A stretch of DNA of 59,306 nt, taken from the NCBI GenBank assembly GCA_020849295.1, contig JADLGN010000017.1, forward strand, positions 1 to 59,306. Reading direction: 5' to 3'. Each line of letters begins with the position of its first letter. Position 1 is the first letter of the stretch. The stretch is from Bacteroidia bacterium (GTDB lineage Bacteria; Bacteroidota; Bacteroidia; NS11-12g; UBA9320). The notes below the pieces were generated by a model. It worked only from the letters and a program-made list of their open reading frames with translations. It had not been told where the DNA came from and did no database searches. Shown piece by piece: positions 1 to 59,306 of the stretch. A program made the position numbers and the translations under genes.

Positions 1-303
1 GAAGCCGAAACAAAAAAGCAAAAGCCCGAAGCCAACAAAAAAGAAATTACGGAAATCATCAAAGATGATAAAGCAAAATTGCAAACGGCTTTTACCGACA
101 AAGTGAATTTGCTGAAAGAAGAATTGACGGAAAAGTATTTTTCAGCAAAGCAAACCACTTTGGACGACTACCCTATTTTTATGGCAATAGCCGAAGATAT
201 TGGCTATGACGCAACAGGTAGAAACACGGGAAACAACGAACTAATTGAAATCGGAAACGAGTTAGCTAAGTTCATTACACACATCAACAAAACCGAGAAG
301 TAA
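1..303 (+). CDS. hsdM: Type I restriction-modification DNA methylase, C-terminal end (partial)
   Basis: This frame is open from the first base of the window to a TAA stop at 301-303, so only the last 100 residues of a longer protein are visible. The segment is rich in Lys and Glu, then contains IGYDATGR, which resembles the end of N-6 adenine DNA methylases of type I restriction systems. The stop codon overlaps the start of the specificity-subunit gene (TAATG), which is the usual hsdM-hsdS coupling. The methylase would transfer a methyl group from SAM to adenine in the site chosen by HsdS. No catalytic NPPF/Y motif is in view because it lies upstream of the window. The identity rests on the short tail plus the neighbour. 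Confidence 0.65.
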   Translation, partial: EAETKKQKPEANKKEITEIIKDDKAKLQTAFTDKVNLLKEELTEKYFSAKQTTLDDYPIFMAIAEDIGYDATGRNTGNNELIEIGNELAKFITHINKTEK

Positions 304-1736
304 TGAGCTACGCAATTCAATCAAAAACACTCAATCCAAACAAAGTTTTCATTTTGCAAAAAAGCGAAATTGAAAAACGGTTTGACCCATTTTATTACGT
401 TCCCGAATTAGTAGAATTAGAACAAAAAGTAAAAAATAAAAAGCCAAAGCGGTTGCGTGATTATGTTGTTTCCATTGCAAGCGGAGCAACACCAAAAACT
501 ACTGAAAGTGATTTGTATTATTCAGACAAAGAAAACGGCAAGCCGTTTCTTCGTGTGCAAAATCTTTCGCCAACAGGCGTTTTGGAATTTGACGACTGCA
601 AATACATCAACGAAGAAACACATAACGGAATGTTGAAACGCAGCCAAGTTTCAGCAGGCGATTTATTGGTAAAAATTACAGGCGTTGGGCGAATGGCAGT
701 TGCTTCCGTTGCACCGAAAAATTTTGAAGGCAACATCAATCAACACATTTGCGTAATAAAAACCGAAAGCACAGAAATGAGCGAAACGCTTGCAGCGTTT
801 CTCAATTCCGACATTGGCGAAAAATTAGCAAGTCGTAGAAGCACAGGCGGAACAAGACCTGCATTAGACTATCCTGCATTACTTTCTATTCCAATACTTG
901 CAGACAAGCGAATTTTAGACATTACGCAAAAAGTTGTTGAGCAGAAAAAGCAAAACGAAGCAGAAGCCGAAAAACTTTTATCAAGCATTGATGATTATTT
1001 GCTTTCAGCGTTAGAAATTACATTGCCTAAACCACCTGAAAACGCTTTGAAAAACAGAATTTATACAACTTCAATAAAAGAAATTTCAGGAAACAGATTT
1101 GACCCTTTTTATCATCAAACGTATTTTCAAAACATTTTCGCTTCTATTGCAAATGGCAAATATCCAATTCAACCAATAGGAAAAAACATTTTGAAGTATG
1201 AAAAAGGAATTGAAGTTGGTTCAAACGAATATGTTTCTGACGGAGTGCCATTTGTAAGAGTTGCCGACATCACAGATTTTTCAATCAACTATGAAAATGC
1301 AGACAAGAAAATCAGCCAAGAAAAATTTGAGCAATTAAAGGAAAATTTCAAACCAAAAGTTGGCGAAATTCTTTACTCAAAAGACGGAACGATTGGTTTT
1401 TGTGTAGTTGTAGAAGAAGAAAAAGATTACATAGTTAGCGGTGGCATTTTGCGTATTACTTGCAATTCAAACCTTGACAATTACTTTTTGAAATACTTGC
1501 TTTCAACAAAACTTTACAAGCAAATTGCAGACAGAGTTAGTATTGGTGCAGTTATCAAACATTTGACTGTTGAAGAATGGACAAGAATTTTAATTCCTAT
1601 TCCACTACTTGACAAGCAAAAAGAAATTGCCGACCACATCACGACAATTCGTAACCAAGCACAGCAACTAAAAGACAAGACAACAGAAGCAATGAAAAAA
1701 GCAAGTGAAGAAATTGAACAGATTTTGTTGGAATAG
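303..1736 (+). CDS. hsdS: Type I restriction system specificity subunit (HsdS)
   Basis: This 477-residue protein would choose the DNA target for the type I methylase and nuclease complex. It has the two-repeat layout of HsdS. The first target-recognition domain lies at about residues 20-200 (it includes GKPFLRVQNL and GDLLVKITGVG). A helical spacer at about 205-245 ends the first half. The second target-recognition domain spans about 250-435 (GVPFVRVADI, GEILYSKDGTIG) and a final helical spacer follows (DKQKEIADHI). Each half begins with a similar RFDPFY motif, at about residues 26 and 263, which shows the internal duplication. The ATG overlaps the methylase stop by one base. The 3' end is convergent with the next gene, only 4 bp away. 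No HsdR gene is in the window. Confidence 0.85.
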   Translation: MSYAIQSKTLNPNKVFILQKSEIEKRFDPFYYVPELVELEQKVKNKKPKRLRDYVVSIASGATPKTTESDLYYSDKENGKPFLRVQNLSPTGVLEFDDCKYINEETHNGMLKRSQVSAGDLLVKITGVGRMAVASVAPKNFEGNINQHICVIKTESTEMSETLAAFLNSDIGEKLASRRSTGGTRPALDYPALLSIPILADKRILDITQKVVEQKKQNEAEAEKLLSSIDDYLLSALEITLPKPPENALKNRIYTTSIKEISGNRFDPFYHQTYFQNIFASIANGKYPIQPIGKNILKYEKGIEVGSNEYVSDGVPFVRVADITDFSINYENADKKISQEKFEQLKENFKPKVGEILYSKDGTIGFCVVVEEEKDYIVSGGILRITCNSNLDNYFLKYLLSTKLYKQIADRVSIGAVIKHLTVEEWTRILIPIPLLDKQKEIADHITTIRNQAQQLKDKTTEAMKKASEEIEQILLE

Positions 1737-1740
1737 TCAA

Positions 1741-2229
1741 TTATCTTCCTTTACCAGCAACTGCACCGATGAATATAAATGCAAGAGAAGCAAGAGCAAT
1801 TCCACCAAGCCATTTTTCAGCATCATAACTTTTACGTTTGTTATGACAAGCTGTATTCGTATAAGTTTGACAGTTGTATGTAATTGGCTTGTAGCTTTCA
1901 CCTCTCAAAATTTCATTCAACCCGATTTCTATTACTTTTAAAGGTGCATTACTACACATTTCATTGTAAATATGAATGGGTTGTCCTTTCTTAAACTCTG
2001 TTTCGGTGGTAATGTGAGCCTTACCAAAATGATAATGATTGTGTAAAAAATATCCTGTTCCCCAAGTATCAACACCGAGAAAAATACCAGAATGTTTTAC
2101 ATTGGAAAAAGTTCCTATTTTGTATCGGAAATAGACCTTTCCACTATTTCCGTTAAAATAAATTGTAAAAACACTTCCGTCATTTTTTACAATTTCTACT
2201 CTGTTGTTGTATAAATAAAAGTTTCTCAT
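1741..2229 (-). CDS. Small papain/LRAT-like fold protein with C-terminal membrane segment (hypothetical)
   Basis: This is a 162-residue protein and the last gene of the five-gene minus-strand operon. I do not recognise a named family with certainty. The pattern His46 (KHSGIFLG), His63 in a hydrophobic strand (YFLHNHY) and Asn119-Cys120 (YNCQTY) is the H-box/NC layout of permuted papain-like proteins such as LRAT and NlpC/P60-type hydrolases, in which His and Cys are catalytic. A hydrophobic stretch at about residues 143-158 (GGIALASLAFIFIG) followed by a basic tail suggests a single C-terminal membrane anchor. Its ATG overlaps the stop of the zinc-ribbon gene by 4 bp, so translation is probably coupled. 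A role as acyltransferase, thiol hydrolase or membrane-active effector is inference only. Confidence 0.55.
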   Translation of the reverse strand: MRNFYLYNNRVEIVKNDGSVFTIYFNGNSGKVYFRYKIGTFSNVKHSGIFLGVDTWGTGYFLHNHYHFGKAHITTETEFKKGQPIHIYNEMCSNAPLKVIEIGLNEILRGESYKPITYNCQTYTNTACHNKRKSYDAEKWLGGIALASLAFIFIGAVAGKGR

Positions 2230-2447
2230 CTTCCCAATTTTTTAAAAGCATTTTCCAAATCTTTAAATGACTTGTTAATGTCGTGAATTGCTTTGCGACT
2301 TGAATGGTTATTGTCTTTCAGCTTTATTCCTTGTCCACAAGTGCAGTTTATCGTTCTTTCATCAGCAACTTGTTTCAACGATACAGTATGCGAACGCTTA
2401 CAATTCGGGCAATTCAGTTTTACAGTTTGTTTACTAATGTCAATCAT
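2226..2447 (-). CDS. Small zinc-ribbon protein (hypothetical)
   Basis: This 73-residue protein has Cys13-x2-Cys16 (CPNC) and Cys35-x-Cys37 (CTCG), which fit a zinc ribbon. The rest is a polar, lysine-rich helical tail (residues 45-73). It is the fourth gene of the minus-strand operon. It starts 3 bp after the DUF2188 gene and overlaps the following papain-like gene by ATGA. The function is unknown. A zinc ribbon of this type often binds nucleic acid or a partner protein, but nothing here decides it. Confidence 0.6.
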   Translation of the reverse strand: MIDISKQTVKLNCPNCKRSHTVSLKQVADERTINCTCGQGIKLKDNNHSSRKAIHDINKSFKDLENAFKKLGR

Positions 2448-2450
2448 AAC

Positions 2451-2684
2451 TTAATGTTTTTTATCTTTCGGTGGATTAGGGTCGTTTCCATAAGAATCTT
2501 TATCCCTAATTCTTCCGTCCTGACGATGAATTACTACTTCTGATTTTTGGTTAATGGCAATCTCTCTTGCAATTTTTATTGCTTCTGTTTGTGTGCCAAC
2601 AATTGCAGTTTTACGACTATTGCCTTCGCCTTTTACTGCCCAGTCTTTACCACTTGGCACAACGTGTTGATTTTTTTTACTCAT
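2451..2684 (-). CDS. DUF2188-family small protein
   Basis: This 77-residue protein resembles the DUF2188 family: an N-terminal HVVPSGKDWAVKGEGNSR strand pair, a helix carrying T..EAI..AREIA, then EVVIHRQDGRIRDKDSYGND. Family members are small and sit in accessory regions; their biochemical role is not established. It is the third gene of the operon, 8 bp after the RelE-like gene and 3 bp before the zinc-ribbon gene. The tight spacing argues that it is expressed together with the toxin-antitoxin pair. Confidence 0.75.
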   Translation of the reverse strand: MSKKNQHVVPSGKDWAVKGEGNSRKTAIVGTQTEAIKIAREIAINQKSEVVIHRQDGRIRDKDSYGNDPNPPKDKKH

Positions 2685-2692
2685 TTTTTTTT

Positions 2693-3037
2693 CTATTTAA
2701 AGTTTGACAAAATTCTCTCTCTATCTTCATTTTCTTTATCGTTTTTATGGTAGAGTTCAACAAAAACTATTTTCGCAGTTTCTTGAAAATATGCGTAAAT
2801 CAATCTGAAACCCGAATTACTTCCTCTGCCTTTAAAACTATCACTTGCAATTTTCTTTACCTTAATCACACAACTTTCAACGCCCAAACCGTCAATCCTA
2901 AAACTGAAAGGCGGTTGTGCATCGGGGCGAATACTCAAAACCTTTTTCACATCTTCAATATCACTTGTCAATGTGCGATACTTTTTGAGTAACTTTTTTA
3001 AATCCTTGTCGTATTCGGGTAGTGTTTCAAATTCCAT
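2693..3037 (-). CDS. RelE/ParE-superfamily toxin-like protein
   Basis: This 114-residue protein has the RelE/ParE layout: an N-terminal helical hairpin (YDKDLKKLLKKYRTL), then a beta-sheet with SFKGRGSNSGFRLIYAYF and IVFVELYHKND and a short C-terminal helix. RelE-type proteins are usually ribosome-dependent mRNA endonucleases, and ParE-type ones act on gyrase; the sequence alone does not say which. The gene starts 8 bp after the HTH-Panacea gene, so the two look like a type II toxin-antitoxin pair with the antitoxin first. Three further small genes follow in the same operon, which is more than the usual pair. Confidence 0.75.
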   Translation of the reverse strand: MEFETLPEYDKDLKKLLKKYRTLTSDIEDVKKVLSIRPDAQPPFSFRIDGLGVESCVIKVKKIASDSFKGRGSNSGFRLIYAYFQETAKIVFVELYHKNDKENEDRERILSNFK

Positions 3038-3045
3038 TTTCCATT

Positions 3046-3840
3046 TTAATATTCTTCTTCATAAACCCTAACTGAATACGGCAAATCACGATAAAACGCC
3101 AAGTTGTAACTAATATAATCACTATCATTCGTGGCAAGCCACGGCATATCCTTGTGAGAATATTCGCTAATTTTATTAGCGTTCCAATCACTCATTTGCT
3201 GAATTACATTATCTATCACAGTTTTTTCAGCAGCCGACAACTGCATTAAATCAGCTTTTTCCAAAGGCATATATCTTGTTTGCGGGAAACCGTGATATTC
3301 TGTTTTTATTCGCTTCAACTGACCTTTATCAATCATTTGGTTAATGATTGTATCTAATTTTTGCGGAACAGGACCATAAGGCAATTTCTTATATCTTGCC
3401 CCTGTAAGGTGTTCCTCATACAATTCATAAAAATTAAAATCGCAGAAATAAAGTAGCTTATTTAATACGGTTTCCCCGATATTCGGCTTGCCTGCACAAC
3501 GTTCAAGAATATAAAGCAATACATTTTTAAACTTGTTTACTTTAAGGTCGGGAACAGAAATCCGTAAATCGGACTTGTTTTCTGTTTTTGGTTGTTCATA
3601 TTGTAGCACTTCGTCTGTTTTAAAGTCGGGCGACAGAAATTCGTCTAACGAAAATCCAAGCACTTGCGACAAACGAAACAACTCAAACACATCAACATTA
3701 CGATTACCTAATTCAATTTGAGCCAAAGAAGGTCGGGACATTCCGATACTCTTTGCTAAATCTTCTTGCGACAATCCTTTGGTTTTGCGTAGTTCCATAA
3801 TTCGCTGACCAATTTGTTTTTGCGACAGTTTTAACTTCAT
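3046..3840 (-). CDS. HTH-Panacea (DUF4065) antitoxin/regulator
   Basis: The ATG at 3840 gives 264 residues beginning MKLKLSQKQIG. An upstream in-frame start would run through the promoter and is rejected. Residues about 5-62 form an XRE-type helix-turn-helix (IMELRKTKGLSQEDLAKSIG, then MSRPSLAQIELGNRNV). Residues about 105-255 match the Panacea (DUF4065, SocA-like) domain, including KLLYFCDF and YKKLPYGPVP. Panacea domains are known to neutralise many unrelated toxins, and the HTH domain would bind the operon's own promoter. The first gene of the operon, it has a complete promoter with a 16-bp palindrome upstream. Its partner is most likely the RelE-like protein 8 bp downstream. Confidence 0.85.
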   Translation of the reverse strand: MKLKLSQKQIGQRIMELRKTKGLSQEDLAKSIGMSRPSLAQIELGNRNVDVFELFRLSQVLGFSLDEFLSPDFKTDEVLQYEQPKTENKSDLRISVPDLKVNKFKNVLLYILERCAGKPNIGETVLNKLLYFCDFNFYELYEEHLTGARYKKLPYGPVPQKLDTIINQMIDKGQLKRIKTEYHGFPQTRYMPLEKADLMQLSAAEKTVIDNVIQQMSDWNANKISEYSHKDMPWLATNDSDYISYNLAFYRDLPYSVRVYEEEY

Positions 3841-3871
3841 CTTTTTGTATGTTGTGATTTGCTTTCGGGGA

Positions 3872-3903
3872 CAAAGATAAATAATGTTTTGTTTTAAAAC
3901 AAA
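3872..3903 (-). promoter_or_regulatory. Promoter of the HTH-Panacea operon with overlapping palindromic operator
   Basis: On the minus strand a -33 TTTG (3903-3900) is followed by a 20-bp spacer and a -7 TATCTTTG (3879-3872), a full match to the Bacteroidetes consensus TTTG / TAnnTTTG. It lies 31 bp before the ATG at 3840. A perfect 16-bp palindrome, TTTGTTTTAAAACAAA (3888-3903), covers the -33 element and part of the spacer. A half-copy, TGTTTTAAA, recurs just upstream. This is the expected place for autorepression by the HTH antitoxin; binding is inferred. Confidence 0.7.
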
Positions 3904-3983
3904 TAAATGTTTTAAATTCTTACAAAAGTTTTCAACACCAAAAATCCACAGGCAACAAAGGACAGACAAAAGAAAGCCCAGCT

Positions 3984-4115
3984 GCCAACAAGGGTTTGGC
4001 GTAATGGCGGGCGAAGTGCTTCGTATGAAACTTTTTGCTAAATTTGAGTTTTGGTGCTTCGTATCAACGGTAGTGCTGTAAAGCCGCCACTACGCCAAGC
4101 CCCGAAACCGTTAGC
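3984..4115 (+). repeat. 132-bp attC-like imperfect palindrome, copy 1
   Basis: The element runs from GCCAAC to GTTAGC. Its outer arms pair well: 3992-4011 (GGGTTTGGCGTAATGGCGGG) against 4085-4103 (read on the other strand as GGGCTTGGCGTAGTGGCG). The centre is not palindromic but is shared with copies 2 and 3: TGCTAAATTTGA, then ATCAAC and GTAGTGCT. All three copies measure 132 bp between equivalent ends. Copy 1 also holds GTGCTTCGTAT twice (4016-4026 and 4054-4064). The complementary terminal hexamers, imperfect stem and length fit an integron attC recombination site, but no integrase is present and R'/R'' do not match the classical consensus exactly. Confidence 0.75.
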
Positions 4116-4188
4116 AACAAGGCTAGCGGAACCGTCAACGAAACAAAATTCGTCCGACAAAAAGATAATGTCCGTTAGACTTTGTTGC
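4114..4188 (+). repeat. Second, nested inverted repeat after copy 1
   Basis: The left arm GCAACAAGGCTAGCGG (4114-4129) begins inside the last bases of repeat copy 1 and pairs imperfectly with CCGTTAGACTTTGTTGC (4172-4188). The right arm contains GTTAGAC (4173-4179), an exact match to the integron core GTTRRRY. The 42-bp interior shows no further symmetry. It lies in the leader of the methyltransferase gene that starts at 4205, so it could also be a transcript hairpin. Confidence 0.45.
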
Positions 4189-4204
4189 CCAAAACGGGAA
4201 ACAA

Positions 4205-5215
4205 ATGGCGGGCAAAACAGCGAAGAACAAAAGTTTATCATCAGCAAAAAATAATAAGGAAGACGAATTTTACACTCAACTTCCAGACATTGAAAAGGAA
4301 TTAAAATATTACAGAAATCACTTTAAAGACAAAGTGGTTTATTGTAATTGTGACGACCCACGAGTTAGTAATTTCTTTGTTTATTTCTCTCTCAACTTTG
4401 AAAGACTTGGACTTAAAAAACTTGTAACAACTTGCTACAAAAACCAAGAAAGAGATTTATTCAGTCAAAACAATTCAGAAAGTGCAATTTATCTTGAATA
4501 CAACGGAGATAAAAACGGCAACAACATTCCTGACCCAAACGAAATCGGAACTATTGACCTAAAAGGCGATGGCGATTTTAGAAGTAAAGAAAGTATCGAC
4601 TTGCTAACGCAAGCCGATATTGTCGTTACCAATCCGCCTTTTTCTTTGTTTCGTGAATACATTGCCCAACTCATCGAACACGACAAAAAATTCATCATTG
4701 TTGGAAGCCAAAATGCGGTTACTTACAAGGAAATCTTTACTTTAATCAAGGAAAATAAAATTTGGTTGGGTAATAACAGCGGAGATATGGAATTTAAAGT
4801 TCCCGATTATTACGAAGAACGAGCCACACGATACAGACAAGACGAAACTGGTCAAAAATGGAGAAGTTTAGGCAACATTTGTTGGTTTACCAATCTTGAT
4901 ATTTCTAAACGCCACGAGGATTTAATTCTTTACAAAACGTACAACGAAGAAGAATACCCAAAATATGACAATTACGATGCAATCAATGTAAATAAAGTTG
5001 CTGAAATTCCAATGGACTATAAAGGTGCTATGGGTGTTCCGATTACATTTTTGGATAAATACAATCCAAATCAATTTGAAATTATCAGCTCAAACGACAT
5101 AAGATTAAATGAAAATGTGCCTTTTAAAGAACACGGTTTAATTAAAGACAAAGACGGAACAATAAACGGCAAACCAACTTACGTAAGAATAGTTATTAAG
5201 CACAAAAAGCTATGA
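4205..5215 (+). CDS. EcoRI-type adenine-specific DNA methyltransferase
   Basis: This 336-residue protein matches the MT_EcoRI family: CNCDDPRVSNFF (residues 48-59) is the SAM-binding motif region, DIVVTNPPFSLFR (138-150) carries the catalytic NPPF, and a C-terminal domain with IDLKGDG and FKEHGLI completes the family pattern. It would methylate the exocyclic amino group of adenine in a short site and so protect host DNA. The start is ATG at 4205. Its stop overlaps the start of the DUF262-HNH gene (ATGA, 5212-5215), so the two are translated as a pair and look like a self-contained modification and cleavage unit. The unit lies between repeat copies 1 and 2 in the orientation expected for a cassette. 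Confidence 0.85.
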   Translation: MAGKTAKNKSLSSAKNNKEDEFYTQLPDIEKELKYYRNHFKDKVVYCNCDDPRVSNFFVYFSLNFERLGLKKLVTTCYKNQERDLFSQNNSESAIYLEYNGDKNGNNIPDPNEIGTIDLKGDGDFRSKESIDLLTQADIVVTNPPFSLFREYIAQLIEHDKKFIIVGSQNAVTYKEIFTLIKENKIWLGNNSGDMEFKVPDYYEERATRYRQDETGQKWRSLGNICWFTNLDISKRHEDLILYKTYNEEEYPKYDNYDAINVNKVAEIPMDYKGAMGVPITFLDKYNPNQFEIISSNDIRLNENVPFKEHGLIKDKDGTINGKPTYVRIVIKHKKL

Positions 5216-6294
5216 ACATAGAATTAAAAGAAATAACAATCCGTGAACTCACAAACGGCTATCAAGACAACGATGAAAACGGAGTTGTTGGTTTTGGTGG
5301 TAAGTTGGACATTCGTCCACCCTATCAAAGAGAATTTATCTACAAAGACAAGCAACGAGAAGCCGTGATAAACACAGTTACAAAAGATTTTCCTTTAAAT
5401 GTGATGTATTGGGCAGTTCGTGAAGATGGAAACTTTGAAGTAATTGACGGACAACAAAGAACAATTTCAATTTGCCAATTTGTATCAGGCGAATTTGCTT
5501 ATGAAAACAGATATTTTCACAATTTACAACAAGACGAAAAAGAACAGATTTTAAACTACAAACTAATGGTTTATCTGTGTTCGGGAACAGACAGCGAAAA
5601 ATTGGAGTGGTTTAAAACAATCAATATTGCAGGAGAAAAACTAACAGAACAAGAATTGCGAAATGCCGTTTATTCAGGTTCTTGGGTATCAAGTGCAAAA
5701 CCGATTTTTAGTAAAAGAAATTGCCCTGCTTTTGGCTTGGCAAGCGACTATATGAATGGAAGCCCCGAAAGACAAGATTATTTAGAAACAGTAATCAAAT
5801 GGATTTCTAATGACAATATAGAAAAATATATGGCTGAAAAACAACATCAGCCAAACGCAAATGAAATTTGGCTTTATTTTCAGTCTATAATAAGTTGGGT
5901 AAAAGCAACATTTCCAAAATACCGCAAAGAAATGAAAGGCATAGCTTGGGGATTTTTGTACAACGAGTTCAAAGACAAAAATTTTGACCACAAAAAACTT
6001 GAAGTACAAATAAGCCAATTAATGCAAGACGAAGATGTTACCAATAAAAAAGGTATCTATGAATATGTTTTGACTGGCAAAGAAAAATTTTTGAATATTA
6101 GAGTATTTACGGACAACCAAAAACGAGAAGCATACGAGCGACAAAACGGAATTTGCATAACTTGTAAAGAACATTTTGAACTAAGTGAAATGGAAGCTGA
6201 CCACATTACACCGTGGCACGAAGGAGGACAAACTTCGGCTGAAAATTGTCAAATGTTGTGTAGAGAAGATAACCGAAGAAAATCGGGAAAATAA
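5212..6294 (+). CDS. DUF262 (ParB/GmrS-like) protein with C-terminal HNH nuclease domain
   Basis: This 360-residue protein has an N-terminal DUF262 domain with PYQR (37-40) and VIDGQQR (77-83), the signature motifs of the ParB/Srx-like fold found in GmrSD-type restriction enzymes. Residues about 312-357 form an HNH nuclease: CITC, then MEADHITPWHEGG, then ENCQMLC and DNRRKSGK. The protein is probably the nuclease partner of the overlapping EcoRI-type methyltransferase. DUF262-HNH enzymes of known function include ones that cut modified DNA, so whether this one cuts unmethylated or modified DNA is open. The stop is only 13 bp before repeat copy 2. Confidence 0.85.
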   Translation: MNIELKEITIRELTNGYQDNDENGVVGFGGKLDIRPPYQREFIYKDKQREAVINTVTKDFPLNVMYWAVREDGNFEVIDGQQRTISICQFVSGEFAYENRYFHNLQQDEKEQILNYKLMVYLCSGTDSEKLEWFKTINIAGEKLTEQELRNAVYSGSWVSSAKPIFSKRNCPAFGLASDYMNGSPERQDYLETVIKWISNDNIEKYMAEKQHQPNANEIWLYFQSIISWVKATFPKYRKEMKGIAWGFLYNEFKDKNFDHKKLEVQISQLMQDEDVTNKKGIYEYVLTGKEKFLNIRVFTDNQKREAYERQNGICITCKEHFELSEMEADHITPWHEGGQTSAENCQMLCREDNRRKSGK

Positions 6295-6307
6295 TGATAG
6301 CCCTGTT

Positions 6308-6439
6308 GCTAACAAGCGGTTTGAACGCAAGCAGGGGTGAATTGCACCGTTCGAACTTTTGTGCTATATTTGAAGTTCGGTTCTCGCATCAACAGTAGTG
6401 CTAAAACACCCCGCCATCGCAAACCCCCGAACCGTTAGC
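6308..6439 (+). repeat. 132-bp attC-like imperfect palindrome, copy 2
   Basis: The element runs from GCTAAC to GTTAGC with perfectly complementary ends. The arm GCTAACAAGCGGTTTGAACG... pairs imperfectly with the reverse of 6407-6439 (GCTAACGGTTCGGGGGTTTG... on the other strand). The centre shares TGCTATATTTGAAGTT, GCATCAAC and GTAGTGCTAAAA with the other copies. It starts 13 bp after the stop of the HNH gene, as an attC site follows its cassette gene. A broken gene begins 13 bp after its end. Confidence 0.75.
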
Positions 6440-6452
6440 TCATATCAGAAAT

Positions 6453-6703
6453 ATGGAAAATGATGTTGTTTCTTTAGCAAAGGCAAAGCAAAAAGATTAC
6501 AAATCATTATCTGAAAAACTACAATCAAACTTACTTCAAATTGCACAATGAAAGGCAAAGCCCACGATGAATTGCATAAATGGTTATTGCCCTACATTGA
6601 TTTGGTAAAAGAACTTTCAGAAGCTAAAGACGAAACCGAAGCAGAAAAGCAATTTCAAAATATTCAGACTTCATTCACAACATTTAATAAATACTTCCAA
6701 TGA
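6453..6703 (+). pseudogene. Frameshifted remnant of a small helical protein
   Basis: Two frames together read as one protein tail. The first (6453-6551) gives MENDVVSLAKAKQ...LLQIAQ and stops. The second (open through 6703) reads CTMKGKAHDELHKW, then LLPYIDLVKELSEAKDETEA and ends FNKYFQ. The motif CTMKGKAHDELHKW sits across the break at about 6538-6548, where loss of one base (CAAATTGC instead of CAAAATTGC) explains the shift. The N-terminus seems to be missing, cut off near repeat copy 2. It resembles short helical proteins encoded near metal-handling genes in Bacteroidetes, but I do not name a family. The next remnant overlaps by ATGA, so the two were once an operon. Confidence 0.6.
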
Positions 6704-7008
6704 ACATAAAAGAATTACACACAAAAGAAAAACCTGTTTAAGCAATTTCTCTTTTTAGAAGTGAATTGGGAAATGCAACAGCTATTCAAATTTTGCAAGG
6801 CGAGAAATTAAAAGAGCATATCACCAAAACTCCTGCACTTATGATTTGCGTGGAAGGAGAAGTAATTTTTGAAAACGAAAAAGGCATTAATGAACCACTA
6901 AAGTCAGGTGATTATGTAAACATTGAACCAATGGTGAAGTATTGGTTGACGGAAAAATGTCTCGTCCTAGAAAAAGTTTACAGTTTTTATTTATTAATCC
7001 TGAAATAA
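6700..7008 (+). pseudogene. Cupin-domain protein interrupted by an in-frame stop
   Basis: The frame starts at ATG 6700 (MNIKELHTKEKPV), meets TAA at 6739-6741, then continues open to 7008 with FRSELGNATAIQILQGEKLK, then ITKTPALMICVEGEVIFENE and LKSGDYVNIEPMVKYW, which is a small single-domain cupin. The C-terminal residues (KVYSFYLLILK) no longer look like a cupin strand, and the 17-bp repeats begin there, so the 3' end was probably replaced as well. A re-start at TTG 6766 would lack the N-terminal strand. It is best read as a dead gene. Confidence 0.65.
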
Positions 7009-7079
7009 GTTTACAATTCATTTTTAGTTCTGAAATAGGTTGACTTTATGAAAAGAGGATAAGTCAACTTATTTCGGGA
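6965..7079. repeat. Cluster of 17-bp repeats, possible insertion-sequence end
   Basis: Three direct copies occur at about 30-bp spacing: TCCTAGAAAAAGTTTAC (6965-6981, weaker), TCCTGAAATAAGTTTAC (6998-7014) and TTCTGAAATAGGTTGAC (7028-7044). An inverted copy, GTCAACTTATTTCGGGA, lies at 7063-7079. Repeated terminal motifs of this kind are seen at the ends of some insertion sequences (for example the IS21 group). No transposase frame is nearby, so this would be a remnant. It lies exactly at the change from accessory to core DNA. Confidence 0.5.
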
Positions 7080-7149
7080 TATGGTATTCTAAAAGAAAAA
7101 TAATAAATTCACATAAAACAATAATTCCCAATTAAGTTAAACTTACAAT

Positions 7150-8028
7150 TTACGATTTAGCTTTTCTTACACTTTTCTCAATTTCGTCCCATTCGTCAGG
7201 TTTTATCATGTCTAGAAAATTAAATTCACCTGCACCTTTCAACCACTCTCCACCGTCTATTATTATTTCTTCACCATTCATAAACGCTGAGTAATCAGAG
7301 ATAAGATAAGATGCAAGATTAGCAAGTTCATGATGTTCACCAACTCTTCCCAATGGTATTTTTTTTACAAAATCAATTTTATTTGAAAGTTCTTGAGGAA
7401 ATAATCTGTCCCAGGCACCTTTGGTTGGAAATGCACCCGGAGAAATTGTATTAAATCTGATATTGTATTTTGCCCATTCTACAGCAAGAGATTTTGAAAT
7501 GGCAAGAACTCCCGCTTTGGCTGCTGCAGATGGTACTACATATCCTGAACCTGTGCTTGCATAAGTTGTAGTAATACTTAATACATTGCCGGTTTTTTTG
7601 TTTTTTATCCAGTAATTGCCGAATGCAAGAATACAGTTTTTACTACCTTTTAGTACAATGTCGAGTATAATATCAAAGGCTCGGTTTGATAATCTTTCGG
7701 TTGGCGATACAAAATTTCCGGCTGCATTATTTACAAGTGAAGTTGTATATCCAAATTCTTCTATTACTTTGTTAAGTGCATTTTCAACTTCGTTGTAATT
7801 TCTAATATCGCATTGCACTGCCAATACCCGGTTGCCGCTTGTGTTTTCTATTTCTTTTGCAGTGTTTTCAATTATTTCCAGTCTGCGTCCCCAAATACTT
7901 ATTTTTGCCCCAAGACTTGAAAAACACTGTGCCATACTTTTGCCAAGACCAGTTCCACCACCGGTTATTACAATTACTTTATCCTTTAGGACATCTTTAG
8001 ATAACATTATTTTTGATGAGTCAATCAT
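7150..8028 (-). CDS. SDR-family oxidoreductase, 2,4-dienoyl-CoA reductase-like
   Basis: This 292-residue protein is a short-chain dehydrogenase with TGGGTGLG (22-29) for NADP(H) binding and NNAAG (100-104). The catalytic region does not use the ordinary YxxxK motif. It has Tyr156, Ser167 and Lys171 (TTTYASTGSG, VPSAAAKAG), with the same 11- and 15-residue spacing as mitochondrial-type 2,4-dienoyl-CoA reductases. The C-terminal NGEEIIIDGGEWL and PDEWDEIE segments also match that group. It would reduce 2,4-dienoyl-CoA esters during breakdown of unsaturated fatty acids. It starts 13 bp after the corA gene and is probably co-transcribed with it, although the two functions are not obviously linked. 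Confidence 0.85.
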   Translation of the reverse strand: MIDSSKIMLSKDVLKDKVIVITGGGTGLGKSMAQCFSSLGAKISIWGRRLEIIENTAKEIENTSGNRVLAVQCDIRNYNEVENALNKVIEEFGYTTSLVNNAAGNFVSPTERLSNRAFDIILDIVLKGSKNCILAFGNYWIKNKKTGNVLSITTTYASTGSGYVVPSAAAKAGVLAISKSLAVEWAKYNIRFNTISPGAFPTKGAWDRLFPQELSNKIDFVKKIPLGRVGEHHELANLASYLISDYSAFMNGEEIIIDGGEWLKGAGEFNFLDMIKPDEWDEIEKSVRKAKS

Positions 8029-8041
8029 TTTTTTTATACAA

Positions 8042-8989
8042 TTAAAGCCATTTTTTTGCTTTAAAAATAATAAATGTTAAAACAAAAATTATAAACATAG
8101 CCGAAACCGAAAAAAGATAGCCGTGTTTCCATGTGAGTTCGGGCATATATTGAAAATTCATACCATAAATACTTGCTATAAGCATTGGAGGCATAAAAAA
8201 CAAACTTACTATAGTAAAAATTCTAATACTGTTGTTTTGTTCAAAGGTTATAAGATTGTTTAAAGTACTGTCAATAAAATCCAGTCTGTTAAAATTAAAT
8301 TTTATATAATCAATTACTGATTCAAGGTCTTTTACCGAGATATCAAGTTCTTCTTCGGTTTTAGAGTTAAGAAATGTAGCTTTTTTAATAAAGCTTATCA
8401 TTAGTTTTTTATCAATGCAGTTTTGCATAAGCATTATCAGATATTCTCTGTATTGGTTAAGTTTCAAAATTAAAAGTTTACTTGTATGTTTATTGGTAAT
8501 TATTTCTTTTGATAATTTAGAAATTTCTATTGAAATATCTTCTACAAAATCTGCTACTGATGAAATTTTAAGGTCAATAATACTTAAAAAAATCTCTGAA
8601 CTACCCATTTTATTTCCTTGCAACAATAGTTTTTTGGCAGTTTCTGAAAATGATTTAGAATTATAATCGCGGTTTGTAATTAAAAACTTTTTTCCAATAA
8701 AGAAATTTACAATTTTTGATGTGAAAGAAATTTTATCTTTTACAATAAAATTTGAATTGCACATAAGGTAATTTTTAAATTCGGAGAATCTGGCACTTTC
8801 TTCAATTTCGATAAATTCATCTCGTGCAAATGGCTCAATTCCCATAAATTTTTCAATCAAGTTTGTTTCTTCATAAGTGCAATTAAGCATATCAATCCAT
8901 ATTACATTTGATTTATCTAAAGTGTTTATAATATTAAAATCTTCAGATACCTCAATGATTTTGTTTTTCAAATAATATATCGAAATCAT
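8042..8989 (-). CDS. corA: CorA-family divalent cation transporter
   Basis: This 315-residue protein has the CorA plan: a soluble N-terminal domain of mixed sheet and helix, a long helix with acidic residues (about 200-250), and two C-terminal membrane helices with the signature YGMNF at the end of the first. The tail after the second helix is basic (KAKKWL). It would form a pentameric Mg2+/Co2+ channel in the inner membrane. It is divergent from the MBL gene (41 bp between them) and precedes the SDR gene. A second corA paralogue of different sequence lies at 49059-49988. Confidence 0.9.
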   Translation of the reverse strand: MISIYYLKNKIIEVSEDFNIINTLDKSNVIWIDMLNCTYEETNLIEKFMGIEPFARDEFIEIEESARFSEFKNYLMCNSNFIVKDKISFTSKIVNFFIGKKFLITNRDYNSKSFSETAKKLLLQGNKMGSSEIFLSIIDLKISSVADFVEDISIEISKLSKEIITNKHTSKLLILKLNQYREYLIMLMQNCIDKKLMISFIKKATFLNSKTEEELDISVKDLESVIDYIKFNFNRLDFIDSTLNNLITFEQNNSIRIFTIVSLFFMPPMLIASIYGMNFQYMPELTWKHGYLFSVSAMFIIFVLTFIIFKAKKWL

Positions 8990-9015
8990 ATTAGCAAATT
9001 AAAGTGTTTTATTTA

Positions 9016-9023
9016 TAAGTTTG
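9016..9023 (+). promoter_or_regulatory. -7 promoter element for the MBL hydrolase gene
   Basis: TAAGTTTG matches the Bacteroidetes -7 consensus TAnnTTTG. It ends 7 bp before the TTG start at 9031, so transcription would begin at or just before the start codon and the mRNA would be nearly leaderless. No clear -33 TTTG is present. Confidence 0.5.
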
Positions 9024-9030
9024 CACTGTT

Positions 9031-9792
9031 TTGAAAGTAACTTTTTTAGGCACAGGCACATCTCAGGGAGTTCCTATAATTGGCTGCCCTTGCATGGTTT
9101 GCACAAGCATAAGTGAAAATGACCAAAGGTTGAGAAGTTCTGTTTATATTGAAACTGACGGAAAATATTTTGTAATAGATACCGGTCCTGATTTCAGACA
9201 ACAAATGCTTAGAGAAAAAATAAAAAAACTAGATGCTGTAATTTTTACTCATTCACACAAAGATCATATCTGCGGTTTTGACGACATAAGAGCTTTTAAC
9301 TATATAAATAAAAAACCTGTTGATGTTTATCTTGAAGAAAATGTATTGAATGCCATAAAGCGTGATTTCTTCTACATTTTCGAAGAGTTTAAATACCCTG
9401 GCGTGCCAGAAGCAAATTTTCATTTAATAAAAAATGAAGATTTTTACATAGAAGGCGTAAAAATTGTCCCAATCAGGGTTCATCACTTTAAAATGCCGGT
9501 ACTTGGTTTTAGGGTTGGAAATTTTACTTATATAACTGATGCTAATAATATAAGTGATGAAGAAATTGAAAAAATAAAAGGAACAGAAGTACTTGTATTG
9601 AATGCTCTTAGATTAGAAAAACATATTTCTCATTTTTCGTTGGATGAAGCAGTAGAAATGTCGAATAGAATAAAACCTGCCAAAACTTTCATTACTCATA
9701 TAAGCCACCAAATGGGGACTCATAGCAATACAAATGCAAGATTGCCTTCAAATATTCAATTGGCGTATGATGGATTAACTATTGAAATTTGA
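9031..9792 (+). CDS. MBL-fold metallo-hydrolase (PhnP-like)
   Basis: This 253-residue metallo-beta-lactamase-fold protein starts at TTG 9031; no ATG is available and the conserved first strand KVTFLGTGTSQGVP begins right after it. The metal-binding motif HSHKDH is at residues 74-79, further ligands lie in RVHHF and YITDAN, and the final His is in THISH. CPCMVC (19-24) is a Cys-rich loop also seen in PhnP-type phosphodiesterases. The family hydrolyses cyclic or ester phosphates; the exact substrate is not known here. It is convergent with the coiled-coil gene, 6 bp apart. Confidence 0.85.
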   Translation: MKVTFLGTGTSQGVPIIGCPCMVCTSISENDQRLRSSVYIETDGKYFVIDTGPDFRQQMLREKIKKLDAVIFTHSHKDHICGFDDIRAFNYINKKPVDVYLEENVLNAIKRDFFYIFEEFKYPGVPEANFHLIKNEDFYIEGVKIVPIRVHHFKMPVLGFRVGNFTYITDANNISDEEIEKIKGTEVLVLNALRLEKHISHFSLDEAVEMSNRIKPAKTFITHISHQMGTHSNTNARLPSNIQLAYDGLTIEI

Positions 9793-9798
9793 TTTTTT

Positions 9799-10761
9799 TT
9801 ATCTCAAAATAAATGATGCTCTGCCTATCAGATTGTCATTATGTATAAGTTCTATAGAATATGTACCTTTCTTGAAATTTGCTTTTTGAGTATAAAAAAT
9901 TGTAGTTTTTACCAAATCATTTTGGTAGTTGATGGTTTTTGTAAGCGTTGACAACTTATCAGTATCAGACAATGTGGGATTATCTTCGGTAAGAACTTCT
10001 TTATTTGTTCCAATCAATCGTACAACAATGTCTTTATCGCCTGGTTCTACAAGTTTATTTTCTAATATCGAAAATGAAATTTTAAGCTTATCTGTTTGTC
10101 GTGCTTTGTATGTTTCTTCTTCTTTTGAGCCTTTTACGCGTACTCCAGTTACTTTAAGATCTGCAATACTCAAATTGCTTGATTTTACTTTTTCGTCAAG
10201 TATATTTTTTTCTTCTTCAAGTGTTTTGGCTTTATTTTGAGCATCAGTAGCTATAGTTTCTGTTTGTAATACTTTTTCAATTAGTTCTTTATTACTTTGT
10301 GTAAGTTCTGCGTTTTTATCTTCAAATACTTTTTGTAATGATTTTAATTTTTCAATTTCGGCTTTAGCTTCAAGCAATAGCTTAGGGTTTGCAACGCTTG
10401 CCTGTTTAATTTTTTTTGCAAGTTGAATTGTTTTTTGATCTAATTGTTCTTTTAATGAAGTATTATCAACCAACAGATTTGTATTATTCTGCATAGCTTG
10501 TTCCAATTGAGATTTTATATCTGCAAGCTGATTGTTGAGGTCGGTTTTTTCTTTATTGTATTTTGATACAGCATCTTTGTATTGCTGCTCATAAGAAATT
10601 CCGTTTTCTCCATGTGTACTTTTGTAGTATTTGTAATACAAATAGCAATTTGCTAAAAAAGAAATTGCAAAAAGCACAGGAAAAATTATACTTCCAAACG
10701 AACCTTTTTTACCTGAATCTTCGCTTGACTGATCTGAGTTATTTCCTTCAAATTCTGACAT
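9799..10761 (-). CDS. Membrane-anchored coiled-coil protein (conserved hypothetical)
   Basis: This 320-residue protein has a short acidic/Ser-rich cytoplasmic N-terminus, one membrane helix at about 24-43 (SIIFPVLFAISFLANCYLYY), a long coiled coil at about 60-190 (many E/K/Q/L heptads), and a compact beta-rich C-terminal domain from about 195 (DLKVTGVRVKG ... GTYSIELIHNDNLIGRASF). The layout suggests a periplasmic scaffold or spacer protein anchored in the inner membrane. No enzyme motif is visible. It stands alone, with about 180 bp of AT-rich DNA upstream and a convergent neighbour downstream. Confidence 0.7.
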   Translation of the reverse strand: MSEFEGNNSDQSSEDSGKKGSFGSIIFPVLFAISFLANCYLYYKYYKSTHGENGISYEQQYKDAVSKYNKEKTDLNNQLADIKSQLEQAMQNNTNLLVDNTSLKEQLDQKTIQLAKKIKQASVANPKLLLEAKAEIEKLKSLQKVFEDKNAELTQSNKELIEKVLQTETIATDAQNKAKTLEEEKNILDEKVKSSNLSIADLKVTGVRVKGSKEEETYKARQTDKLKISFSILENKLVEPGDKDIVVRLIGTNKEVLTEDNPTLSDTDKLSTLTKTINYQNDLVKTTIFYTQKANFKKGTYSIELIHNDNLIGRASFILR

Positions 10762-10941
10762 AATATTTGTTTTATTTACAATTTAAATCCTTGCAATTTT
10801 AATTTTTTTTTTTGATATAATTTAAAAATAATTACCTTTAATAAAACTATTTTAAATTGGTTTTTTAAATAATGAAAAAAAGAACGATAAAGATATTTTA
10901 AGATTAAATATAGAATATGAATTTTAATTTTAATACAAAAT

Positions 10942-11595
10942 CTACTTTCTTTTTTTAGATAAATAACTTTTTAATAAACCAAAAAATAATGGTAAGGTTG
11001 AAATAAACAACACGCCTACAACTACAAGTTCGAAATTCTTTTTCACAACTTCTATTTGTCCAAACCAATACCCACCCAAAGTGCAAATACTAACCCATAA
11101 TATTCCTCCAATTATGTCAAACAACAAGAATTTAGGATATTGCATTTCGCCTACTCCTGCTACAAAAGGAGCAAATGTGCGTACTATAGGTACAAATCTT
11201 GCCATAATTATTGTTTTAACTCCATATTTTTCATAAAATTCTTCAGTTTTTGCAATATGTTTTCTGTGAATTATATATTTCCCTCTGAATTTCCAGTCAA
11301 CTGCATGGTCTCCTAAGAATTTGCCTATCCAGTAATTTGTGTTATCTCCAAGAATTGCTGCTATTATTAATAAAAATATCAATAGAAAGATATTTAAATC
11401 TCCTAATGCAGCAAAGCTTCCGGCTACAAATAATAAAGAATCGCCTGGAAGAAAAGGCATTATTATTACTCCTGTTTCAATAAATATTATACAAAACAAA
11501 ATTACATAAGTCCAATTTCCGTATTTTACTAAAATCAACTTAAGGTTTTCATCTAAATGAAGGAAAAAGTTAAAAAATGTATTGATAAGTTCCAT
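10942..11595 (-). CDS. DedA-family (VTT domain) membrane protein
   Basis: This 217-residue protein has four to five membrane helices and the DedA motifs: FLPGDSLLFVAG (about 49-60), GDNTNYWIGKFLG, then FYEKYGVKTIIMARFVPIVR and TFAPFVAGVGEM. DedA proteins translocate polyprenyl phosphate or phospholipid carriers across the inner membrane and affect envelope stress resistance; which lipid this one handles is unknown. The start is ATG 11595, only 5 bp after a -7 element, so the mRNA is predicted leaderless. It lies downstream of purA, with 44 bp between. Confidence 0.9.
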   Translation of the reverse strand: MELINTFFNFFLHLDENLKLILVKYGNWTYVILFCIIFIETGVIIMPFLPGDSLLFVAGSFAALGDLNIFLLIFLLIIAAILGDNTNYWIGKFLGDHAVDWKFRGKYIIHRKHIAKTEEFYEKYGVKTIIMARFVPIVRTFAPFVAGVGEMQYPKFLLFDIIGGILWVSICTLGGYWFGQIEVVKKNFELVVVGVLFISTLPLFFGLLKSYLSKKRK

Positions 11596-11600
11596 TGGCG

Positions 11601-11608
11601 CAAAAATA
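11601..11608 (-). promoter_or_regulatory. -7 promoter element for dedA
   Basis: On the minus strand this reads TATTTTTG, a match to TAnnTTTG, 5 bp before the ATG of the DedA gene. Transcription would start about at the start codon. No -33 TTTG at the usual distance. Confidence 0.5.
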
Positions 11609-11639
11609 GGTTCTTAAATCAATCTTTAAAATTTTAAAA

Positions 11640-12908
11640 TTAATTACAGTAAATAGTTTCTTCTCTATCTGGCCCAACTGAAATAATACTTATAGGACAC
11701 TTGGTTTTTGCAGAGATGTTATTACAATAATTCTTAAAAGAAGTCGGTAATTCTGAATAATTTCTCAATACACTCAGGTTTTCGTTCCAGCCTCTGAAAT
11801 TTTCATAAACCGGAGTAATGTGGCTATCGGCGATATCAAATGGAAGCATTTCATAATTTTCATTGCCTGTTTTGTATGAAACACAAACATTAATATTTTC
11901 TATTCCACTTAGTACATCGCTTTTCATCATTACAAGTTCGCTTACACCATTTATCATTACAGCGTAATTTAAAGCGGGCAAATCAAGCCAGCCTGTACGG
12001 CGGGGTCTGCCTGTAGTTGCTCCGAATTCCATACCATTCTGTCGTATTTTCTCGCCAAGTTCATCGTTTAGTTCTGTAGGAAACGGTCCACTGCCAACGC
12101 GTGTACAATATGCTTTGAAAATGCCTATAACTTTATTTATTGCTTTTGGGGGAACTCCAAGTCCTGTGCAAACACCACCGGCGGTAGTATTGCTGCTTGT
12201 TACAAACGGATAAGTTCCGAAATCAATATCGAGAAGACTTCCTTGAGCACCTTCGGCAAGTATTTTTTTATTTTGGATTATGGCATTGTTAATATAGTAT
12301 TCGCTATCTATAAATTTAAAGTTTCTTAAAAATTCAAGTGATTCAAAAAATGGTTTTTCAATTTCCTCAAGATTAAATTCTGTATATGATAGATTTTGAA
12401 TTAGCTTTAAATGTTTATTAGTGAGTTCACGATATTTTGATTCAAAGTCATAAGTTAATATATCTCCCATTCTAAGTCCATTTCTTCCGGTTTTGTCCAT
12501 ATATGTAGGACCAATACCTCTAAGCGTACTACCTATTTTTTTATCACCTTTTGATGCTTCATTTGCTGCATCAAGCACTCTGTGAGTTGGAAGAATTAAA
12601 TGAGTTTTTTTAGAAATTAGCAAGTTATTTTTTATGTCAATACCTTCATTTGCTATATTTTCAATTTCTTTATTAAGTCTTTGAGGATCTGCTACTACAC
12701 CATTGCCAATTATATTTATACAGTTTTCTCTGAAAATACCCGAAGGAATAGTATTCAAAACAAATTTTTTACCATTAAAGTGTAAAGAGTGCCCTGCATT
12801 GGGCCCGCCTTGAAATCTTGCTACTATATCGTATTGTGGTGTTATAAAATCGGCAATTTTGCCTTTGCCTTCATCTCCCCACTGAAGCCCTAATAATACA
12901 TCTACCAT
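11640..12908 (-). CDS. purA: Adenylosuccinate synthetase
   Basis: This 422-residue enzyme joins aspartate to IMP using GTP to give adenylosuccinate, the first step from IMP to AMP. The GTP-binding loop GDEGKGK is at 11-17, followed by FQGGPNAGH, STLRGIGPTYMDK, EGAQGSLLDIDFGTYPFVT and TTGRPRRTGWLD, all family signatures in order. The length is normal. It follows the fur gene by 45 bp on the same strand and may be read from the same transcript. No purine regulator site is visible. Confidence 0.96.
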   Translation of the reverse strand: MVDVLLGLQWGDEGKGKIADFITPQYDIVARFQGGPNAGHSLHFNGKKFVLNTIPSGIFRENCINIIGNGVVADPQRLNKEIENIANEGIDIKNNLLISKKTHLILPTHRVLDAANEASKGDKKIGSTLRGIGPTYMDKTGRNGLRMGDILTYDFESKYRELTNKHLKLIQNLSYTEFNLEEIEKPFFESLEFLRNFKFIDSEYYINNAIIQNKKILAEGAQGSLLDIDFGTYPFVTSSNTTAGGVCTGLGVPPKAINKVIGIFKAYCTRVGSGPFPTELNDELGEKIRQNGMEFGATTGRPRRTGWLDLPALNYAVMINGVSELVMMKSDVLSGIENINVCVSYKTGNENYEMLPFDIADSHITPVYENFRGWNENLSVLRNYSELPTSFKNYCNNISAKTKCPISIISVGPDREETIYCN

Positions 12909-12953
12909 TTTTTTTTGTTTTTATTGAAATATTCTAATATTTTTTTTGAGGTG

Positions 12954-13442
12954 TTAAGATTTGACCATATTGTTACAGTTCAGGCAAAGTCCATTTTCAT
13001 CAACTTTTGGTTTGCCAAATAAATTCATTGCGTGGTGGTCAATTTCATAGTTAAGCAATTCGCCTATTGTTTTTTCTGTTTGAACAAGCCTTGGGTCGCA
13101 AAACTCTGTCACTTTGCCGCATTCAAGGCATATCAAATGGTCGTGTTGTTTGTATCCGTATGCTTGCTCATAAAATGCAATATTTTTTCCAAACTGATGT
13201 TTTATTACCAATCCGCATTCAAGCAAAGTATCTAGAGTATTATAAACTGTAGCACGGCTTACTCTGTAATTTCTATTTTTCATTTGAATATATAGAGTAT
13301 CTACGTCAAAATGATTTTTACTACTGTATATTTCTTCAAGTATCGCATATCTTTCGGGTGTTTTGCGAAGATTATTTTTTTCGAGATAATCATTGAATTT
13401 TTTTCTTACTTCTTGCTTTATTTCATTTGATATTTTCGTCAT
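12954..13442 (-). CDS. fur: Fur-family transcriptional regulator
   Basis: This 162-residue protein has an N-terminal winged helix (RKTPERYAILEEIYS, then VSRATVYNTLDTL) and a C-terminal metal-binding domain with His100-Asp101-His102 and two CxxC zinc sites (Cys105/Cys108 and Cys153/Cys156). Family members sense Fe2+, Zn2+ or peroxide; the sequence does not decide which, so the symbol is for the family. A -7 element ends 8 bp before the ATG. It lies between the rsh gene and purA on the same strand. Confidence 0.88.
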   Translation of the reverse strand: MTKISNEIKQEVRKKFNDYLEKNNLRKTPERYAILEEIYSSKNHFDVDTLYIQMKNRNYRVSRATVYNTLDTLLECGLVIKHQFGKNIAFYEQAYGYKQHDHLICLECGKVTEFCDPRLVQTEKTIGELLNYEIDHHAMNLFGKPKVDENGLCLNCNNMVKS

Positions 13443-13450
13443 TTTGCTTT

Positions 13451-13458
13451 CAAAAGTA
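13451..13458 (-). promoter_or_regulatory. -7 promoter element for the Fur-family gene
   Basis: The minus strand reads TACTTTTG (TAnnTTTG), 8 bp before the ATG at 13442. It lies in the 44-bp gap after the rsh gene, so the regulator can be transcribed on its own. Confidence 0.5.
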
Positions 13459-13486
13459 TAATAGATTTTATTTATGTTTTAATTAT

Positions 13487-15715
13487 TTAATCAACATTTT
13501 GACGTGTTACGACCATATACTTATCTATTTCTTTAATTTTATCAATTAGTATTTTAAGATGCGATGTGTCTGACAGAAGAACTGTAAGTTCACCTTCAAA
13601 AGTACCGTCATAAGAATGAAAAGAAATATTTTTCATGTTTACTTTCAAATCTTTTGATATTACATCTGTAATTCTGCTTACAATTCCAACATCGTCAATT
13701 CCTTTTATATTTATCATTGTTTCGTAATCTTGAGTTTTTACATAGGAATCTGCCCAGCGTGCTTTTATTACCCGGTAGTCATATTTACTCATAAGAGAAA
13801 TTGCGTTTTTGCAGTTTGTTCTATGAATTTTAATGCCTTCGCCAATAGTGATAAAACCTATAATTTCATCTCCGGGTAATGGAGAACAGCATTTGGCAAT
13901 CGAATAATCAATTTCTACATCTTCTTCGCCTATTATTATTGTATCGCCTTTTTTAGGTTCTGGTTTGCCTTTTTTATCTTTCTTTTGATTTTTTAATTGT
14001 AACAGAGATTCTCGTTGTTCAATTTCTGTGATTTTTATAATTTGATTGATTGAAATTTTTTCTTTAAACAGTTTTTCCTGCGCAATAAGAGAATATAATT
14101 CAAATTCAGTGGGAGCCTTAAAGTAATTGCACACTAAATTAATATTGTAAGTGTCAAAATTTATTTTCTCTTTAATAAATTTCTTTTCTAATATTTCTTT
14201 TCCCTTTTCAGCTAGTAGTCTTTTTTCTTCTTTAAAGTAGTGTTTTATTGTATTTTTAGCTTTACCTGTAACTACATAATTTAGCCAATCAATATTAGGT
14301 TTTTGTTTAGCAGAAGTCAATATTTCAACTTGGTCGCCATTTTGTAATTTATGGCTCAACGGTACTATTTTATTGTTAACTTTGGCTCCAATACAATTTA
14401 TACCAATGTCAGTGTGAATTTCAAATGCAAAATCAAGTGTAGTAGCATTTACAGGTAACTTTATTAATTTACCTTGAGGTGTGAATATAAAAACTTCTTC
14501 AGAAAGAAAATTGGAATAAAATTCTTCAACAAAATCAATTGCACTATTATCTGTATTTTCAAGCATTTCGCGAATTCTGCCAAGCCATTGGTCATAGTTA
14601 CTTACTTCTTTTGAATTTTCTTTGTATTTCCAATGAGCAGCATACCCTTTTTCTGCTATTTCGTCCATTCTTGTTGAACGAATCTGCACCTCTACAAATT
14701 TTCCTAATGGTCCCATTACTGTAATATGTAGCGATTCGTAACCATTTGCTCTAGGAGTTGTAATCCAGTTTCTAAATCTTTCAGGATTTGGTTTGTACAA
14801 ATTTGTTACAATACTATATGCCCCCCAGCAATATTTAAATTCATCGTTTTTATGGCAGTCAATTATTATTCTAATAGCAAACAAGTCGTAAACCTGTTCA
14901 AATCCGACCTTCTGGGTTTTCATTTTGTTATAAATTGAATAAACAGACTTAGGTCTTCCTTTTATTTCAAATTTTACATTAAGTGTTTCAAGCCTTTGTT
15001 TTAAAGGTTTAATAAATGTTCTTATAAATTTATTGCGATCTTCTTTTGTTTGATTTAGGTTATTGGTAATTTCTCTGTATTTTTCGGGTTCAGTATATTT
15101 TAATGATAAATCTTCAAGTTCGGTTTTTATTGCATAAAGTCCTAATCTATGAGCCAGAGGTGCATAAAGATATAATGTTTCTGAAGCAATCTTAAGTTGT
15201 GAACCTCTGCTCATAAATTCAAGTGTACGCATATTATGAAGTCGGTCGCATATTTTTATTAATATTACCCTTACATCATCACTGATAGTAAGAAGCATTT
15301 TACGAAAATTTTCTGCTTGAGGGGATTCTTTGCTATCATTAAAAACTCCTGAAATTTTTGTTAAACCATCTATAATTGATGTAACTTTTTTGCCAAATTT
15401 TTTATTAATAAAATCAAGGTCAACATGTGTATCTTCAACCAAATCGTGCATTAGGGCACAAGCAATAGAAGTTGTGCCAAGCCCTATTTCTTCTGCCGCT
15501 ATTTGAGCTACTGCCAAAGGATGAAAAATATATGGTTCGCCAGATTTTCGCCTCATTTCTTTGTGAGACTCTGCTGATAATTCAAAAGCATCTCTGATTA
15601 ATTTTTTGTCTTCTTTAGTTACTACTCTTTTTGCAGAACGCAATAAATGCCTATATTTCTTTAAAATTTCTTTTTTTTCTAATTCTTCGTGCGATATAGG
15701 CAGTGTGTTTAACAT
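13487..15715 (-). CDS. RelA/SpoT-family (p)ppGpp synthetase/hydrolase
   Basis: This 742-residue long-form RSH protein makes and breaks down the alarmone (p)ppGpp. In order: an HD hydrolase domain at about 40-190 (PYIFHPLAVAQIAA, MHDLVEDTHV, ICDRLHNMRTL), a synthetase domain at about 250-380 (GRPKSVYSIYNKM, RANGYESLHITVMGP), a TGS domain at about 415-475 (VFIFTPQGKLIKLP), a zinc-finger/helical region (AKCCSPLPGDEIIGF) and a C-terminal ACT domain. The intact HD motif (HD-ED) and synthetase motif suggest a bifunctional enzyme, as is common in Bacteroidetes. A -7 element sits 8 bp before the ATG. Confidence 0.95.
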   Translation of the reverse strand: MLNTLPISHEELEKKEILKKYRHLLRSAKRVVTKEDKKLIRDAFELSAESHKEMRRKSGEPYIFHPLAVAQIAAEEIGLGTTSIACALMHDLVEDTHVDLDFINKKFGKKVTSIIDGLTKISGVFNDSKESPQAENFRKMLLTISDDVRVILIKICDRLHNMRTLEFMSRGSQLKIASETLYLYAPLAHRLGLYAIKTELEDLSLKYTEPEKYREITNNLNQTKEDRNKFIRTFIKPLKQRLETLNVKFEIKGRPKSVYSIYNKMKTQKVGFEQVYDLFAIRIIIDCHKNDEFKYCWGAYSIVTNLYKPNPERFRNWITTPRANGYESLHITVMGPLGKFVEVQIRSTRMDEIAEKGYAAHWKYKENSKEVSNYDQWLGRIREMLENTDNSAIDFVEEFYSNFLSEEVFIFTPQGKLIKLPVNATTLDFAFEIHTDIGINCIGAKVNNKIVPLSHKLQNGDQVEILTSAKQKPNIDWLNYVVTGKAKNTIKHYFKEEKRLLAEKGKEILEKKFIKEKINFDTYNINLVCNYFKAPTEFELYSLIAQEKLFKEKISINQIIKITEIEQRESLLQLKNQKKDKKGKPEPKKGDTIIIGEEDVEIDYSIAKCCSPLPGDEIIGFITIGEGIKIHRTNCKNAISLMSKYDYRVIKARWADSYVKTQDYETMINIKGIDDVGIVSRITDVISKDLKVNMKNISFHSYDGTFEGELTVLLSDTSHLKILIDKIKEIDKYMVVTRQNVD

Positions 15716-15723
15716 GTATTGTG

Positions 15724-15731
15724 CAAAAATA
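15724..15731 (-). promoter_or_regulatory. -7 promoter element for the RelA/SpoT gene
   Basis: The minus strand reads TATTTTTG (TAnnTTTG) 8 bp before the ATG at 15715, predicting an almost leaderless mRNA. No good -33 TTTG is present. Confidence 0.5.
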
Positions 15732-15858
15732 AACCTAATTAAAAAATATTAATATCAATAGTCATCATAATGCAAAAAAAATAAAATCTCAAGGTAAAAT
15801 AACTCTCTTTTTTCAATACCTTTTTCGAAATATTTTATTTTCGTATTTTTATTGGTTT

Positions 15859-18800
15859 ATGTTAATAAAGAAATTAAAAGTTGGTTTATGCTTTTTTATA
15901 CTTGTATTTAATACAGAAATAAGTATAAAAGCCCAATCTTTTGGAAATATTACTTATAACGATACTTTTACTTCAGGTGTTACATATTGTCCCGGCGACA
16001 AGCAATATGATGATTGGGTAAATTTTAGAAAATCACTTGATACAAATGTTTATAAATTTTTAAAAATTACAATGAAGGGCACTTTTGCAAAAAGCGGAAA
16101 AGAGTGTAATGATTCTTTTATTGTAAGAAGGATTGCAAATGCTCTAAAAAATCCCGGAACAATGTTCTCTGATTCTTGCAATGGAAATAAATGGGTAGTG
16201 TCAACACCCGGTAGTTGTATGGCAACTGGATGTACCAAAGTGACAGACAATGTAGGCATAGCTGCTGATGGAGCTATAAATGCTTGTACATGTATAAAGC
16301 CAAGCTGGCAAATACGACCGGCTGTAGGAAACACTAATTGGGGAGGTGTAAATACACAAAGTTGCAGTCCTATTCCGTCTCAAAGAATGATACTTGAATT
16401 TTCATATCCATTATACCAAAATGATGCCTCAGCATTAAACAGCAATAAAATTGATATCTGTAAAAAAACAAATATAATTTCGGTAATTGTAAAAAATGCA
16501 GGACTTAAAACTATTGACAGTTTGCAAATATTTTGTTCAATTAATGATACTATTAAAAATTCTTTAAATTTTAGATGTAATTTAAAGAGTTATAGAGATA
16601 CACTTTTTATAATAAATTCTTCTATCAATTTCAAAGAAAGAAATGATTATAAAATAAAAATTTGGACGAGTGCACCAAATGGGAAAAAAGATGAAAACAC
16701 AAATAATGACACAGTTCAGATTATATTCAGGTTTTCAGGTTTGCCTGATGTTCCAAACGTGAAAGATACAGTTTTTTGTGGAAGTAATGAAAACTATATT
16801 ATAGCAAATTCAAAAAACCAATTTGATAATATAATTTGGTATGGTTCGCTTACATCAAGCAAAATACTTGGTGTAGGAAGTGTATTTAAAACGCCATTTC
16901 ATTCTCCTGGAATTTACAAATATTATGTAAGCGCATCGGGTTTATTAATCAATCGAGATTTAGCAACTACGTTTATTGGCGGAAACCAACAAGCGGGTTT
17001 TATGATGGATATAAAGGCTGAAAAATATATAACTATAGACAGTATAGCCTTAAACGTAGGAGCTAATGCAGGTACATATTCTGATATTGAAGTTTTTATT
17101 ACTGACAGTACTTTTGGTAAAAAAGAAACAGACCCATCCAAATGGAGCAATATTGGCAGATTTAAAATTAAAAGTAAAGGAATAGGATATCCAACTACAA
17201 TACCTTTAAAATTTAATTTGCCGGCTAATAAAAGATATGGAATATATGTGCAAACAACAAATGTTCCTTCATTTTATTTGCAATATACCAATGGCAATAT
17301 AAGTTTTGGCGATGATATTTTAAAACTAAACCTTCAAACTTATGATTCTTCAGGAAAGTTAGTTTATGGCAAAGGTACTTTACTAAATTGGGGAGGGGCA
17401 TTTGCATCAAGAATTGGCAATATTAAATTTTATTATAAAGTGCCGGTTTGTGAAAGCTTACGTGATTCAATGACTTTAAAAATAAATCAACTTCCTATTG
17501 GAGCAAAATTTGACAAAGGTTTCCCTTTTAATTCTCCCGATTTAAAAACAAACGGTACATTATCAAATCCTGATATAGCATCTGTAGGAAATGAAGTAAA
17601 TTATTCAATATATCCGCCATTTGGCTATTCAAATTCTGATTATGGAAAAACATGGATTATTAAAAATATAAATATTCTTACATCTGCAAACTATAATATA
17701 AAAGCTGAGGATACTGTATTTTACAAACCAAACAGTTTTGCTAACGCCATATTGAAATATATACCTAGCAAAAATTATGAAGATAGTTTAATAATAATTT
17801 CTGCTGTTATTTCTGACTTAACAAATACCAAATGCGATAGCACTATCAATAGGTTTATATATATAGCAAACACTCCTGAAATAAAAATATATGTTAATGA
17901 TACATGCTTTGGTAATTACACAAAATTTAAAAACACGTCAGTTATTAAAAAAGGTAAACTAAATTACAGGTGGAATTTTGGTAATGGAGATACAAGTGTT
18001 TTACAATCTCCAACATATTTTTATCCAAATTCAGGCAAATACAAAGTGAATTTTAAAGTAACTACTAATTATGGAATTACAAAAGATACAAATTTTTTGG
18101 TTTCAGTTTTTGAAATACCTAATGTTAAGTTCAAAGTAAATAATGCCTGCAAAGGAGATAGCTTGAGTTTTGATAATCTCACTACTGTAAGTGATGGGAA
18201 ATTAAATTATATATGGGATTTTGGCGATGGAAATTTTAGTACAAAGAATAACCCAAAACATATTTATACTTCAACCGGAGATTATTTTGTGAAATTAGAT
18301 GCAGAGTCAAACAAATGCAGAGCTAATATTATAAAAAAAGCATATTATTTTGAAAAACCAATTGCAGATTTCAATCTTAAAGGGAATTGCTGCTTTGATA
18401 CTGTATTTACTATAAACACTACTAGTATTGGAGGAAGCGAAGGATTTGGAAGTTATTGGGACTTTGGTCAAAATGAAGAAACATCAAATAATAAAAATCC
18501 AAAGTATATTTTCAAATCTGACGGCTTAAAAATTATAAAATATAAGGCTATTAGTCAATTTGGATGTATTGATACAATATCAAAATCAGTTTATATTTTA
18601 CCTTCAACTCAGGCATCTTTTACAAATAATGCAACTTGCAATATTGATTCTGTTTCCTTTCATAATACGTCTCTACAAAACAGCATTAATCCAAATTATT
18701 TTTGGGAGTGGGGAGATGGGGATAAAACAGAATATATTAAGCACCCTAAACATTTATACAAATCACTCGGTAAAAAAACTGTAAAACTTACTGCTAAAAC

Positions 18801-19611
18801 AAATAATGGATGTAGTACTTCTTTTGAAAAAGAAATAAAAATAATGCAAAAACCCGTTGCTGATTTTAATGCAAATGATGGATGTATTGGCAAATTAATT
18901 CAATTTAATAATACTTCAATAATAGAAGGACAAGTAGTATATAAATGGAGATTTGGAGACGGTGACAGCAGTTACATTAAATCACCTCAAAAAAAGTATA
19001 ACCCAAATGTTGCATCTTCATACAATGTACAACTTGTGCTGTTTAATAATGCAGGCTGTTTTGATACAGCGACAAAACAAATTAGCGTTGAAGAAAATCC
19101 AAATTGTGATTTTAAAATTAATTCTGCCCAAACTGGCGGATATGAATTTGTTTTTACACCCGAAATTACTACATATACCTTTTATAATTGGGATTTTGGT
19201 GATGGGAATTTAAGTTCAGATGCAATTGCAAAACATAAATATAATGCTGATGGGAAATACAGAGTTAAAATATATATGAAAAACTATGCAGGATGCGAAT
19301 GTTTTGATACTTTAACAAATTTGAATGTTAATCATTTGAAAATTGAGAAAAAAAATGAAACAATTTTTCGTATTTTTCCAAATCCATCAACAGGAAAAAT
19401 CAATATAAATATAAATGAAAATTTAATAGATAATTCATTCCTTTTAATAATTTATGATAATTCAGGAAGACAGGTTTTTTGCGGAAATATAGAAAATAAT
19501 AATTTGTTAAAATTAAATCTGAATCCCGGACTATATTACTTTCATATATCAAATAAAAACGGAGTAATTGCTAAAGAAAAAATTGCAATTAAAAACTTAG
19601 AGAGTTTGTAA
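15859..19611 (+). CDS. Large secreted PKD-repeat protein with T9SS C-terminal sorting domain
   Basis: This 1250-residue protein has an N-terminal signal peptide (about 1-26, hydrophobic, ending near IKAQ). A Cys-containing N-terminal domain, a CARDB-like beta domain (about 195-295) and Ig-like segments come next. Six PKD-type repeats from about residue 680 to 1160 each carry a version of WDFGDG (WNFGNG, WDFGDG, WDFGQN, WEWGDG, WRFGDG, WDFGDG). The last 80 residues begin FRIFPNPSTGKININI and end with a hydrophobic strand and KEKIAIKN, the type A sorting signal recognised by the type IX secretion system. The protein is expected to be exported and attached to or released from the cell surface; its ligand is unknown. 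A weak -7-like TATTTTCG lies 15 bp upstream of the start. Confidence 0.88.
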   Translation: MLIKKLKVGLCFFILVFNTEISIKAQSFGNITYNDTFTSGVTYCPGDKQYDDWVNFRKSLDTNVYKFLKITMKGTFAKSGKECNDSFIVRRIANALKNPGTMFSDSCNGNKWVVSTPGSCMATGCTKVTDNVGIAADGAINACTCIKPSWQIRPAVGNTNWGGVNTQSCSPIPSQRMILEFSYPLYQNDASALNSNKIDICKKTNIISVIVKNAGLKTIDSLQIFCSINDTIKNSLNFRCNLKSYRDTLFIINSSINFKERNDYKIKIWTSAPNGKKDENTNNDTVQIIFRFSGLPDVPNVKDTVFCGSNENYIIANSKNQFDNIIWYGSLTSSKILGVGSVFKTPFHSPGIYKYYVSASGLLINRDLATTFIGGNQQAGFMMDIKAEKYITIDSIALNVGANAGTYSDIEVFITDSTFGKKETDPSKWSNIGRFKIKSKGIGYPTTIPLKFNLPANKRYGIYVQTTNVPSFYLQYTNGNISFGDDILKLNLQTYDSSGKLVYGKGTLLNWGGAFASRIGNIKFYYKVPVCESLRDSMTLKINQLPIGAKFDKGFPFNSPDLKTNGTLSNPDIASVGNEVNYSIYPPFGYSNSDYGKTWIIKNINILTSANYNIKAEDTVFYKPNSFANAILKYIPSKNYEDSLIIISAVISDLTNTKCDSTINRFIYIANTPEIKIYVNDTCFGNYTKFKNTSVIKKGKLNYRWNFGNGDTSVLQSPTYFYPNSGKYKVNFKVTTNYGITKDTNFLVSVFEIPNVKFKVNNACKGDSLSFDNLTTVSDGKLNYIWDFGDGNFSTKNNPKHIYTSTGDYFVKLDAESNKCRANIIKKAYYFEKPIADFNLKGNCCFDTVFTINTTSIGGSEGFGSYWDFGQNEETSNNKNPKYIFKSDGLKIIKYKAISQFGCIDTISKSVYILPSTQASFTNNATCNIDSVSFHNTSLQNSINPNYFWEWGDGDKTEYIKHPKHLYKSLGKKTVKLTAKTNNGCSTSFEKEIKIMQKPVADFNANDGCIGKLIQFNNTSIIEGQVVYKWRFGDGDSSYIKSPQKKYNPNVASSYNVQLVLFNNAGCFDTATKQISVEENPNCDFKINSAQTGGYEFVFTPEITTYTFYNWDFGDGNLSSDAIAKHKYNADGKYRVKIYMKNYAGCECFDTLTNLNVNHLKIEKKNETIFRIFPNPSTGKINININENLIDNSFLLIIYDNSGRQVFCGNIENNNLLKLNLNPGLYYFHISNKNGVIAKEKIAIKNLESL

Positions 19612-19635
19612 AATCATAATTTAAAAAAAACTTAT

Positions 19636-19643
19636 TATCTTTG
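19636..19643 (+). promoter_or_regulatory. -7 promoter element for pdxH
   Basis: TATCTTTG matches TAnnTTTG exactly and lies 13 bp before the ATG of pdxH at 19657, giving a leader of only a few bases. No -33 element at the right distance. Confidence 0.55.
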
Positions 19644-19656
19644 CAGCCATTTTCAG

Positions 19657-20286
19657 ATGTTGTCTATTAAAGATTTAAGAGAAAATTACAGCAAAGAAGA
19701 ATTGCTTGAAGAAAACCTTACTAAAAACCCTATTGACCTTTTTGATTTGTGGTTTAAAATGGCACTTGCAGCCGAAGTGCCAGAACCTAACGCAATGATA
19801 CTGTCAACTGTGAGCCTTGAAAGGAAGCCTCGTTCGAGAGTAGTTTTACTTAAAGAGTACAATAAACATGGTTTTAGTTTTTTTACAAATTATCAAAGTG
19901 ATAAGGGGAAAGATATTGAACTTAATAATAATGTTTCTATTAATTTTTATTGGAGCAAGCTTCAAAAACAAGTTAGAATTGAGGGCAAAGCTGTAAAGTT
20001 ACACCAAGAAGATAATGATTCTTATTTTAATTCACGCCCTATTGGAAGTCAAATTGGTGCAGTAATCAGTAATCAAAGTCGCCCATTAGAAGACCGCTCA
20101 GAACTATTAAAGAAATTTGAAGAATTTGATATTAGCAAAAATATTGAAAGACCCAAAAACTGGGGCGGATATTTAGTAAAACCCTTAGTAATTGAATTTT
20201 GGCAAGGTCGTCCAAATAGGTTGCACGACAGAATAAAATATATTTTTAAAGACAGCAAATGGAAATACCAAAGGCTGCAACCTTAA
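19657..20286 (+). CDS. pdxH: Pyridoxamine/pyridoxine 5'-phosphate oxidase
   Basis: This 209-residue FMN enzyme oxidises pyridoxine or pyridoxamine 5'-phosphate to pyridoxal 5'-phosphate. The family pattern is clear: MALAAEVPEPNAMILSTV, RPRSRVVLLKEY (here KPRSRVV), GFSFFTNYQSDKG, VNFYW-like strand (SINFYWSKL), QVRIEG, YFNSRPIGSQIGA, and the C-terminal signature EFWQGRPNRLHDR ending in RLQP. The length is typical. It stands alone between the PKD gene and the convergent bTHX gene, with its own -7 element. Confidence 0.96.
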   Translation: MLSIKDLRENYSKEELLEENLTKNPIDLFDLWFKMALAAEVPEPNAMILSTVSLERKPRSRVVLLKEYNKHGFSFFTNYQSDKGKDIELNNNVSINFYWSKLQKQVRIEGKAVKLHQEDNDSYFNSRPIGSQIGAVISNQSRPLEDRSELLKKFEEFDISKNIERPKNWGGYLVKPLVIEFWQGRPNRLHDRIKYIFKDSKWKYQRLQP

Positions 20287-20303
20287 ATTTTTAAATAAAA
20301 AAA

Positions 20304-20417
20304 TTATTTACTTTCGGCAGATTTTTTCTTTGTGATATTTGAAAGTCTGGGACGTGTATTACCGTAAGATCCCATTACCCTTTTGCCTTTTGCTGTTTTT
20401 TTATCTCCTTTTCCCAT
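20304..20417 (-). CDS. 30S ribosomal protein THX (bTHX)
   Basis: A 37-codon gene reads MGKGDKKTAKGKRVMGSYGN and then TRPRLSNITKKKSAESK, stopping at TAA. The start MGKGDKK, the GSYG turn and the basic composition match bTHX, the small peptide that sits in the head of the 30S subunit in Thermus and is encoded in many Bacteroidetes. The product is very basic. The gene has a complete Bacteroidetes promoter upstream and lies just after the oxidase operon on the same strand. Confidence 0.85.
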   Translation of the reverse strand: MGKGDKKTAKGKRVMGSYGNTRPRLSNITKKKSAESK

Positions 20418-20444
20418 TGATACTGATTTTATTTAAAATGGCTG

Positions 20445-20477
20445 CAAATTTATTATTATTTTATAAAATAATTCAAA
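20445..20477 (-). promoter_or_regulatory. Promoter of the bTHX gene
   Basis: On the minus strand a -33 TTTG (20477-20474), a 21-bp spacer and a -7 TAAATTTG (20452-20445) form a complete Bacteroidetes promoter, 27 bp before the ATG at 20417. It lies between the end of the DUF983 gene and bTHX, so bTHX can be transcribed independently. Confidence 0.65.
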
Positions 20478-20493
20478 TTATAATTTATAAAAT

Positions 20494-20862
20494 TTATTCT
20501 CCTCTGTACTTGCGGTATGGTGAAAAAAGATATATCATAAGCATACGCGAAAATCTAAGTAATAATGGAGTTAAAAGTAAAATTGTACCGATTATTATTA
20601 TTGCATAAATTTCTAACGGAGGATCATTAAAAAATTTATACAGAATTAAACTAACAATTATTGTAAAGCCAGTGGTAAGTGCATAATTAAAGTACATTGC
20701 TCCCCATAAAAAACCAGTTTCTTGTTCAAATTTTACATTACAAATAGGACAAAATATATTCATTTTATCAAAGCTAAGCAGATTATAAAATTTATGAGTA
20801 AACACATTACCACTTCTGCATTTGGGGCATTTGCCACTTAACAAGGATAGTAAGGCTTTCAA
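20494..20862 (-). CDS. DUF983-family membrane protein
   Basis: This 122-residue protein has an N-terminal zinc-ribbon-like part with Cys12/Cys15 (CPKC) and Cys38/Cys41 (CPIC) and two membrane helices (about 55-75 and 82-102). DUF983 proteins are frequent near cytochrome oxidase genes in Bacteroidetes and Proteobacteria; an assembly role has been proposed but is not established. It is the last gene of the oxidase operon and overlaps the preceding small gene by 4 bp. Confidence 0.85.
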   Translation of the reverse strand: MKALLSLLSGKCPKCRSGNVFTHKFYNLLSFDKMNIFCPICNVKFEQETGFLWGAMYFNYALTTGFTIIVSLILYKFFNDPPLEIYAIIIIGTILLLTPLLLRFSRMLMIYLFSPYRKYRGE

Positions 20863-21116
20863 TTTGTTTTTTTATTTTTTTTATATTTATAATAAAACCC
20901 GGCTCCGGTAGCTCCGGCTATCAAATAGGGCATTGCAAGTAAATATAAAATTCCGTTATTCAAACCTTTTCCTTTAGTGTTTTTTTTATCTTTCATTGAG
21001 CTTTCTACGGCTGCTTTGCACATAGGACATTGCGCTTTAGTAATTGTATTACCAAATACAAACATGCTTGAAATTAGTGATATTTTAATAATTGTATTTT
21101 TTATGTTGAATCTCAT
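20859..21116 (-). CDS. Small membrane protein with CPMC motif (conserved hypothetical)
   Basis: This 85-residue protein has an N-terminal signal-like helix (about 8-28), then CPMCKAAVESS (Cys30, Cys33), and a second membrane helix at about 55-75, with a lysine-rich end. The CxxC next to the membrane resembles metal- or heme-handling assembly proteins. Its position between the DUF420 and DUF983 genes suggests a role in oxidase maturation; this is inferred from context only. Confidence 0.65.
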   Translation of the reverse strand: MRFNIKNTIIKISLISSMFVFGNTITKAQCPMCKAAVESSMKDKKNTKGKGLNNGILYLLAMPYLIAGATGAGFYYKYKKNKKTN

Positions 21117-21119
21117 TTT

Positions 21120-21665
21120 TTAATTTGGAAAATTATAATACGGTAAAAGAAAAAAATAAACCAATATTCCTGTAAAAGAAACATAAACCCAAACAGGGTA
21201 TGCCCATTTTACTATTTTTTTATGATTTAGCAAATTATTATTTAGTCCATAGAAAAAAGCTATTAATACTAGTGGCATAAGGAATAGAGATGCAAGAATG
21301 TGAGAAAACAAAATGAAATAATAAACTGATTTAATTGCACCACTTCCTCCATAACTTGTTTCAGGGACAAAATAATGATACAGTGTATAAGAAATTAAAA
21401 AAATTGCTGATAGAAAAAAAGCTGATAAGTTTAGTGCTTTATGTATTTTGTATTTTTTGCGTTTAACAAATATATATGACAAAATCAACATAGTCAAACT
21501 CAGTGCATTTATTGTTGCATTAAATTTTGGAAGAGAGTAAGCAAATTGAGGAATAGTAAAAGGTGCTGAAAAGAATTTTCTGTTAAGCAATAAAACAAAT
21601 AATATTACTGCAATTGATAATAAAAAAATTATACGAAAAACTAATTTATTTTGGTTCTTTATCAC
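21120..21665 (-). CDS. DUF420-family membrane protein (YozB/CtaM-like)
   Basis: This 181-residue protein has about five membrane helices and conserved histidines, including IHKALNLSAF, YHYFVPE, HILASLFLMPL and NHKKIVKW, the DUF420 pattern. YozB/CtaM of this family is needed for activity of an aa3-type oxidase in Staphylococcus. The start is GTG at 21665, inside the end of the SCO gene (20-bp overlap). The position in the oxidase operon supports a maturation role. Confidence 0.82.
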   Translation of the reverse strand: MIKNQNKLVFRIIFLLSIAVILFVLLLNRKFFSAPFTIPQFAYSLPKFNATINALSLTMLILSYIFVKRKKYKIHKALNLSAFFLSAIFLISYTLYHYFVPETSYGGSGAIKSVYYFILFSHILASLFLMPLVLIAFFYGLNNNLLNHKKIVKWAYPVWVYVSFTGILVYFFLLPYYNFPN

Positions 21666-22296
21666 TATATTCTTTGAATAAAATTTTCAAATCATCTTCT
21701 AATCTCATTATTTCTTTATAATCTTGCGAATCGTAGAAACCTCTTATATGTTTTTCTTTGTCAACCAACACTAGTTTATCGCTATGTATAAAATCGCGGT
21801 CGCTGTTTTGGCTCACTGCTACTGCTTTATATCCCTCTATTGCCAAATCGTACAATTGTTTTTTGCTACCTGTTACAAAAAACCATTTATAATCATCTAC
21901 TTTTAAGTTTTTTGCATATTCTTTTAAAATTGCTACAGTATCAAAATCAGGATCTACAGTATGTGAAATAAACATAAGTTGTTTGTTTTTTTTGTATTTA
22001 TCATATATAATAAACAAGTTTTTATTCATTCTTGGGCAAACTTCGGCACATGATGTAAAAAAGAAATTGGCAATATAAATTTTACCTTCAAAGTCTTTTT
22101 CACTTATTGTATCATTATTTTGATTTACAAACTTAAAATTAGGAATAACCCAGGGAGTTGTATCTCCCGACATTTCAAGTGAACCGAAAACAGGAAGTTT
22201 CTGGTAAGATATTTTACTGTATTTCCAAAGTAACCCCCATATTACAGGTAATATGAAAATAATTATTAATAATAAATACTGATATTTTTTTTTCAT
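21646..22296 (-). CDS. SCO1/SenC-family copper chaperone for cytochrome oxidase
   Basis: This 216-residue protein has an N-terminal membrane anchor (about 6-24) and a periplasmic thioredoxin-fold domain with the copper-binding Cys83-x3-Cys87 (TSCAEVCPRM) and a conserved His in FIHSDKLVLVD. SCO proteins deliver copper to the CuA centre of subunit II, which is encoded upstream in the same operon. It overlaps the subunit IV gene by 4 bp and the DUF420 gene by 20 bp. Confidence 0.92.
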   Translation of the reverse strand: MKKKYQYLLLIIIFILPVIWGLLWKYSKISYQKLPVFGSLEMSGDTTPWVIPNFKFVNQNNDTISEKDFEGKIYIANFFFTSCAEVCPRMNKNLFIIYDKYKKNKQLMFISHTVDPDFDTVAILKEYAKNLKVDDYKWFFVTGSKKQLYDLAIEGYKAVAVSQNSDRDFIHSDKLVLVDKEKHIRGFYDSQDYKEIMRLEDDLKILFKEYSDKEPK

Positions 22297-22628
22297 TTAA
22301 ACTGCAACCAGAAATTGCCATCGTGCAACATTCCGGCAACAAGTGCAATAATTAATACCATTGGAACTAATATTATCAAAATCAATTCAAATTTTTCATT
22401 TTTAAGATGCATAAATGAACCAACTATATAATATGCTTTTACTATTCCAAAGAAAATAAATACCCAGTTGCGAAACATAGAATGAGGCATTGCAAAATAT
22501 AAAATTATATCAAACAGAGTAATTGCTCCGAGAATAATTAAAGTTTTCCAAATATCCTTTGTCCCATGACTTTCGGTGTGCGGTACATAAGTTATCGGGT
22601 CATAATTTTCATTATCGTTCTTTTTCAT
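22293..22628 (-). CDS. Cytochrome c oxidase subunit IV
   Basis: The ATG at 22628 (MKKNDNENYDPITY) gives 111 residues; an upstream start would run into the subunit III gene. There are three membrane helices (FDIILYFAMP, FGIVKAYYIVGSFMHL, LVPMVLIIALVAGML), and HLKNEK is the family motif of caa3/prokaryotic subunit IV. It is a small structural subunit of the oxidase. It starts 17 bp after the subunit III gene and overlaps the SCO gene by 4 bp. Confidence 0.85.
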   Translation of the reverse strand: MKKNDNENYDPITYVPHTESHGTKDIWKTLIILGAITLFDIILYFAMPHSMFRNWVFIFFGIVKAYYIVGSFMHLKNEKFELILIILVPMVLIIALVAGMLHDGNFWLQFK

Positions 22629-22645
22629 ATATATTTTATTGAAGA

Positions 22646-23404
22646 TTAAATTAAATAGAAGAATGTAAATACAAATACCCAAACTAGGTCAACAAAATGC
22701 CAATATAATCCAACTTTTTCTATCATTTCATAATGACCGCGTTTTTCATAAGTACCTTTAACAGTATTCAAGTAAGTAATAAAATTAATTACTACACCAC
22801 TAAATACGTGAAATCCATGAAACCCTGTAACTATAAAAAACAATGCTGCAAACTGTGAAGGACCAAATGGATTAGAAGACAATGTGCTACCTTCTGTAAT
22901 AAACTGCGTCCATTCCCATGCCTGACACCCAAGAAATGCAAGACCTCCCAGTATAGTGTAAAGCATATATTTTTCAACTTTTTTTCTATCATTTCTATGT
23001 CCGGCTTCTACTGCAAGAACCATTGTTACCGAACTGAAAATTAATATAAAAGTCATAAGGCTTACAAACATCAGTGGTAAATGTATTCCATGTAAAAAAG
23101 GAAAATGATTAAAAACCAAATCAGCCGATGGCCAGTGTTTTTCAGAAAAAATTCCGGTTTGTTGCATTTTTTCAACAAAGTCATCGCCAATATGGCTCAT
23201 TGGACTTATTTTTTGTGTTTCTGTCAGTACAGGAGAACTCGGAAAACTAAATCTTACTGCGCCATATCCTACAAGTAGTGATGAAAATGTAAATGCATCA
23301 GAAAGCAAAAAAATCCACATCATTAGTTTTCCATAGCTAATTTTAAAAGGCGATCTACCGCCTGACCATGTTTTTGAAGTTACTGCTTGTGTATTTGAAG
23401 TCAT
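22646..23404 (-). CDS. Cytochrome c oxidase subunit III
   Basis: This 252-residue membrane protein has six to seven helices. It carries the subunit III motifs: WIFLLSDAFTF near the N-terminus, GHRNDRKK, QAWEWTQ, FFIVTGFHGFHVFSGV and GLYWHFVDLVWVFVF at the C-terminus. It stabilises subunit I and the proton uptake path. It is 4 bp downstream of a second, shorter subunit III-like gene, so the operon has two members of this family, as is common in Bacteroidetes. Confidence 0.92.
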   Translation of the reverse strand: MTSNTQAVTSKTWSGGRSPFKISYGKLMMWIFLLSDAFTFSSLLVGYGAVRFSFPSSPVLTETQKISPMSHIGDDFVEKMQQTGIFSEKHWPSADLVFNHFPFLHGIHLPLMFVSLMTFILIFSSVTMVLAVEAGHRNDRKKVEKYMLYTILGGLAFLGCQAWEWTQFITEGSTLSSNPFGPSQFAALFFIVTGFHGFHVFSGVVINFITYLNTVKGTYEKRGHYEMIEKVGLYWHFVDLVWVFVFTFFYLI

Positions 23405-23408
23405 TTTG

Positions 23409-23993
23409 TTATGTTATATTAAAAAAAATAAAAAGATATATCCAAACAATACCAATAAAATGCCAATAAATACTGCATGTTTGCAATGACAAATTATTGT
23501 TTATTGTAATTTTGTTTGACAATGATTTGATAAAAACTACTAAGAGGAAAATTAAACCTGCCAAAACATGCAAAACATGCAGCCCTGACAGTACATAAAT
23601 AAATGAGGCTGAAATTTTATCGCCATTTGCATCATCCGAAAAGTATAAATTCTGAAGATTCATATTTTTCCACCCTAAATATTGAAAAATGCAAAACAGT
23701 AATCCAAAACTAATAGTTAGGAACAAAAAAACTTTTATGTTTCTTAAGTTTTCATTTAGTAAAGATTTTTTAGTCAGCCAAAGAGTAAAACTACTCATCA
23801 CTATTGTAATAGTGCTGTATGTAAATTGAATTGGTAAATTAAAATTAAACCAATTGCCTTCAGCCTTACGCACAATATAAGCACTTGTTAATCCTGCAAA
23901 AAACATAATAATTGCTATTACAAATAACCATACAACAAATTTTTTTGGATTAAATTTAGATTCTTCTTGAATTTTTAATGTTTCTGCTATCAT
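23409..23993 (-). CDS. Second cytochrome c oxidase subunit III-family protein
   Basis: This 194-residue protein has five membrane helices and the same C-terminal motifs as subunit III (YVLSGLHVLHVLAGLIFL, YWHFIGIVWIYLF). It lacks the two N-terminal helices of the larger one next door, as in quinol-oxidase subunit III/CyoC-type proteins. Its ATG overlaps the stop of the heme O synthase gene (ATGA). Whether both subunit III proteins are in the same complex is not known. Confidence 0.85.
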   Translation of the reverse strand: MIAETLKIQEESKFNPKKFVVWLFVIAIIMFFAGLTSAYIVRKAEGNWFNFNLPIQFTYSTITIVMSSFTLWLTKKSLLNENLRNIKVFLFLTISFGLLFCIFQYLGWKNMNLQNLYFSDDANGDKISASFIYVLSGLHVLHVLAGLIFLLVVFIKSLSNKITINNNLSLQTCSIYWHFIGIVWIYLFIFFNIT

Positions 23994-24883
23994 AATTTGT
24001 CAATAAATAAAATTAATAATAATAAAGGGTTGTATATTATAGAAAAAAGCATAAGGGTTTTGGCTTCTTTTTTATTACAAGTTTTATAAAGCCTATACGC
24101 TACAACTGAAATAATTATTCCTAAAATTAAAATCAATATTAATGAAAATAGCCCGGCTAATCCTATAAAATAAGGAATTGACGACAATGGAATCATTATT
24201 ATAGTGAAAATAAAAACTATTAAAGCAGAAATTTTAGTTTTGCCACTTTTTACTGGTAGCAAATTATATCCGGCTCTTTTGTAATCTTCGTCAAGCAACC
24301 ATGCAATAGCCCAAAAATGCGGAAATTGCCAGAAAAACTGTATTGCAAATAGAATAATTGCACCAATTTCCATTTTACCTGTTGCGGCAACCCAACCAAG
24401 CATAGGAGGGATGGCTCCGGGAATTGCACCAATATATACAGCAATTGATGAATATCTTTTGAGTGGGGTATATAAAAACCCATAAGATATTAATGAAATA
24501 AAACCTAAAACAGCACTTAGCTGATTTAAAAATGTACCTAATATATAAACACCCGAAAACCCAGCAATCATACAAAAAATGGCAGCTTCAAAAATTGTCA
24601 TTCTTCCGGTAGCAAGAGGTCTGTTATTAGTACGAACCATTTTGCTGTCAAAATCTTTTTCTATAATTTGATTAATTCCGTTTGCTGCTCCTACAACCAA
24701 TAAACCTCCAGTTGCAAGTGCTAAAATAGAAATTAACTCAAAATTATTTCCAATAGCTATTAAATATCCTAATACAGCCGAAAACACTACTGACAGCGTA
24801 AGTCGCAGTTTTATCAATTGAAAATAATCAGAGATTTTTGATTTTAAACTGAATGGTTTATTTAATACTACCGTTTTAATCAT
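23990..24883 (-). CDS. ctaB: Protoheme IX farnesyltransferase (heme O synthase)
   Basis: This 297-residue UbiA-family enzyme transfers farnesyl to heme B to make heme O, the precursor of heme A for the oxidase. It has about eight to nine membrane helices. The prenyl-diphosphate-binding region reads NGINQIIEKDFDSKM followed by RTNNRPLATGRM, with the Bacteroidetes-type Glu at the first acidic position. A second loop has DEDYKRAGYNLLPV. It lies between the subunit I gene (13 bp) and the small subunit III gene (4-bp overlap). Confidence 0.94.
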   Translation of the reverse strand: MIKTVVLNKPFSLKSKISDYFQLIKLRLTLSVVFSAVLGYLIAIGNNFELISILALATGGLLVVGAANGINQIIEKDFDSKMVRTNNRPLATGRMTIFEAAIFCMIAGFSGVYILGTFLNQLSAVLGFISLISYGFLYTPLKRYSSIAVYIGAIPGAIPPMLGWVAATGKMEIGAIILFAIQFFWQFPHFWAIAWLLDEDYKRAGYNLLPVKSGKTKISALIVFIFTIIMIPLSSIPYFIGLAGLFSLILILILGIIISVVAYRLYKTCNKKEAKTLMLFSIIYNPLLLLILFIDKL

Positions 24884-24896
24884 TTTATATTAAAAA

Positions 24897-26804
24897 TTAA
24901 CTTTTCTTTAGTCCAAGCCATTTAAGCATTAATGAAGAAAAACTTACAGTATAATTATCTTCATTTTTTGCATTATCTACTGATAATACATGTTCAAAAG
25001 CAAGTTGTTCTTCATTGTCTGAAACAGGTACAGTTTGAGGCACGTAATCTTCTTCAAATCCCGGTTTGCTATAATCATAAGCCCAGCGATGAACTTGAGG
25101 TATTTCGCCATGCCAGTTGCCATGAATTCTTTCAACTGGAGCTGTCCATTCAAGAGTATTTGATTTCCATGGATTTTGTTCAGATTTTTTACCACAGAAA
25201 ATACTTGAAAAGAAATTATATAAGAATAATATTTGTGCAAGAGCACCAATTATGGCAGCAACCGTTATAAGTACATTTACATCATTCCAAATGCCAAATT
25301 CAGGTAATACAGTAAACTGGTAGTATCTGCGTGGCACACCCGCCAAACCAATAAAGTGCATTGGGAAAAATACCATATATGCAGCTATAAATGTAAGCCA
25401 GAAATGTAGATACCCAAGTGTATTATTCATCATTCTTCCATACATTCTCGGAAACCAGTGATAAATACCTGCCATCATTCCAAAAATAGCTGCACATCCC
25501 ATTACAATATGAAAATGTGCTACAACAAAATAGGTATCATGCAACTGTATATCTATTGCAGCATTCCCTAAAAATAATCCTGTCAAACCACCACTGATAA
25601 AGAAAGATACAAGTCCTATTGCAAATAGCATGGGAGGGGTAAAATGAATATTACCTCGCCATAACGTAGCCAGATAATTAAATGATTTTACCGCCGAAGG
25701 AACAGCAATAATTAATGTAAAAATCATAAAAACCAAACCGAGCAATGGATTCATCCCTGTAATAAACATGTGATGTCCCCAAACAATAAAAGATAAAAAT
25801 GCAATACCTGTTATTGAAATTACCATTGCTGTATAACCAAAGATTGGTTTTCTTGCATTTATTGCTATTATTTCCGATGTTATTCCAAGTGCTGGAAGTA
25901 TAATTATATAAACTTCGGGATGTCCTAAAAACCAAAATAAATGCTGGAATAGAATAGGACTTCCTCCACTGTTTGCCAAAGCACCTTCGCCATTTAAGAA
26001 TATATCGCTTAAATAAAAACTTGTTCCAAAACTTCTGTCAAAAATTAACAACAATGCACCACCCAGCAAAACAGGAAAGGTAAGTAATCCTAAAACTGCA
26101 GTAAAGAAAAATGCCCAAATTGTAAGTGGTAAGCGATTCATTGACATACCTTTTGTTCGCATATTTAAAACAGTTGTAATGTAATTAATACCTCCAAGTA
26201 AAGCTGAAACAATAAAAAATACCATTGCTACAAGCCATAGAGTCATTCCAAGTCCGGCTCCGGGCATAGCTTTTGGCAAAGCGCTTAGTGGGGGATATAT
26301 AGTCCAGCCAACTGTTGCAGGTCCTGATTCTATTAAAAAACTTATAGTAAGAACAACTGACGAAAGGAAGAAAAACCAATATGACAACATATTTATAAAT
26401 GGAGATGCCATATCTCTTGCACCGCATTGAAGTGGAATTAATAAGTTGCTAAATGTTCCGCTTAAGCCGGCAGTTAACACAAAAAATACCATAATAGTTC
26501 CATGTATTGTAACCAATCCCATATAAAATGAAGGGTCGAGTTTCCCTCCAGGAGCCCATTTGCTTCCAAGCAGTGTTTCTAAAATTGGAAAACTACTGTC
26601 TGGCCATGCAAGCTGAAGCCTGAATAAAACTGACATCATCATACCAAGGCAACCCATGATAATTCCGGTTATCAAAAATTGCTTCGAAATCATTTTATGG
26701 TCTTGCGAGAATATATATTTTGTTATAAAATTCTCCTTGTGATGATGTGTTGAATGTGGCTCGCTTTCTTCTGAATGATAAAGAGTTTCTGCTATACTTG
26801 TCAT
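24897..26804 (-). CDS. ctaD: Cytochrome c oxidase subunit I
   Basis: This 635-residue catalytic subunit carries heme a, heme a3 and CuB. The CuB/cross-link motif is in FLGHPEVYIIILPALG, the two CuB His follow in VWGHHMFITGM, and DTYFVVAHFHIVMGC supplies heme a3 and heme a ligands near the C-terminal half. The N-terminal extension (about 55 residues, His- and Glu-rich) is cytoplasmic. At least twelve membrane helices are visible. A C-terminal soluble tail of about 60 residues follows FCGKKSEQNPWKSNTLEW. It is 3 bp from the subunit II gene. Confidence 0.96.
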   Translation of the reverse strand: MTSIAETLYHSEESEPHSTHHHKENFITKYIFSQDHKMISKQFLITGIIMGCLGMMMSVLFRLQLAWPDSSFPILETLLGSKWAPGGKLDPSFYMGLVTIHGTIMVFFVLTAGLSGTFSNLLIPLQCGARDMASPFINMLSYWFFFLSSVVLTISFLIESGPATVGWTIYPPLSALPKAMPGAGLGMTLWLVAMVFFIVSALLGGINYITTVLNMRTKGMSMNRLPLTIWAFFFTAVLGLLTFPVLLGGALLLIFDRSFGTSFYLSDIFLNGEGALANSGGSPILFQHLFWFLGHPEVYIIILPALGITSEIIAINARKPIFGYTAMVISITGIAFLSFIVWGHHMFITGMNPLLGLVFMIFTLIIAVPSAVKSFNYLATLWRGNIHFTPPMLFAIGLVSFFISGGLTGLFLGNAAIDIQLHDTYFVVAHFHIVMGCAAIFGMMAGIYHWFPRMYGRMMNNTLGYLHFWLTFIAAYMVFFPMHFIGLAGVPRRYYQFTVLPEFGIWNDVNVLITVAAIIGALAQILFLYNFFSSIFCGKKSEQNPWKSNTLEWTAPVERIHGNWHGEIPQVHRWAYDYSKPGFEEDYVPQTVPVSDNEEQLAFEHVLSVDNAKNEDNYTVSFSSLMLKWLGLKKS

Positions 26805-26807
26805 ATT

Positions 26808-28553
26808 TTATTTTGTATATGCTATTAAATTTAATTTATTTTTTTCTGTTTCAATATTGGTAAATGATGTAGGCTGTGATTGAATCCATTTATTATAGTC
26901 TTCTTCACTTTCTACCACAATTTTTAGTTTCATATTAAAATGACCTGTACCACATATTTTGGCACAAATCAAATAATAATCAAAGTTTGGATTTTTTTGC
27001 TTTATTCTTTCTTCTTTGGTTGTAACAATTGGTTTGAATACCATTTCGGTTGGTAAGCCAGGAACTACATTTATCTGTGTTCTGAAATGATAGATATAGG
27101 CAGAATGGATAACATCTCTTCCTCTGAATTTAAAAGTTATAGTTTGATTAACCGGTATGTGGATTTCATTATTAACAATAATATCGTCTAAAGCATATTG
27201 ATTGTAAAACTCAGATGATTTTTCGCTTGTAAGCGATGTTTTTATTCTTTGTATCTGAATTTTGCGGTTACTTATTTTTTTGTTTAAGTCTGCTGCAGCT
27301 ATTCCACATTCTATTTCTTTAATTTTATCAAGTTTTTGCTTTCTATCTTCACCAGTAAGTCCTCCAAGTTCTGATTTTAAAACTTCTAATTTATTTGGTA
27401 GTTGTTTTAATTCTTTTTCAAGGTCTGCAAGTTCTGTTTCGAGTTCGGGTATAAGTTTATTTGCTTTTGATTTTATTGCAACACCAAGAGGATTGTCACT
27501 CGAAATAAGATTCCAGTTTGAATTTCCAAGTTTTCCGTCATTTCCAGGGAAACGTGCCGTCCAGCCAAATTGATAACCAAAAATTTCAACATTAAATTTT
27601 TCTCTTTCAGGGTTATTAGTAATTTTTCTCCAAGTTTTAAGTCCGCCTATTACCAATATTGTTAAAACTGTTGCAGGTATTAAGGTCCATATTACTTCAA
27701 GTTTGTTGTTATGTGCATAATGTAGGGCTTTAGTACCTTTTCTTTTTCTGTATTTAAATGCAAACCAAAAAAGTAAAATTTCAGTAATTACAAAGACTAC
27801 TCCAGTAAAAAACAAAGTAATGTAAAACATTCGGTCTGTCTTTCGGCCATATTCTGTTGCAGCTTCAGACATAATAAGTTTGCCGTGTACAAAAAATTCC
27901 CAAAACGCTGCAGCCATACCTATTGTAAGAATTGCAATGAGCAGAAAAGCGTTTACATTATCCCATTTTATAATTTCTTTACCGCTCAATTCAGTAATTC
28001 GGTCAGTTATTTTTACCAATAGAAAAATTATACTTATAAGAATAATAAAGAGAATTGCAATTAGCCAGTTTATGTTGCGAGCCTTTCCTTGGTCAACAGG
28101 AGCAGGTGTACTTGCTGTTTCAGTTTTGCCACCCGTAGTTGCCTTGGCTACACTCGAATTTTCGATATACATTATAATTGATGAAATTTCGTCATCTTTC
28201 AAGTCATTAAATGCCGGCATTGGCAATTTAAATTCTTCAAAAATTGCTATTGCATCTTTATCGCCTGATTTTCTAAGTTCTTCGTTATTCTTTGTCCATT
28301 TCAAAAGCCACTCATAACTTCTTTTTTTATGAATATCTTTTAATGCCGGTCCTACAAGTTTGCTATTCAAAGCATGACAACTCATACACCTGTTTTCAAA
28401 CAAAGTTTTTCCTGCTGTAATTGTAGCATCATCAACAGTTTTGCCTGTTATACTTTCTTTGATATCTGCCGAGAAAATGTTTAGAGAGCTTGCACACAGC
28501 AAGGCTAACAGAAGAATTTTTAATTTTACTTTTTCTATTTTAAAGTGCATCAT
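26808..28553 (-). CDS. Cytochrome c oxidase subunit II with N-terminal cytochrome c domain
   Basis: This 581-residue fusion has, in order: a signal sequence (1-29); a class I cytochrome c domain with CMSCH (Cys56, Cys59, His60) and probable Met112 ligand; one helix at about 162-181; and helices at about 203-220, 243-265 and 286-304. The CuA domain follows with His483, Cys530, Cys534, His538 and Met541 (CAKICGTGHFNM). A highly charged coiled-coil insertion at about 367-445 splits the CuA domain. The cytochrome at the N-terminus, rather than the C-terminus as in caa3 oxidases, would pass electrons to CuA. It is the first gene of the ten-gene oxidase operon. The start could be the first or second ATG (28553 or 28550). 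Confidence 0.9.
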   Translation of the reverse strand: MMHFKIEKVKLKILLLALLCASSLNIFSADIKESITGKTVDDATITAGKTLFENRCMSCHALNSKLVGPALKDIHKKRSYEWLLKWTKNNEELRKSGDKDAIAIFEEFKLPMPAFNDLKDDEISSIIMYIENSSVAKATTGGKTETASTPAPVDQGKARNINWLIAILFIILISIIFLLVKITDRITELSGKEIIKWDNVNAFLLIAILTIGMAAAFWEFFVHGKLIMSEAATEYGRKTDRMFYITLFFTGVVFVITEILLFWFAFKYRKRKGTKALHYAHNNKLEVIWTLIPATVLTILVIGGLKTWRKITNNPEREKFNVEIFGYQFGWTARFPGNDGKLGNSNWNLISSDNPLGVAIKSKANKLIPELETELADLEKELKQLPNKLEVLKSELGGLTGEDRKQKLDKIKEIECGIAAADLNKKISNRKIQIQRIKTSLTSEKSSEFYNQYALDDIIVNNEIHIPVNQTITFKFRGRDVIHSAYIYHFRTQINVVPGLPTEMVFKPIVTTKEERIKQKNPNFDYYLICAKICGTGHFNMKLKIVVESEEDYNKWIQSQPTSFTNIETEKNKLNLIAYTK

Positions 28554-28712
28554 AAATATTGTAACCTAAAATTTGTTAAATAGATTATTCATTAATTAAC
28601 AATGTTTTTTAATAATTGTTTAACATGGTTTAAACAAAATTTTTATAAAATTATTTATTGTTTTTAAATAAGCAAAGAAATAATACTAAAAAAATGATTT
28701 TTCGGTAAAATA

Positions 28713-29834
28713 TTACCTTAATTTTTCATATAACTGAATGTATTTGTATAAAGTGTTTTCAGGGGTTAAGCGTAATAATTGGGAAGGTATTTTAGATATA
28801 CACAAATTGTAAATATTATTGTTGGTAATTTTTAATAAACTTTCTGAAATACTTTCTGTTTCGTTTGGATTGCAAAGCAAAGCTGCTTCTCCGGCAATTT
28901 CTTCAAGACTTGTGCCAGTACTTGTTATTACTGGCTTTCCGCTTCTGTAACTTTCAATTATTGGAATTCCAAATCCTTCAATTAATGATGGGTAAACAGT
29001 TGCATAACTTGCATGATATATTTTGTGTAACTCCTCATTATCTACATCTGATATTATTTTACATCTGTTATCTAATTTTAATTTATAAATTTCATCTTGC
29101 AATAAATTTGTGTTTTTGTTTTTTTTACCTGCAAATACAAGGTTTTTGTCGGTTTGGTCAGCAATCTTTGAATAGGCATCCAATATTTTGAATTGATTTT
29201 TTCTACCACCTATTGCTCCTACGTTAAGAAAAAAATCTTGAGTAAGATTATATTTATTTTTAATAAAGGTAATTTCATTGTCATCGGGTTTACTATAAAA
29301 TAATTTTAGAGAGTCTAAGTATATTACTTCTATTTTTTCAGGGTTTATTTTGTAATATTCAACAATCTGTGATTTTGTGTAATTACTTATTGCGACAATC
29401 TTATCAGCTCTCAAACACGAGTTTTTACATTTATTATCATAAATAAATACATCAATCGGGTTATAAAATTCAGGATGAGTTTTAAAAATTAAGTCATGTA
29501 TGGTAACTACAGTTTTAATTTTTGTTTTTTCAATTCCATAAGGTATTTCATTGCTCAATCCATGATAAATATCTATATTGTCACGAAGCAAGTCTTTTTT
29601 TATTAGTTTGCTTCGCCAAAACCTTTTCATTAAGCCTAATGGTTGATGAATTTTTATGTTTTCTTTGTTAAAATCTTCTACAAATTCTGTAATACCAGGA
29701 GTGTAAAGGTGATAAATATTTTGAGTTAATTTTTCTGAAAGTTGGTCAACTAACCAACGACTGTAATTTCCAAGACCACTATTATTGTAAAACAGCCTTT
29801 TAGCATCAAATCCAATATTTAAATTATCTTTCAA
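28713..29834 (-). CDS. Glycosyltransferase family 4 protein
   Basis: This 373-residue GT-B-fold glycosyltransferase starts at TTG 29834. Conserved parts are the N-terminal GLGNYSRWL, VVTIHDLIFKTHPEFY and DKIVAISNYTK, and in the C-terminal half FLNVGAIGGRKNQFKILDAY and ATVYPSLIEGFGIPIIESY, where the Glu of EGFG and the later Glu bind the sugar nucleotide. The donor and acceptor are unknown; mannose or a related sugar for envelope polysaccharide is typical. It starts 11 bp after dapD, and the two may share a transcript although the pathways differ. Confidence 0.88.
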   Translation of the reverse strand: MKDNLNIGFDAKRLFYNNSGLGNYSRWLVDQLSEKLTQNIYHLYTPGITEFVEDFNKENIKIHQPLGLMKRFWRSKLIKKDLLRDNIDIYHGLSNEIPYGIEKTKIKTVVTIHDLIFKTHPEFYNPIDVFIYDNKCKNSCLRADKIVAISNYTKSQIVEYYKINPEKIEVIYLDSLKLFYSKPDDNEITFIKNKYNLTQDFFLNVGAIGGRKNQFKILDAYSKIADQTDKNLVFAGKKNKNTNLLQDEIYKLKLDNRCKIISDVDNEELHKIYHASYATVYPSLIEGFGIPIIESYRSGKPVITSTGTSLEEIAGEAALLCNPNETESISESLLKITNNNIYNLCISKIPSQLLRLTPENTLYKYIQLYEKLR

Positions 29835-29845
29835 AATTATTTTTT

Positions 29846-30664
29846 TTATACTGCTACATTATGCTCTCGTAAAACATCATTAAGAGAAGTTTTGAGATCA
29901 GTACTTTGCTTTCTTTTCCCTATTATCAATGCACAAGGGACACCATAATTTCCAGCAGCAAAATTTTTCATTTGAGTGCCCGGTATCACCACACTTCTTT
30001 CGGGGACATATCCTTTGTACTCTATCGGGGTATTTTCACTTACATCAATAATTTTTGTACTGAGTGTAAGTGTAACACCTGCACCTAACACAGCTTCTTT
30101 GCCAACCCTTACACCTTCTACCACAATACAACGTGAACCTATAAAACATCCATCTTCTATAATTACCGGTGCTGCTTGTACAGGTTCTAAAACCCCTCCA
30201 ATTCCTACACCACCGCTCAAGTGAACATTTTTGCCTATTTGAGCACAACTTCCAACAGTTGCCCATGTATCAACCATAGTACCACTATCTACATAAGCTC
30301 CTATGTTTACATAACTTGGCATTAATATTACACCTTTAGAAATATATGCTCCATATCTTGCTACCGCATGAGGAACGGCTCTTACTCCAAGTTCAGCGTA
30401 TTTTTTTTTAAGTGGTATTTTATCATAAAATTCTAATATGCCTGAATGAAAAGTTTCCATTTTTTGAATTGGAAAATACATGATTACTGCTTTTTTTATC
30501 CATTCATTTACTGCCCATGTTCCGTCTGATAAGGGCTCAGCTACACGAATTGTACCTTTGTCGAGCATTTCTATTATGCTTCTTATTGATTCTTGAACAT
30601 TATTGTCTTCAAGATTTTTTCTATCGTTCCATGCATTTTCAATTATACTCTTTAATTGTTCCAT
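29846..30664 (-). CDS. dapD: 2,3,4,5-tetrahydropyridine-2,6-dicarboxylate N-succinyltransferase
   Basis: The ATG at 30664 gives 272 residues; a TTG five codons earlier is less likely. The enzyme adds a succinyl group from succinyl-CoA to tetrahydrodipicolinate in the lysine and diaminopimelate pathway. The N-terminal helical domain (DGTWAVNEWIKKAV) is followed by a left-handed beta helix of hexapeptide repeats (GAYVDSGTMVDTWATVGSCA, VHLSGGVGIGGVLEP) and a C-terminal PCALIIGKR. The ORF continues into the glycosyltransferase gene. No -7 element is obvious upstream. Confidence 0.95.
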   Translation of the reverse strand: MEQLKSIIENAWNDRKNLEDNNVQESIRSIIEMLDKGTIRVAEPLSDGTWAVNEWIKKAVIMYFPIQKMETFHSGILEFYDKIPLKKKYAELGVRAVPHAVARYGAYISKGVILMPSYVNIGAYVDSGTMVDTWATVGSCAQIGKNVHLSGGVGIGGVLEPVQAAPVIIEDGCFIGSRCIVVEGVRVGKEAVLGAGVTLTLSTKIIDVSENTPIEYKGYVPERSVVIPGTQMKNFAAGNYGVPCALIIGKRKQSTDLKTSLNDVLREHNVAV

Positions 30665-30801
30665 TTTCTTCAACTGCAAAATTCATTAAAATTTTATAAT
30701 TTTTGATAAAACAAGTTTCTATTCGACAAAATTTAAACTGAATGATTGAGGAATTTAAAAAAAAACATTTGGTTTGCTGAAAATTTTAAAAAGAAATTAT
30801 A

Positions 30802-32952
30802 ATGAAATCAATCAAAGGGCATTTTTTTTTAGCAATCGGTATTTTATATTTGACAGTTTCAGTTTTTGTTTCATATAATGCAAAAGCTCAAAACAAAACA
30901 TTTACAATTAGTGAAGCTGTAACTGAATCAAAATTTTTACCTAAAAATCTTGATCAGTTGCAATGGGTTGAAGGCACTTCAAATTATTCATATATTGATG
31001 AGGGAAATTTAAAAATTTTTGATGCAAAAACATCTAAACTATTATCTCAAATAAGCAAAAACCAAATAAATGTTGCTTTAAAAAGTGCAGGATTTGATAC
31101 ATTGTCGAGATTTCCACGATGTACATGGCAAAATTCTGAATCAATAAGATTTTTTAGTTCTAATGCTTTTTTTTCATACAATATAAAACTTAAATCAATA
31201 AAAAAACTTATTGATTATAATACTGAAACTATGGAAAATGCTGATTTTAACTCTTCATACAGCAAAGTTGCTTATACGAAAGGAAATAATTTATTTATTA
31301 ATGACAAGCAAATTACTTTTGATGACAAATCGGGCATACTTAACGGGCAAGCTGTTCATAGAAACGAATTTGGCATAAATAAGGGTACTTTTTGGTGTAA
31401 TGACGGAAATAAACTTGCATATTATCATTTAGATGAGCAAATGGTTGCAGAATATCCAATTTACCAATTAAACAATCGCCCTGCAAATGCAAGAACTATA
31501 AGATATCCGATAGCAGGAAGTCCGAGTCATCATGCTACAGTTTGTATTTACAATACACTTGACAATTCAACAATTACTATAAAAACCGGCGAACCAAAAG
31601 AACAGTATTTGACTAATATTTCTTGGAGTACAGACAACAAATATATATTGATTGCTATTGTAAACAGAGCTCAAAACCATGTTTGGGTTAATCAATATGA
31701 TGTATCAAATGGCAATTTTATTAAAACTCTGTTTGAAGAGCAAAATGAAAAGTGGGTAGAGCCAGAACATCCAGCTTTATTTTTAAAAACTGATCCATCT
31801 AAATTTTTATGGTGGAGTGAAAGAGATGGTTTTAATCATTTGTATTTATATGATATTTCTGGCAAATTGATTAAACAAATTACTAAAGGAGATTATGTAA
31901 TTACTGGAATTAACGGATTTGACAGAAAAGAAGAAAATGTTTATGTTACAACAACTGTCAAAAACCCTGCCGAAAGACATCTGATGATTGTAAATATTAA
32001 TTCGGGCAAAAGTAAAATTTTGACAGAAACATCTGGAACACATACAAGTTTGGTAAACTCAGATGGTTCTTATGTAATTGATATTTTACAAAGTCAAACC
32101 ATAGCTCGTCAAATTAGAGTTATTTCAAAGGATACAAAAATTAATAATTTGATTTTTACAGCCCAAAACCCACTAAGCGAATATCAACTTGGAGAAACAA
32201 TAATAGGTACTATAAAAGCAAATGACGGAACAGATCTATATTACAGACTGATTAAACCTACAAATTTTAATCCTGATGCAAAATATCCTGTAGTAGTTTA
32301 TTTATACAACGGACCGCATTTGCAACTTGTTAATAATACTTGGCTTGCAGGAGCTAGATTGTGGATGCATTATATGGCTCAAAAAGGTTATTATGTTTTT
32401 AGTATTGATGGGCGAGGCTCTGACAATAGAGGATTTAAGTTTGAGTCGGCAATTTTTAGAAATTTGGGAACTTTGGAAATGGAAGACCAATTAAAAGGAG
32501 TTGAGTTTTTAAAATCATTACCCAATGTAGATGGAGATAGAATAGGAGTTCATGGCTGGAGTTACGGTGGTTTTATGACTACAAGCCTTATGACACACAA
32601 CCCCGGAATTTATAAAGTGGCAGTTGCGGGAGGTCCGGTAATTGACTGGGGATTATATGAAATTATGTACACCGAAAGATATATGGATACTCCCGAAGAA
32701 AATCCTGATGGGTATAAAAAATCAAATTTACTTGACTATACCAAAAACTTAAAAGGAAAATTGCTTATGATACATGGGGGTGAAGATGATGTTGTACTTT
32801 GGCAACACTCATTACAATATATTGAAAAATGTATAAAAGATGGGGTGCAGTTAGATTATTTTGTATATCCTCATCACCCACATAATGTAATGGGGAAAGA
32901 CCGTATTCATTTGATGGATAAAATTACTAAATACTTTTTTGACAATCTCTAA
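30802..32952 (+). CDS. S9-family dipeptidyl peptidase (DPP IV-like)
   Basis: This 716-residue secreted serine peptidase has a signal peptide (1-29, cleaved near NAKAQ), a beta-propeller domain (about 60-460) and an alpha/beta hydrolase domain (about 470-716). The catalytic residues are Ser587 in GWSYGG, Asp662 in HGGEDD and probably His692 in YPHHPHNV. Members cut dipeptides from peptides with Pro or Ala in the second position. It would act in the periplasm on imported peptides. A hairpin covers its stop codon. Confidence 0.9.
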   Translation: MKSIKGHFFLAIGILYLTVSVFVSYNAKAQNKTFTISEAVTESKFLPKNLDQLQWVEGTSNYSYIDEGNLKIFDAKTSKLLSQISKNQINVALKSAGFDTLSRFPRCTWQNSESIRFFSSNAFFSYNIKLKSIKKLIDYNTETMENADFNSSYSKVAYTKGNNLFINDKQITFDDKSGILNGQAVHRNEFGINKGTFWCNDGNKLAYYHLDEQMVAEYPIYQLNNRPANARTIRYPIAGSPSHHATVCIYNTLDNSTITIKTGEPKEQYLTNISWSTDNKYILIAIVNRAQNHVWVNQYDVSNGNFIKTLFEEQNEKWVEPEHPALFLKTDPSKFLWWSERDGFNHLYLYDISGKLIKQITKGDYVITGINGFDRKEENVYVTTTVKNPAERHLMIVNINSGKSKILTETSGTHTSLVNSDGSYVIDILQSQTIARQIRVISKDTKINNLIFTAQNPLSEYQLGETIIGTIKANDGTDLYYRLIKPTNFNPDAKYPVVVYLYNGPHLQLVNNTWLAGARLWMHYMAQKGYYVFSIDGRGSDNRGFKFESAIFRNLGTLEMEDQLKGVEFLKSLPNVDGDRIGVHGWSYGGFMTTSLMTHNPGIYKVAVAGGPVIDWGLYEIMYTERYMDTPEENPDGYKKSNLLDYTKNLKGKLLMIHGGEDDVVLWQHSLQYIEKCIKDGVQLDYFVYPHHPHNVMGKDRIHLMDKITKYFFDNL

Positions 32953-32975
32953 AACTTCAGCTCAGTTTTAGATTG
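32943..32975. terminator. Bidirectional hairpin between two convergent genes
   Basis: CAATCTCTAAAACT (32943-32956) pairs with AGTTTTAGATTG (32964-32975) to form a stem of 12 pairs with a 2-base bulge and a 7-base loop. The hairpin covers the stop codons of the S9 peptidase (+) and the small membrane protein gene (-). It has no long T-run, so termination is plausible rather than certain. Confidence 0.5.
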
Positions 32976-33240
32976 CAGAATTGTTTGATGAATTTTTATC
33001 TTCTAATTCGGGAGTTCTCAAAAGTCGTCCAAAAAAATTTGATGTTCCGTATTTTCTTCTGATTTTTTCGGCAAATATTATCCCTGATAAAATACCAATA
33101 TTTCCAATTATTACAGCTAAAATCATATTGTCAAATTTAAAATAAATAATTGAGCTTATTATCCCAAAAATTAAAAATGGACAAAGAAAAAGTAATATCC
33201 AAAAAATAACTTCGATTAGAATTGATAATAATGTAAACAA
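32968..33240 (-). CDS. Small membrane protein (hypothetical)
   Basis: This 90-residue protein has two or three hydrophobic helices (ILIEVIFWILLFLCPFLIFG, then IISSIIYF and MILAVIIGNIGILSGIIF) and a basic then acidic tail (EKIRRKYG ... ELEDKNSSNN). The start is TTG 33240. I do not recognise the family. It follows nuoN by 21 bp on the same strand and may be the last gene of the complex I operon, or a separate small gene. Confidence 0.5.
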   Translation of the reverse strand: MFTLLSILIEVIFWILLFLCPFLIFGIISSIIYFKFDNMILAVIIGNIGILSGIIFAEKIRRKYGTSNFFGRLLRTPELEDKNSSNNSAI

Positions 33241-33261
33241 ATTTTAAAGTGAATTATACTA

Positions 33262-34644
33262 TTATATATTTAAGAAGTATGAAGGTAAAATGCAAATCAA
33301 AACCATTAGCAATATTGCAATTGTAATTGAAATATATCCTGAATAGTTTTTATCTATTTCTATATTTATATTTTTTGAATCATTGTAAAAATACATAGCA
33401 GTAATAGCTCTAAAATAATAATATATACTAATTGCCGAACCACAAATAGCTATAATTACCAACCAAAGATTATTTCCAAGTGCTTGTTTAAAAATTGAAT
33501 ATTTGGCAAAAAAGCCAGGGAATGGTGGTATTCCGGCTAGTGATAATAAGCATATACTCAAAATTAATGACAAAATTGGTGATTTTTTTGAAAAACCATT
33601 AAAAACTTCAAAATCATTAGATTCATTATGCTCTTTGTTTATCATCATTAATATAACAAATATTGCAATAGTAGCTACTGAATATGATACAAGGTAAAAA
33701 GACAATACTCCAGATGTTTCGGTATTTGGATTTATCAATGCCAAAAGCAAATATCCAATATGTGAAATACTGCTATATGCCATCATTCGTTTAAAATCTT
33801 TTTGCATTACGGCAATAATATTTGAAACTACTATAGTCAATGCCGATATGATTGATAAAATTAAATACCAATCATTATTAAGCATTGGGCTTAAATAAAT
33901 GATAAGCCTAAGAAATGCTCCAACTGCACCAATTTTTACAATAGTTGCCATAATTGATGTTACAATTGTAGGACTGCCTTCATATACATCGGGGCTCCAA
34001 AAATGAAATGGTACGGCTGAAATTTTAAAGGCAAATGAAAGAGTGATTAACAATAATCCGGTATATAATAATCCGGGAAAATTTGTTGTAGCAGTTTCAC
34101 TCATACTTCTTATATCATTTAAATTAAAACTGCGGGTTGCTCCATATATCAAAGCAATGCCAAACAACAAAAAACCTGTTGCAAAGGCTCCCATTATAAA
34201 ATATTTTAATGATGCTTCATTTGATTTTAACGATTTAATATTGCTGCCTGCTAATACATAAAGTGGTATAGAAAGTATCTCAATACCTAAAAAAAGCATA
34301 AGCAAATTGTTGAAGCTAAGCATACAATATACACCACATAAAACAAAAAACAATAATGCAAGCATATCGCCAACACTATCGGGTTTGTATGAAAATCCTT
34401 TTGCAGAAATTATACTAATTAAAATTGCACTGATAATGGCTATTGCCATAAATTTAAATGAAAAATTATCAAAAATGAGCATGTATCCAAGGTTTTCAGG
34501 ACCATAGTTGTAATCATAAATTAAGTAACCTAAAGAAGTAAATAAAGCAATTACTGTAAAAGCAGGGAGAATTTTTTTTAACCCGAAAATGCCACCAAAC
34601 ATTGAAAAAATTCCCGATATAAATAATAAAATTAATGTCTTCAT
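33262..34644 (-). CDS. nuoN: NADH-quinone oxidoreductase subunit N
   Basis: This 460-residue antiporter-like subunit of complex I has about 13-14 membrane helices. The Lys/Glu proton-path residues sit in conserved segments such as LGIEILSIPLYVL and FKISAVPFHFWSPDVYEGSP, with RMMAYSSISHIGYLL farther on. These match the Nqo14/ND2 family. It is the last subunit gene of the nuo operon, 11 bp after nuoM. Confidence 0.95.
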   Translation of the reverse strand: MKTLILLFISGIFSMFGGIFGLKKILPAFTVIALFTSLGYLIYDYNYGPENLGYMLIFDNFSFKFMAIAIISAILISIISAKGFSYKPDSVGDMLALLFFVLCGVYCMLSFNNLLMLFLGIEILSIPLYVLAGSNIKSLKSNEASLKYFIMGAFATGFLLFGIALIYGATRSFNLNDIRSMSETATTNFPGLLYTGLLLITLSFAFKISAVPFHFWSPDVYEGSPTIVTSIMATIVKIGAVGAFLRLIIYLSPMLNNDWYLILSIISALTIVVSNIIAVMQKDFKRMMAYSSISHIGYLLLALINPNTETSGVLSFYLVSYSVATIAIFVILMMINKEHNESNDFEVFNGFSKKSPILSLILSICLLSLAGIPPFPGFFAKYSIFKQALGNNLWLVIIAICGSAISIYYYFRAITAMYFYNDSKNINIEIDKNYSGYISITIAILLMVLICILPSYFLNI

Positions 34645-34655
34645 ATTTTTTTCGT

Positions 34656-36095
34656 TTATTCTATAATTGTTAAAATTGAATTTACAGATATATCAGAAAT
34701 ATTTAATAATAAATTAGGAAAAACTCCTGTAACTATTACTATACAAGCTATAATTCCCAATGTTACATACTCTGACCAACTTAATTTTGAAAAAATATTT
34801 TCCTTATGATAAGATTCTCCAAACATAGCAAGCTGATAAACTCTGAGCATATAAACTGCACAGAAAATTATTGTAAGCCCCGATAATACACCCCAAATTG
34901 TACTATAATTAAAAACTGAGTTTAATAATAAAAATTCACCTGTAAATCCATTGGTAAGTGGTACAGCTACACTGCCGAGTAATACTATCATAAATAAAAA
35001 TGCAAAACCTTTTGCATATAATGCAAGACCTCCCATTTCTTTCAAACTTCTTGTATTCAATCTCCTTTCAATAATTTCAGCTGCCATAAATAAACCAATG
35101 ATATTAATTCCATGGTTAAACATTTGTAAAATTCCGCCTTGTATTCCGTTTTTGCTTAATGTTAAAATTCCTGCTGCTATCAATCCTACATGGCTTATTG
35201 ACGACCACGCTATTACTCTCTTAATATCATTTTGCATTATTGCAATTATTGCTGCATATATAATTCCGGCAATTGCCAATATCATAAAAATATTTAAATT
35301 GCAGCTACATGTGTTTTTTGCCAATGGAAGCATCCAACGTATCATTCCAAATATTCCCATCTTTAACATAATACCTGACAAAAGCATAGTTCCCTGTGCC
35401 GGAGCTACACTATATGTATCTGGTTGCCATGTGTGAAATGGAAAAATAGGCATTTTTACAGCAAATGCAATAAAAAATGCCCAAAGCAGTATTGTAGATT
35501 CATTCTTTGACAATTCTAAATTAATGAAATTTTCCCACTCAAATGTGTTAATTCCATTAGAGTTGATATAAATGTAAATAAATGCCAATAGCATTAGTAA
35601 ACTTCCGAGAAATGTATAAATAAAAAATTTGAATGTAATTTTTATTCTGTTTTCTCCTCCCCACATACCGGTAATAAAATATATTGGAATGAGTGCAAGT
35701 TCCCAGAAAATATAAAATAACAAACCGTTGTATGCCAGAAATACGCCATTAAGCGATGATTGCATTATTAGTATCAGAGATAAAAAGGAATTGATGTTTT
35801 TGTGATTATTATCCCATGAACTTAGAATTATTAAAAATGATGCAATATTGGTAAGTATAATCATTACCATAGCTATACCATCAATACCTGTGGTAAAGTA
35901 TAATCCTATTTCATCAAACCACTTATAGCTGCTGTAAAATTGTATAGCTGCTGATGCAAAATCAAATTGACTTAATAAATATCCGTTTATAAAAAGTTGA
36001 ACAATTGAAAAAATCAGCGCTGTAATACGGGCTGTCTTTTCTTTGAAAAAGTATGTTAAAATTGCTCCAATTACTGGTAATATTAAAAGTATCAT
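34656..36095 (-). CDS. nuoM: NADH-quinone oxidoreductase subunit M
   Basis: This 479-residue membrane subunit of complex I (ND4-like) has about 14 helices and the conserved FYIFWELALIPIYFITGMWGG, FHTWQPDTY and KRVIAWSSISHVGL motifs. The Glu in WELALIP and the Lys in the following helices form the proton channel. It starts 7 bp after nuoL. Confidence 0.96.
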   Translation of the reverse strand: MILLILPVIGAILTYFFKEKTARITALIFSIVQLFINGYLLSQFDFASAAIQFYSSYKWFDEIGLYFTTGIDGIAMVMIILTNIASFLIILSSWDNNHKNINSFLSLILIMQSSLNGVFLAYNGLLFYIFWELALIPIYFITGMWGGENRIKITFKFFIYTFLGSLLMLLAFIYIYINSNGINTFEWENFINLELSKNESTILLWAFFIAFAVKMPIFPFHTWQPDTYSVAPAQGTMLLSGIMLKMGIFGMIRWMLPLAKNTCSCNLNIFMILAIAGIIYAAIIAIMQNDIKRVIAWSSISHVGLIAAGILTLSKNGIQGGILQMFNHGINIIGLFMAAEIIERRLNTRSLKEMGGLALYAKGFAFLFMIVLLGSVAVPLTNGFTGEFLLLNSVFNYSTIWGVLSGLTIIFCAVYMLRVYQLAMFGESYHKENIFSKLSWSEYVTLGIIACIVIVTGVFPNLLLNISDISVNSILTIIE

Positions 36096-36102
36096 CTATT
36101 TC

Positions 36103-37986
36103 TTATACTATTTGAATTAAAATTAAAAATGAAACTATTCCAAGTACCATTGCCAATAAATAATACTCAAGTTTACCGCTTTGAATTTTTCTTAAATTAT
36201 TGCTCCCGAAACTTACTAAAGTGCCTGAAAAATTTACTATTCTGTCAATAAAATTTCTATCAATAAAACTATAAAGTAATTCAGAAATGTTTAATATTGG
36301 GCGAACGAATATGAAATCATATATTTCGTCAAAGTAAAATTTATTACTTAAAAGTTTTGATAAACTGTTTTGATTAGCATCTTCATTATTGGAACTGTAA
36401 TTTTTAGAAAATTTATTATAACATAAATAAATTATTACTGCCAGAACAGCTATAGAAACTGCTATAATTGTAAATTCAAATGTTATTGAAGGGTGAGGAA
36501 TATGTTTGTCATAAGTTACGTTTTTCAAAAAACTACTTATAAAATGGTTGTGAGAAAATAATGACGATAACCCTAAAATACCACCAACACAAGCTAAAAC
36601 CGAAAGAACTATTAATGGTATAGTCATAGTTGCTGGGCTTTCATGCAGGTGATGTTTTTCTTCTTCTGTTCCTCTAAAATTTCCTTTAAAGGTTAAAAAA
36701 TACAATCTGAACATATATATAGCAGTAATTACTGATGTAATTGCAAGTAATGAAAATACTAAAATTCCATTTCCGTAAAAAGCCTTAGAAAGAATTTCGT
36801 CTTTACTGAAAAAACCTGAAAGTAATGGAACTCCTGTAATAGCAAGTGTTCCTAATAGAAAAGTGATGTTCGTGATTTTTAGTTTTTTGCTTAGTCCACC
36901 CATAAATCTTATATCTTGCTGACCGCCCATAGCATGAATTACACTTCCTGAACCCAAAAATAACAATGCTTTGAAAAATGCATGAGTTGTAACATGAAAC
37001 ATAGCTGTTGTATAGGCACCTACTCCAAGGGCAACAAACATATAGCCTAATTGGCTAACGGTAGAATATGCAAGAATTTTTTTTATATCATTTTGCTTTA
37101 ATGCTGTAAGTGCAGCAATTATAGCAGTAGCCAAGCCTATATACATTACTGCATTGGCAGCTATGGTAGTGTCAATATATAAAATACTCGATCTGGCAAT
37201 AAGATATATTCCGGCAGTAACCATTGTTGCTGCATGAATTAATGCTGATACAGGTGTTGGACCTGCCATTGCATCTGGCAACCATGTGAAAAGTGGTATT
37301 TGGGCACTTTTACCAATTGCTCCAATAAAAAACATAATGCAAATAAATTCTATTGCAGTTTTTGAAACTGATTGATTGCTTGAAAAAATGTATTTAAACT
37401 CTGTAGTGCCAAAATTGTTAAATAACAAAAATATTGCTATTAAAAATCCCAAATCGCCAATACGATTCATTACAAAAGCTTTGCGTGCAGCATATCCATA
37501 ATTTGTGTTTTTATACCAAAATCCTATTAATAAATACGAACATAATCCTACGCCTTCCCATCCGAAAAACATTATTACATAGTTGCTGCCCGTAACAAGT
37601 ACAAGCATCATAAAAACAAATAAATTAAGATATGAAAAGAATTTTCCAAATCCTATGTCGCTGTGCATATATCCTATAGAATATATATGAATTAAAAAAC
37701 CGACTCCGGTAATTATCATCATCATCCATACAGATAAATTGTCAGCCAAAAAACTAAAATCAATGCTAACATTTCCGGCATTAATCCAATTAAACATATT
37801 TAGATAAACAACATTGCCTCCATTGTATATATGTCTAAAAAGTAGAAGGGAGCAAACAAAACTTCCAAGTATAGTAGATGAAGAAAGTATTCCTAAAATA
37901 TTTTTAGGTAAAAATCTCGCTCCAAGTCCACTTATTATAAAACCAACTAAAGGTAAAAATATGACTAAGGGTATATAAATTTCCAT
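36103..37986 (-). CDS. nuoL: NADH-quinone oxidoreductase subunit L
   Basis: This 627-residue ND5-like subunit of complex I has about 15-16 helices. Motifs include FGWEGVGLCSYLLIGFWY, FTWLPDAMAGPTPVSALIHA, TMVTAGIYLIARS, KKILAYSTVSQLGYM and the C-terminal long lateral helix with YYLLAMVLG. The length and order are normal for the family. It is 6 bp after nuoK. Confidence 0.97.
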   Translation of the reverse strand: MEIYIPLVIFLPLVGFIISGLGARFLPKNILGILSSSTILGSFVCSLLLFRHIYNGGNVVYLNMFNWINAGNVSIDFSFLADNLSVWMMMIITGVGFLIHIYSIGYMHSDIGFGKFFSYLNLFVFMMLVLVTGSNYVIMFFGWEGVGLCSYLLIGFWYKNTNYGYAARKAFVMNRIGDLGFLIAIFLLFNNFGTTEFKYIFSSNQSVSKTAIEFICIMFFIGAIGKSAQIPLFTWLPDAMAGPTPVSALIHAATMVTAGIYLIARSSILYIDTTIAANAVMYIGLATAIIAALTALKQNDIKKILAYSTVSQLGYMFVALGVGAYTTAMFHVTTHAFFKALLFLGSGSVIHAMGGQQDIRFMGGLSKKLKITNITFLLGTLAITGVPLLSGFFSKDEILSKAFYGNGILVFSLLAITSVITAIYMFRLYFLTFKGNFRGTEEEKHHLHESPATMTIPLIVLSVLACVGGILGLSSLFSHNHFISSFLKNVTYDKHIPHPSITFEFTIIAVSIAVLAVIIYLCYNKFSKNYSSNNEDANQNSLSKLLSNKFYFDEIYDFIFVRPILNISELLYSFIDRNFIDRIVNFSGTLVSFGSNNLRKIQSGKLEYYLLAMVLGIVSFLILIQIV

Positions 37987-37992
37987 TTATTT

Positions 37993-38304
37993 CTAATTTT
38001 TTAATTTATCAAAAAGACTAATATCTACTGTTTTTAGGTTTCGGTACAACATCACCAATATACTTAATCCTACTGCTACTTCGGCTGCTGCAACTACCAT
38101 TATAAAGAAAACAAAAAGTTGTCCGGCAGAATCTTGAAAATATGTAGAAAATGCCACAAGTAATAAATTTACAGAGTTTAGCATAAGTTCAATACACATA
38201 AGTAAAACTATACCGTTTCTTCTCATCAATACACCTGCAACGCCAATACAAAACAGTAGGGAACTAAGCCAGATATAATGTTCAATAGGTGGTAAATTAA
38301 GCAT
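37993..38304 (-). CDS. nuoK: NADH-quinone oxidoreductase subunit K
   Basis: This 103-residue subunit has three membrane helices. The conserved Glu residues of the proton pathway sit in MCIELMLNSVNLLLVAF and the third helix has VVAAAEVAVGLSILV. It overlaps the end of nuoJ by 8 bp. Confidence 0.96.
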   Translation of the reverse strand: MLNLPPIEHYIWLSSLLFCIGVAGVLMRRNGIVLLMCIELMLNSVNLLLVAFSTYFQDSAGQLFVFFIMVVAAAEVAVGLSILVMLYRNLKTVDISLFDKLKN

Positions 38305-38812
38305 TTTCTACCTCCTTTTCTTCTTTGTTTCTTTTGCCTATTAATACCGAACCTACCATTGCTGCAATAAACAAAATAGAACTAACTTCAAATGGTACCA
38401 CATATTCTGTAAATAGTAGTCGCCCAAGGTTTTTTACAAGTCCAATATCAGATAATTGTAATACTTGCTCATTATTGTACATACTTGTAAGTGCACTTAA
38501 AAAAGTAAGTAAAAGTATTCCTGCCGAAATAACTCCAATTGTTTTTAACTTTATTGGTTTTAATGGTTCATTAATATTGTTGAGATTTAGCAACATTAGC
38601 ACAAAAAGGAATAAAACCATAATAGCTCCGGCATATACAATTATGTTTACGATTGACAAAAACTGAGCGTTCATCAATAAGTATTGTCCTGAGATTAGAA
38701 AAAAAGTAGCTATCAAACTTAATACACTGTATATAGGATTTCGAAATGAAATAACCATAATAGCAGTAATAACTGACAGCCCTCCAAGAATATAAAATAT
38801 ATAATTAAGCAT
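38297..38812 (-). CDS. nuoJ: NADH-quinone oxidoreductase subunit J
   Basis: This 171-residue subunit has five membrane helices, with ISFRNPIYSVLSL near the N-terminus and YAGAIMVLFLFVLMLL in the third helix, as in ND6. It overlaps nuoI by 8 bp and nuoK by 8 bp, so the three genes are translationally coupled. Confidence 0.95.
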   Translation of the reverse strand: MLNYIFYILGGLSVITAIMVISFRNPIYSVLSLIATFFLISGQYLLMNAQFLSIVNIIVYAGAIMVLFLFVLMLLNLNNINEPLKPIKLKTIGVISAGILLLTFLSALTSMYNNEQVLQLSDIGLVKNLGRLLFTEYVVPFEVSSILFIAAMVGSVLIGKRNKEEKEVENA

Positions 38813-39344
38813 TGCTTGATTGTTTAATTTGTCTTTTTGTAATATCTACTCTGTTGTCAACTTGTTCTACTAATCTATCTTTTCCATAAATAAAATCTTT
38901 TCTTTCAAAATAAGTAGGAACAATTTCTGTTGTTAGAAAAATTGCTTCTTTGGGGCAGGCTTCTTCACATAAACCACAAAATATACATCTAAGCATATTT
39001 ATTTCGTAAACTGCTGCATATTTTTCTTCTCTATATAAATTTTCTTCGGAATTTTTGCGTTCGGCAGCTACCATACTTATTGCTTCGGCAGGACATGCTA
39101 CTGCACACAATCCGCAGGCAGTACATCTTTCGGCTCCGTTTTCATCTCTTTTTAAAACATGTTTTCCTCTGTAAACATCACTTACGGGACGTTTTTGTTC
39201 AGGATATTTAATTGTTGCTTTCTTTTTAAAAATATGCTTAAATGTAACAATCATTCCTCCAATAATAGCCGGAAGATAGATTCTTTCCATAAAAGTCATT
39301 TTTTTATTAGATACCTGAATACTTCTATTACTTAATGATTCCAT
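38805..39344 (-). CDS. nuoI: NADH-quinone oxidoreductase subunit I
   Basis: This 179-residue peripheral subunit carries two 4Fe-4S clusters bound by CTACGLCAVACP and CIFCGLCEEACP. It passes electrons to the cluster near the quinone site. The N-terminal helix associates with the membrane. It starts 8 bp after nuoH. Confidence 0.96.
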   Translation of the reverse strand: MESLSNRSIQVSNKKMTFMERIYLPAIIGGMIVTFKHIFKKKATIKYPEQKRPVSDVYRGKHVLKRDENGAERCTACGLCAVACPAEAISMVAAERKNSEENLYREEKYAAVYEINMLRCIFCGLCEEACPKEAIFLTTEIVPTYFERKDFIYGKDRLVEQVDNRVDITKRQIKQSSNA

Positions 39345-39352
39345 TTTTTAAT

Positions 39353-40381
39353 TTAAAATAAATCTTTTAACAATAAAAAACCTCCTGTAATCATAAGATT
39401 AAGTATAGCAAGCGGAATTAATGATTTCCATCCAAGATGCATTAACTGGTCGTATCTAAAACGTGGCAAAGTCCATCGTACCCACATAAAGAAAAATATA
39501 AAGAAAAATATTTTTGCAAAAAATACTAAAGTTCCTGTAATAGTAAGGGCATTAGGAGATAAGCCGAGTTCGTGCATAAATGGAAAATTATATCCGCCAA
39601 AAAATAATACTGAAATAACAGCTGATGAAATAAACATATTTATATATTCGGCAAATAGAAAAAATCCAAGTTTCATACTTCCATATTCGGTATGATATCC
39701 CCCAATTAGTTCTGATTCACATTCGGCAAGATCAAAAGGTGCTCTGTTACACTCTGCAAATGCACAAACAATAAAAATTAAAAAAGCAAGAGGTTGATAT
39801 AAAACATTCCATTTTCCTCCGTCTTGTGCTTCTACTATATCTTTAAGACTAAGAGAACCGCTTGTCATTACAACTGCAAGAATTGATAATCCCATTGCAA
39901 GTTCATAGCTTATCATTTGGGCACTTGATCGTACAGCTCCAAATAATGAATACTTATTGTTTGATGCCCATCCACCAATCATTATGCCGTAAACACCCAT
40001 TGATACTACTCCCAAAATATATAAAATTCCAATATCTACGTCGGCTACTTGTAAATCAAAAGTGTATCCAAACATTGTTATAGTACCTCCCCATGGAATT
40101 ATTGCACTTGTCATTAATGCAGTAAACATGGCTATGCCCGGTGCTATAATAAATAGTTTTTTATTTGCAAGAGCTGGAATAAAATCTTCTTTGAAAAACA
40201 TTTTACCTCCATCGGCAAGGGGTTGTAATATGCCCCATGGACCTGCTCGGTTTGGACCTATTCTATCTTGCATTACTGCTGCTACTTTTCTTTCTGCATA
40301 AGTTGAATACATTGCAATAAAAAGCGTAATAGCAAAAATTATAAGTATTATTATTATTTTTATTAAAATTAATGCATCCAT
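39353..40381 (-). CDS. nuoH: NADH-quinone oxidoreductase subunit H
   Basis: This 342-residue subunit (ND1-like) has eight membrane helices. The signature ERKVAAVMQDRIGPNRAGP and the loop AECNRAPFDLAECESELIGG contribute to the quinone chamber. It starts 2 bp after the short nuoG gene. Confidence 0.96.
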   Translation of the reverse strand: MDALILIKIIIILIIFAITLFIAMYSTYAERKVAAVMQDRIGPNRAGPWGILQPLADGGKMFFKEDFIPALANKKLFIIAPGIAMFTALMTSAIIPWGGTITMFGYTFDLQVADVDIGILYILGVVSMGVYGIMIGGWASNNKYSLFGAVRSSAQMISYELAMGLSILAVVMTSGSLSLKDIVEAQDGGKWNVLYQPLAFLIFIVCAFAECNRAPFDLAECESELIGGYHTEYGSMKLGFFLFAEYINMFISSAVISVLFFGGYNFPFMHELGLSPNALTITGTLVFFAKIFFFIFFFMWVRWTLPRFRYDQLMHLGWKSLIPLAILNLMITGGFLLLKDLF

Positions 40382-40383
40382 TT

Positions 40384-41340
40384 TTATTCTATTTTTTCTT
40401 TGTTTTTATTTTCAATTTTTGATAGATGAGTTACGTAATGACCTTGTGATATCACCGATTCTCGACTAATTTGTCTTGGACCTTCTATTGTCCACTTGGC
40501 TAAATCTTTTGTTTCAAATCTGCAAGTGTTGCAAATGAATTCTTCTACTTCGGCATATTGGTCTTTTCTTCCTGTTACCCTGTAAATTTCATCGCCAAAC
40601 ATCCATACTACTGCTTTGCCGCAACATTTGTCGCAATTTCTGTGTGCATCCATTGGGTTAAGAAACCAAACTCTACTTTTGAATCTGAATGTTTTGTCTG
40701 TTAATGCCCCAACAGGGCATACATCTATCACATTTCCACAAAAGTCATTGTCAATTGCTTTTTCTATATAGGTACCAATTTCAGAAGCATCGCCTCTTTT
40801 TAATACTCCGTGTACCCTTTCATTTGTAATTTGGTCTGCAGTGTAAACGCAGCGATAGCACATAATACATCGTGTCATATGCAATTGAATATATTTTCCT
40901 ATATCAATTTTGTCAAAAACTCTCTTTTTTTCTTCAAACCTCGTACCTTCTGTTCCGTGTTCATAAGAAAGATTTTGTAAGTCACATTCTCCTGCTTGGT
41001 CGCAAACAGGGCAATCAAGAGGATGGTTAATAAGTAAAAATTCAACTACTCCTTTTCTTGCATCAAGTACTTTTTGGCTTGTTTTATTACTTACTTCCAT
41101 ACCATCCATTACAGTTGTAGAGCAACTTGCAACAAGTTTTGGCATAGGTCTCGGATCTTTTTCAGAGCCTTTTGTTACTTCTACAAGACATGTCCTGCAC
41201 TTTCCTCCCGATTTATTTAATTTACTGTAATAACACATTGCAGGAGGTACAATTTCGCCACCAACTTTTCGTGCAGCGTTCATTATTGTTGTACCTTCTT
41301 CTACTTCTATTGTTATTCCGTCTATTGTTACTTTTGGCAT
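40384..41340 (-). CDS. nuoG: NADH-quinone oxidoreductase subunit G, short form
   Basis: This 318-residue protein has an N-terminal 2Fe-2S ferredoxin domain (Cys36, then Cys48 and Cys51 in GKCRTC), a His-Cys motif region CPVCDQAGECDLQNL, a 4Fe-4S motif CIMCYRC, and CDKCCGK and CNTCRF near the end. It lacks the large molybdopterin-type domain of the classical 700-900-residue subunit. This is the usual Bacteroidetes short form rather than a truncation: the stop is followed 2 bp later by nuoH. Confidence 0.9.
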   Translation of the reverse strand: MPKVTIDGITIEVEEGTTIMNAARKVGGEIVPPAMCYYSKLNKSGGKCRTCLVEVTKGSEKDPRPMPKLVASCSTTVMDGMEVSNKTSQKVLDARKGVVEFLLINHPLDCPVCDQAGECDLQNLSYEHGTEGTRFEEKKRVFDKIDIGKYIQLHMTRCIMCYRCVYTADQITNERVHGVLKRGDASEIGTYIEKAIDNDFCGNVIDVCPVGALTDKTFRFKSRVWFLNPMDAHRNCDKCCGKAVVWMFGDEIYRVTGRKDQYAEVEEFICNTCRFETKDLAKWTIEGPRQISRESVISQGHYVTHLSKIENKNKEKIE

Positions 41341-41347
41341 TTTTTAT

Positions 41348-42691
41348 TTACACTTCTAATATTGGTTCTTTAACTAAGCCGTAATTTTTTTCGAGGCATT
41401 TAACAGGTTCGCTTATATGCCATTCAAATTCTTCTCTAAAATGTCTTATTGCAGAGGCTACAGGCCATGCTGCTGCATCTCCAAGCGGACAAATTGTATT
41501 TCCTTCTATATTTTTTGATATGCTTACAAGCAAATCAATATCTCTCATATTTCCTTTTCCATACTCTATTCGGTGTAGAACTTTGTCCATCCATCCGGTG
41601 CCTTCGCGACAAGGGCTGCACTGTCCGCAACTTTCATGATGATAAAATCTTGAAAAATTCCATGTGTTTCGCACTATACACTGGTCCTCGTCAAAAACTA
41701 TAAAACCTCCCGAACCAAGCATTGAACCGGTAGCAAAGCCTCCATCAGATAATGATTCATAAGTCATAAGTCTTTGCTCTCCTTTGGCGGTTTTGGTAAC
41801 AAGATAATGAGGTAAAACCGGTACAGATGAGCCCCCGGGAATACAAGCTTTTAATCTTTTTCCGTCATTTATTCCACCACAATATTCATCAGAATATAAA
41901 AATTCTTCGACAGACAAGCCAAGTTCAATTTCATATACACCTGGTTTTCTAATATTACCGCAGGCTGATATAAGTTTTGTACCGGTGCTTTTCCCCAATC
42001 CAATTTTTGCATACTCATCTCCACCTATGTTTACTATAGAAACAACAGACGAAAGAGTTTCTACATTATTTACAACTGTTGGACTTTGCCAAAGTCCTTT
42101 AACTGCAGGAAAAGGTGGTTTCATTCTTGGGTTTCCTCTTTTTCCTTCAAGAGATTCTATAAGTGCAGTTTCTTCTCCACATATATAAGCTCCGGCACCA
42201 GGGCTTACGTATATTTCAAGGTTATAACCAGAATTTAAAATATTTTTACCAAGCCAACCATGTTGACGGGCTTCGGCAAGTGCTTTTTCTAATATCCTCA
42301 ATATCCACATATACTCTCCTCTTATATAAATATATGATGTATTGCACCCCAAAGCATAACTTGATAAAATCATTCCTTCAATAAGCAAATGAGGAATTTT
42401 TTCCATCAAAAATCTGTCTTTAAATGTACCTGGTTCTGATTCGTCAGCATTGCAAAGCAAATATCTTGGCACACCTTCTGGCTTTGCTATAAAACTCCAT
42501 TTCATTCCTGCGGGAAATCCTGCACCGCCTCTACCTCTTAAACCTGACTTTTTTACCTCTTCAACAACCTCGTCAGGAGTCATTTTCTTTAATGCTTTTT
42601 CTACAGCCGAATATCCGCCTTCTTTACGGTACACATTATAAGTGTGTATATTTTCAATATCTGTTTTTTCGAGCAATATTTTTCTTCCCAT
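41348..42691 (-). CDS. nuoF: NADH-quinone oxidoreductase subunit F
   Basis: The ATG at 42691 gives 447 residues (MGRKILLEKT...) and lies 4 bp after the nuoE stop. A GTG ten codons earlier would overlap nuoE more deeply and is less likely. The subunit binds NADH and FMN: GLRGRGGAGFPAGMKW, CNADESEPGTFKDR and GAGAYICGEETALIESLEG. The 4Fe-4S cluster is bound by CGQCSPCREG and a later Cys (ICPLGDAAA). It is the electron entry point of the complex. Confidence 0.94.
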   Translation of the reverse strand: MGRKILLEKTDIENIHTYNVYRKEGGYSAVEKALKKMTPDEVVEEVKKSGLRGRGGAGFPAGMKWSFIAKPEGVPRYLLCNADESEPGTFKDRFLMEKIPHLLIEGMILSSYALGCNTSYIYIRGEYMWILRILEKALAEARQHGWLGKNILNSGYNLEIYVSPGAGAYICGEETALIESLEGKRGNPRMKPPFPAVKGLWQSPTVVNNVETLSSVVSIVNIGGDEYAKIGLGKSTGTKLISACGNIRKPGVYEIELGLSVEEFLYSDEYCGGINDGKRLKACIPGGSSVPVLPHYLVTKTAKGEQRLMTYESLSDGGFATGSMLGSGGFIVFDEDQCIVRNTWNFSRFYHHESCGQCSPCREGTGWMDKVLHRIEYGKGNMRDIDLLVSISKNIEGNTICPLGDAAAWPVASAIRHFREEFEWHISEPVKCLEKNYGLVKEPILEV

Positions 42692-42695
42692 CTTT

Positions 42696-43205
42696 TTAGC
42701 TGTTTTGTTGTCTAAGTACACTCAATAAATTATCAAGTTTTTCAATGTTTAGCTTTTCGTGATATGTTTCGCCAATTTGCATCATTGGTCCATATCCGCA
42801 AGCTCCCAAACATTCTACGGTTTTCAGAGTAAACATGCCGTCAGCAGTAGTTTCGCCGGGTTTTATATTTAAAGTATTTTCTATATGTTTTATTAGTTTT
42901 TCAACACCAACAAGACAGCATGGTCCTGTATGACAAACTTCCATTACCACCTTTCCCACCGGATTAAGATTGTACATACTGTAAAATGAAGCTACTTCAT
43001 ATACCTCAATAGGTTTTATTTTTAATAAATCAGCTATATAATCCATCAATTCAACACTTAGCCAATTTCCAAATTCGTGTTGAGCTATATGCAATATTCT
43101 TATTAATGCACTTTTTTGTTTTCCTTCGGGAAATTGTTTGATAATTCTGTCAATTTCCGCAAGAGATTCGGGTTTAAACTGTATTTTGCTTTCTGTTGTT
43201 TCCAT
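42696..43205 (-). CDS. nuoE: NADH-quinone oxidoreductase subunit E
   Basis: This 169-residue thioredoxin-like 2Fe-2S subunit binds its cluster through CHTGPCCLVG and CLGACGYGP. Residues ASFYSMYNLNPVGK are typical of the family. It starts 2 bp after nuoD and pairs with NuoF. Confidence 0.95.
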   Translation of the reverse strand: METTESKIQFKPESLAEIDRIIKQFPEGKQKSALIRILHIAQHEFGNWLSVELMDYIADLLKIKPIEVYEVASFYSMYNLNPVGKVVMEVCHTGPCCLVGVEKLIKHIENTLNIKPGETTADGMFTLKTVECLGACGYGPMMQIGETYHEKLNIEKLDNLLSVLRQQNS

Positions 43206-43207
43206 TT

Positions 43208-44425
43208 TTATGCGTCTAATTCTCCTGCAATTACGTTCATACTACTCATTGTTACAATTGCATCGCTTAGTAAGGCTCCTTTAATCATTTCGGAGAATGC
43301 TTGATAATATATAAAACAAGGACGACGGAAATGTAATCTGAAAGGTGTACGACCTCCATCACTTATTAAATAAAATCCAAGTTCGCCATTTGCTCCTTCT
43401 ACCGAAAAATAAATTTCACCCTTTGGTACATTAGTTTCACCCATTATTATTTTGAAGTGATAAATTAATGCTTCCATTTTGGTGTAAACATCTTCTTTTG
43501 GTGGGAGATAAAACTCGGGCAAATCTGCATGATATGGTCCTTCGGGCAAATTGTTTACTGCTTGGTTTATTATATTAAGACTTTGTTTTATTTCTTCTTG
43601 ACGAACCATAAACCTGTCAAAAGTATCACCACTCTTGCCAATAGGAATTTTAAAATCAAAATCCTGATATGATGAGTAAGGGTTCATTGCTCTTACATCA
43701 TAGTCAATTCCTGCTGCTCTAAGGTTAGGTCCTGTAAAACCATAATTTAGTGCTCTATCAGCATTTATTGGTCCTACATTTATTATTCTATCCATGAATA
43801 TGCGGTTTCTGCAAAGTAGTGTTTCAAAATCTTTAAATCTCTTAGGAAAACCTTTTAAGAAATCTTTTAATTTTTTATGTGCAGTTTCATTAAAGTCTCT
43901 TTCAAATCCACCTATTCTACCAATATTAGTTGTTAATCTTGCCCCACATATTTCTTCAAAAATTTCATAAATTCTCTCCCGTTCCTGAAAAACATAAGTG
44001 AATCCTGTAAGTGCTCCTGTATCTACTGCAATTACGCTGTTACAAATTAAATGGTCTGCTATACGTGCAAGTTCCATTATTATTACACGCAAGTAATCTA
44101 CTCTTTTTGGAATTTCTGCTCCAATAAGTTTTTCTACTGTCATATCCCATCCTATATTATTTATGGGCGATGAGCAGTAATTAAGTCTGTCAGTAAGTGG
44201 TCTTATTTGGTTGTAAGGTCGTCTTTCCGAAATTTTTTCGAAAGCGCGGTGTATGTATCCGCAAGTTTGTTCAGCCGAGTATATGCGTTCTCCATCCATT
44301 TTAAGTATATTTTGAAATATACCATGTGTGGCAGGATGAGTTGGTCCTAAATTTAGTGTAGATAGTTTATTGTCAAAATTATCTATTACTTCATTTTCTG
44401 TAATATGTTTTGATATATTATCCAT
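43208..44425 (-). CDS. nuoD: NADH-quinone oxidoreductase subunit D
   Basis: This 405-residue 49-kDa subunit has LGPTHPATHGIFQ near the N-terminus and GEIYFSVEGANGELGFYLIS near the C-terminus, with RAAGIDYDVR in between. It lines the quinone site. It overlaps nuoC by 8 bp. The C and D subunits are separate genes here. Confidence 0.96.
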   Translation of the reverse strand: MDNISKHITENEVIDNFDNKLSTLNLGPTHPATHGIFQNILKMDGERIYSAEQTCGYIHRAFEKISERRPYNQIRPLTDRLNYCSSPINNIGWDMTVEKLIGAEIPKRVDYLRVIIMELARIADHLICNSVIAVDTGALTGFTYVFQERERIYEIFEEICGARLTTNIGRIGGFERDFNETAHKKLKDFLKGFPKRFKDFETLLCRNRIFMDRIINVGPINADRALNYGFTGPNLRAAGIDYDVRAMNPYSSYQDFDFKIPIGKSGDTFDRFMVRQEEIKQSLNIINQAVNNLPEGPYHADLPEFYLPPKEDVYTKMEALIYHFKIIMGETNVPKGEIYFSVEGANGELGFYLISDGGRTPFRLHFRRPCFIYYQAFSEMIKGALLSDAIVTMSSMNVIAGELDA

Positions 44426-44972
44426 TATCTCTTGCTAATTGTTTTTTATTATCAAAAGTAATTTTTTCATTTCCCTTACGCCCAAAGAATCTATCATCTT
44501 TATCGGTTCTTGTACCATCTTCAAGTTTGTATTCTTTTCTCATCGGATGATAATCAAGTTCATCAAGATTTAGTATTCTGCAAAGGTTTGGATGACCGTC
44601 AAAAATTATCCCATAAAAGTCAAACGTTTCTCTTTCCATCCAATTTGCAGCAGAAAATATATCTGTAATAGAAGGAACATTTAATTTGTCTCTACTTGTA
44701 AAAATTTTAATTTTCAACCGAAAATTTTCTTTTAGATTATGCAGATGATAAACAACTGCAAATTCTCTGTCGCCACTTTCCGGATATTGAACAGCGCATA
44801 TATCAGTCAAAAAATTAAAATTTACACTCGAATCTTCTTTAAGCCACTTTATCAGATTGAAAATATTTGTAGTTTCTGTTTCAATACAAAGCAATCCATA
44901 TTCCTCTGAGTGAGATTTTACTATACCTTCAAACTGTCTGTTTATTAAATTTAATAGTTTTTCTTTATCCAT
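44418..44972 (-). CDS. nuoC: NADH-quinone oxidoreductase subunit C
   Basis: The ATG at 44972 gives 184 residues (MDKEKLLNLI); a TTG two codons earlier is less likely. The signature ANWMERETFDFYGIIFDGHP and LDYHPMRKEYKL are the NuoC/30-kDa family motifs. It lies 6 bp after nuoB. Confidence 0.95.
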   Translation of the reverse strand: MDKEKLLNLINRQFEGIVKSHSEEYGLLCIETETTNIFNLIKWLKEDSSVNFNFLTDICAVQYPESGDREFAVVYHLHNLKENFRLKIKIFTSRDKLNVPSITDIFSAANWMERETFDFYGIIFDGHPNLCRILNLDELDYHPMRKEYKLEDGTRTDKDDRFFGRKGNEKITFDNKKQLARDNG

Positions 44973-44978
44973 TCCCAA

Positions 44979-45539
44979 TTATGAAATATTGTATGATTCT
45001 AATAATTTTTGATATTCTTTGGTATAACGCCTTCTAAGACTTTCTGTTTTTACAAGTTCATGTATTTGCATTACACCTTCTATAAGTTGCTCGGGTCTGG
45101 GAGGGCAGCCTGGTACATATACATCTACCGGAATTACTTTGTCAATTCCCTGGAGTACGCTGTAACTATCGAAAATACCACCACTGCTTGCACAAGCCCC
45201 CATAGCAAGTACCCATTTAGGTTCTGCCATTTGCTCGTAAACTTGCCTTAGTACAGGTATCATCTTTTTTGAGATTGTGCCCATTACCATTAGCAAATCT
45301 GACTGGCGTGGCGAAAAACTAAGTCTTTCCATACCAAATCTGGCAAGGTCGTAGTTTGATGCCATGGTTGCCATAAACTCAATACCGCAACATGAAGTTG
45401 CAAATGGGAGTGGCCATACTGAGTTTGCCCTTGCAAGACCTATGACACTGCTTAGTTTTGTTGCAAAAAATCCATCACCTTTATACCCTTCGGGTGGGGC
45501 AACTATATTTAGTTTTTCTTTTTTTTCTATTTGTCCCAT
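44979..45539 (-). CDS. nuoB: NADH-quinone oxidoreductase subunit B
   Basis: This 186-residue subunit holds cluster N2, the last one before quinone, with ATSCCGIEFMA, GACASSGG and PGCPPRPEQLIEG providing Cys ligands. It starts within the end of nuoA (13-bp overlap). Confidence 0.96.
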   Translation of the reverse strand: MGQIEKKEKLNIVAPPEGYKGDGFFATKLSSVIGLARANSVWPLPFATSCCGIEFMATMASNYDLARFGMERLSFSPRQSDLLMVMGTISKKMIPVLRQVYEQMAEPKWVLAMGACASSGGIFDSYSVLQGIDKVIPVDVYVPGCPPRPEQLIEGVMQIHELVKTESLRRRYTKEYQKLLESYNIS

Positions 45540-45892
45540 TCTAATGCTCCTTTTTTGTAAACGTAATAAAAACCAACCATAAAGAAAGCTACAAACATTA
45601 GTACTGCTAAAAATCCGTATAATCCCATTTCTTTAAAATTTACAGCGTAAGGATAGAAAAATATTATTTCTACATCAAATAGAACAAAGAGGATAGCTGT
45701 CATAAAATATTTGACAGAAAAGGGAGAACGTGCATTGCCTTCTGATTCAATACCACATTCAAAATTTTCAACCTTATTTTTGGTTTTCTTGCTTGGTCCT
45801 AATATGTGTGTGGCTATAAGCACAAAAACTACAAATCCTATAGCTACTACAGCTTGTAATAATATAGGAATATAATCAACTGGTGAGTTCAT
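45527..45892 (-). CDS. nuoA: NADH-quinone oxidoreductase subunit A
   Basis: This 121-residue ND3-like subunit has three membrane helices, with FECGIESEGNARSPFSVKYF in the loop and VLFDVEIIFFYPYAV in the second helix. It is the first gene of the 14-gene nuo operon. A weak -7-like element TAATTTCG (45923-45916) lies 24 bp upstream. Confidence 0.95.
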   Translation of the reverse strand: MNSPVDYIPILLQAVVAIGFVVFVLIATHILGPSKKTKNKVENFECGIESEGNARSPFSVKYFMTAILFVLFDVEIIFFYPYAVNFKEMGLYGFLAVLMFVAFFMVGFYYVYKKGALEWDK

Positions 45893-46058
45893 ATATAATT
45901 CTTTGTAAAACGAGGCGAAATTAATTAAAATCTATAATGTTTTTATTGATGTAAAATTAATTTATATATGATTTTTATTAGCTGTCTTTATTATTACTCT
46001 TTATAAATGTTAATTCTTTCAAATGATATTTATATTTAAATATAAACTGTCTTATTTA

Positions 46059-47264
46059 TTAAAAATAACATAAGAAATATTTAGTTACTTTTTCTGATAA
46101 GGCAGTAAGATTGTAATTGTCTGAAGCAGTTGTGAGTTCTTTAATTTCTCCGTTTTTTGAGAGAATTTTAATAGTGCCCTTATACTTATAGGCTTCGTTT
46201 TTTAAAGTTCCGATTGTTAAAAAATAATCAGTTTCATTATTGTTTTTTATATTGAATTTTAATTTTATCTGCTTTATTTTTTCAGTATAAATATCTTTTT
46301 TAAATACTTCATTTTGAATTATGATTTTAGGAAGATTTCGGTTTATTAATGACATGCACAAAAATGACAAGATACTGTCATCTGAGTTTTGCCATTGTTT
46401 TATGTTATACATCAAATCAATGTCGTCTGTTTTTACAAAACGCAACAAAATATTTTCATCAATTTTTGTTTTTGTATTTAATAGAAGAAAAAACTCTAAA
46501 TCTTTTGATATTTCTATTTTTTTATTATTTGCAACAAGATATTTTGCTCTTTTCAAAATATTAAGAAGTATCTGGTCGGCAGCAATGGTGGTTTTATGTA
46601 AATAAACCTGCCAGTACATAATTCTTCTTGCTACAATAAACTTTTCGATACTGTATATTCCTTTTTCTTCCACTACAAGTTCGTTATTGCAAACCGCAAG
46701 CATATTAATAATACGGTCAATTCCTACTATGCCTTCACTTACTCCAGTATAAAATGAGTCACGTGTGAGGTAGTCTAATCTGTCCATATCAAGTTGGCTA
46801 CTTACAAGCTGGTGTAAAAATTTTTTCTTATATTTGTTTGTAAAAATCTCAATTGCCATTGATAATTGTCCATTGTATTGCTTGTTTAATAATTTCATCA
46901 GTTCTAATGAAACTTTTTCGTGATGTACTCCGGGAATTATAGTTTTTTCTAAAACATGTGAATAAGGGCTATGTCCAATATCGTGTAGTAGTATTGCAAT
47001 ACAAGAAGCAATTTTTTCATCTTTTGAAATTAGTGTACCTTTTTGCTCAAGCACATTAATAGCTTTTATCATTAGGTGTAAAGCACCAAGTGCATGATTA
47101 AAGCGTGTATGATTAGCACCGGGATATACAAGTTGTGCTAATCCTAATTGATTAATTCGCCTTAATCTTTGAAAAAAAGAATGCTCTATAAGGTCGAAAA
47201 TAATTTCATAAGGCATTGTTATAAATCCGTAAACCGGGTCATTTATAATTTTATGCTTGTTCAA
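46059..47264 (-). CDS. HD-superfamily phosphohydrolase (dNTPase-like)
   Basis: This 401-residue protein starts at TTG 47264 (N K H K I I N D P V Y G F I T follows directly, the normal family start). His and Asp ligands are in HTRFNHALGALHLM, AILLHDIGHSPYSHVLE and DMDRLDYLTRDSFYTG, the pattern of HD hydrolases related to dGTPase/YwfO. It probably removes triphosphate or phosphate from nucleotides; the exact substrate is unknown. An 18-bp perfect AT palindrome lies just after its stop (46029-46046). Confidence 0.85.
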   Translation of the reverse strand: MNKHKIINDPVYGFITMPYEIIFDLIEHSFFQRLRRINQLGLAQLVYPGANHTRFNHALGALHLMIKAINVLEQKGTLISKDEKIASCIAILLHDIGHSPYSHVLEKTIIPGVHHEKVSLELMKLLNKQYNGQLSMAIEIFTNKYKKKFLHQLVSSQLDMDRLDYLTRDSFYTGVSEGIVGIDRIINMLAVCNNELVVEEKGIYSIEKFIVARRIMYWQVYLHKTTIAADQILLNILKRAKYLVANNKKIEISKDLEFFLLLNTKTKIDENILLRFVKTDDIDLMYNIKQWQNSDDSILSFLCMSLINRNLPKIIIQNEVFKKDIYTEKIKQIKLKFNIKNNNETDYFLTIGTLKNEAYKYKGTIKILSKNGEIKELTTASDNYNLTALSEKVTKYFLCYF

Positions 47265-47495
47265 AATCTATAGGAATGAATTTTTTTTTAAAATGAAAAG
47301 CAAATTAAACTTAAAAAGTTAAAGCAAACCAAAAAAATAATTTATTTTAATTTTCGATTATTTGAATACTTGAAAAAATTCTACTAAACCATTAAAAAGT
47401 AAGATGTGTATGAATGTAGCTGTAATTATATATTGGTTACTTTGTAAAAAAATATAGTAATAAAAATTTAATCATCAACGTTAAAAAAATCATAA

Positions 47496-49049
47496 ATGGC
47501 AAACGAAATTATTCTTTGGGCTGACGACGAAATTGAATTATTAAAACCGCATATTATTTTTCTTGAAAGCAAGGGTTATCAAATTACTACTGTAAACAAC
47601 GGACTTGATGCACTTGAAGAGGTGAAAAATAATTATTTTGATTTGGTTTTTTTAGATGAAAACATGCCAGGTATTCCTGGACTTGAGGTACTTAAGAAAA
47701 TGAAAGAAGTAAGAAATGATTTACCAGTAGTAATGATTACCAAAAGTGAAGAAGAGGGTGTAATGGAAGATGCTATTGGTACCAAAATTGATGATTTTTT
47801 GATAAAGCCTGTAAATCCTAATCAAATATTATTAAGTATAAAGAAAATATTAGACAAGCGAGAACTTGTAAAGGATAAAACTACTGCAACATATCAGCAA
47901 GAGTTTATGCAAATAGGAATGGCTGTAAACGATACTCTCACATTTGAAGATTGGAAAAATTTATACAAAAAACTTGTATTTTGGGAAATGAACTTTGACC
48001 AAAGTAAAGATACAGGCATGGAAGAAGTTTTTAAAACACAGTTGCAAGATGCAAATCGCAACTTTTGTAGGTTTATAGAAAATAATTACATCAAATTTTT
48101 GCCTTACGATAATGCTAATGCTCCCATTATGAGTCATACTTTGTTTCGCAGGGGAATTTTACCTGAATATAGTCAAGATAAGCCATTTTTCTTTATTCTT
48201 ATTGATAATTTGCGTTTTGACCAATGGAGAACAATTTCGCCAATTATCAGCAATTATTTCAGAATAGACAAAGAAGATATGTACTTATCAATATTGCCAA
48301 CTACTACACAATATAGCCGAAATGCTATTTTTTCAGGTTTGATGCCAATTGATATTGATAAAAGATTTCAAGGAAAATGGAGCAGCGATGAGGACGAAGG
48401 AGGTAAGAATAATTTTGAGCCAGATTTTTTAACAGATTTGCTTGTAAGATTAAGAAAAAACCTTAAAACAAGTTTTACCAAAATCACTAATTTAGAACAG
48501 GCAAAACAAATGTTCGACAATGTGCAAAACCTTATGAACAATGATTTGAACGTAATAGTTTACAATTTTGTTGATGCCCTTAGTCATGCACGAACTGATT
48601 ATAAAATAATGAGAGAACTTGCCGAAGATGAACGTGCATATAGAAGTGTAACACTTTCGTGGTTTGAACATTCGCCTTTATGGGATGCAATGAAAAAAAT
48701 TGCTGAAAAAGGCGGTAAAATAGTAGTTTCTACTGACCATGGCTCTATTAAGGTAAATGAACCTGTAAAAGTAATTGGTGATAAAAATACCACTACCAAC
48801 TTGCGTTATAAAACAGGCAAAAATTTATCATACAACAAAAAAGAAGTATTCGAAATATTGAAACCTGAACTGGCTATGTTGCCAAAAATACATTTAAGCA
48901 GTAATTATATTTTTACTAAAGAAAACGGATATTTTGTGTATCCTAATAATCTTAATCATTACTCAAACTATTACCACAATACACTACAACACGGGGGCGT
49001 ATCAATGCAGGAAATGATGATACCACTTATTACTCTTACTGCTAAGTAG
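47496..49049 (+). CDS. porX: PorX-like response regulator with PglZ domain
   Basis: This 517-residue protein has a CheY-like receiver at 1-125 with phospho-acceptor Asp54 (LVFLDENMPG), the acidic pair WADDE at 8-12, a Thr in MITKS and Lys104 in FLIKPVN. A helical linker is followed by a PglZ/alkaline-phosphatase-like domain (about 210-515) with FILIDNLRFDQW, PTTTQYSRNAIFSG, VSTDHGSIKV and the final HGGVSMQEMMIP. This is the architecture of PorX, the regulator of the type IX secretion system together with PorY. Its presence fits the sorting domain on the PKD protein of this window. It is convergent with corA, 9 bp apart. Confidence 0.92.
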   Translation: MANEIILWADDEIELLKPHIIFLESKGYQITTVNNGLDALEEVKNNYFDLVFLDENMPGIPGLEVLKKMKEVRNDLPVVMITKSEEEGVMEDAIGTKIDDFLIKPVNPNQILLSIKKILDKRELVKDKTTATYQQEFMQIGMAVNDTLTFEDWKNLYKKLVFWEMNFDQSKDTGMEEVFKTQLQDANRNFCRFIENNYIKFLPYDNANAPIMSHTLFRRGILPEYSQDKPFFFILIDNLRFDQWRTISPIISNYFRIDKEDMYLSILPTTTQYSRNAIFSGLMPIDIDKRFQGKWSSDEDEGGKNNFEPDFLTDLLVRLRKNLKTSFTKITNLEQAKQMFDNVQNLMNNDLNVIVYNFVDALSHARTDYKIMRELAEDERAYRSVTLSWFEHSPLWDAMKKIAEKGGKIVVSTDHGSIKVNEPVKVIGDKNTTTNLRYKTGKNLSYNKKEVFEILKPELAMLPKIHLSSNYIFTKENGYFVYPNNLNHYSNYYHNTLQHGGVSMQEMMIPLITLTAK

Positions 49050-49058
49050 TATTATGAT

Positions 49059-49988
49059 TTAAAAGAATTTTTTCTTTCTGAAAAACAGTACTCCAAGTAT
49101 AGAAAACCCAAAGCAAATTATAAGAATATACCAAAACCCAAATAAGTTTTTTTCAAATAGATTTGGCACATTCATTCCGTAGAGACTTGCAATAAGCGTA
49201 GGTATCATTAATATTATAGATATAGAAGTAAGCCTTTTCATAATAATGTTCAAGTTATTTGAAATTACCGAAGCATAAGCATCCATCATTCCGCTTAAAA
49301 TATCGCTGTAAATATTTGTTGTTTCTTGTGCCTGACGAATTTCAATCTGAACATCTTCTATTAGTTCGGGGTCAAAAGTTTCGTTAAAATTCTTTATGTT
49401 TTTTATTCGGTGAAATAAAATATCGTTTCCTTTTAGTGAAGTTATAAAATATACAAGACACTTTTCTATTTGAAGCAAAATTTGCAAATCTTCATTTCTA
49501 ATTGATTTTTCAAGATTACTTTCAGCAGATTTTATTAGAATATTTATTTGCTTCAAATATTTCAAAAACCATATACTTGTTGATAGCAGTAATTTTAATA
49601 CAAGGTCGAACGAGTCGATAATTTTAATATTTTTTCTGTCAGTATATAGTACAAAATCGTTTAGCACTTCATTTTTATGAAAACATATCGAAACAAAAAT
49701 ATCATCTTTAAAAATCAAACCAAGTGGGGCTGTATTGTATGGCAAGTTTTCATCTCCTGTTTTAAATGGAGTTCTGATAATAATTAAATACCAGCCATCT
49801 TCAAGTTCTATACGAGGTCTTTCATCAATATCTTCAATGTCATTATAAAATGCTTCAGGAATTTTAAGTTCATCAATTAGATATTTTTTTTCAGTTTCAG
49901 TCGGACATTCAATCATAATCCAACTTTTAGGCTCTCTAATTTCGGTTTTAATTAAACCACTATTGCTGTTTTTGTAAAATGTAATCAT
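49059..49988 (-). CDS. corA: CorA-family divalent cation transporter, second copy
   Basis: This 309-residue protein has the CorA plan with two C-terminal helices and YGMNV at the end of the first, followed by a short acidic/polar loop and a second helix ending in RKKKFF. It differs considerably from the first corA (8042-8989), so the two are old paralogues. A -7 element (TACTTTTG, 50118-50111) lies 123 bp upstream of the ATG, giving a long leader that could hold regulatory structure, but none is recognised. Confidence 0.9.
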   Translation of the reverse strand: MITFYKNSNSGLIKTEIREPKSWIMIECPTETEKKYLIDELKIPEAFYNDIEDIDERPRIELEDGWYLIIIRTPFKTGDENLPYNTAPLGLIFKDDIFVSICFHKNEVLNDFVLYTDRKNIKIIDSFDLVLKLLLSTSIWFLKYLKQINILIKSAESNLEKSIRNEDLQILLQIEKCLVYFITSLKGNDILFHRIKNIKNFNETFDPELIEDVQIEIRQAQETTNIYSDILSGMMDAYASVISNNLNIIMKRLTSISIILMIPTLIASLYGMNVPNLFEKNLFGFWYILIICFGFSILGVLFFRKKKFF

Positions 49989-50110
49989 AATACCGGTAAC
50001 TGTTTTAATATTTAACTCTGAACAGTTGCGGAATTATGCCCGTTCTATTCAGAAACTATTATATTTTTCGGGTAATAATCTTCCATTATTTTTTTTCAAA
50101 AAAATGAATG

Positions 50111-50118
50111 CAAAAGTA
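50111..50118 (-). promoter_or_regulatory. Possible -7 promoter element for the second corA
   Basis: The minus strand reads TACTTTTG (TAnnTTTG). It lies 123 bp before the ATG at 49988. No -33 TTTG at the right distance. A single 8-bp match in AT-rich DNA is weak evidence. Confidence 0.35.
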
Positions 50119-50161
50119 GTATTATTATTTATAACAAAAATGATTAGTTCTGAAAAAAGTT

Positions 50162-50184
50162 AAGGTTTTTTTTGTTAAAACCTT
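50162..50184. terminator. Hairpin in the corA-transketolase gap
   Basis: AAGGTTTT (50162-50169) pairs with AAAACCTT (50177-50184) around a 7-base loop. It lies between divergent genes where no transcript should end, so it may be a leader structure or chance; kept with low confidence. Confidence 0.25.
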
Positions 50185-50262
50185 ATAAAAGTGTAAAAGT
50201 GCATATCAAGTTATTAAGTATTATTTCAATTTTCGGAATTTTGAATGTAATTCGCATAATTT

Positions 50263-51117
50263 ATGAGAAAAAAGTACACAGCAAACCAATTAAGTGAAAT
50301 TGCAACTCAAGTTCGTAGAGATATTCTTAGAATGGTACACGCAGTTCAGTCCGGACATCCGGGAGGGTCTTTAGGATGTACTGATTTATTAGTTGCTCTT
50401 TATTTTGAAATAATGGACTTTAATTCAAAACCATTTAATACCGAAGGAAAAAATGAGGATATATTTATTTTATCAAATGGTCATATATCCCCATTATTTT
50501 ATAGTGTACTTGCTCGAAGCGGGCATTTCCCGATAAGTGAATTGTCAACATTCAGAAAATTAAACTCAAGATTGCAAGGACACCCTGCCACACATGATAA
50601 ACTTGAAGGCGTGAGAATTGCTTCGGGTTCATTAGGGCAAGGTCTATCAGTGGCAACCGGTATTGCATTGAGTAAAAAATTAAATAATGACAAAAACATT
50701 GTTTATTGTCTTACAGGCGATGGAGAACTTCAGGAAGGGCAAAACTGGGAAGCTATAATGTTTGCTGCACACAATAAAGTAGATAATTTAATTGCTATTG
50801 TAGATTTTAACAAACAACAAATTGATGGCAGTATCAATGAAGTGATGGGAATAACTGATTACAAAAACAAATTTGAAACATTTGGCTGGCAAACTATAGA
50901 CATGTTTGGCAATAATATGCAGGACATAATTGATAAAATAGAAATTGCAAAGTCATATACTGATAAAGGCAAGCCAATAATGATAAACATGAAAACTGAA
51001 ATGGGTGCAGGTGTTGATTTTATGACAGGGACACATGAGTGGCATGGAATAGCTCCAAGCGATGAACAATTGCAAAAAGCTCTTGCCCAATTGCCCGAAA
51101 CTATCGGAGATTATTAA
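50263..51117 (+). CDS. Transketolase, N-terminal (thiamine-binding) subunit
   Basis: This 284-residue protein is the first half of a split transketolase. SGHPGGSLGCTDLLVALYF, HPATHDKLEG, SGSLGQGLSVATGIAL and the thiamine-diphosphate motif GDGELQEGQNWEAIMFAAHN-type segment are in order. It works with the C-terminal half encoded at 52610-53563 to move two-carbon units in the pentose phosphate pathway. The two halves are normally adjacent genes; here a VWA gene lies between. Confidence 0.92.
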   Translation: MRKKYTANQLSEIATQVRRDILRMVHAVQSGHPGGSLGCTDLLVALYFEIMDFNSKPFNTEGKNEDIFILSNGHISPLFYSVLARSGHFPISELSTFRKLNSRLQGHPATHDKLEGVRIASGSLGQGLSVATGIALSKKLNNDKNIVYCLTGDGELQEGQNWEAIMFAAHNKVDNLIAIVDFNKQQIDGSINEVMGITDYKNKFETFGWQTIDMFGNNMQDIIDKIEIAKSYTDKGKPIMINMKTEMGAGVDFMTGTHEWHGIAPSDEQLQKALAQLPETIGDY

Positions 51118-51210
51118 TAAAATATAAATTAAAGGACAATACTTTGATAAGTTTATTGTTTAATAAAAAGTAATTGATTAATATTTGTAATTATTATTTG
51201 CTTTAAGTTT

Positions 51211-52599
51211 TTGAAATTTAAAATATTTTTTTCAGGGAAATTAAAAGTATTGTGCTTTTTTGCATTATCAATATTTTTTTCAAACTATTCTTATTCTCAA
51301 CTTCCAAACAAAACAAGGATACTTTTTTTGCTTGATGCAAGCGGTAGTATGTATGCAAGAATGGGCAATGATATAAGAATGGGAGTTGCCAAAAGACTAT
51401 TATCAAAAATGGTTGATAGCCTTAGAAACCAACCTAATCTTGAAATTGCTTTACGCGTTTATGGCCATACTACCATAAAAGAAAAACAAAATTGTCATGA
51501 TACTAAACTTGAAGTACCTTTTAGCAGAAACAATCACGATGATATACTCAAAAAATTAATTAGCCTGAAACCTTTAGGTACCACACTAATAGCATACTCT
51601 TTGCAAGAGGCAGCTTATGATTTCCCAACTGATAATAGAAGCAGAAATATTATTATTTTAATTACAGATGGACTAGAAGAATGTAATGGCGACCCATGTG
51701 CAGTATCGGAAGCAATGCAAAAAAAAGGTGTTATATTGAAACCTTTTATAATAGGAGTGGGGGGAGATGAGAATTTTGCAAAACAATTTGATTGTGTAGG
51801 CAGATATTTTGAAGCAAATACTGAGGCAGATTTTAATGATGTTCTTAGAGTAGTGATTTCTCAGGCTCTTAATAATACTACACTTCAAATAAACCTCTTA
51901 GACCAAAGCGGAAGACCTTACGAAACTGATGTAAATATGACTTTTTATGACAGTAAATCAGGGAGAATGAACGAAAATTTTATACATACTTTAAACGATA
52001 GAGGAGTACCTGATACAATAAGCATAGACCCTGTAAACTTATATGATATTGAAGTGCATACATTGCCACCTGTAAAAAAAACAAATGTTGAAATAATAGC
52101 AGGACGACATAATATTATTGCAATTGATGCTCCTCAAGGAAAATTAAATCTAAAAGTTGAAGGAGTTACTAATTATAACAGATTGCAGTGTCTTGTGAAA
52201 AAAGCAGGTACCAATAATCTTGTAAATGTTCAGGACTTTAACACTACAGAGAAATACATTACAGGTTCTTATGATATTGAAATATTAAGTACACCGCGAA
52301 TTACTGAGAAAAATATAATAATAGGACAAAGCAAAGTTACCTACGTATCAATTCCACAGCCAGGCAAATTAAACTTTTATTCGCGTCTTGGAGTAGTAGG
52401 TGCTATATATCGTATGAAAAACAATAAACTTGAATGGGTAATTAATATTAGTAACAGCAGTGGTTCACAAATTACAGTTTTGCAACCCGGACATTATAAA
52501 TTAGTTTGCAGGGCAAATATTGATAAGCGAATAGTTTCAACAAAAAGATTGGATTTTGAAATAAAATCAGGTCAGGTTACAAACCTAAATGTGCTATAA
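51211..52599 (+). CDS. Secreted VWA-domain protein
   Basis: This 462-residue protein starts at TTG 51211 (no ATG in the right place). A signal peptide covers about 1-29 (hydrophobic, ending YSYSQ). The von Willebrand A domain spans about 36-220 with the metal site Asp42-x-Ser44-x-Ser46 (LLDASGSM), a Thr in PLGTTLIAYSL, and ITDGLEECNGDPC. Beta-rich repeats make up the remaining 240 residues. The VWA fold binds protein ligands through a metal ion. It stands 93 bp after the transketolase N-half and 10 bp before the C-half, so it is probably in the same operon although no metabolic link is known. Confidence 0.85.
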   Translation: MKFKIFFSGKLKVLCFFALSIFFSNYSYSQLPNKTRILFLLDASGSMYARMGNDIRMGVAKRLLSKMVDSLRNQPNLEIALRVYGHTTIKEKQNCHDTKLEVPFSRNNHDDILKKLISLKPLGTTLIAYSLQEAAYDFPTDNRSRNIIILITDGLEECNGDPCAVSEAMQKKGVILKPFIIGVGGDENFAKQFDCVGRYFEANTEADFNDVLRVVISQALNNTTLQINLLDQSGRPYETDVNMTFYDSKSGRMNENFIHTLNDRGVPDTISIDPVNLYDIEVHTLPPVKKTNVEIIAGRHNIIAIDAPQGKLNLKVEGVTNYNRLQCLVKKAGTNNLVNVQDFNTTEKYITGSYDIEILSTPRITEKNIIIGQSKVTYVSIPQPGKLNFYSRLGVVGAIYRMKNNKLEWVINISNSSGSQITVLQPGHYKLVCRANIDKRIVSTKRLDFEIKSGQVTNLNVL

Positions 52600-52609
52600 A
52601 AATTAAAAA

Positions 52610-53563
52610 ATGATAAAAATAGATATACTCGACAACAAAGACACCCGCTCGGGTTTTGGAGCAGGTCTTTTAGAACTTGGCAGAACTAATAATGATGTAG
52701 TGGCTTTATGTGCAGACCTTACAGGTTCTTTAAAAATGGATGCTTTTAAAAAAGAATTTCCCGAAAGATTTTATCAGGCTGGAATAGCAGAGGCTAATAT
52801 GATAGGTATGGCAGCAGGATTGGCTACAGGAGGTAAAATTCCATTTACTGGAACATTTGCCAACTTTAGTACAGGCAGAGTATATGACCAAATAAGACAA
52901 GCCGTAGCTTATTCTGATAAAAATGTTAAAATTTGTGCTTCACATGCGGGGCTAACACTTGGCGAAGATGGAGCAACACATCAAATTCTGGAAGATATAG
53001 GCTTAATGAAAATGCTGCCTGGCATGACAGTTATTAATACTTGCGATTATAATCAAACAAAAGCTGCAACAATTGCAATAGCTAATTATAACGGCCCGGT
53101 TTATCTAAGATTTGGAAGACCTAAATGGCCTGTATTTACTAAGCCTGAACAAAAATTTGAAATCGGAAAAGCTTGGCATATTAATGAAGGCAATGATGTC
53201 TCAATTTTTTGTACAGGACATTTGGTTTGGAAAGCAATAAAAGCAGGTGAAATACTTGCTGAAATGGGGATAAATGCTGATATAATAAACATTCATACAA
53301 TAAAACCATTAGATTTTGAAGCAGTTTTAAAATCAGTTTCTAAAACCGGTTGTGCAGTTACTGCTGAAGAACATCAAATGAATGGCGGACTGGGAGATAG
53401 TATATGTCAACTTTTATCATTAAACAATCCTAAACCTATAGAAATGGTTGCAGTGAATGATAAATTTGGAGAAAGCGGAACTCCTGATGAATTACTTATA
53501 AAATACGGTCTAGATACTCCAGACATCGTAAAGGCAGTTAAAAAAGTAATTTCACGCAAGTAG
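52610..53563 (+). CDS. Transketolase, C-terminal (pyrimidine-binding) subunit
   Basis: This 317-residue second half of a split transketolase has DLTGSLKMDAFKKEFPERF, the catalytic-Glu region AGIAEANMIGMAAGLA, GRVYDQIRQAVAYS, HAGLTLGEDGATHQ and the C-terminal AEEHQMNGGLGD. It ends 4 bp from the convergent ftsE gene. Confidence 0.92.
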   Translation: MIKIDILDNKDTRSGFGAGLLELGRTNNDVVALCADLTGSLKMDAFKKEFPERFYQAGIAEANMIGMAAGLATGGKIPFTGTFANFSTGRVYDQIRQAVAYSDKNVKICASHAGLTLGEDGATHQILEDIGLMKMLPGMTVINTCDYNQTKAATIAIANYNGPVYLRFGRPKWPVFTKPEQKFEIGKAWHINEGNDVSIFCTGHLVWKAIKAGEILAEMGINADIINIHTIKPLDFEAVLKSVSKTGCAVTAEEHQMNGGLGDSICQLLSLNNPKPIEMVAVNDKFGESGTPDELLIKYGLDTPDIVKAVKKVISRK

Positions 53564-53567
53564 TTTA

Positions 53568-54254
53568 TTAGCCTGCAAATCTCACTTCTTCAACTACACC
53601 ACCTTCACATCTGAATATTTTCCCCGGAAATTTATTAATTATCCTGTAATCATGAGTTGCTATTAATACAGCAGTACCCAAATCACAAATATTTCTGAGC
53701 AAATGCATAATATCGTCAGTTACTTCAGGGTCAAGATTTCCGGTTGGTTCATCTGCAAGAATTACTTCAGGTTTGTTCAATATTGCTCTGGCTATAACAA
53801 GTCTTTGCTGCTCACCTCGCGAAAGTTCAAAAATCATTTTAAAACCTTTACTTCCCAATCCTACTAGATTTAATACTTCATTTATGCGGGCATCCATTTC
53901 GCTTCTTTTTTCCCAGCCCGTTGATTCAAGAACAAACCAAAGATTGTGATAAACATTTCTGTCACTCAACAAATTGAAGTCTTGAAAAACTATACCAAGT
54001 TTGCATCTGAAATAGGCAATATCTTTTATTTTTAAACTCTTTAAGTTATAGCCCACTACTTTTCCGTTGCCATTTAAAAGAGGAATATCACAATACAATG
54101 TTTTTAGTAAACTGCTTTTTCCGCTTCCTGTTTTGCCAACAAGATATACAAGTTCTCCCTTTGATACGCTTAATTCAACATTTTGAAGAATAAGGTTTTT
54201 CCCCTGAAAAATATTAGCATTTTGTAATTCAATTATGGGTTGAGAATCAAACAT
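53568..54254 (-). CDS. ftsE: Cell-division ABC transporter ATPase FtsE
   Basis: This 228-residue ATPase has Walker A GKTGSGKSS, the Q-loop IVFQDFNLLSDRNV, signature ELSRGEQQRL, Walker B VILADEPTGNLD and an H-loop IATHDY. FtsE works with FtsX to activate peptidoglycan hydrolases at the division site. The DFNLL...TVYENV-type segment and length fit FtsE rather than other importers; LolD is an alternative. It is last in the aroB-aroA-aroC-ftsE cluster, 45 bp after aroC. Confidence 0.82.
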   Translation of the reverse strand: MFDSQPIIELQNANIFQGKNLILQNVELSVSKGELVYLVGKTGSGKSSLLKTLYCDIPLLNGNGKVVGYNLKSLKIKDIAYFRCKLGIVFQDFNLLSDRNVYHNLWFVLESTGWEKRSEMDARINEVLNLVGLGSKGFKMIFELSRGEQQRLVIARAILNKPEVILADEPTGNLDPEVTDDIMHLLRNICDLGTAVLIATHDYRIINKFPGKIFRCEGGVVEEVRFAG

Positions 54255-54299
54255 TTTTCAAACCAACATATTTTTTACATTTTTGGCAAACAATGTTTT

Positions 54300-55373
54300 C
54301 TACATTTTATCAGATTTGCTCAACATAAAAAAATCAGCAATTACCAAAGCTGCCATTGCTTCTACAATAGGCACTGCTCTTGGTATTACACAAGGGTCGT
54401 GTCTGCCTTCAGGTTTTATTATTACTTTTTCACCTTTAATATTTACTGAGTTTTGAGGTTTTAAAATAGTGGGGGTAGGCTTAAATGCAGTTTCAAAATA
54501 AATAGTTTCACCATTGCTTATACCACCTTGTATTCCGCCCGAATGATTACTTGAAGTTTTTACCTTATCATTTTTCAGTATAAACTCATCATTAATTTCT
54601 GAACCTTTATAATTTATAATATTTCTTCCGCTGCCAAACTCAATTGATTTTACAGCATTAATTGAAAAAACAGCTTTTGCCAATTGTGCATTCAGTTTAT
54701 CAAAAACAGGTTCGCCAAGTCCTGCAGGACAATTTTTTATAACACATGAAATAATTCCTCCAAGACTGTCACCATCTTTTCTTGCTTTTTCAATACAATT
54801 TTCCATTTCAATTGCAGTTAGGCTTTCAGGGCACTTTACATTATTTTTTTCTGTTTCTGATAAGTCAAGTTTCTCGTAGTCTGTATTTATTGATATATTG
54901 TAAATCTGCTTTGTGTAAGCATTTACAGATATATTTTTTGTTTTTAATATTAACTTAGCAATAGCACCAGCAGCTACCCATCCGGCTGTAATTCTTGCAG
55001 ACGACCGACCTCCTCCGCGATAATCTCTTATTCCGTATTTTTGATGATAAGTATAATCAGCATGTGACGGACGAAAAACTTCCTTTATGTTTTCGTAATC
55101 TTTACTTTTCGAATCAATATTTGGGATTATAATTGTTATAGGAGAACCGGTTGTTTGGTTTTCAAAAACACCTGAAATTATTTCAAATTTGTCGCTTTCT
55201 TTTCGCTGAGATGAAATTTTGTTCTTACCCGGTTTGCGTCTGTCTAGCTCTTTTTGAATAAATATTTCATCAATTGTCAACCCCGATGGGACACCGTCTA
55301 TCACTACTCCAACTGATTTTCCATGCGATTCTCCAAATGATGTTATTTTTAGTAATATGCCGAAAGTATTCAA
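54300..55373 (-). CDS. aroC: Chorismate synthase
   Basis: This 357-residue FMN-dependent enzyme makes chorismate from EPSP. It starts at TTG 55373, directly before NTFGILLKITSFGESHG, the normal N-terminus. Further signatures are DRRKPGKN, GVFENQTTGSPI, RPSHADYTY, DYRGGGRSSARITAG and GGIQGGISNGE, ending with RHDPCVIPRAVPI. It follows aroA by 22 bp. Confidence 0.95.
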   Translation of the reverse strand: MNTFGILLKITSFGESHGKSVGVVIDGVPSGLTIDEIFIQKELDRRKPGKNKISSQRKESDKFEIISGVFENQTTGSPITIIIPNIDSKSKDYENIKEVFRPSHADYTYHQKYGIRDYRGGGRSSARITAGWVAAGAIAKLILKTKNISVNAYTKQIYNISINTDYEKLDLSETEKNNVKCPESLTAIEMENCIEKARKDGDSLGGIISCVIKNCPAGLGEPVFDKLNAQLAKAVFSINAVKSIEFGSGRNIINYKGSEINDEFILKNDKVKTSSNHSGGIQGGISNGETIYFETAFKPTPTILKPQNSVNIKGEKVIIKPEGRHDPCVIPRAVPIVEAMAALVIADFFMLSKSDKM

Positions 55374-55395
55374 ATTTATTTTGTTTTATGCAAAC

Positions 55396-56622
55396 TTAAT
55401 CTATTATTTCAAAACCTGCTTTTTTCAAGTCATGCCAAAAATCAGGATATGATTTATTGCAAACATTCCCTGTTTTTATTTTTATTTCTTTAATAATTGC
55501 TAAAGGTGCCAATGCCATTGCTATTCTATGGTCGTTGTAGTTTTTGAAAGTTGTATTTTTTATTAATCTAAAATTTGAAGCATCAAGTTCCCAAATACTT
55601 TCTTTTTCTGTAAATTTTACATTACATTTTTTTAATTCATTTTGTAATGCTAAACTTCTATTACTTTCTTTTATTTTCAAAGTTTCAATTCCGGTTATAA
55701 TTGCTTTTTTGCAACTTGCCGAAAGCATAACTATAACTGATGGTGCTAAATCAGGACAATCTGCAAAATCCCAAACAGTATTATTTTCAATTTCTTTATC
55801 TGTATTTTCTATCATTATTCCATTGTTTAGATATGAAGTTTTAATACCAAATTTTGTTGCAAATTCTGAAATCTTTGAATCACCTTGATTACTTCCCTTA
55901 TGTAATTTATTTAGTTTAATTTTAAGATTTTTTGAAAGTAAAACAATTTGATACCAAAAGGCTGCCGCCGACCAATCGGCTTCTATCTCTATTTTTTTTA
56001 ATTGGTTTAATGAAGATTTATATTCGCTAATTTCAATTTTGTTTAATTCATAATTAATTTCAAAACGGCATAGTTTCATAAGATTTACAGTCATATCAAT
56101 ATATGGTTTTGACATTAGCGTACCTTCTAAAATAATTTTTAGTCCACCTTTAAAAAATGCACCAATCATAATTAAAGCCGAAATATATTGACTACTTTCT
56201 GTGCCCTTAATTATTACAGTTTTAGGATAAAGATTACTTTTATGTATGCAAACAGGAGGAAACCCGCGTTTATCTATATAAGTAATTTTTGCCCCAAGAT
56301 TATTTAATGCATTAATTAATTCTCCGATCGGTCGCTGTTTCATACGATTACTCCCACCAAGAATTTTATTTTCGTTTTTTGCAGCAAAGTATGCTGCCAA
56401 AAAACGAATCACTGTTCCTGCATTTTTACAGTTTATTATTTTACTTTTCTTGTCTATCAGTTTTTCAAGCAATAAACTATCATCGCTTTTTGATGGATTT
56501 TTAATATCAAGTTCCAGATTATACAATTTTTTAATAATTAATAATCTGTTATAAATACTCTTTGAGGCAGGAAGTTCTATTTCTTTATATACAACATTAT
56601 TTATATATCTGATTAGCGACAT
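55396..56622 (-). CDS. aroA: 3-phosphoshikimate 1-carboxyvinyltransferase (EPSP synthase)
   Basis: This 408-residue enzyme adds enolpyruvate from PEP to shikimate-3-phosphate. Motifs: ELPASKSIYNRLLII at the N-terminus, NAGTVIRFLAAYFA, MKQRPIGELINAL, and DHRIAMALAPLA near the C-terminus. At 408 residues it is slightly shorter than the E. coli enzyme, and the sequence is a divergent Bacteroidetes type. It overlaps the end of aroB by 10 bp. Confidence 0.93.
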   Translation of the reverse strand: MSLIRYINNVVYKEIELPASKSIYNRLLIIKKLYNLELDIKNPSKSDDSLLLEKLIDKKSKIINCKNAGTVIRFLAAYFAAKNENKILGGSNRMKQRPIGELINALNNLGAKITYIDKRGFPPVCIHKSNLYPKTVIIKGTESSQYISALIMIGAFFKGGLKIILEGTLMSKPYIDMTVNLMKLCRFEINYELNKIEISEYKSSLNQLKKIEIEADWSAAAFWYQIVLLSKNLKIKLNKLHKGSNQGDSKISEFATKFGIKTSYLNNGIMIENTDKEIENNTVWDFADCPDLAPSVIVMLSASCKKAIITGIETLKIKESNRSLALQNELKKCNVKFTEKESIWELDASNFRLIKNTTFKNYNDHRIAMALAPLAIIKEIKIKTGNVCNKSYPDFWHDLKKAGFEIID

Positions 56623-57653
56623 AATGAAGTGTAATATTTTAAGCTTTCTATTATGTTATCAATTGAAATTTGTTCACTTAAAACTGGTTTTTCAAAATCC
56701 GATAGTAAAACACAATTAATTTCAAGGTTTTCGTTTTTTTTATCCTTTAATGTAAGCTTAGCAATGTCGTTTATTTGTTCTACTTCAAATTTTAAGGGAT
56801 TGAAAAACTTTAAAATAGTTTTCTCAATGAGATAGTATGTGTTTTCTTCTAAAAGTCCTTTTTTCAAACTTATATAACTTTCACAAATCATTCCAGCAGC
56901 TACACAGTATCCATGAGGAATATTGCGTTTTATTAAATAGCTTTCTATTGCATGACCAACTGTATGACCAAAATTTAATATTTTCCTAAAATTTTCTTCT
57001 TTAAAATCTACTTTTACAATTTCACTTTTAATATTTACCGATGATTTTATATGTTTATAAAACTTATTTTCAGATAAATCATTTTGTAAATTTGTTTTTA
57101 GATTAGCAAGTTCTAAAAAGTAGTTTTTATCATAAATAATCCCATGTTTAATCATCTCAGCAAACCCTGATTTTAGTTGTTTTTCAGGTAAAGTTTCAAG
57201 AAAATCTGTATAAATTATTGTTTTTTGCGGCATACAAAAAGTACCGATGTAATTTTTAAGATTATTAAAATTAATACCTGTTTTTCCTCCTATTGCTGCA
57301 TCAGTCATACCAATTAAAGTAGTTGGAATATTAATGTAATTCAATCCTCTTTTGAATGTAGAAGCAGCAAAACCTCCAATATCTGTAACTACACCTCCTC
57401 CTAAATTTATAATAATTGAATTTCTGCTTATATTGTTTAAAATAAAAATTTTATAAATGTCAGTAAGTACCTTTATTGACTTGCTTTTTTCACCTCCATT
57501 AATTACATAAACAGGTATTTTTTTCGATGAAGAAAAAAGTAATGGAAAGCAATATTTGTAAGTGTTTTTATCGCAAATTATTAATGAAATTGAAATTTTA
57601 TCTAATTCATTTTTGAGTTTTTTGAACTTATCTGTAATTATGATTTCTTCCAA
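56613..57653 (-). CDS. aroB: 3-dehydroquinate synthase
   Basis: This 346-residue NAD-dependent enzyme makes dehydroquinate from DAHP, the second step of aromatic synthesis. It starts at TTG 57653. Motifs: NGGEKSKS, NLGGGVVTDIGGFAASTFKRG, PTTLIGMTDAAIGGKTGIN, FAEMIKHGIIYD and LNFGHTVGHAIES. A -7 element lies 11 bp upstream of the start. Confidence 0.94.
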   Translation of the reverse strand: MEEIIITDKFKKLKNELDKISISLIICDKNTYKYCFPLLFSSSKKIPVYVINGGEKSKSIKVLTDIYKIFILNNISRNSIIINLGGGVVTDIGGFAASTFKRGLNYINIPTTLIGMTDAAIGGKTGINFNNLKNYIGTFCMPQKTIIYTDFLETLPEKQLKSGFAEMIKHGIIYDKNYFLELANLKTNLQNDLSENKFYKHIKSSVNIKSEIVKVDFKEENFRKILNFGHTVGHAIESYLIKRNIPHGYCVAAGMICESYISLKKGLLEENTYYLIEKTILKFFNPLKFEVEQINDIAKLTLKDKKNENLEINCVLLSDFEKPVLSEQISIDNIIESLKYYTSLCR

Positions 57654-57664
57654 TCTTTTTTCTA

Positions 57665-57672
57665 CAAACTTA
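57665..57672 (-). promoter_or_regulatory. -7 promoter element for the aroB-aroA-aroC-ftsE operon
   Basis: The minus strand reads TAAGTTTG (TAnnTTTG), ending 11 bp before the TTG start at 57653. It lies between the terminator of the upstream small gene and aroB, as expected for an independent operon promoter. Confidence 0.55.
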
Positions 57673-57700
57673 GTAATAGTTTGATGTATTTAAGAATAAA

Positions 57701-57730
57701 AAAAGGTGAACTATTTTAAGCTCACCTTTT
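57701..57730 (-). terminator. Intrinsic terminator after the 52-codon gene
   Basis: On the minus strand AAAAGGTGA (57730-57722) pairs with TCACCTTTT (57709-57701) as a 9-bp stem around a 12-base loop, followed by more T residues. It lies 24 bp after the stop of the small basic-protein gene and before the aroB promoter, which separates the two transcripts. Confidence 0.75.
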
Positions 57731-57754
57731 AATTTATGTCTTTTTCTAATTTTG

Positions 57755-57913
57755 TTAGTTTATTTCAGGAATTGAATCAAGAATAATTCCAGACTCATCT
57801 TTGTATGGTGATTTTACCATTACTTTTTTGTTAAGTAACTTTAAATAAGCTGTTCTTTGCTTTGCAACAACCTTGTTTACTCTCTCTTTACGTTTTAATC
57901 TTGTAACTGCCAT
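57755..57913 (-). CDS. Small basic protein (conserved hypothetical)
   Basis: A 52-codon gene starts at ATG 57913 and reads MAVTRLKRKERVNKVVAKQR, then TAYLKLLNKKVMVKSPYKDE and SGIILDSIPEIN. The first half is strongly basic. Short proteins beginning MA(V/Q)xRLKRK are common in Bacteroidetes and I believe this belongs to that group, but their function is not known to me; a ribosome- or nucleic-acid-binding role is a guess. It has its own terminator. Confidence 0.65.
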   Translation of the reverse strand: MAVTRLKRKERVNKVVAKQRTAYLKLLNKKVMVKSPYKDESGIILDSIPEIN

Positions 57914-58496
57914 AATCTTTTTTAAAAGGACTGCAAAATAAATATTTTAAAACTTTAAATACAATTTTTTTTATCAAAATTTAAAAGTTATAGAGACTCT
58001 GATGTCTTGTAATAAAAATAGAGAAATTTTTATTTATTGTTTTACTTCTATAAAAAAACAAGTGTAAATTTTAAGCCACTCCATTTAAGCAAAATTAAGA
58101 AGTCACTTTAAAGTTTGAGTGACTTAAAATGCCTATAATTAAGTTGTTTGTTTCTCTAAAAGGCGTTTTTTTATGTATTTTGGAGTGGTTGTGCAATAGT
58201 TAAACTTGTTATAGGTAGCCCCTTTTTCTGTCCTGTCATATTACGCTATTCATATGGTTAACGTCTTGTTTGTTATAATACCACTTGATTACTTGTATTT
58301 TTCTGTTTGGTTTAATTTCTTAAACGACTTTTTTGTTATATGTTTGAAGTAGTTTTGTCAATGTTGTTCCCATACCTTGCTGACTTAACAATATAGCATA
58401 AATCGGTAATGCAATGCTTGAATAACCTATTAACTGTGATAAGTTGATTAAAGAAAGAGTTGGGTTTTTAGACGACTTGTCCCGACCTATCTGGAG
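57914..58496. other. Gene-poor stretch between core and accessory DNA
   Basis: No convincing gene is seen in these 583 bp. It contains a hairpin AAGTCACT/AGTGACTT (58100-58107 with 58118-58125) and a second weak stem AAAATGCCT/AGGCGTTTT around 58127-58171. An open frame at 58320-58538 (-) starts with GTG inside repeat copy 3 and has no recognisable domain. The core genes end at 57913 and the repeat begins at 58497, so the join between core and accessory DNA lies here. Confidence 0.5.
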
Positions 58497-58628
58497 TTTG
58501 ACGGTTTTAGGCTTTGCGAAGGAGCGGATTTTTAGCACAAATGTTGAATCAACAAACTGAAGTTCAAATTTAGCAAAAAAGTTTTATACGAAGCACTTCA
58601 CCCGTTCTCTTGCAAAAGCGATGTTGGC
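58497..58628 (-). repeat. 132-bp attC-like imperfect palindrome, copy 3 (inverted)
   Basis: Read on the minus strand it begins GCCAAC (58628-58623), then CGTATAAAACTTTTTTGCTA and AATTTGAACTT in the centre, TTGTGCTAAAA, and ends AAAACCGTCAAA. The outer arms pair (GCTTTTGCAAGAGAACGG with the GCTTTGCGAAGGAGCGG read on the plus strand at 58511-58527). The right end, GTCAAA, has drifted from GTTAGC. It follows the stop of the MmeI-like gene by 40 bp in the same orientation, as copy 2 follows the HNH gene. Confidence 0.7.
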
Positions 58629-58668
58629 GGTTAGGTTTTTTATTTTCTGTCGTGTCATTTTCATTTTG

Positions 58669-59306
58669 TCAATGCTGTCGTTTTGCCGTTTTTTTCTTCA
58701 CTTTCTCCTTTGTAAAAAGGTCTGCCGTGTATTTCTCGTAGAGTTCAAATAAAAACTCCATTCTGTTGGCTTCGCTTGTAAAGGCTTGAGAACGGTAAGC
58801 CAAGTCCACCGCTTTATCTAGCTCGTTATGTGCTTTTAATAATTCTTTTGGCATTGTCAAAGGGTCGTAAAGGTCGGCAAGTGACCTATTAGGAAAACTT
58901 GCCCTTGCATCTGAAACAGCTTGTGCTTTTTCTTCTATCGATTTAATTTGTTTGTCTGTTGGCTTTTCGGGAAATGGATAATTGTTGTAAACTATACTTG
59001 CTGAATAACGATAATCACTTTTCAATCGGCCGCAAATGTATTTTACCCAAGACATATGCATTATTGAAGTCAAAACGCCAAAATGAAAAAGTGTTGCGTT
59101 GGGCAAAACATACAACTGATTTGAAGCAATAATGTTTGGCGAAAGAAAAGCAATCGGGATGTATTTTCTGTTTACTGAAGAAACTGTCGGGAATGCTAAA
59201 TAATTTGTTTTTGGTTGTCTAACTTCTGCAAAAAGTGTCGGTGTATCTGCAAGTTTTTTTGTGTTTCCTCTGTCGCTATTTAAACGCCATTTTTGAACTG
59301 CTTCAA
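58669..59306 (-). CDS. MmeI-like restriction-modification protein, C-terminal part (partial)
   Basis: The frame is open from the right edge to TGA/TAA at 58669, about 211 residues of a much longer protein. It begins in the target-recognition domain (EAVQKWRLNSDRGNTKKLAD, TPTLFAEVRQP, YLAFPTVSSVNRKYIPIAF, NQLYVLPNAT) and continues with LYHFGV-like segment FHFGVLTSIMHMSWVKYICG, GRLKSDYRYSASIVYNNYPF, LADLYDPLTMPKELLKAHN and a Lys-rich end. This pattern belongs to MmeI-type proteins, which combine adenine methyltransferase and nuclease in one chain. The catalytic parts lie outside the window. Repeat copy 3 follows 40 bp after the stop. Confidence 0.85.
   Translation of the reverse strand, partial: EAVQKWRLNSDRGNTKKLADTPTLFAEVRQPKTNYLAFPTVSSVNRKYIPIAFLSPNIIASNQLYVLPNATLFHFGVLTSIMHMSWVKYICGRLKSDYRYSASIVYNNYPFPEKPTDKQIKSIEEKAQAVSDARASFPNRSLADLYDPLTMPKELLKAHNELDKAVDLAYRSQAFTSEANRMEFLFELYEKYTADLFTKEKVKKKTAKRQH

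Follow-up and report, generated by a model that had tools for sequence, protein, structure and literature searches.

The three 132-bp palindromes in the window, which is the whole stretch of 59 kb that was analysed, are very probably attC-like sites of an integron-like cassette system whose predicted enzyme is a tyrosine recombinase without I2, the additional domain of the integron integrase IntI that is regarded as essential for cassette capture. This is an integron-like cassette system in Bacteroidota, in a new variant without I2, for which we infer recombination and the use of single strands from a comparison of sequences; recombination events, excised circles and variation within populations were not observed. 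As an integron relative it is widespread in Bacteroidota. The initial annotation had suggested that the sites belong either to a sedentary integron of Bacteroidetes or to some other element that moves cassettes, and this reading is supported by cassette-wide complementarity, attI-like sites and arrays.

The copies lie where the initial annotation had placed them (Table 1), and copies 2 and 3 are located shortly 3' of restriction-type genes, 14 bp past the stop at 6294 and 41 bp past the gene end at 58669, respectively. With copy 1 as the sole query, a plain DNA search made before any model returned copy 3 together with three matches beyond the window, in C31, C28 and C9, with E-values from 1e-8 to 1e-14. 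A covariance model trained on eight host-genome sites, the three window copies included, finds exactly three sites of 136 bases each in the window (133, 124 and 101 bits), and since these are training sequences the matches show uniqueness within the window and not independent support; genome-wide the model search gives 38 attC-like sites, these three among them. The centre TGCTAWATTTGA...GTGCTRWAAA, described earlier as conserved, is common to the window copies but absent from most other sites. The end of copy 3 does differ, as had been noted, but what was taken for drift represents one form of an insertion-sequence-like end, which is located exactly at the crossover in 18 of the 37 host-genome sites inspected. 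The window carries two inward-pointing arrays with restriction-modification cassettes, one from each contig end, and a pair 72% identical to its type II restriction-modification pair is the first cassette past attI in another genus.

Table 1. Features of the cassette arrays in the window.
Feature	Position	Strand	Evidence or remark
Specificity subunit of type I restriction system, left array region, 5' of c1	303..1736	+	Domain search, PADLOC; cassette start outside window
attC-like site c1 (copy 1)	3984..4115	+	Plain DNA search and covariance model (model match 3981-4116)
Complete-cassette head, GTTAGCAAC, directly past c1 crossover	4110..4118	+	Exact reverse complement of 6305-6313
Complete two-gene restriction-modification cassette, c1 crossover to c2 crossover	4110..6433	+	Matching ends; PADLOC
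EcoRI-type adenine methyltransferase, 336 aa	4205..5215	+	Pfam PF13651, E 4e-147; PADLOC type II methyltransferase
Restriction endonuclease, GmrSD_N and HNH domains, 360 aa	5212..6294	+	PADLOC REase_II, E 2e-138
c2 left box, GTTGCTAAC, pairs with own cassette head at 4110-4118	6305..6313	+	Exact reverse complement
attC-like site c2 (copy 2), final site of left array	6308..6439	+	Covariance model
Insertion-sequence-like end from c3 crossover, replacing right box	58464..58502	-	Variant of end at 18/37 host sites
attC-like site c3 (copy 3)	58497..58628	-	Plain DNA search and covariance model (model match 58496-58631)
Type IIG (MmeI-like) restriction enzyme, C-terminal part, cargo of c3-closed cassette	58669..59115	-	Domain search, PADLOC; cassette start beyond contig end

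A cassette starts, past G^TT, with ~10 bases that are reverse-complementary to the left end of its own closing site, which may be kilobases away, and in the c1-c2 cassette this 10-nt match between head and left box occurs only once in the window. In the host genome at least 6 of 7 bases agree in all 16 head/tail pairs, compared with 4 of 240 mispairings (0 of 100,000 permutations), with a mean match of 6.6 of 7 for correct pairs and 3.3 for mispaired ones; this set omits C19 and the weak C18 site, which when added match at 5/7 and 6/7, respectively. The same test in relatives gives 22 of 24 pairs against 13 of 552 mispairings, and both failing pairs belong to L048. An automatic attI scan found a match of at least 9 nt in 33 of 97 loci and in 15 of 288 control windows, the other 64 loci having less than 9 nt and many of them little contig remaining. 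In a separate delimitation of cassettes, some right ends set automatically are clearly wrong (e.g. L056, L061, L062 and L064), and the resulting lengths were not used. Among the 16 platforms with an attI-like motif recognised by eye, out of 20 loci, 12 have a match of at least 8 nt and in the remaining four the contig extends for no more than 1.3 kb. One of the five testable host platforms (C30) has no matching site. The closing site in G604 is short and was missed by model R1, and its assignment is based on a match of 10 nt.

Each site forms an imperfect hairpin, and its two outer boxes derive from opposite ends of one cassette, as in attC, where the sites also carry extrahelical bases. Covariation of the stem is 0.744, against 0.179 in shuffled and 0.04–0.10 in slid controls, an A-C mismatch is kept within the otherwise covarying stems of 66 of 70 sites, and CGT is found at the crossover in all 70. 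The bottom strand folds more stably than the top strand in 30 of 33 sites (the top is better in three), and in all 33 the bottom strand is more stable in the circle form than in the array form; this folding set omits the two non-matching L048 pairs, the three host pairs whose reading skips an inserted element, C2 639>3781, and C7. Folded singly, copies 1 and 2 do moderately better than shuffled sequences (z of -2.5 and -1.5 for the top and -2.0 and -2.6 for the bottom strand, respectively), and copy 3 is no better, with z of +0.2 for the top and 0.0 for the bottom strand.

Arrays begin at an attI-like site ~40–150 bp past the stop of a tyrosine recombinase gene that has the orientation of the cassettes, so that a putative attI is placed beside the integrase gene, as judged by comparison only. 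The classical GTTRRRY core, already reported as not exactly matched in the window, fits only 3 of the 34 attI-side heads; GTTR is present in all 34, partly by selection because GTT[AG] was the search pattern. Two identical integrase copies in G017 share the DNA that follows them as far as G^TT, beyond which the sequences differ, and in Algoriphagus litoralis the integrase is followed by seven sites, each preceded on its own strand by one or two ORFs, a directional order of gene then site that is also seen from c1 to c2 in the window. When gene content between sites was compared, as the initial annotation had proposed, the genes were found to change while the sites persist. A further proposal, a search for an integrase next to an array, is borne out in relatives, where the integrase adjoins attI and array; in the host, the intact integrase sits at a contig end so that its array is out of view. 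Sites were found in 23 of 26 integrase-positive genomes (three having none) and in 14 of 32 integrase-negative ones, counted by hand, with positive meaning an integrase match of E≤1e-45 and with G033, which has a fragment of 129 aa, scored as negative.

The recombinase keeps the catalytic residues and is ~40 residues shorter than IntI at the place where IntI has I2. The distance from KxR to HxxR is 100 in all 11 IntI measured (12 were taken) but 58–64 in 93 of 100 family members, the other seven being two pattern artefacts and five unmeasured. It is not an IntI-family integrase with I2, as the TIGR02249 score of 119.8 bits falls below the cut-off of 265, and the earlier statement that IntI is missing extends to the host genome, where none of 15 TIGR02249 matches is above the cut-off. 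In the tree the short integrases group with IntI, away from Xer, and IntI is nested among them. A single clade of short integrases was found in 0 of 200 bootstraps but is not rejected by the AU test (p = 0.195), and an origin of IntI from within the short-integrase family is therefore only favoured.

Should an ordinary I2-bearing IntI, in an unassembled or foreign location, work the sites of a canonical integron with the short recombinase as a bystander, the attC-like behaviour of the sites would be accounted for, and canonical IntI is indeed found above the cut-off elsewhere in the phylum, in 84 of 296 genomes. This is nevertheless very improbable, since the host genome is 99.99% complete and has none above the cut-off, only one of the 85 carriers is from the same class, and the short recombinase immediately precedes attI in relatives. 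That the short integrase recombines double-stranded DNA in the fashion of Xer, with the hairpin as a side effect of binding sites in inverted arrangement or as a feature of replication or transcription, is unlikely but keeps some weight; the arms drift by compensatory change with no sequence conservation, and this together with the bottom-strand bias is unlike a duplex site recognised by sequence.

The dispersed and palindromic copies, some of which adjoin an insertion-sequence-like end, could also bring to mind MITEs or inverted-repeat transposons scattered through the genome, but the ends match across each cassette and not within a copy, in host and relatives, and orientation is uniform in the arrays behind the integrase, which contradicts this explanation and makes it extremely improbable. 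Equally hard to credit is the reading of the units as structured RNAs or elements of regulation that take no part in DNA recombination. The stem does covary, and 14 of 70 sites carry on the top strand a promoter-like TAnnTTTG, the Bacteroidota promoter consensus, but at the gathering cut-off Rfam gives no match anywhere in the window, and complementarity over kilobases, attI and gene turnover between sites would be left unexplained.

In the cassette system with a short recombinase, the enzyme would excise cassettes as circles, the circle junction completing the hairpin, and the excised cassettes would be inserted at attI or other sites. It probably acts on the folded bottom strand, and the choice of strand may be set by conserved positions, an A-C mismatch on top versus a G-T pair on the bottom, replacing the role of I2; restriction and other genes are thereby predicted to be shuffled via folded DNA sites. 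Deletion of I2 is reported to abolish IntI1 activity in an eLife study (PMC7790495), which would make single-strand use with no I2 unexpected. It is still an open question how the integrases of integrons acquired the ability to recombine single-stranded DNA in folded form, that study giving "lack of intermediates" as a limit, and a natural I2-less cassette system would be an intermediate or an independent solution. We tentatively consider, as a possibility of somewhat less than even weight, that the system is a living pre-I2 integron, in which I2-less integrases already capture and shuffle cassettes via folded single-stranded attC with the strand chosen by G-T versus A-C, and that the classical IntI arose within this group by gaining the domain.

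Of 295 sampled genomes from the class, 150 have a match to the short-integrase profile (attI was not checked in each), so that platforms for cassettes could be common in a group for which IntegronFinder 2.0 lists only one complete integron, under Bacteroidetes (PMC9024848). If so, some restriction-modification genes in this Bacteroidota class would move as cassettes. Searches confined to the open-access literature listed no description of an integron system lacking I2 from Bacteroidia.

Compared with known systems, the Xer-like recombinase fold and the movable gene modules are shared with Xer/dif modules. Sites of dif are short conserved sequences, whereas those described here are long variable hairpins with, judging from the compensatory arm variation, no dif-like short conserved core at module borders, and the host genome has separate XerC/XerD-like genes (C38 and C54). 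The system also resembles an integron-like subgroup of simple tyrosine recombinases near Xer and IntI (PMC8138268), but the passages considered there mention neither sites nor cassettes for insertion-less members, from which it may be set apart. From integrons it differs in that the integrase has no additional domain, the GTTRRRY core is mostly missing, the boxes are complementary over ~10 bases with a conserved A-C mismatch, the integrase gene points towards the array, and nine truncated integrase tails serve as array heads in one genome; a crude canonical attC scan of four IntI loci gave no matches, and there is hence no canonical attC control for this comparison. It is like the sedentary chromosomal integrons (IntI/attI/attC) in having an integrase that adjoins attI, directional arrays of gene then site, and hairpin sites that are complete only in the circle and fold better on the bottom strand.

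The three 132-bp copies of the attC-like site lie where the initial annotation had placed them (see the table), and a sequence search with copy 1 as the sole query returned copy 3 together with places on contigs C31, C28 and C9 of the same genome, which comprises 2.68 Mb in 55 contigs and is 99.99% complete. A covariance model, for which eight sites were the input, finds exactly three sites in the window and at least 38 in the genome at E≤0.1, with 150 of 396 first-look candidates scored. The window holds two arrays directed inward from the contig ends. The left one consists of a cassette with an HsdS gene and others, whose start is unseen, followed by copy 1, a restriction-modification (RM) cassette and copy 2, and the right one, on the minus strand, of a type IIG enzyme, copy 3 and the end of an insertion-like element. 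Core genes are located between them, aroB and an SDR reductase being the ones recognised among the genes scanned; the names of the cargo genes are profile matches.

Coordinates of the features, in the window unless a locus is named
Feature	Position	Strand
HTH and Panacea (SocA-like) antitoxin-type protein, inside the left array region	3046-3969	-
attC-like site, copy 1	3984-4115	+
Complete cassette	4110-6433	
Homology to genome G604, ending there	4262-6293	
attC-like site, copy 2	6308-6439	+
Insertion-like element, end	58464-58502	
attC-like site, copy 3	58497-58628	-
Left end ATCACATAAC of the closing site in G604, locus L229	8323-8332	

In integrons the right box of the hairpin consists of the opening bases of the cassette itself, so that the hairpin is whole only once the cassette has been excised as a circle. 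Head bases 4-10 were compared with the reverse complement of the left end of the closing site, in 12 site-to-site cassettes (three read past an inserted element) and four attI-to-site cassettes of the genome. All 16 have 6 or 7 of the 7 bases equal, a value of 6 being reached in 4 of 240 mispaired combinations, and none of 100,000 permutations attained the observed sum; two further adjacent pairs, on C18 and C19, score 6 and 5, giving 17/18. In relatives, the seven arrays that have at least two model hits yield a value of 6 or more in 22/24 pairs vs 13/552 mispaired combinations. The match of the window's complete cassette extends over 10 nt and occurs once in the window. The two sides differ at base 11 in nearly all of the 16 cassettes (equal in 1/16) and agree again at base 12 (14/16).

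Aligned to the model, 70 distinct sites have 91.6% of cells paired vs 58.1% in shuffles, with both partners changed in 402 of 1377 cells. The covariation score is 0.744 vs 0.179 for shuffles (0/500) and 0.04-0.10 for slid structures. The shuffles make the significance look too high, since the sites are related and their alignment follows the model; the slid structures are the fairer control. Despite the drift of the arms, an A-C mismatch (66/70; G-T paired in the bottom strand), a U-A pair (70/70) and the boundary CGT (70/70) are fixed. When folded with DNA parameters, each site being completed with the head of its own cassette, the bottom strand is the more stable in 30/33 circle forms (median -5.2 kcal/mol, p 9e-7) and in 27/33 array forms, and on this strand the circle form is more stable than the array form in 33/33. 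A strong preference for the bottom strand is described for classical integrons in PMC6393395. Four Pontibacter/Rufibacter loci (L166, L169, L176 and L186) have short sites of some 60 bp, near classical attC in size, built around a GGCCGACGGCC-like centre.

TAnnTTTG is the -7 box of Bacteroidota. This promoter-like motif is present in the centre of 14/70 sites on the top strand, including all three in the window, and in 0/70 on the bottom strand (mononucleotide shuffles: mean 3.1, maximum 11). The sites might carry promoters for the next cassette.

The genome has one long recombinase frame of the short-integrase family, at the end of C9. Nine truncated 3' integrase tails, with two kinds of left border, stand as array heads or "orphan attI" (two on C4, and one each on C8, C14, C28, C30, C31, C51 and C55). 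Six of the nine are readable to a common boundary, TACTAG^TT, beyond which the DNA diverges, and behind four of five testable tails the closing site of the next cassette matches the head over 9-10 nt; no matching closing site was found behind the C30 tail. Complete recombinase genes in relatives are 38-53% identical, counting full-length matches beyond the Xer-like ones. By eye, an attI-like boundary is seen past the recombinase stop in 16 of 20 fetched loci, 12 of these 16 with a matching closing site. One hundred loci, 80 taken from named records, were also scanned automatically; they include Algoriphagus, Aquiflexum, Belliella, Arcicella, Maribellus, Maribacter, Pontibacter, Rufibacter and MAGs labelled Spirochaetes and other phyla. 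Of the 97 loci scored, 33 have a match of at least 9 nt, vs 15/288 control windows; by hand count, 9 nt is reached in 28 of the 52 loci whose downstream DNA extends to 2 kb or more. TATA-like bases lie on the attI side, roughly from -9 to -6, and the GTTRRRY core is present in 3/34. In genome G017 there are two recombinase copies, identical where compared, and the DNA downstream is shared up to G^TT and different after it.

The methylase and endonuclease pair of the window has a counterpart with 72% identity in G604, of another genus; matches were found in 4/147 genomes, own included, the other two over short stretches. In G604 the pair occupies the first cassette position after an integrase end and attI, and its closing site is short, unlike that of the window, with a left end (once in 16 kb) matching the cassette head GTTATGTGAT. 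The covariance model R1 does not find this short site, but it finds four full sites further downstream. Related genes are thus present in two arrays, at different positions and with different closing sites, which is historical evidence of cassette movement, not a demonstration.

An insertion-sequence-like or MITE-like element with the ends CTGTCTAAAAAC / GTTTTTAGACAG is located exactly at the crossover of 18 of 37 sites in the genome, as if it targeted attC. The end beside copy 3 in the window is a variant of it, and a short frame beginning MKFIAGKNRNQLEF is present in some of the copies.

Sites occur in 23/26 relatives with the integrase vs 14/32 without (p 0.0008). At E≤1e-60 the short-integrase profile has matches in 150 of 295 genomes of the class; this counts profile matches, irrespective of attI. 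Canonical IntI exceeds the cut-off in 84 of 296 genomes sampled from the phylum, and of 85 carriers at E≤1e-55 one belongs to the window's class, whose share of the 296 is not given; in this survey it is common in other classes and nearly unseen in this one. A passage of PMC9024848 credits Bacteroidetes previously with In0 only, and then with one complete integron, in Salinibacter ruber.

It is strongly supported that the cassette system works like an integron, the bold part of this reading being the inferred use of a single strand by a recombinase lacking the additional domain I2. As neither this domain nor the GTTRRRY core agrees with the usual definition, the system is not an integron in that sense.
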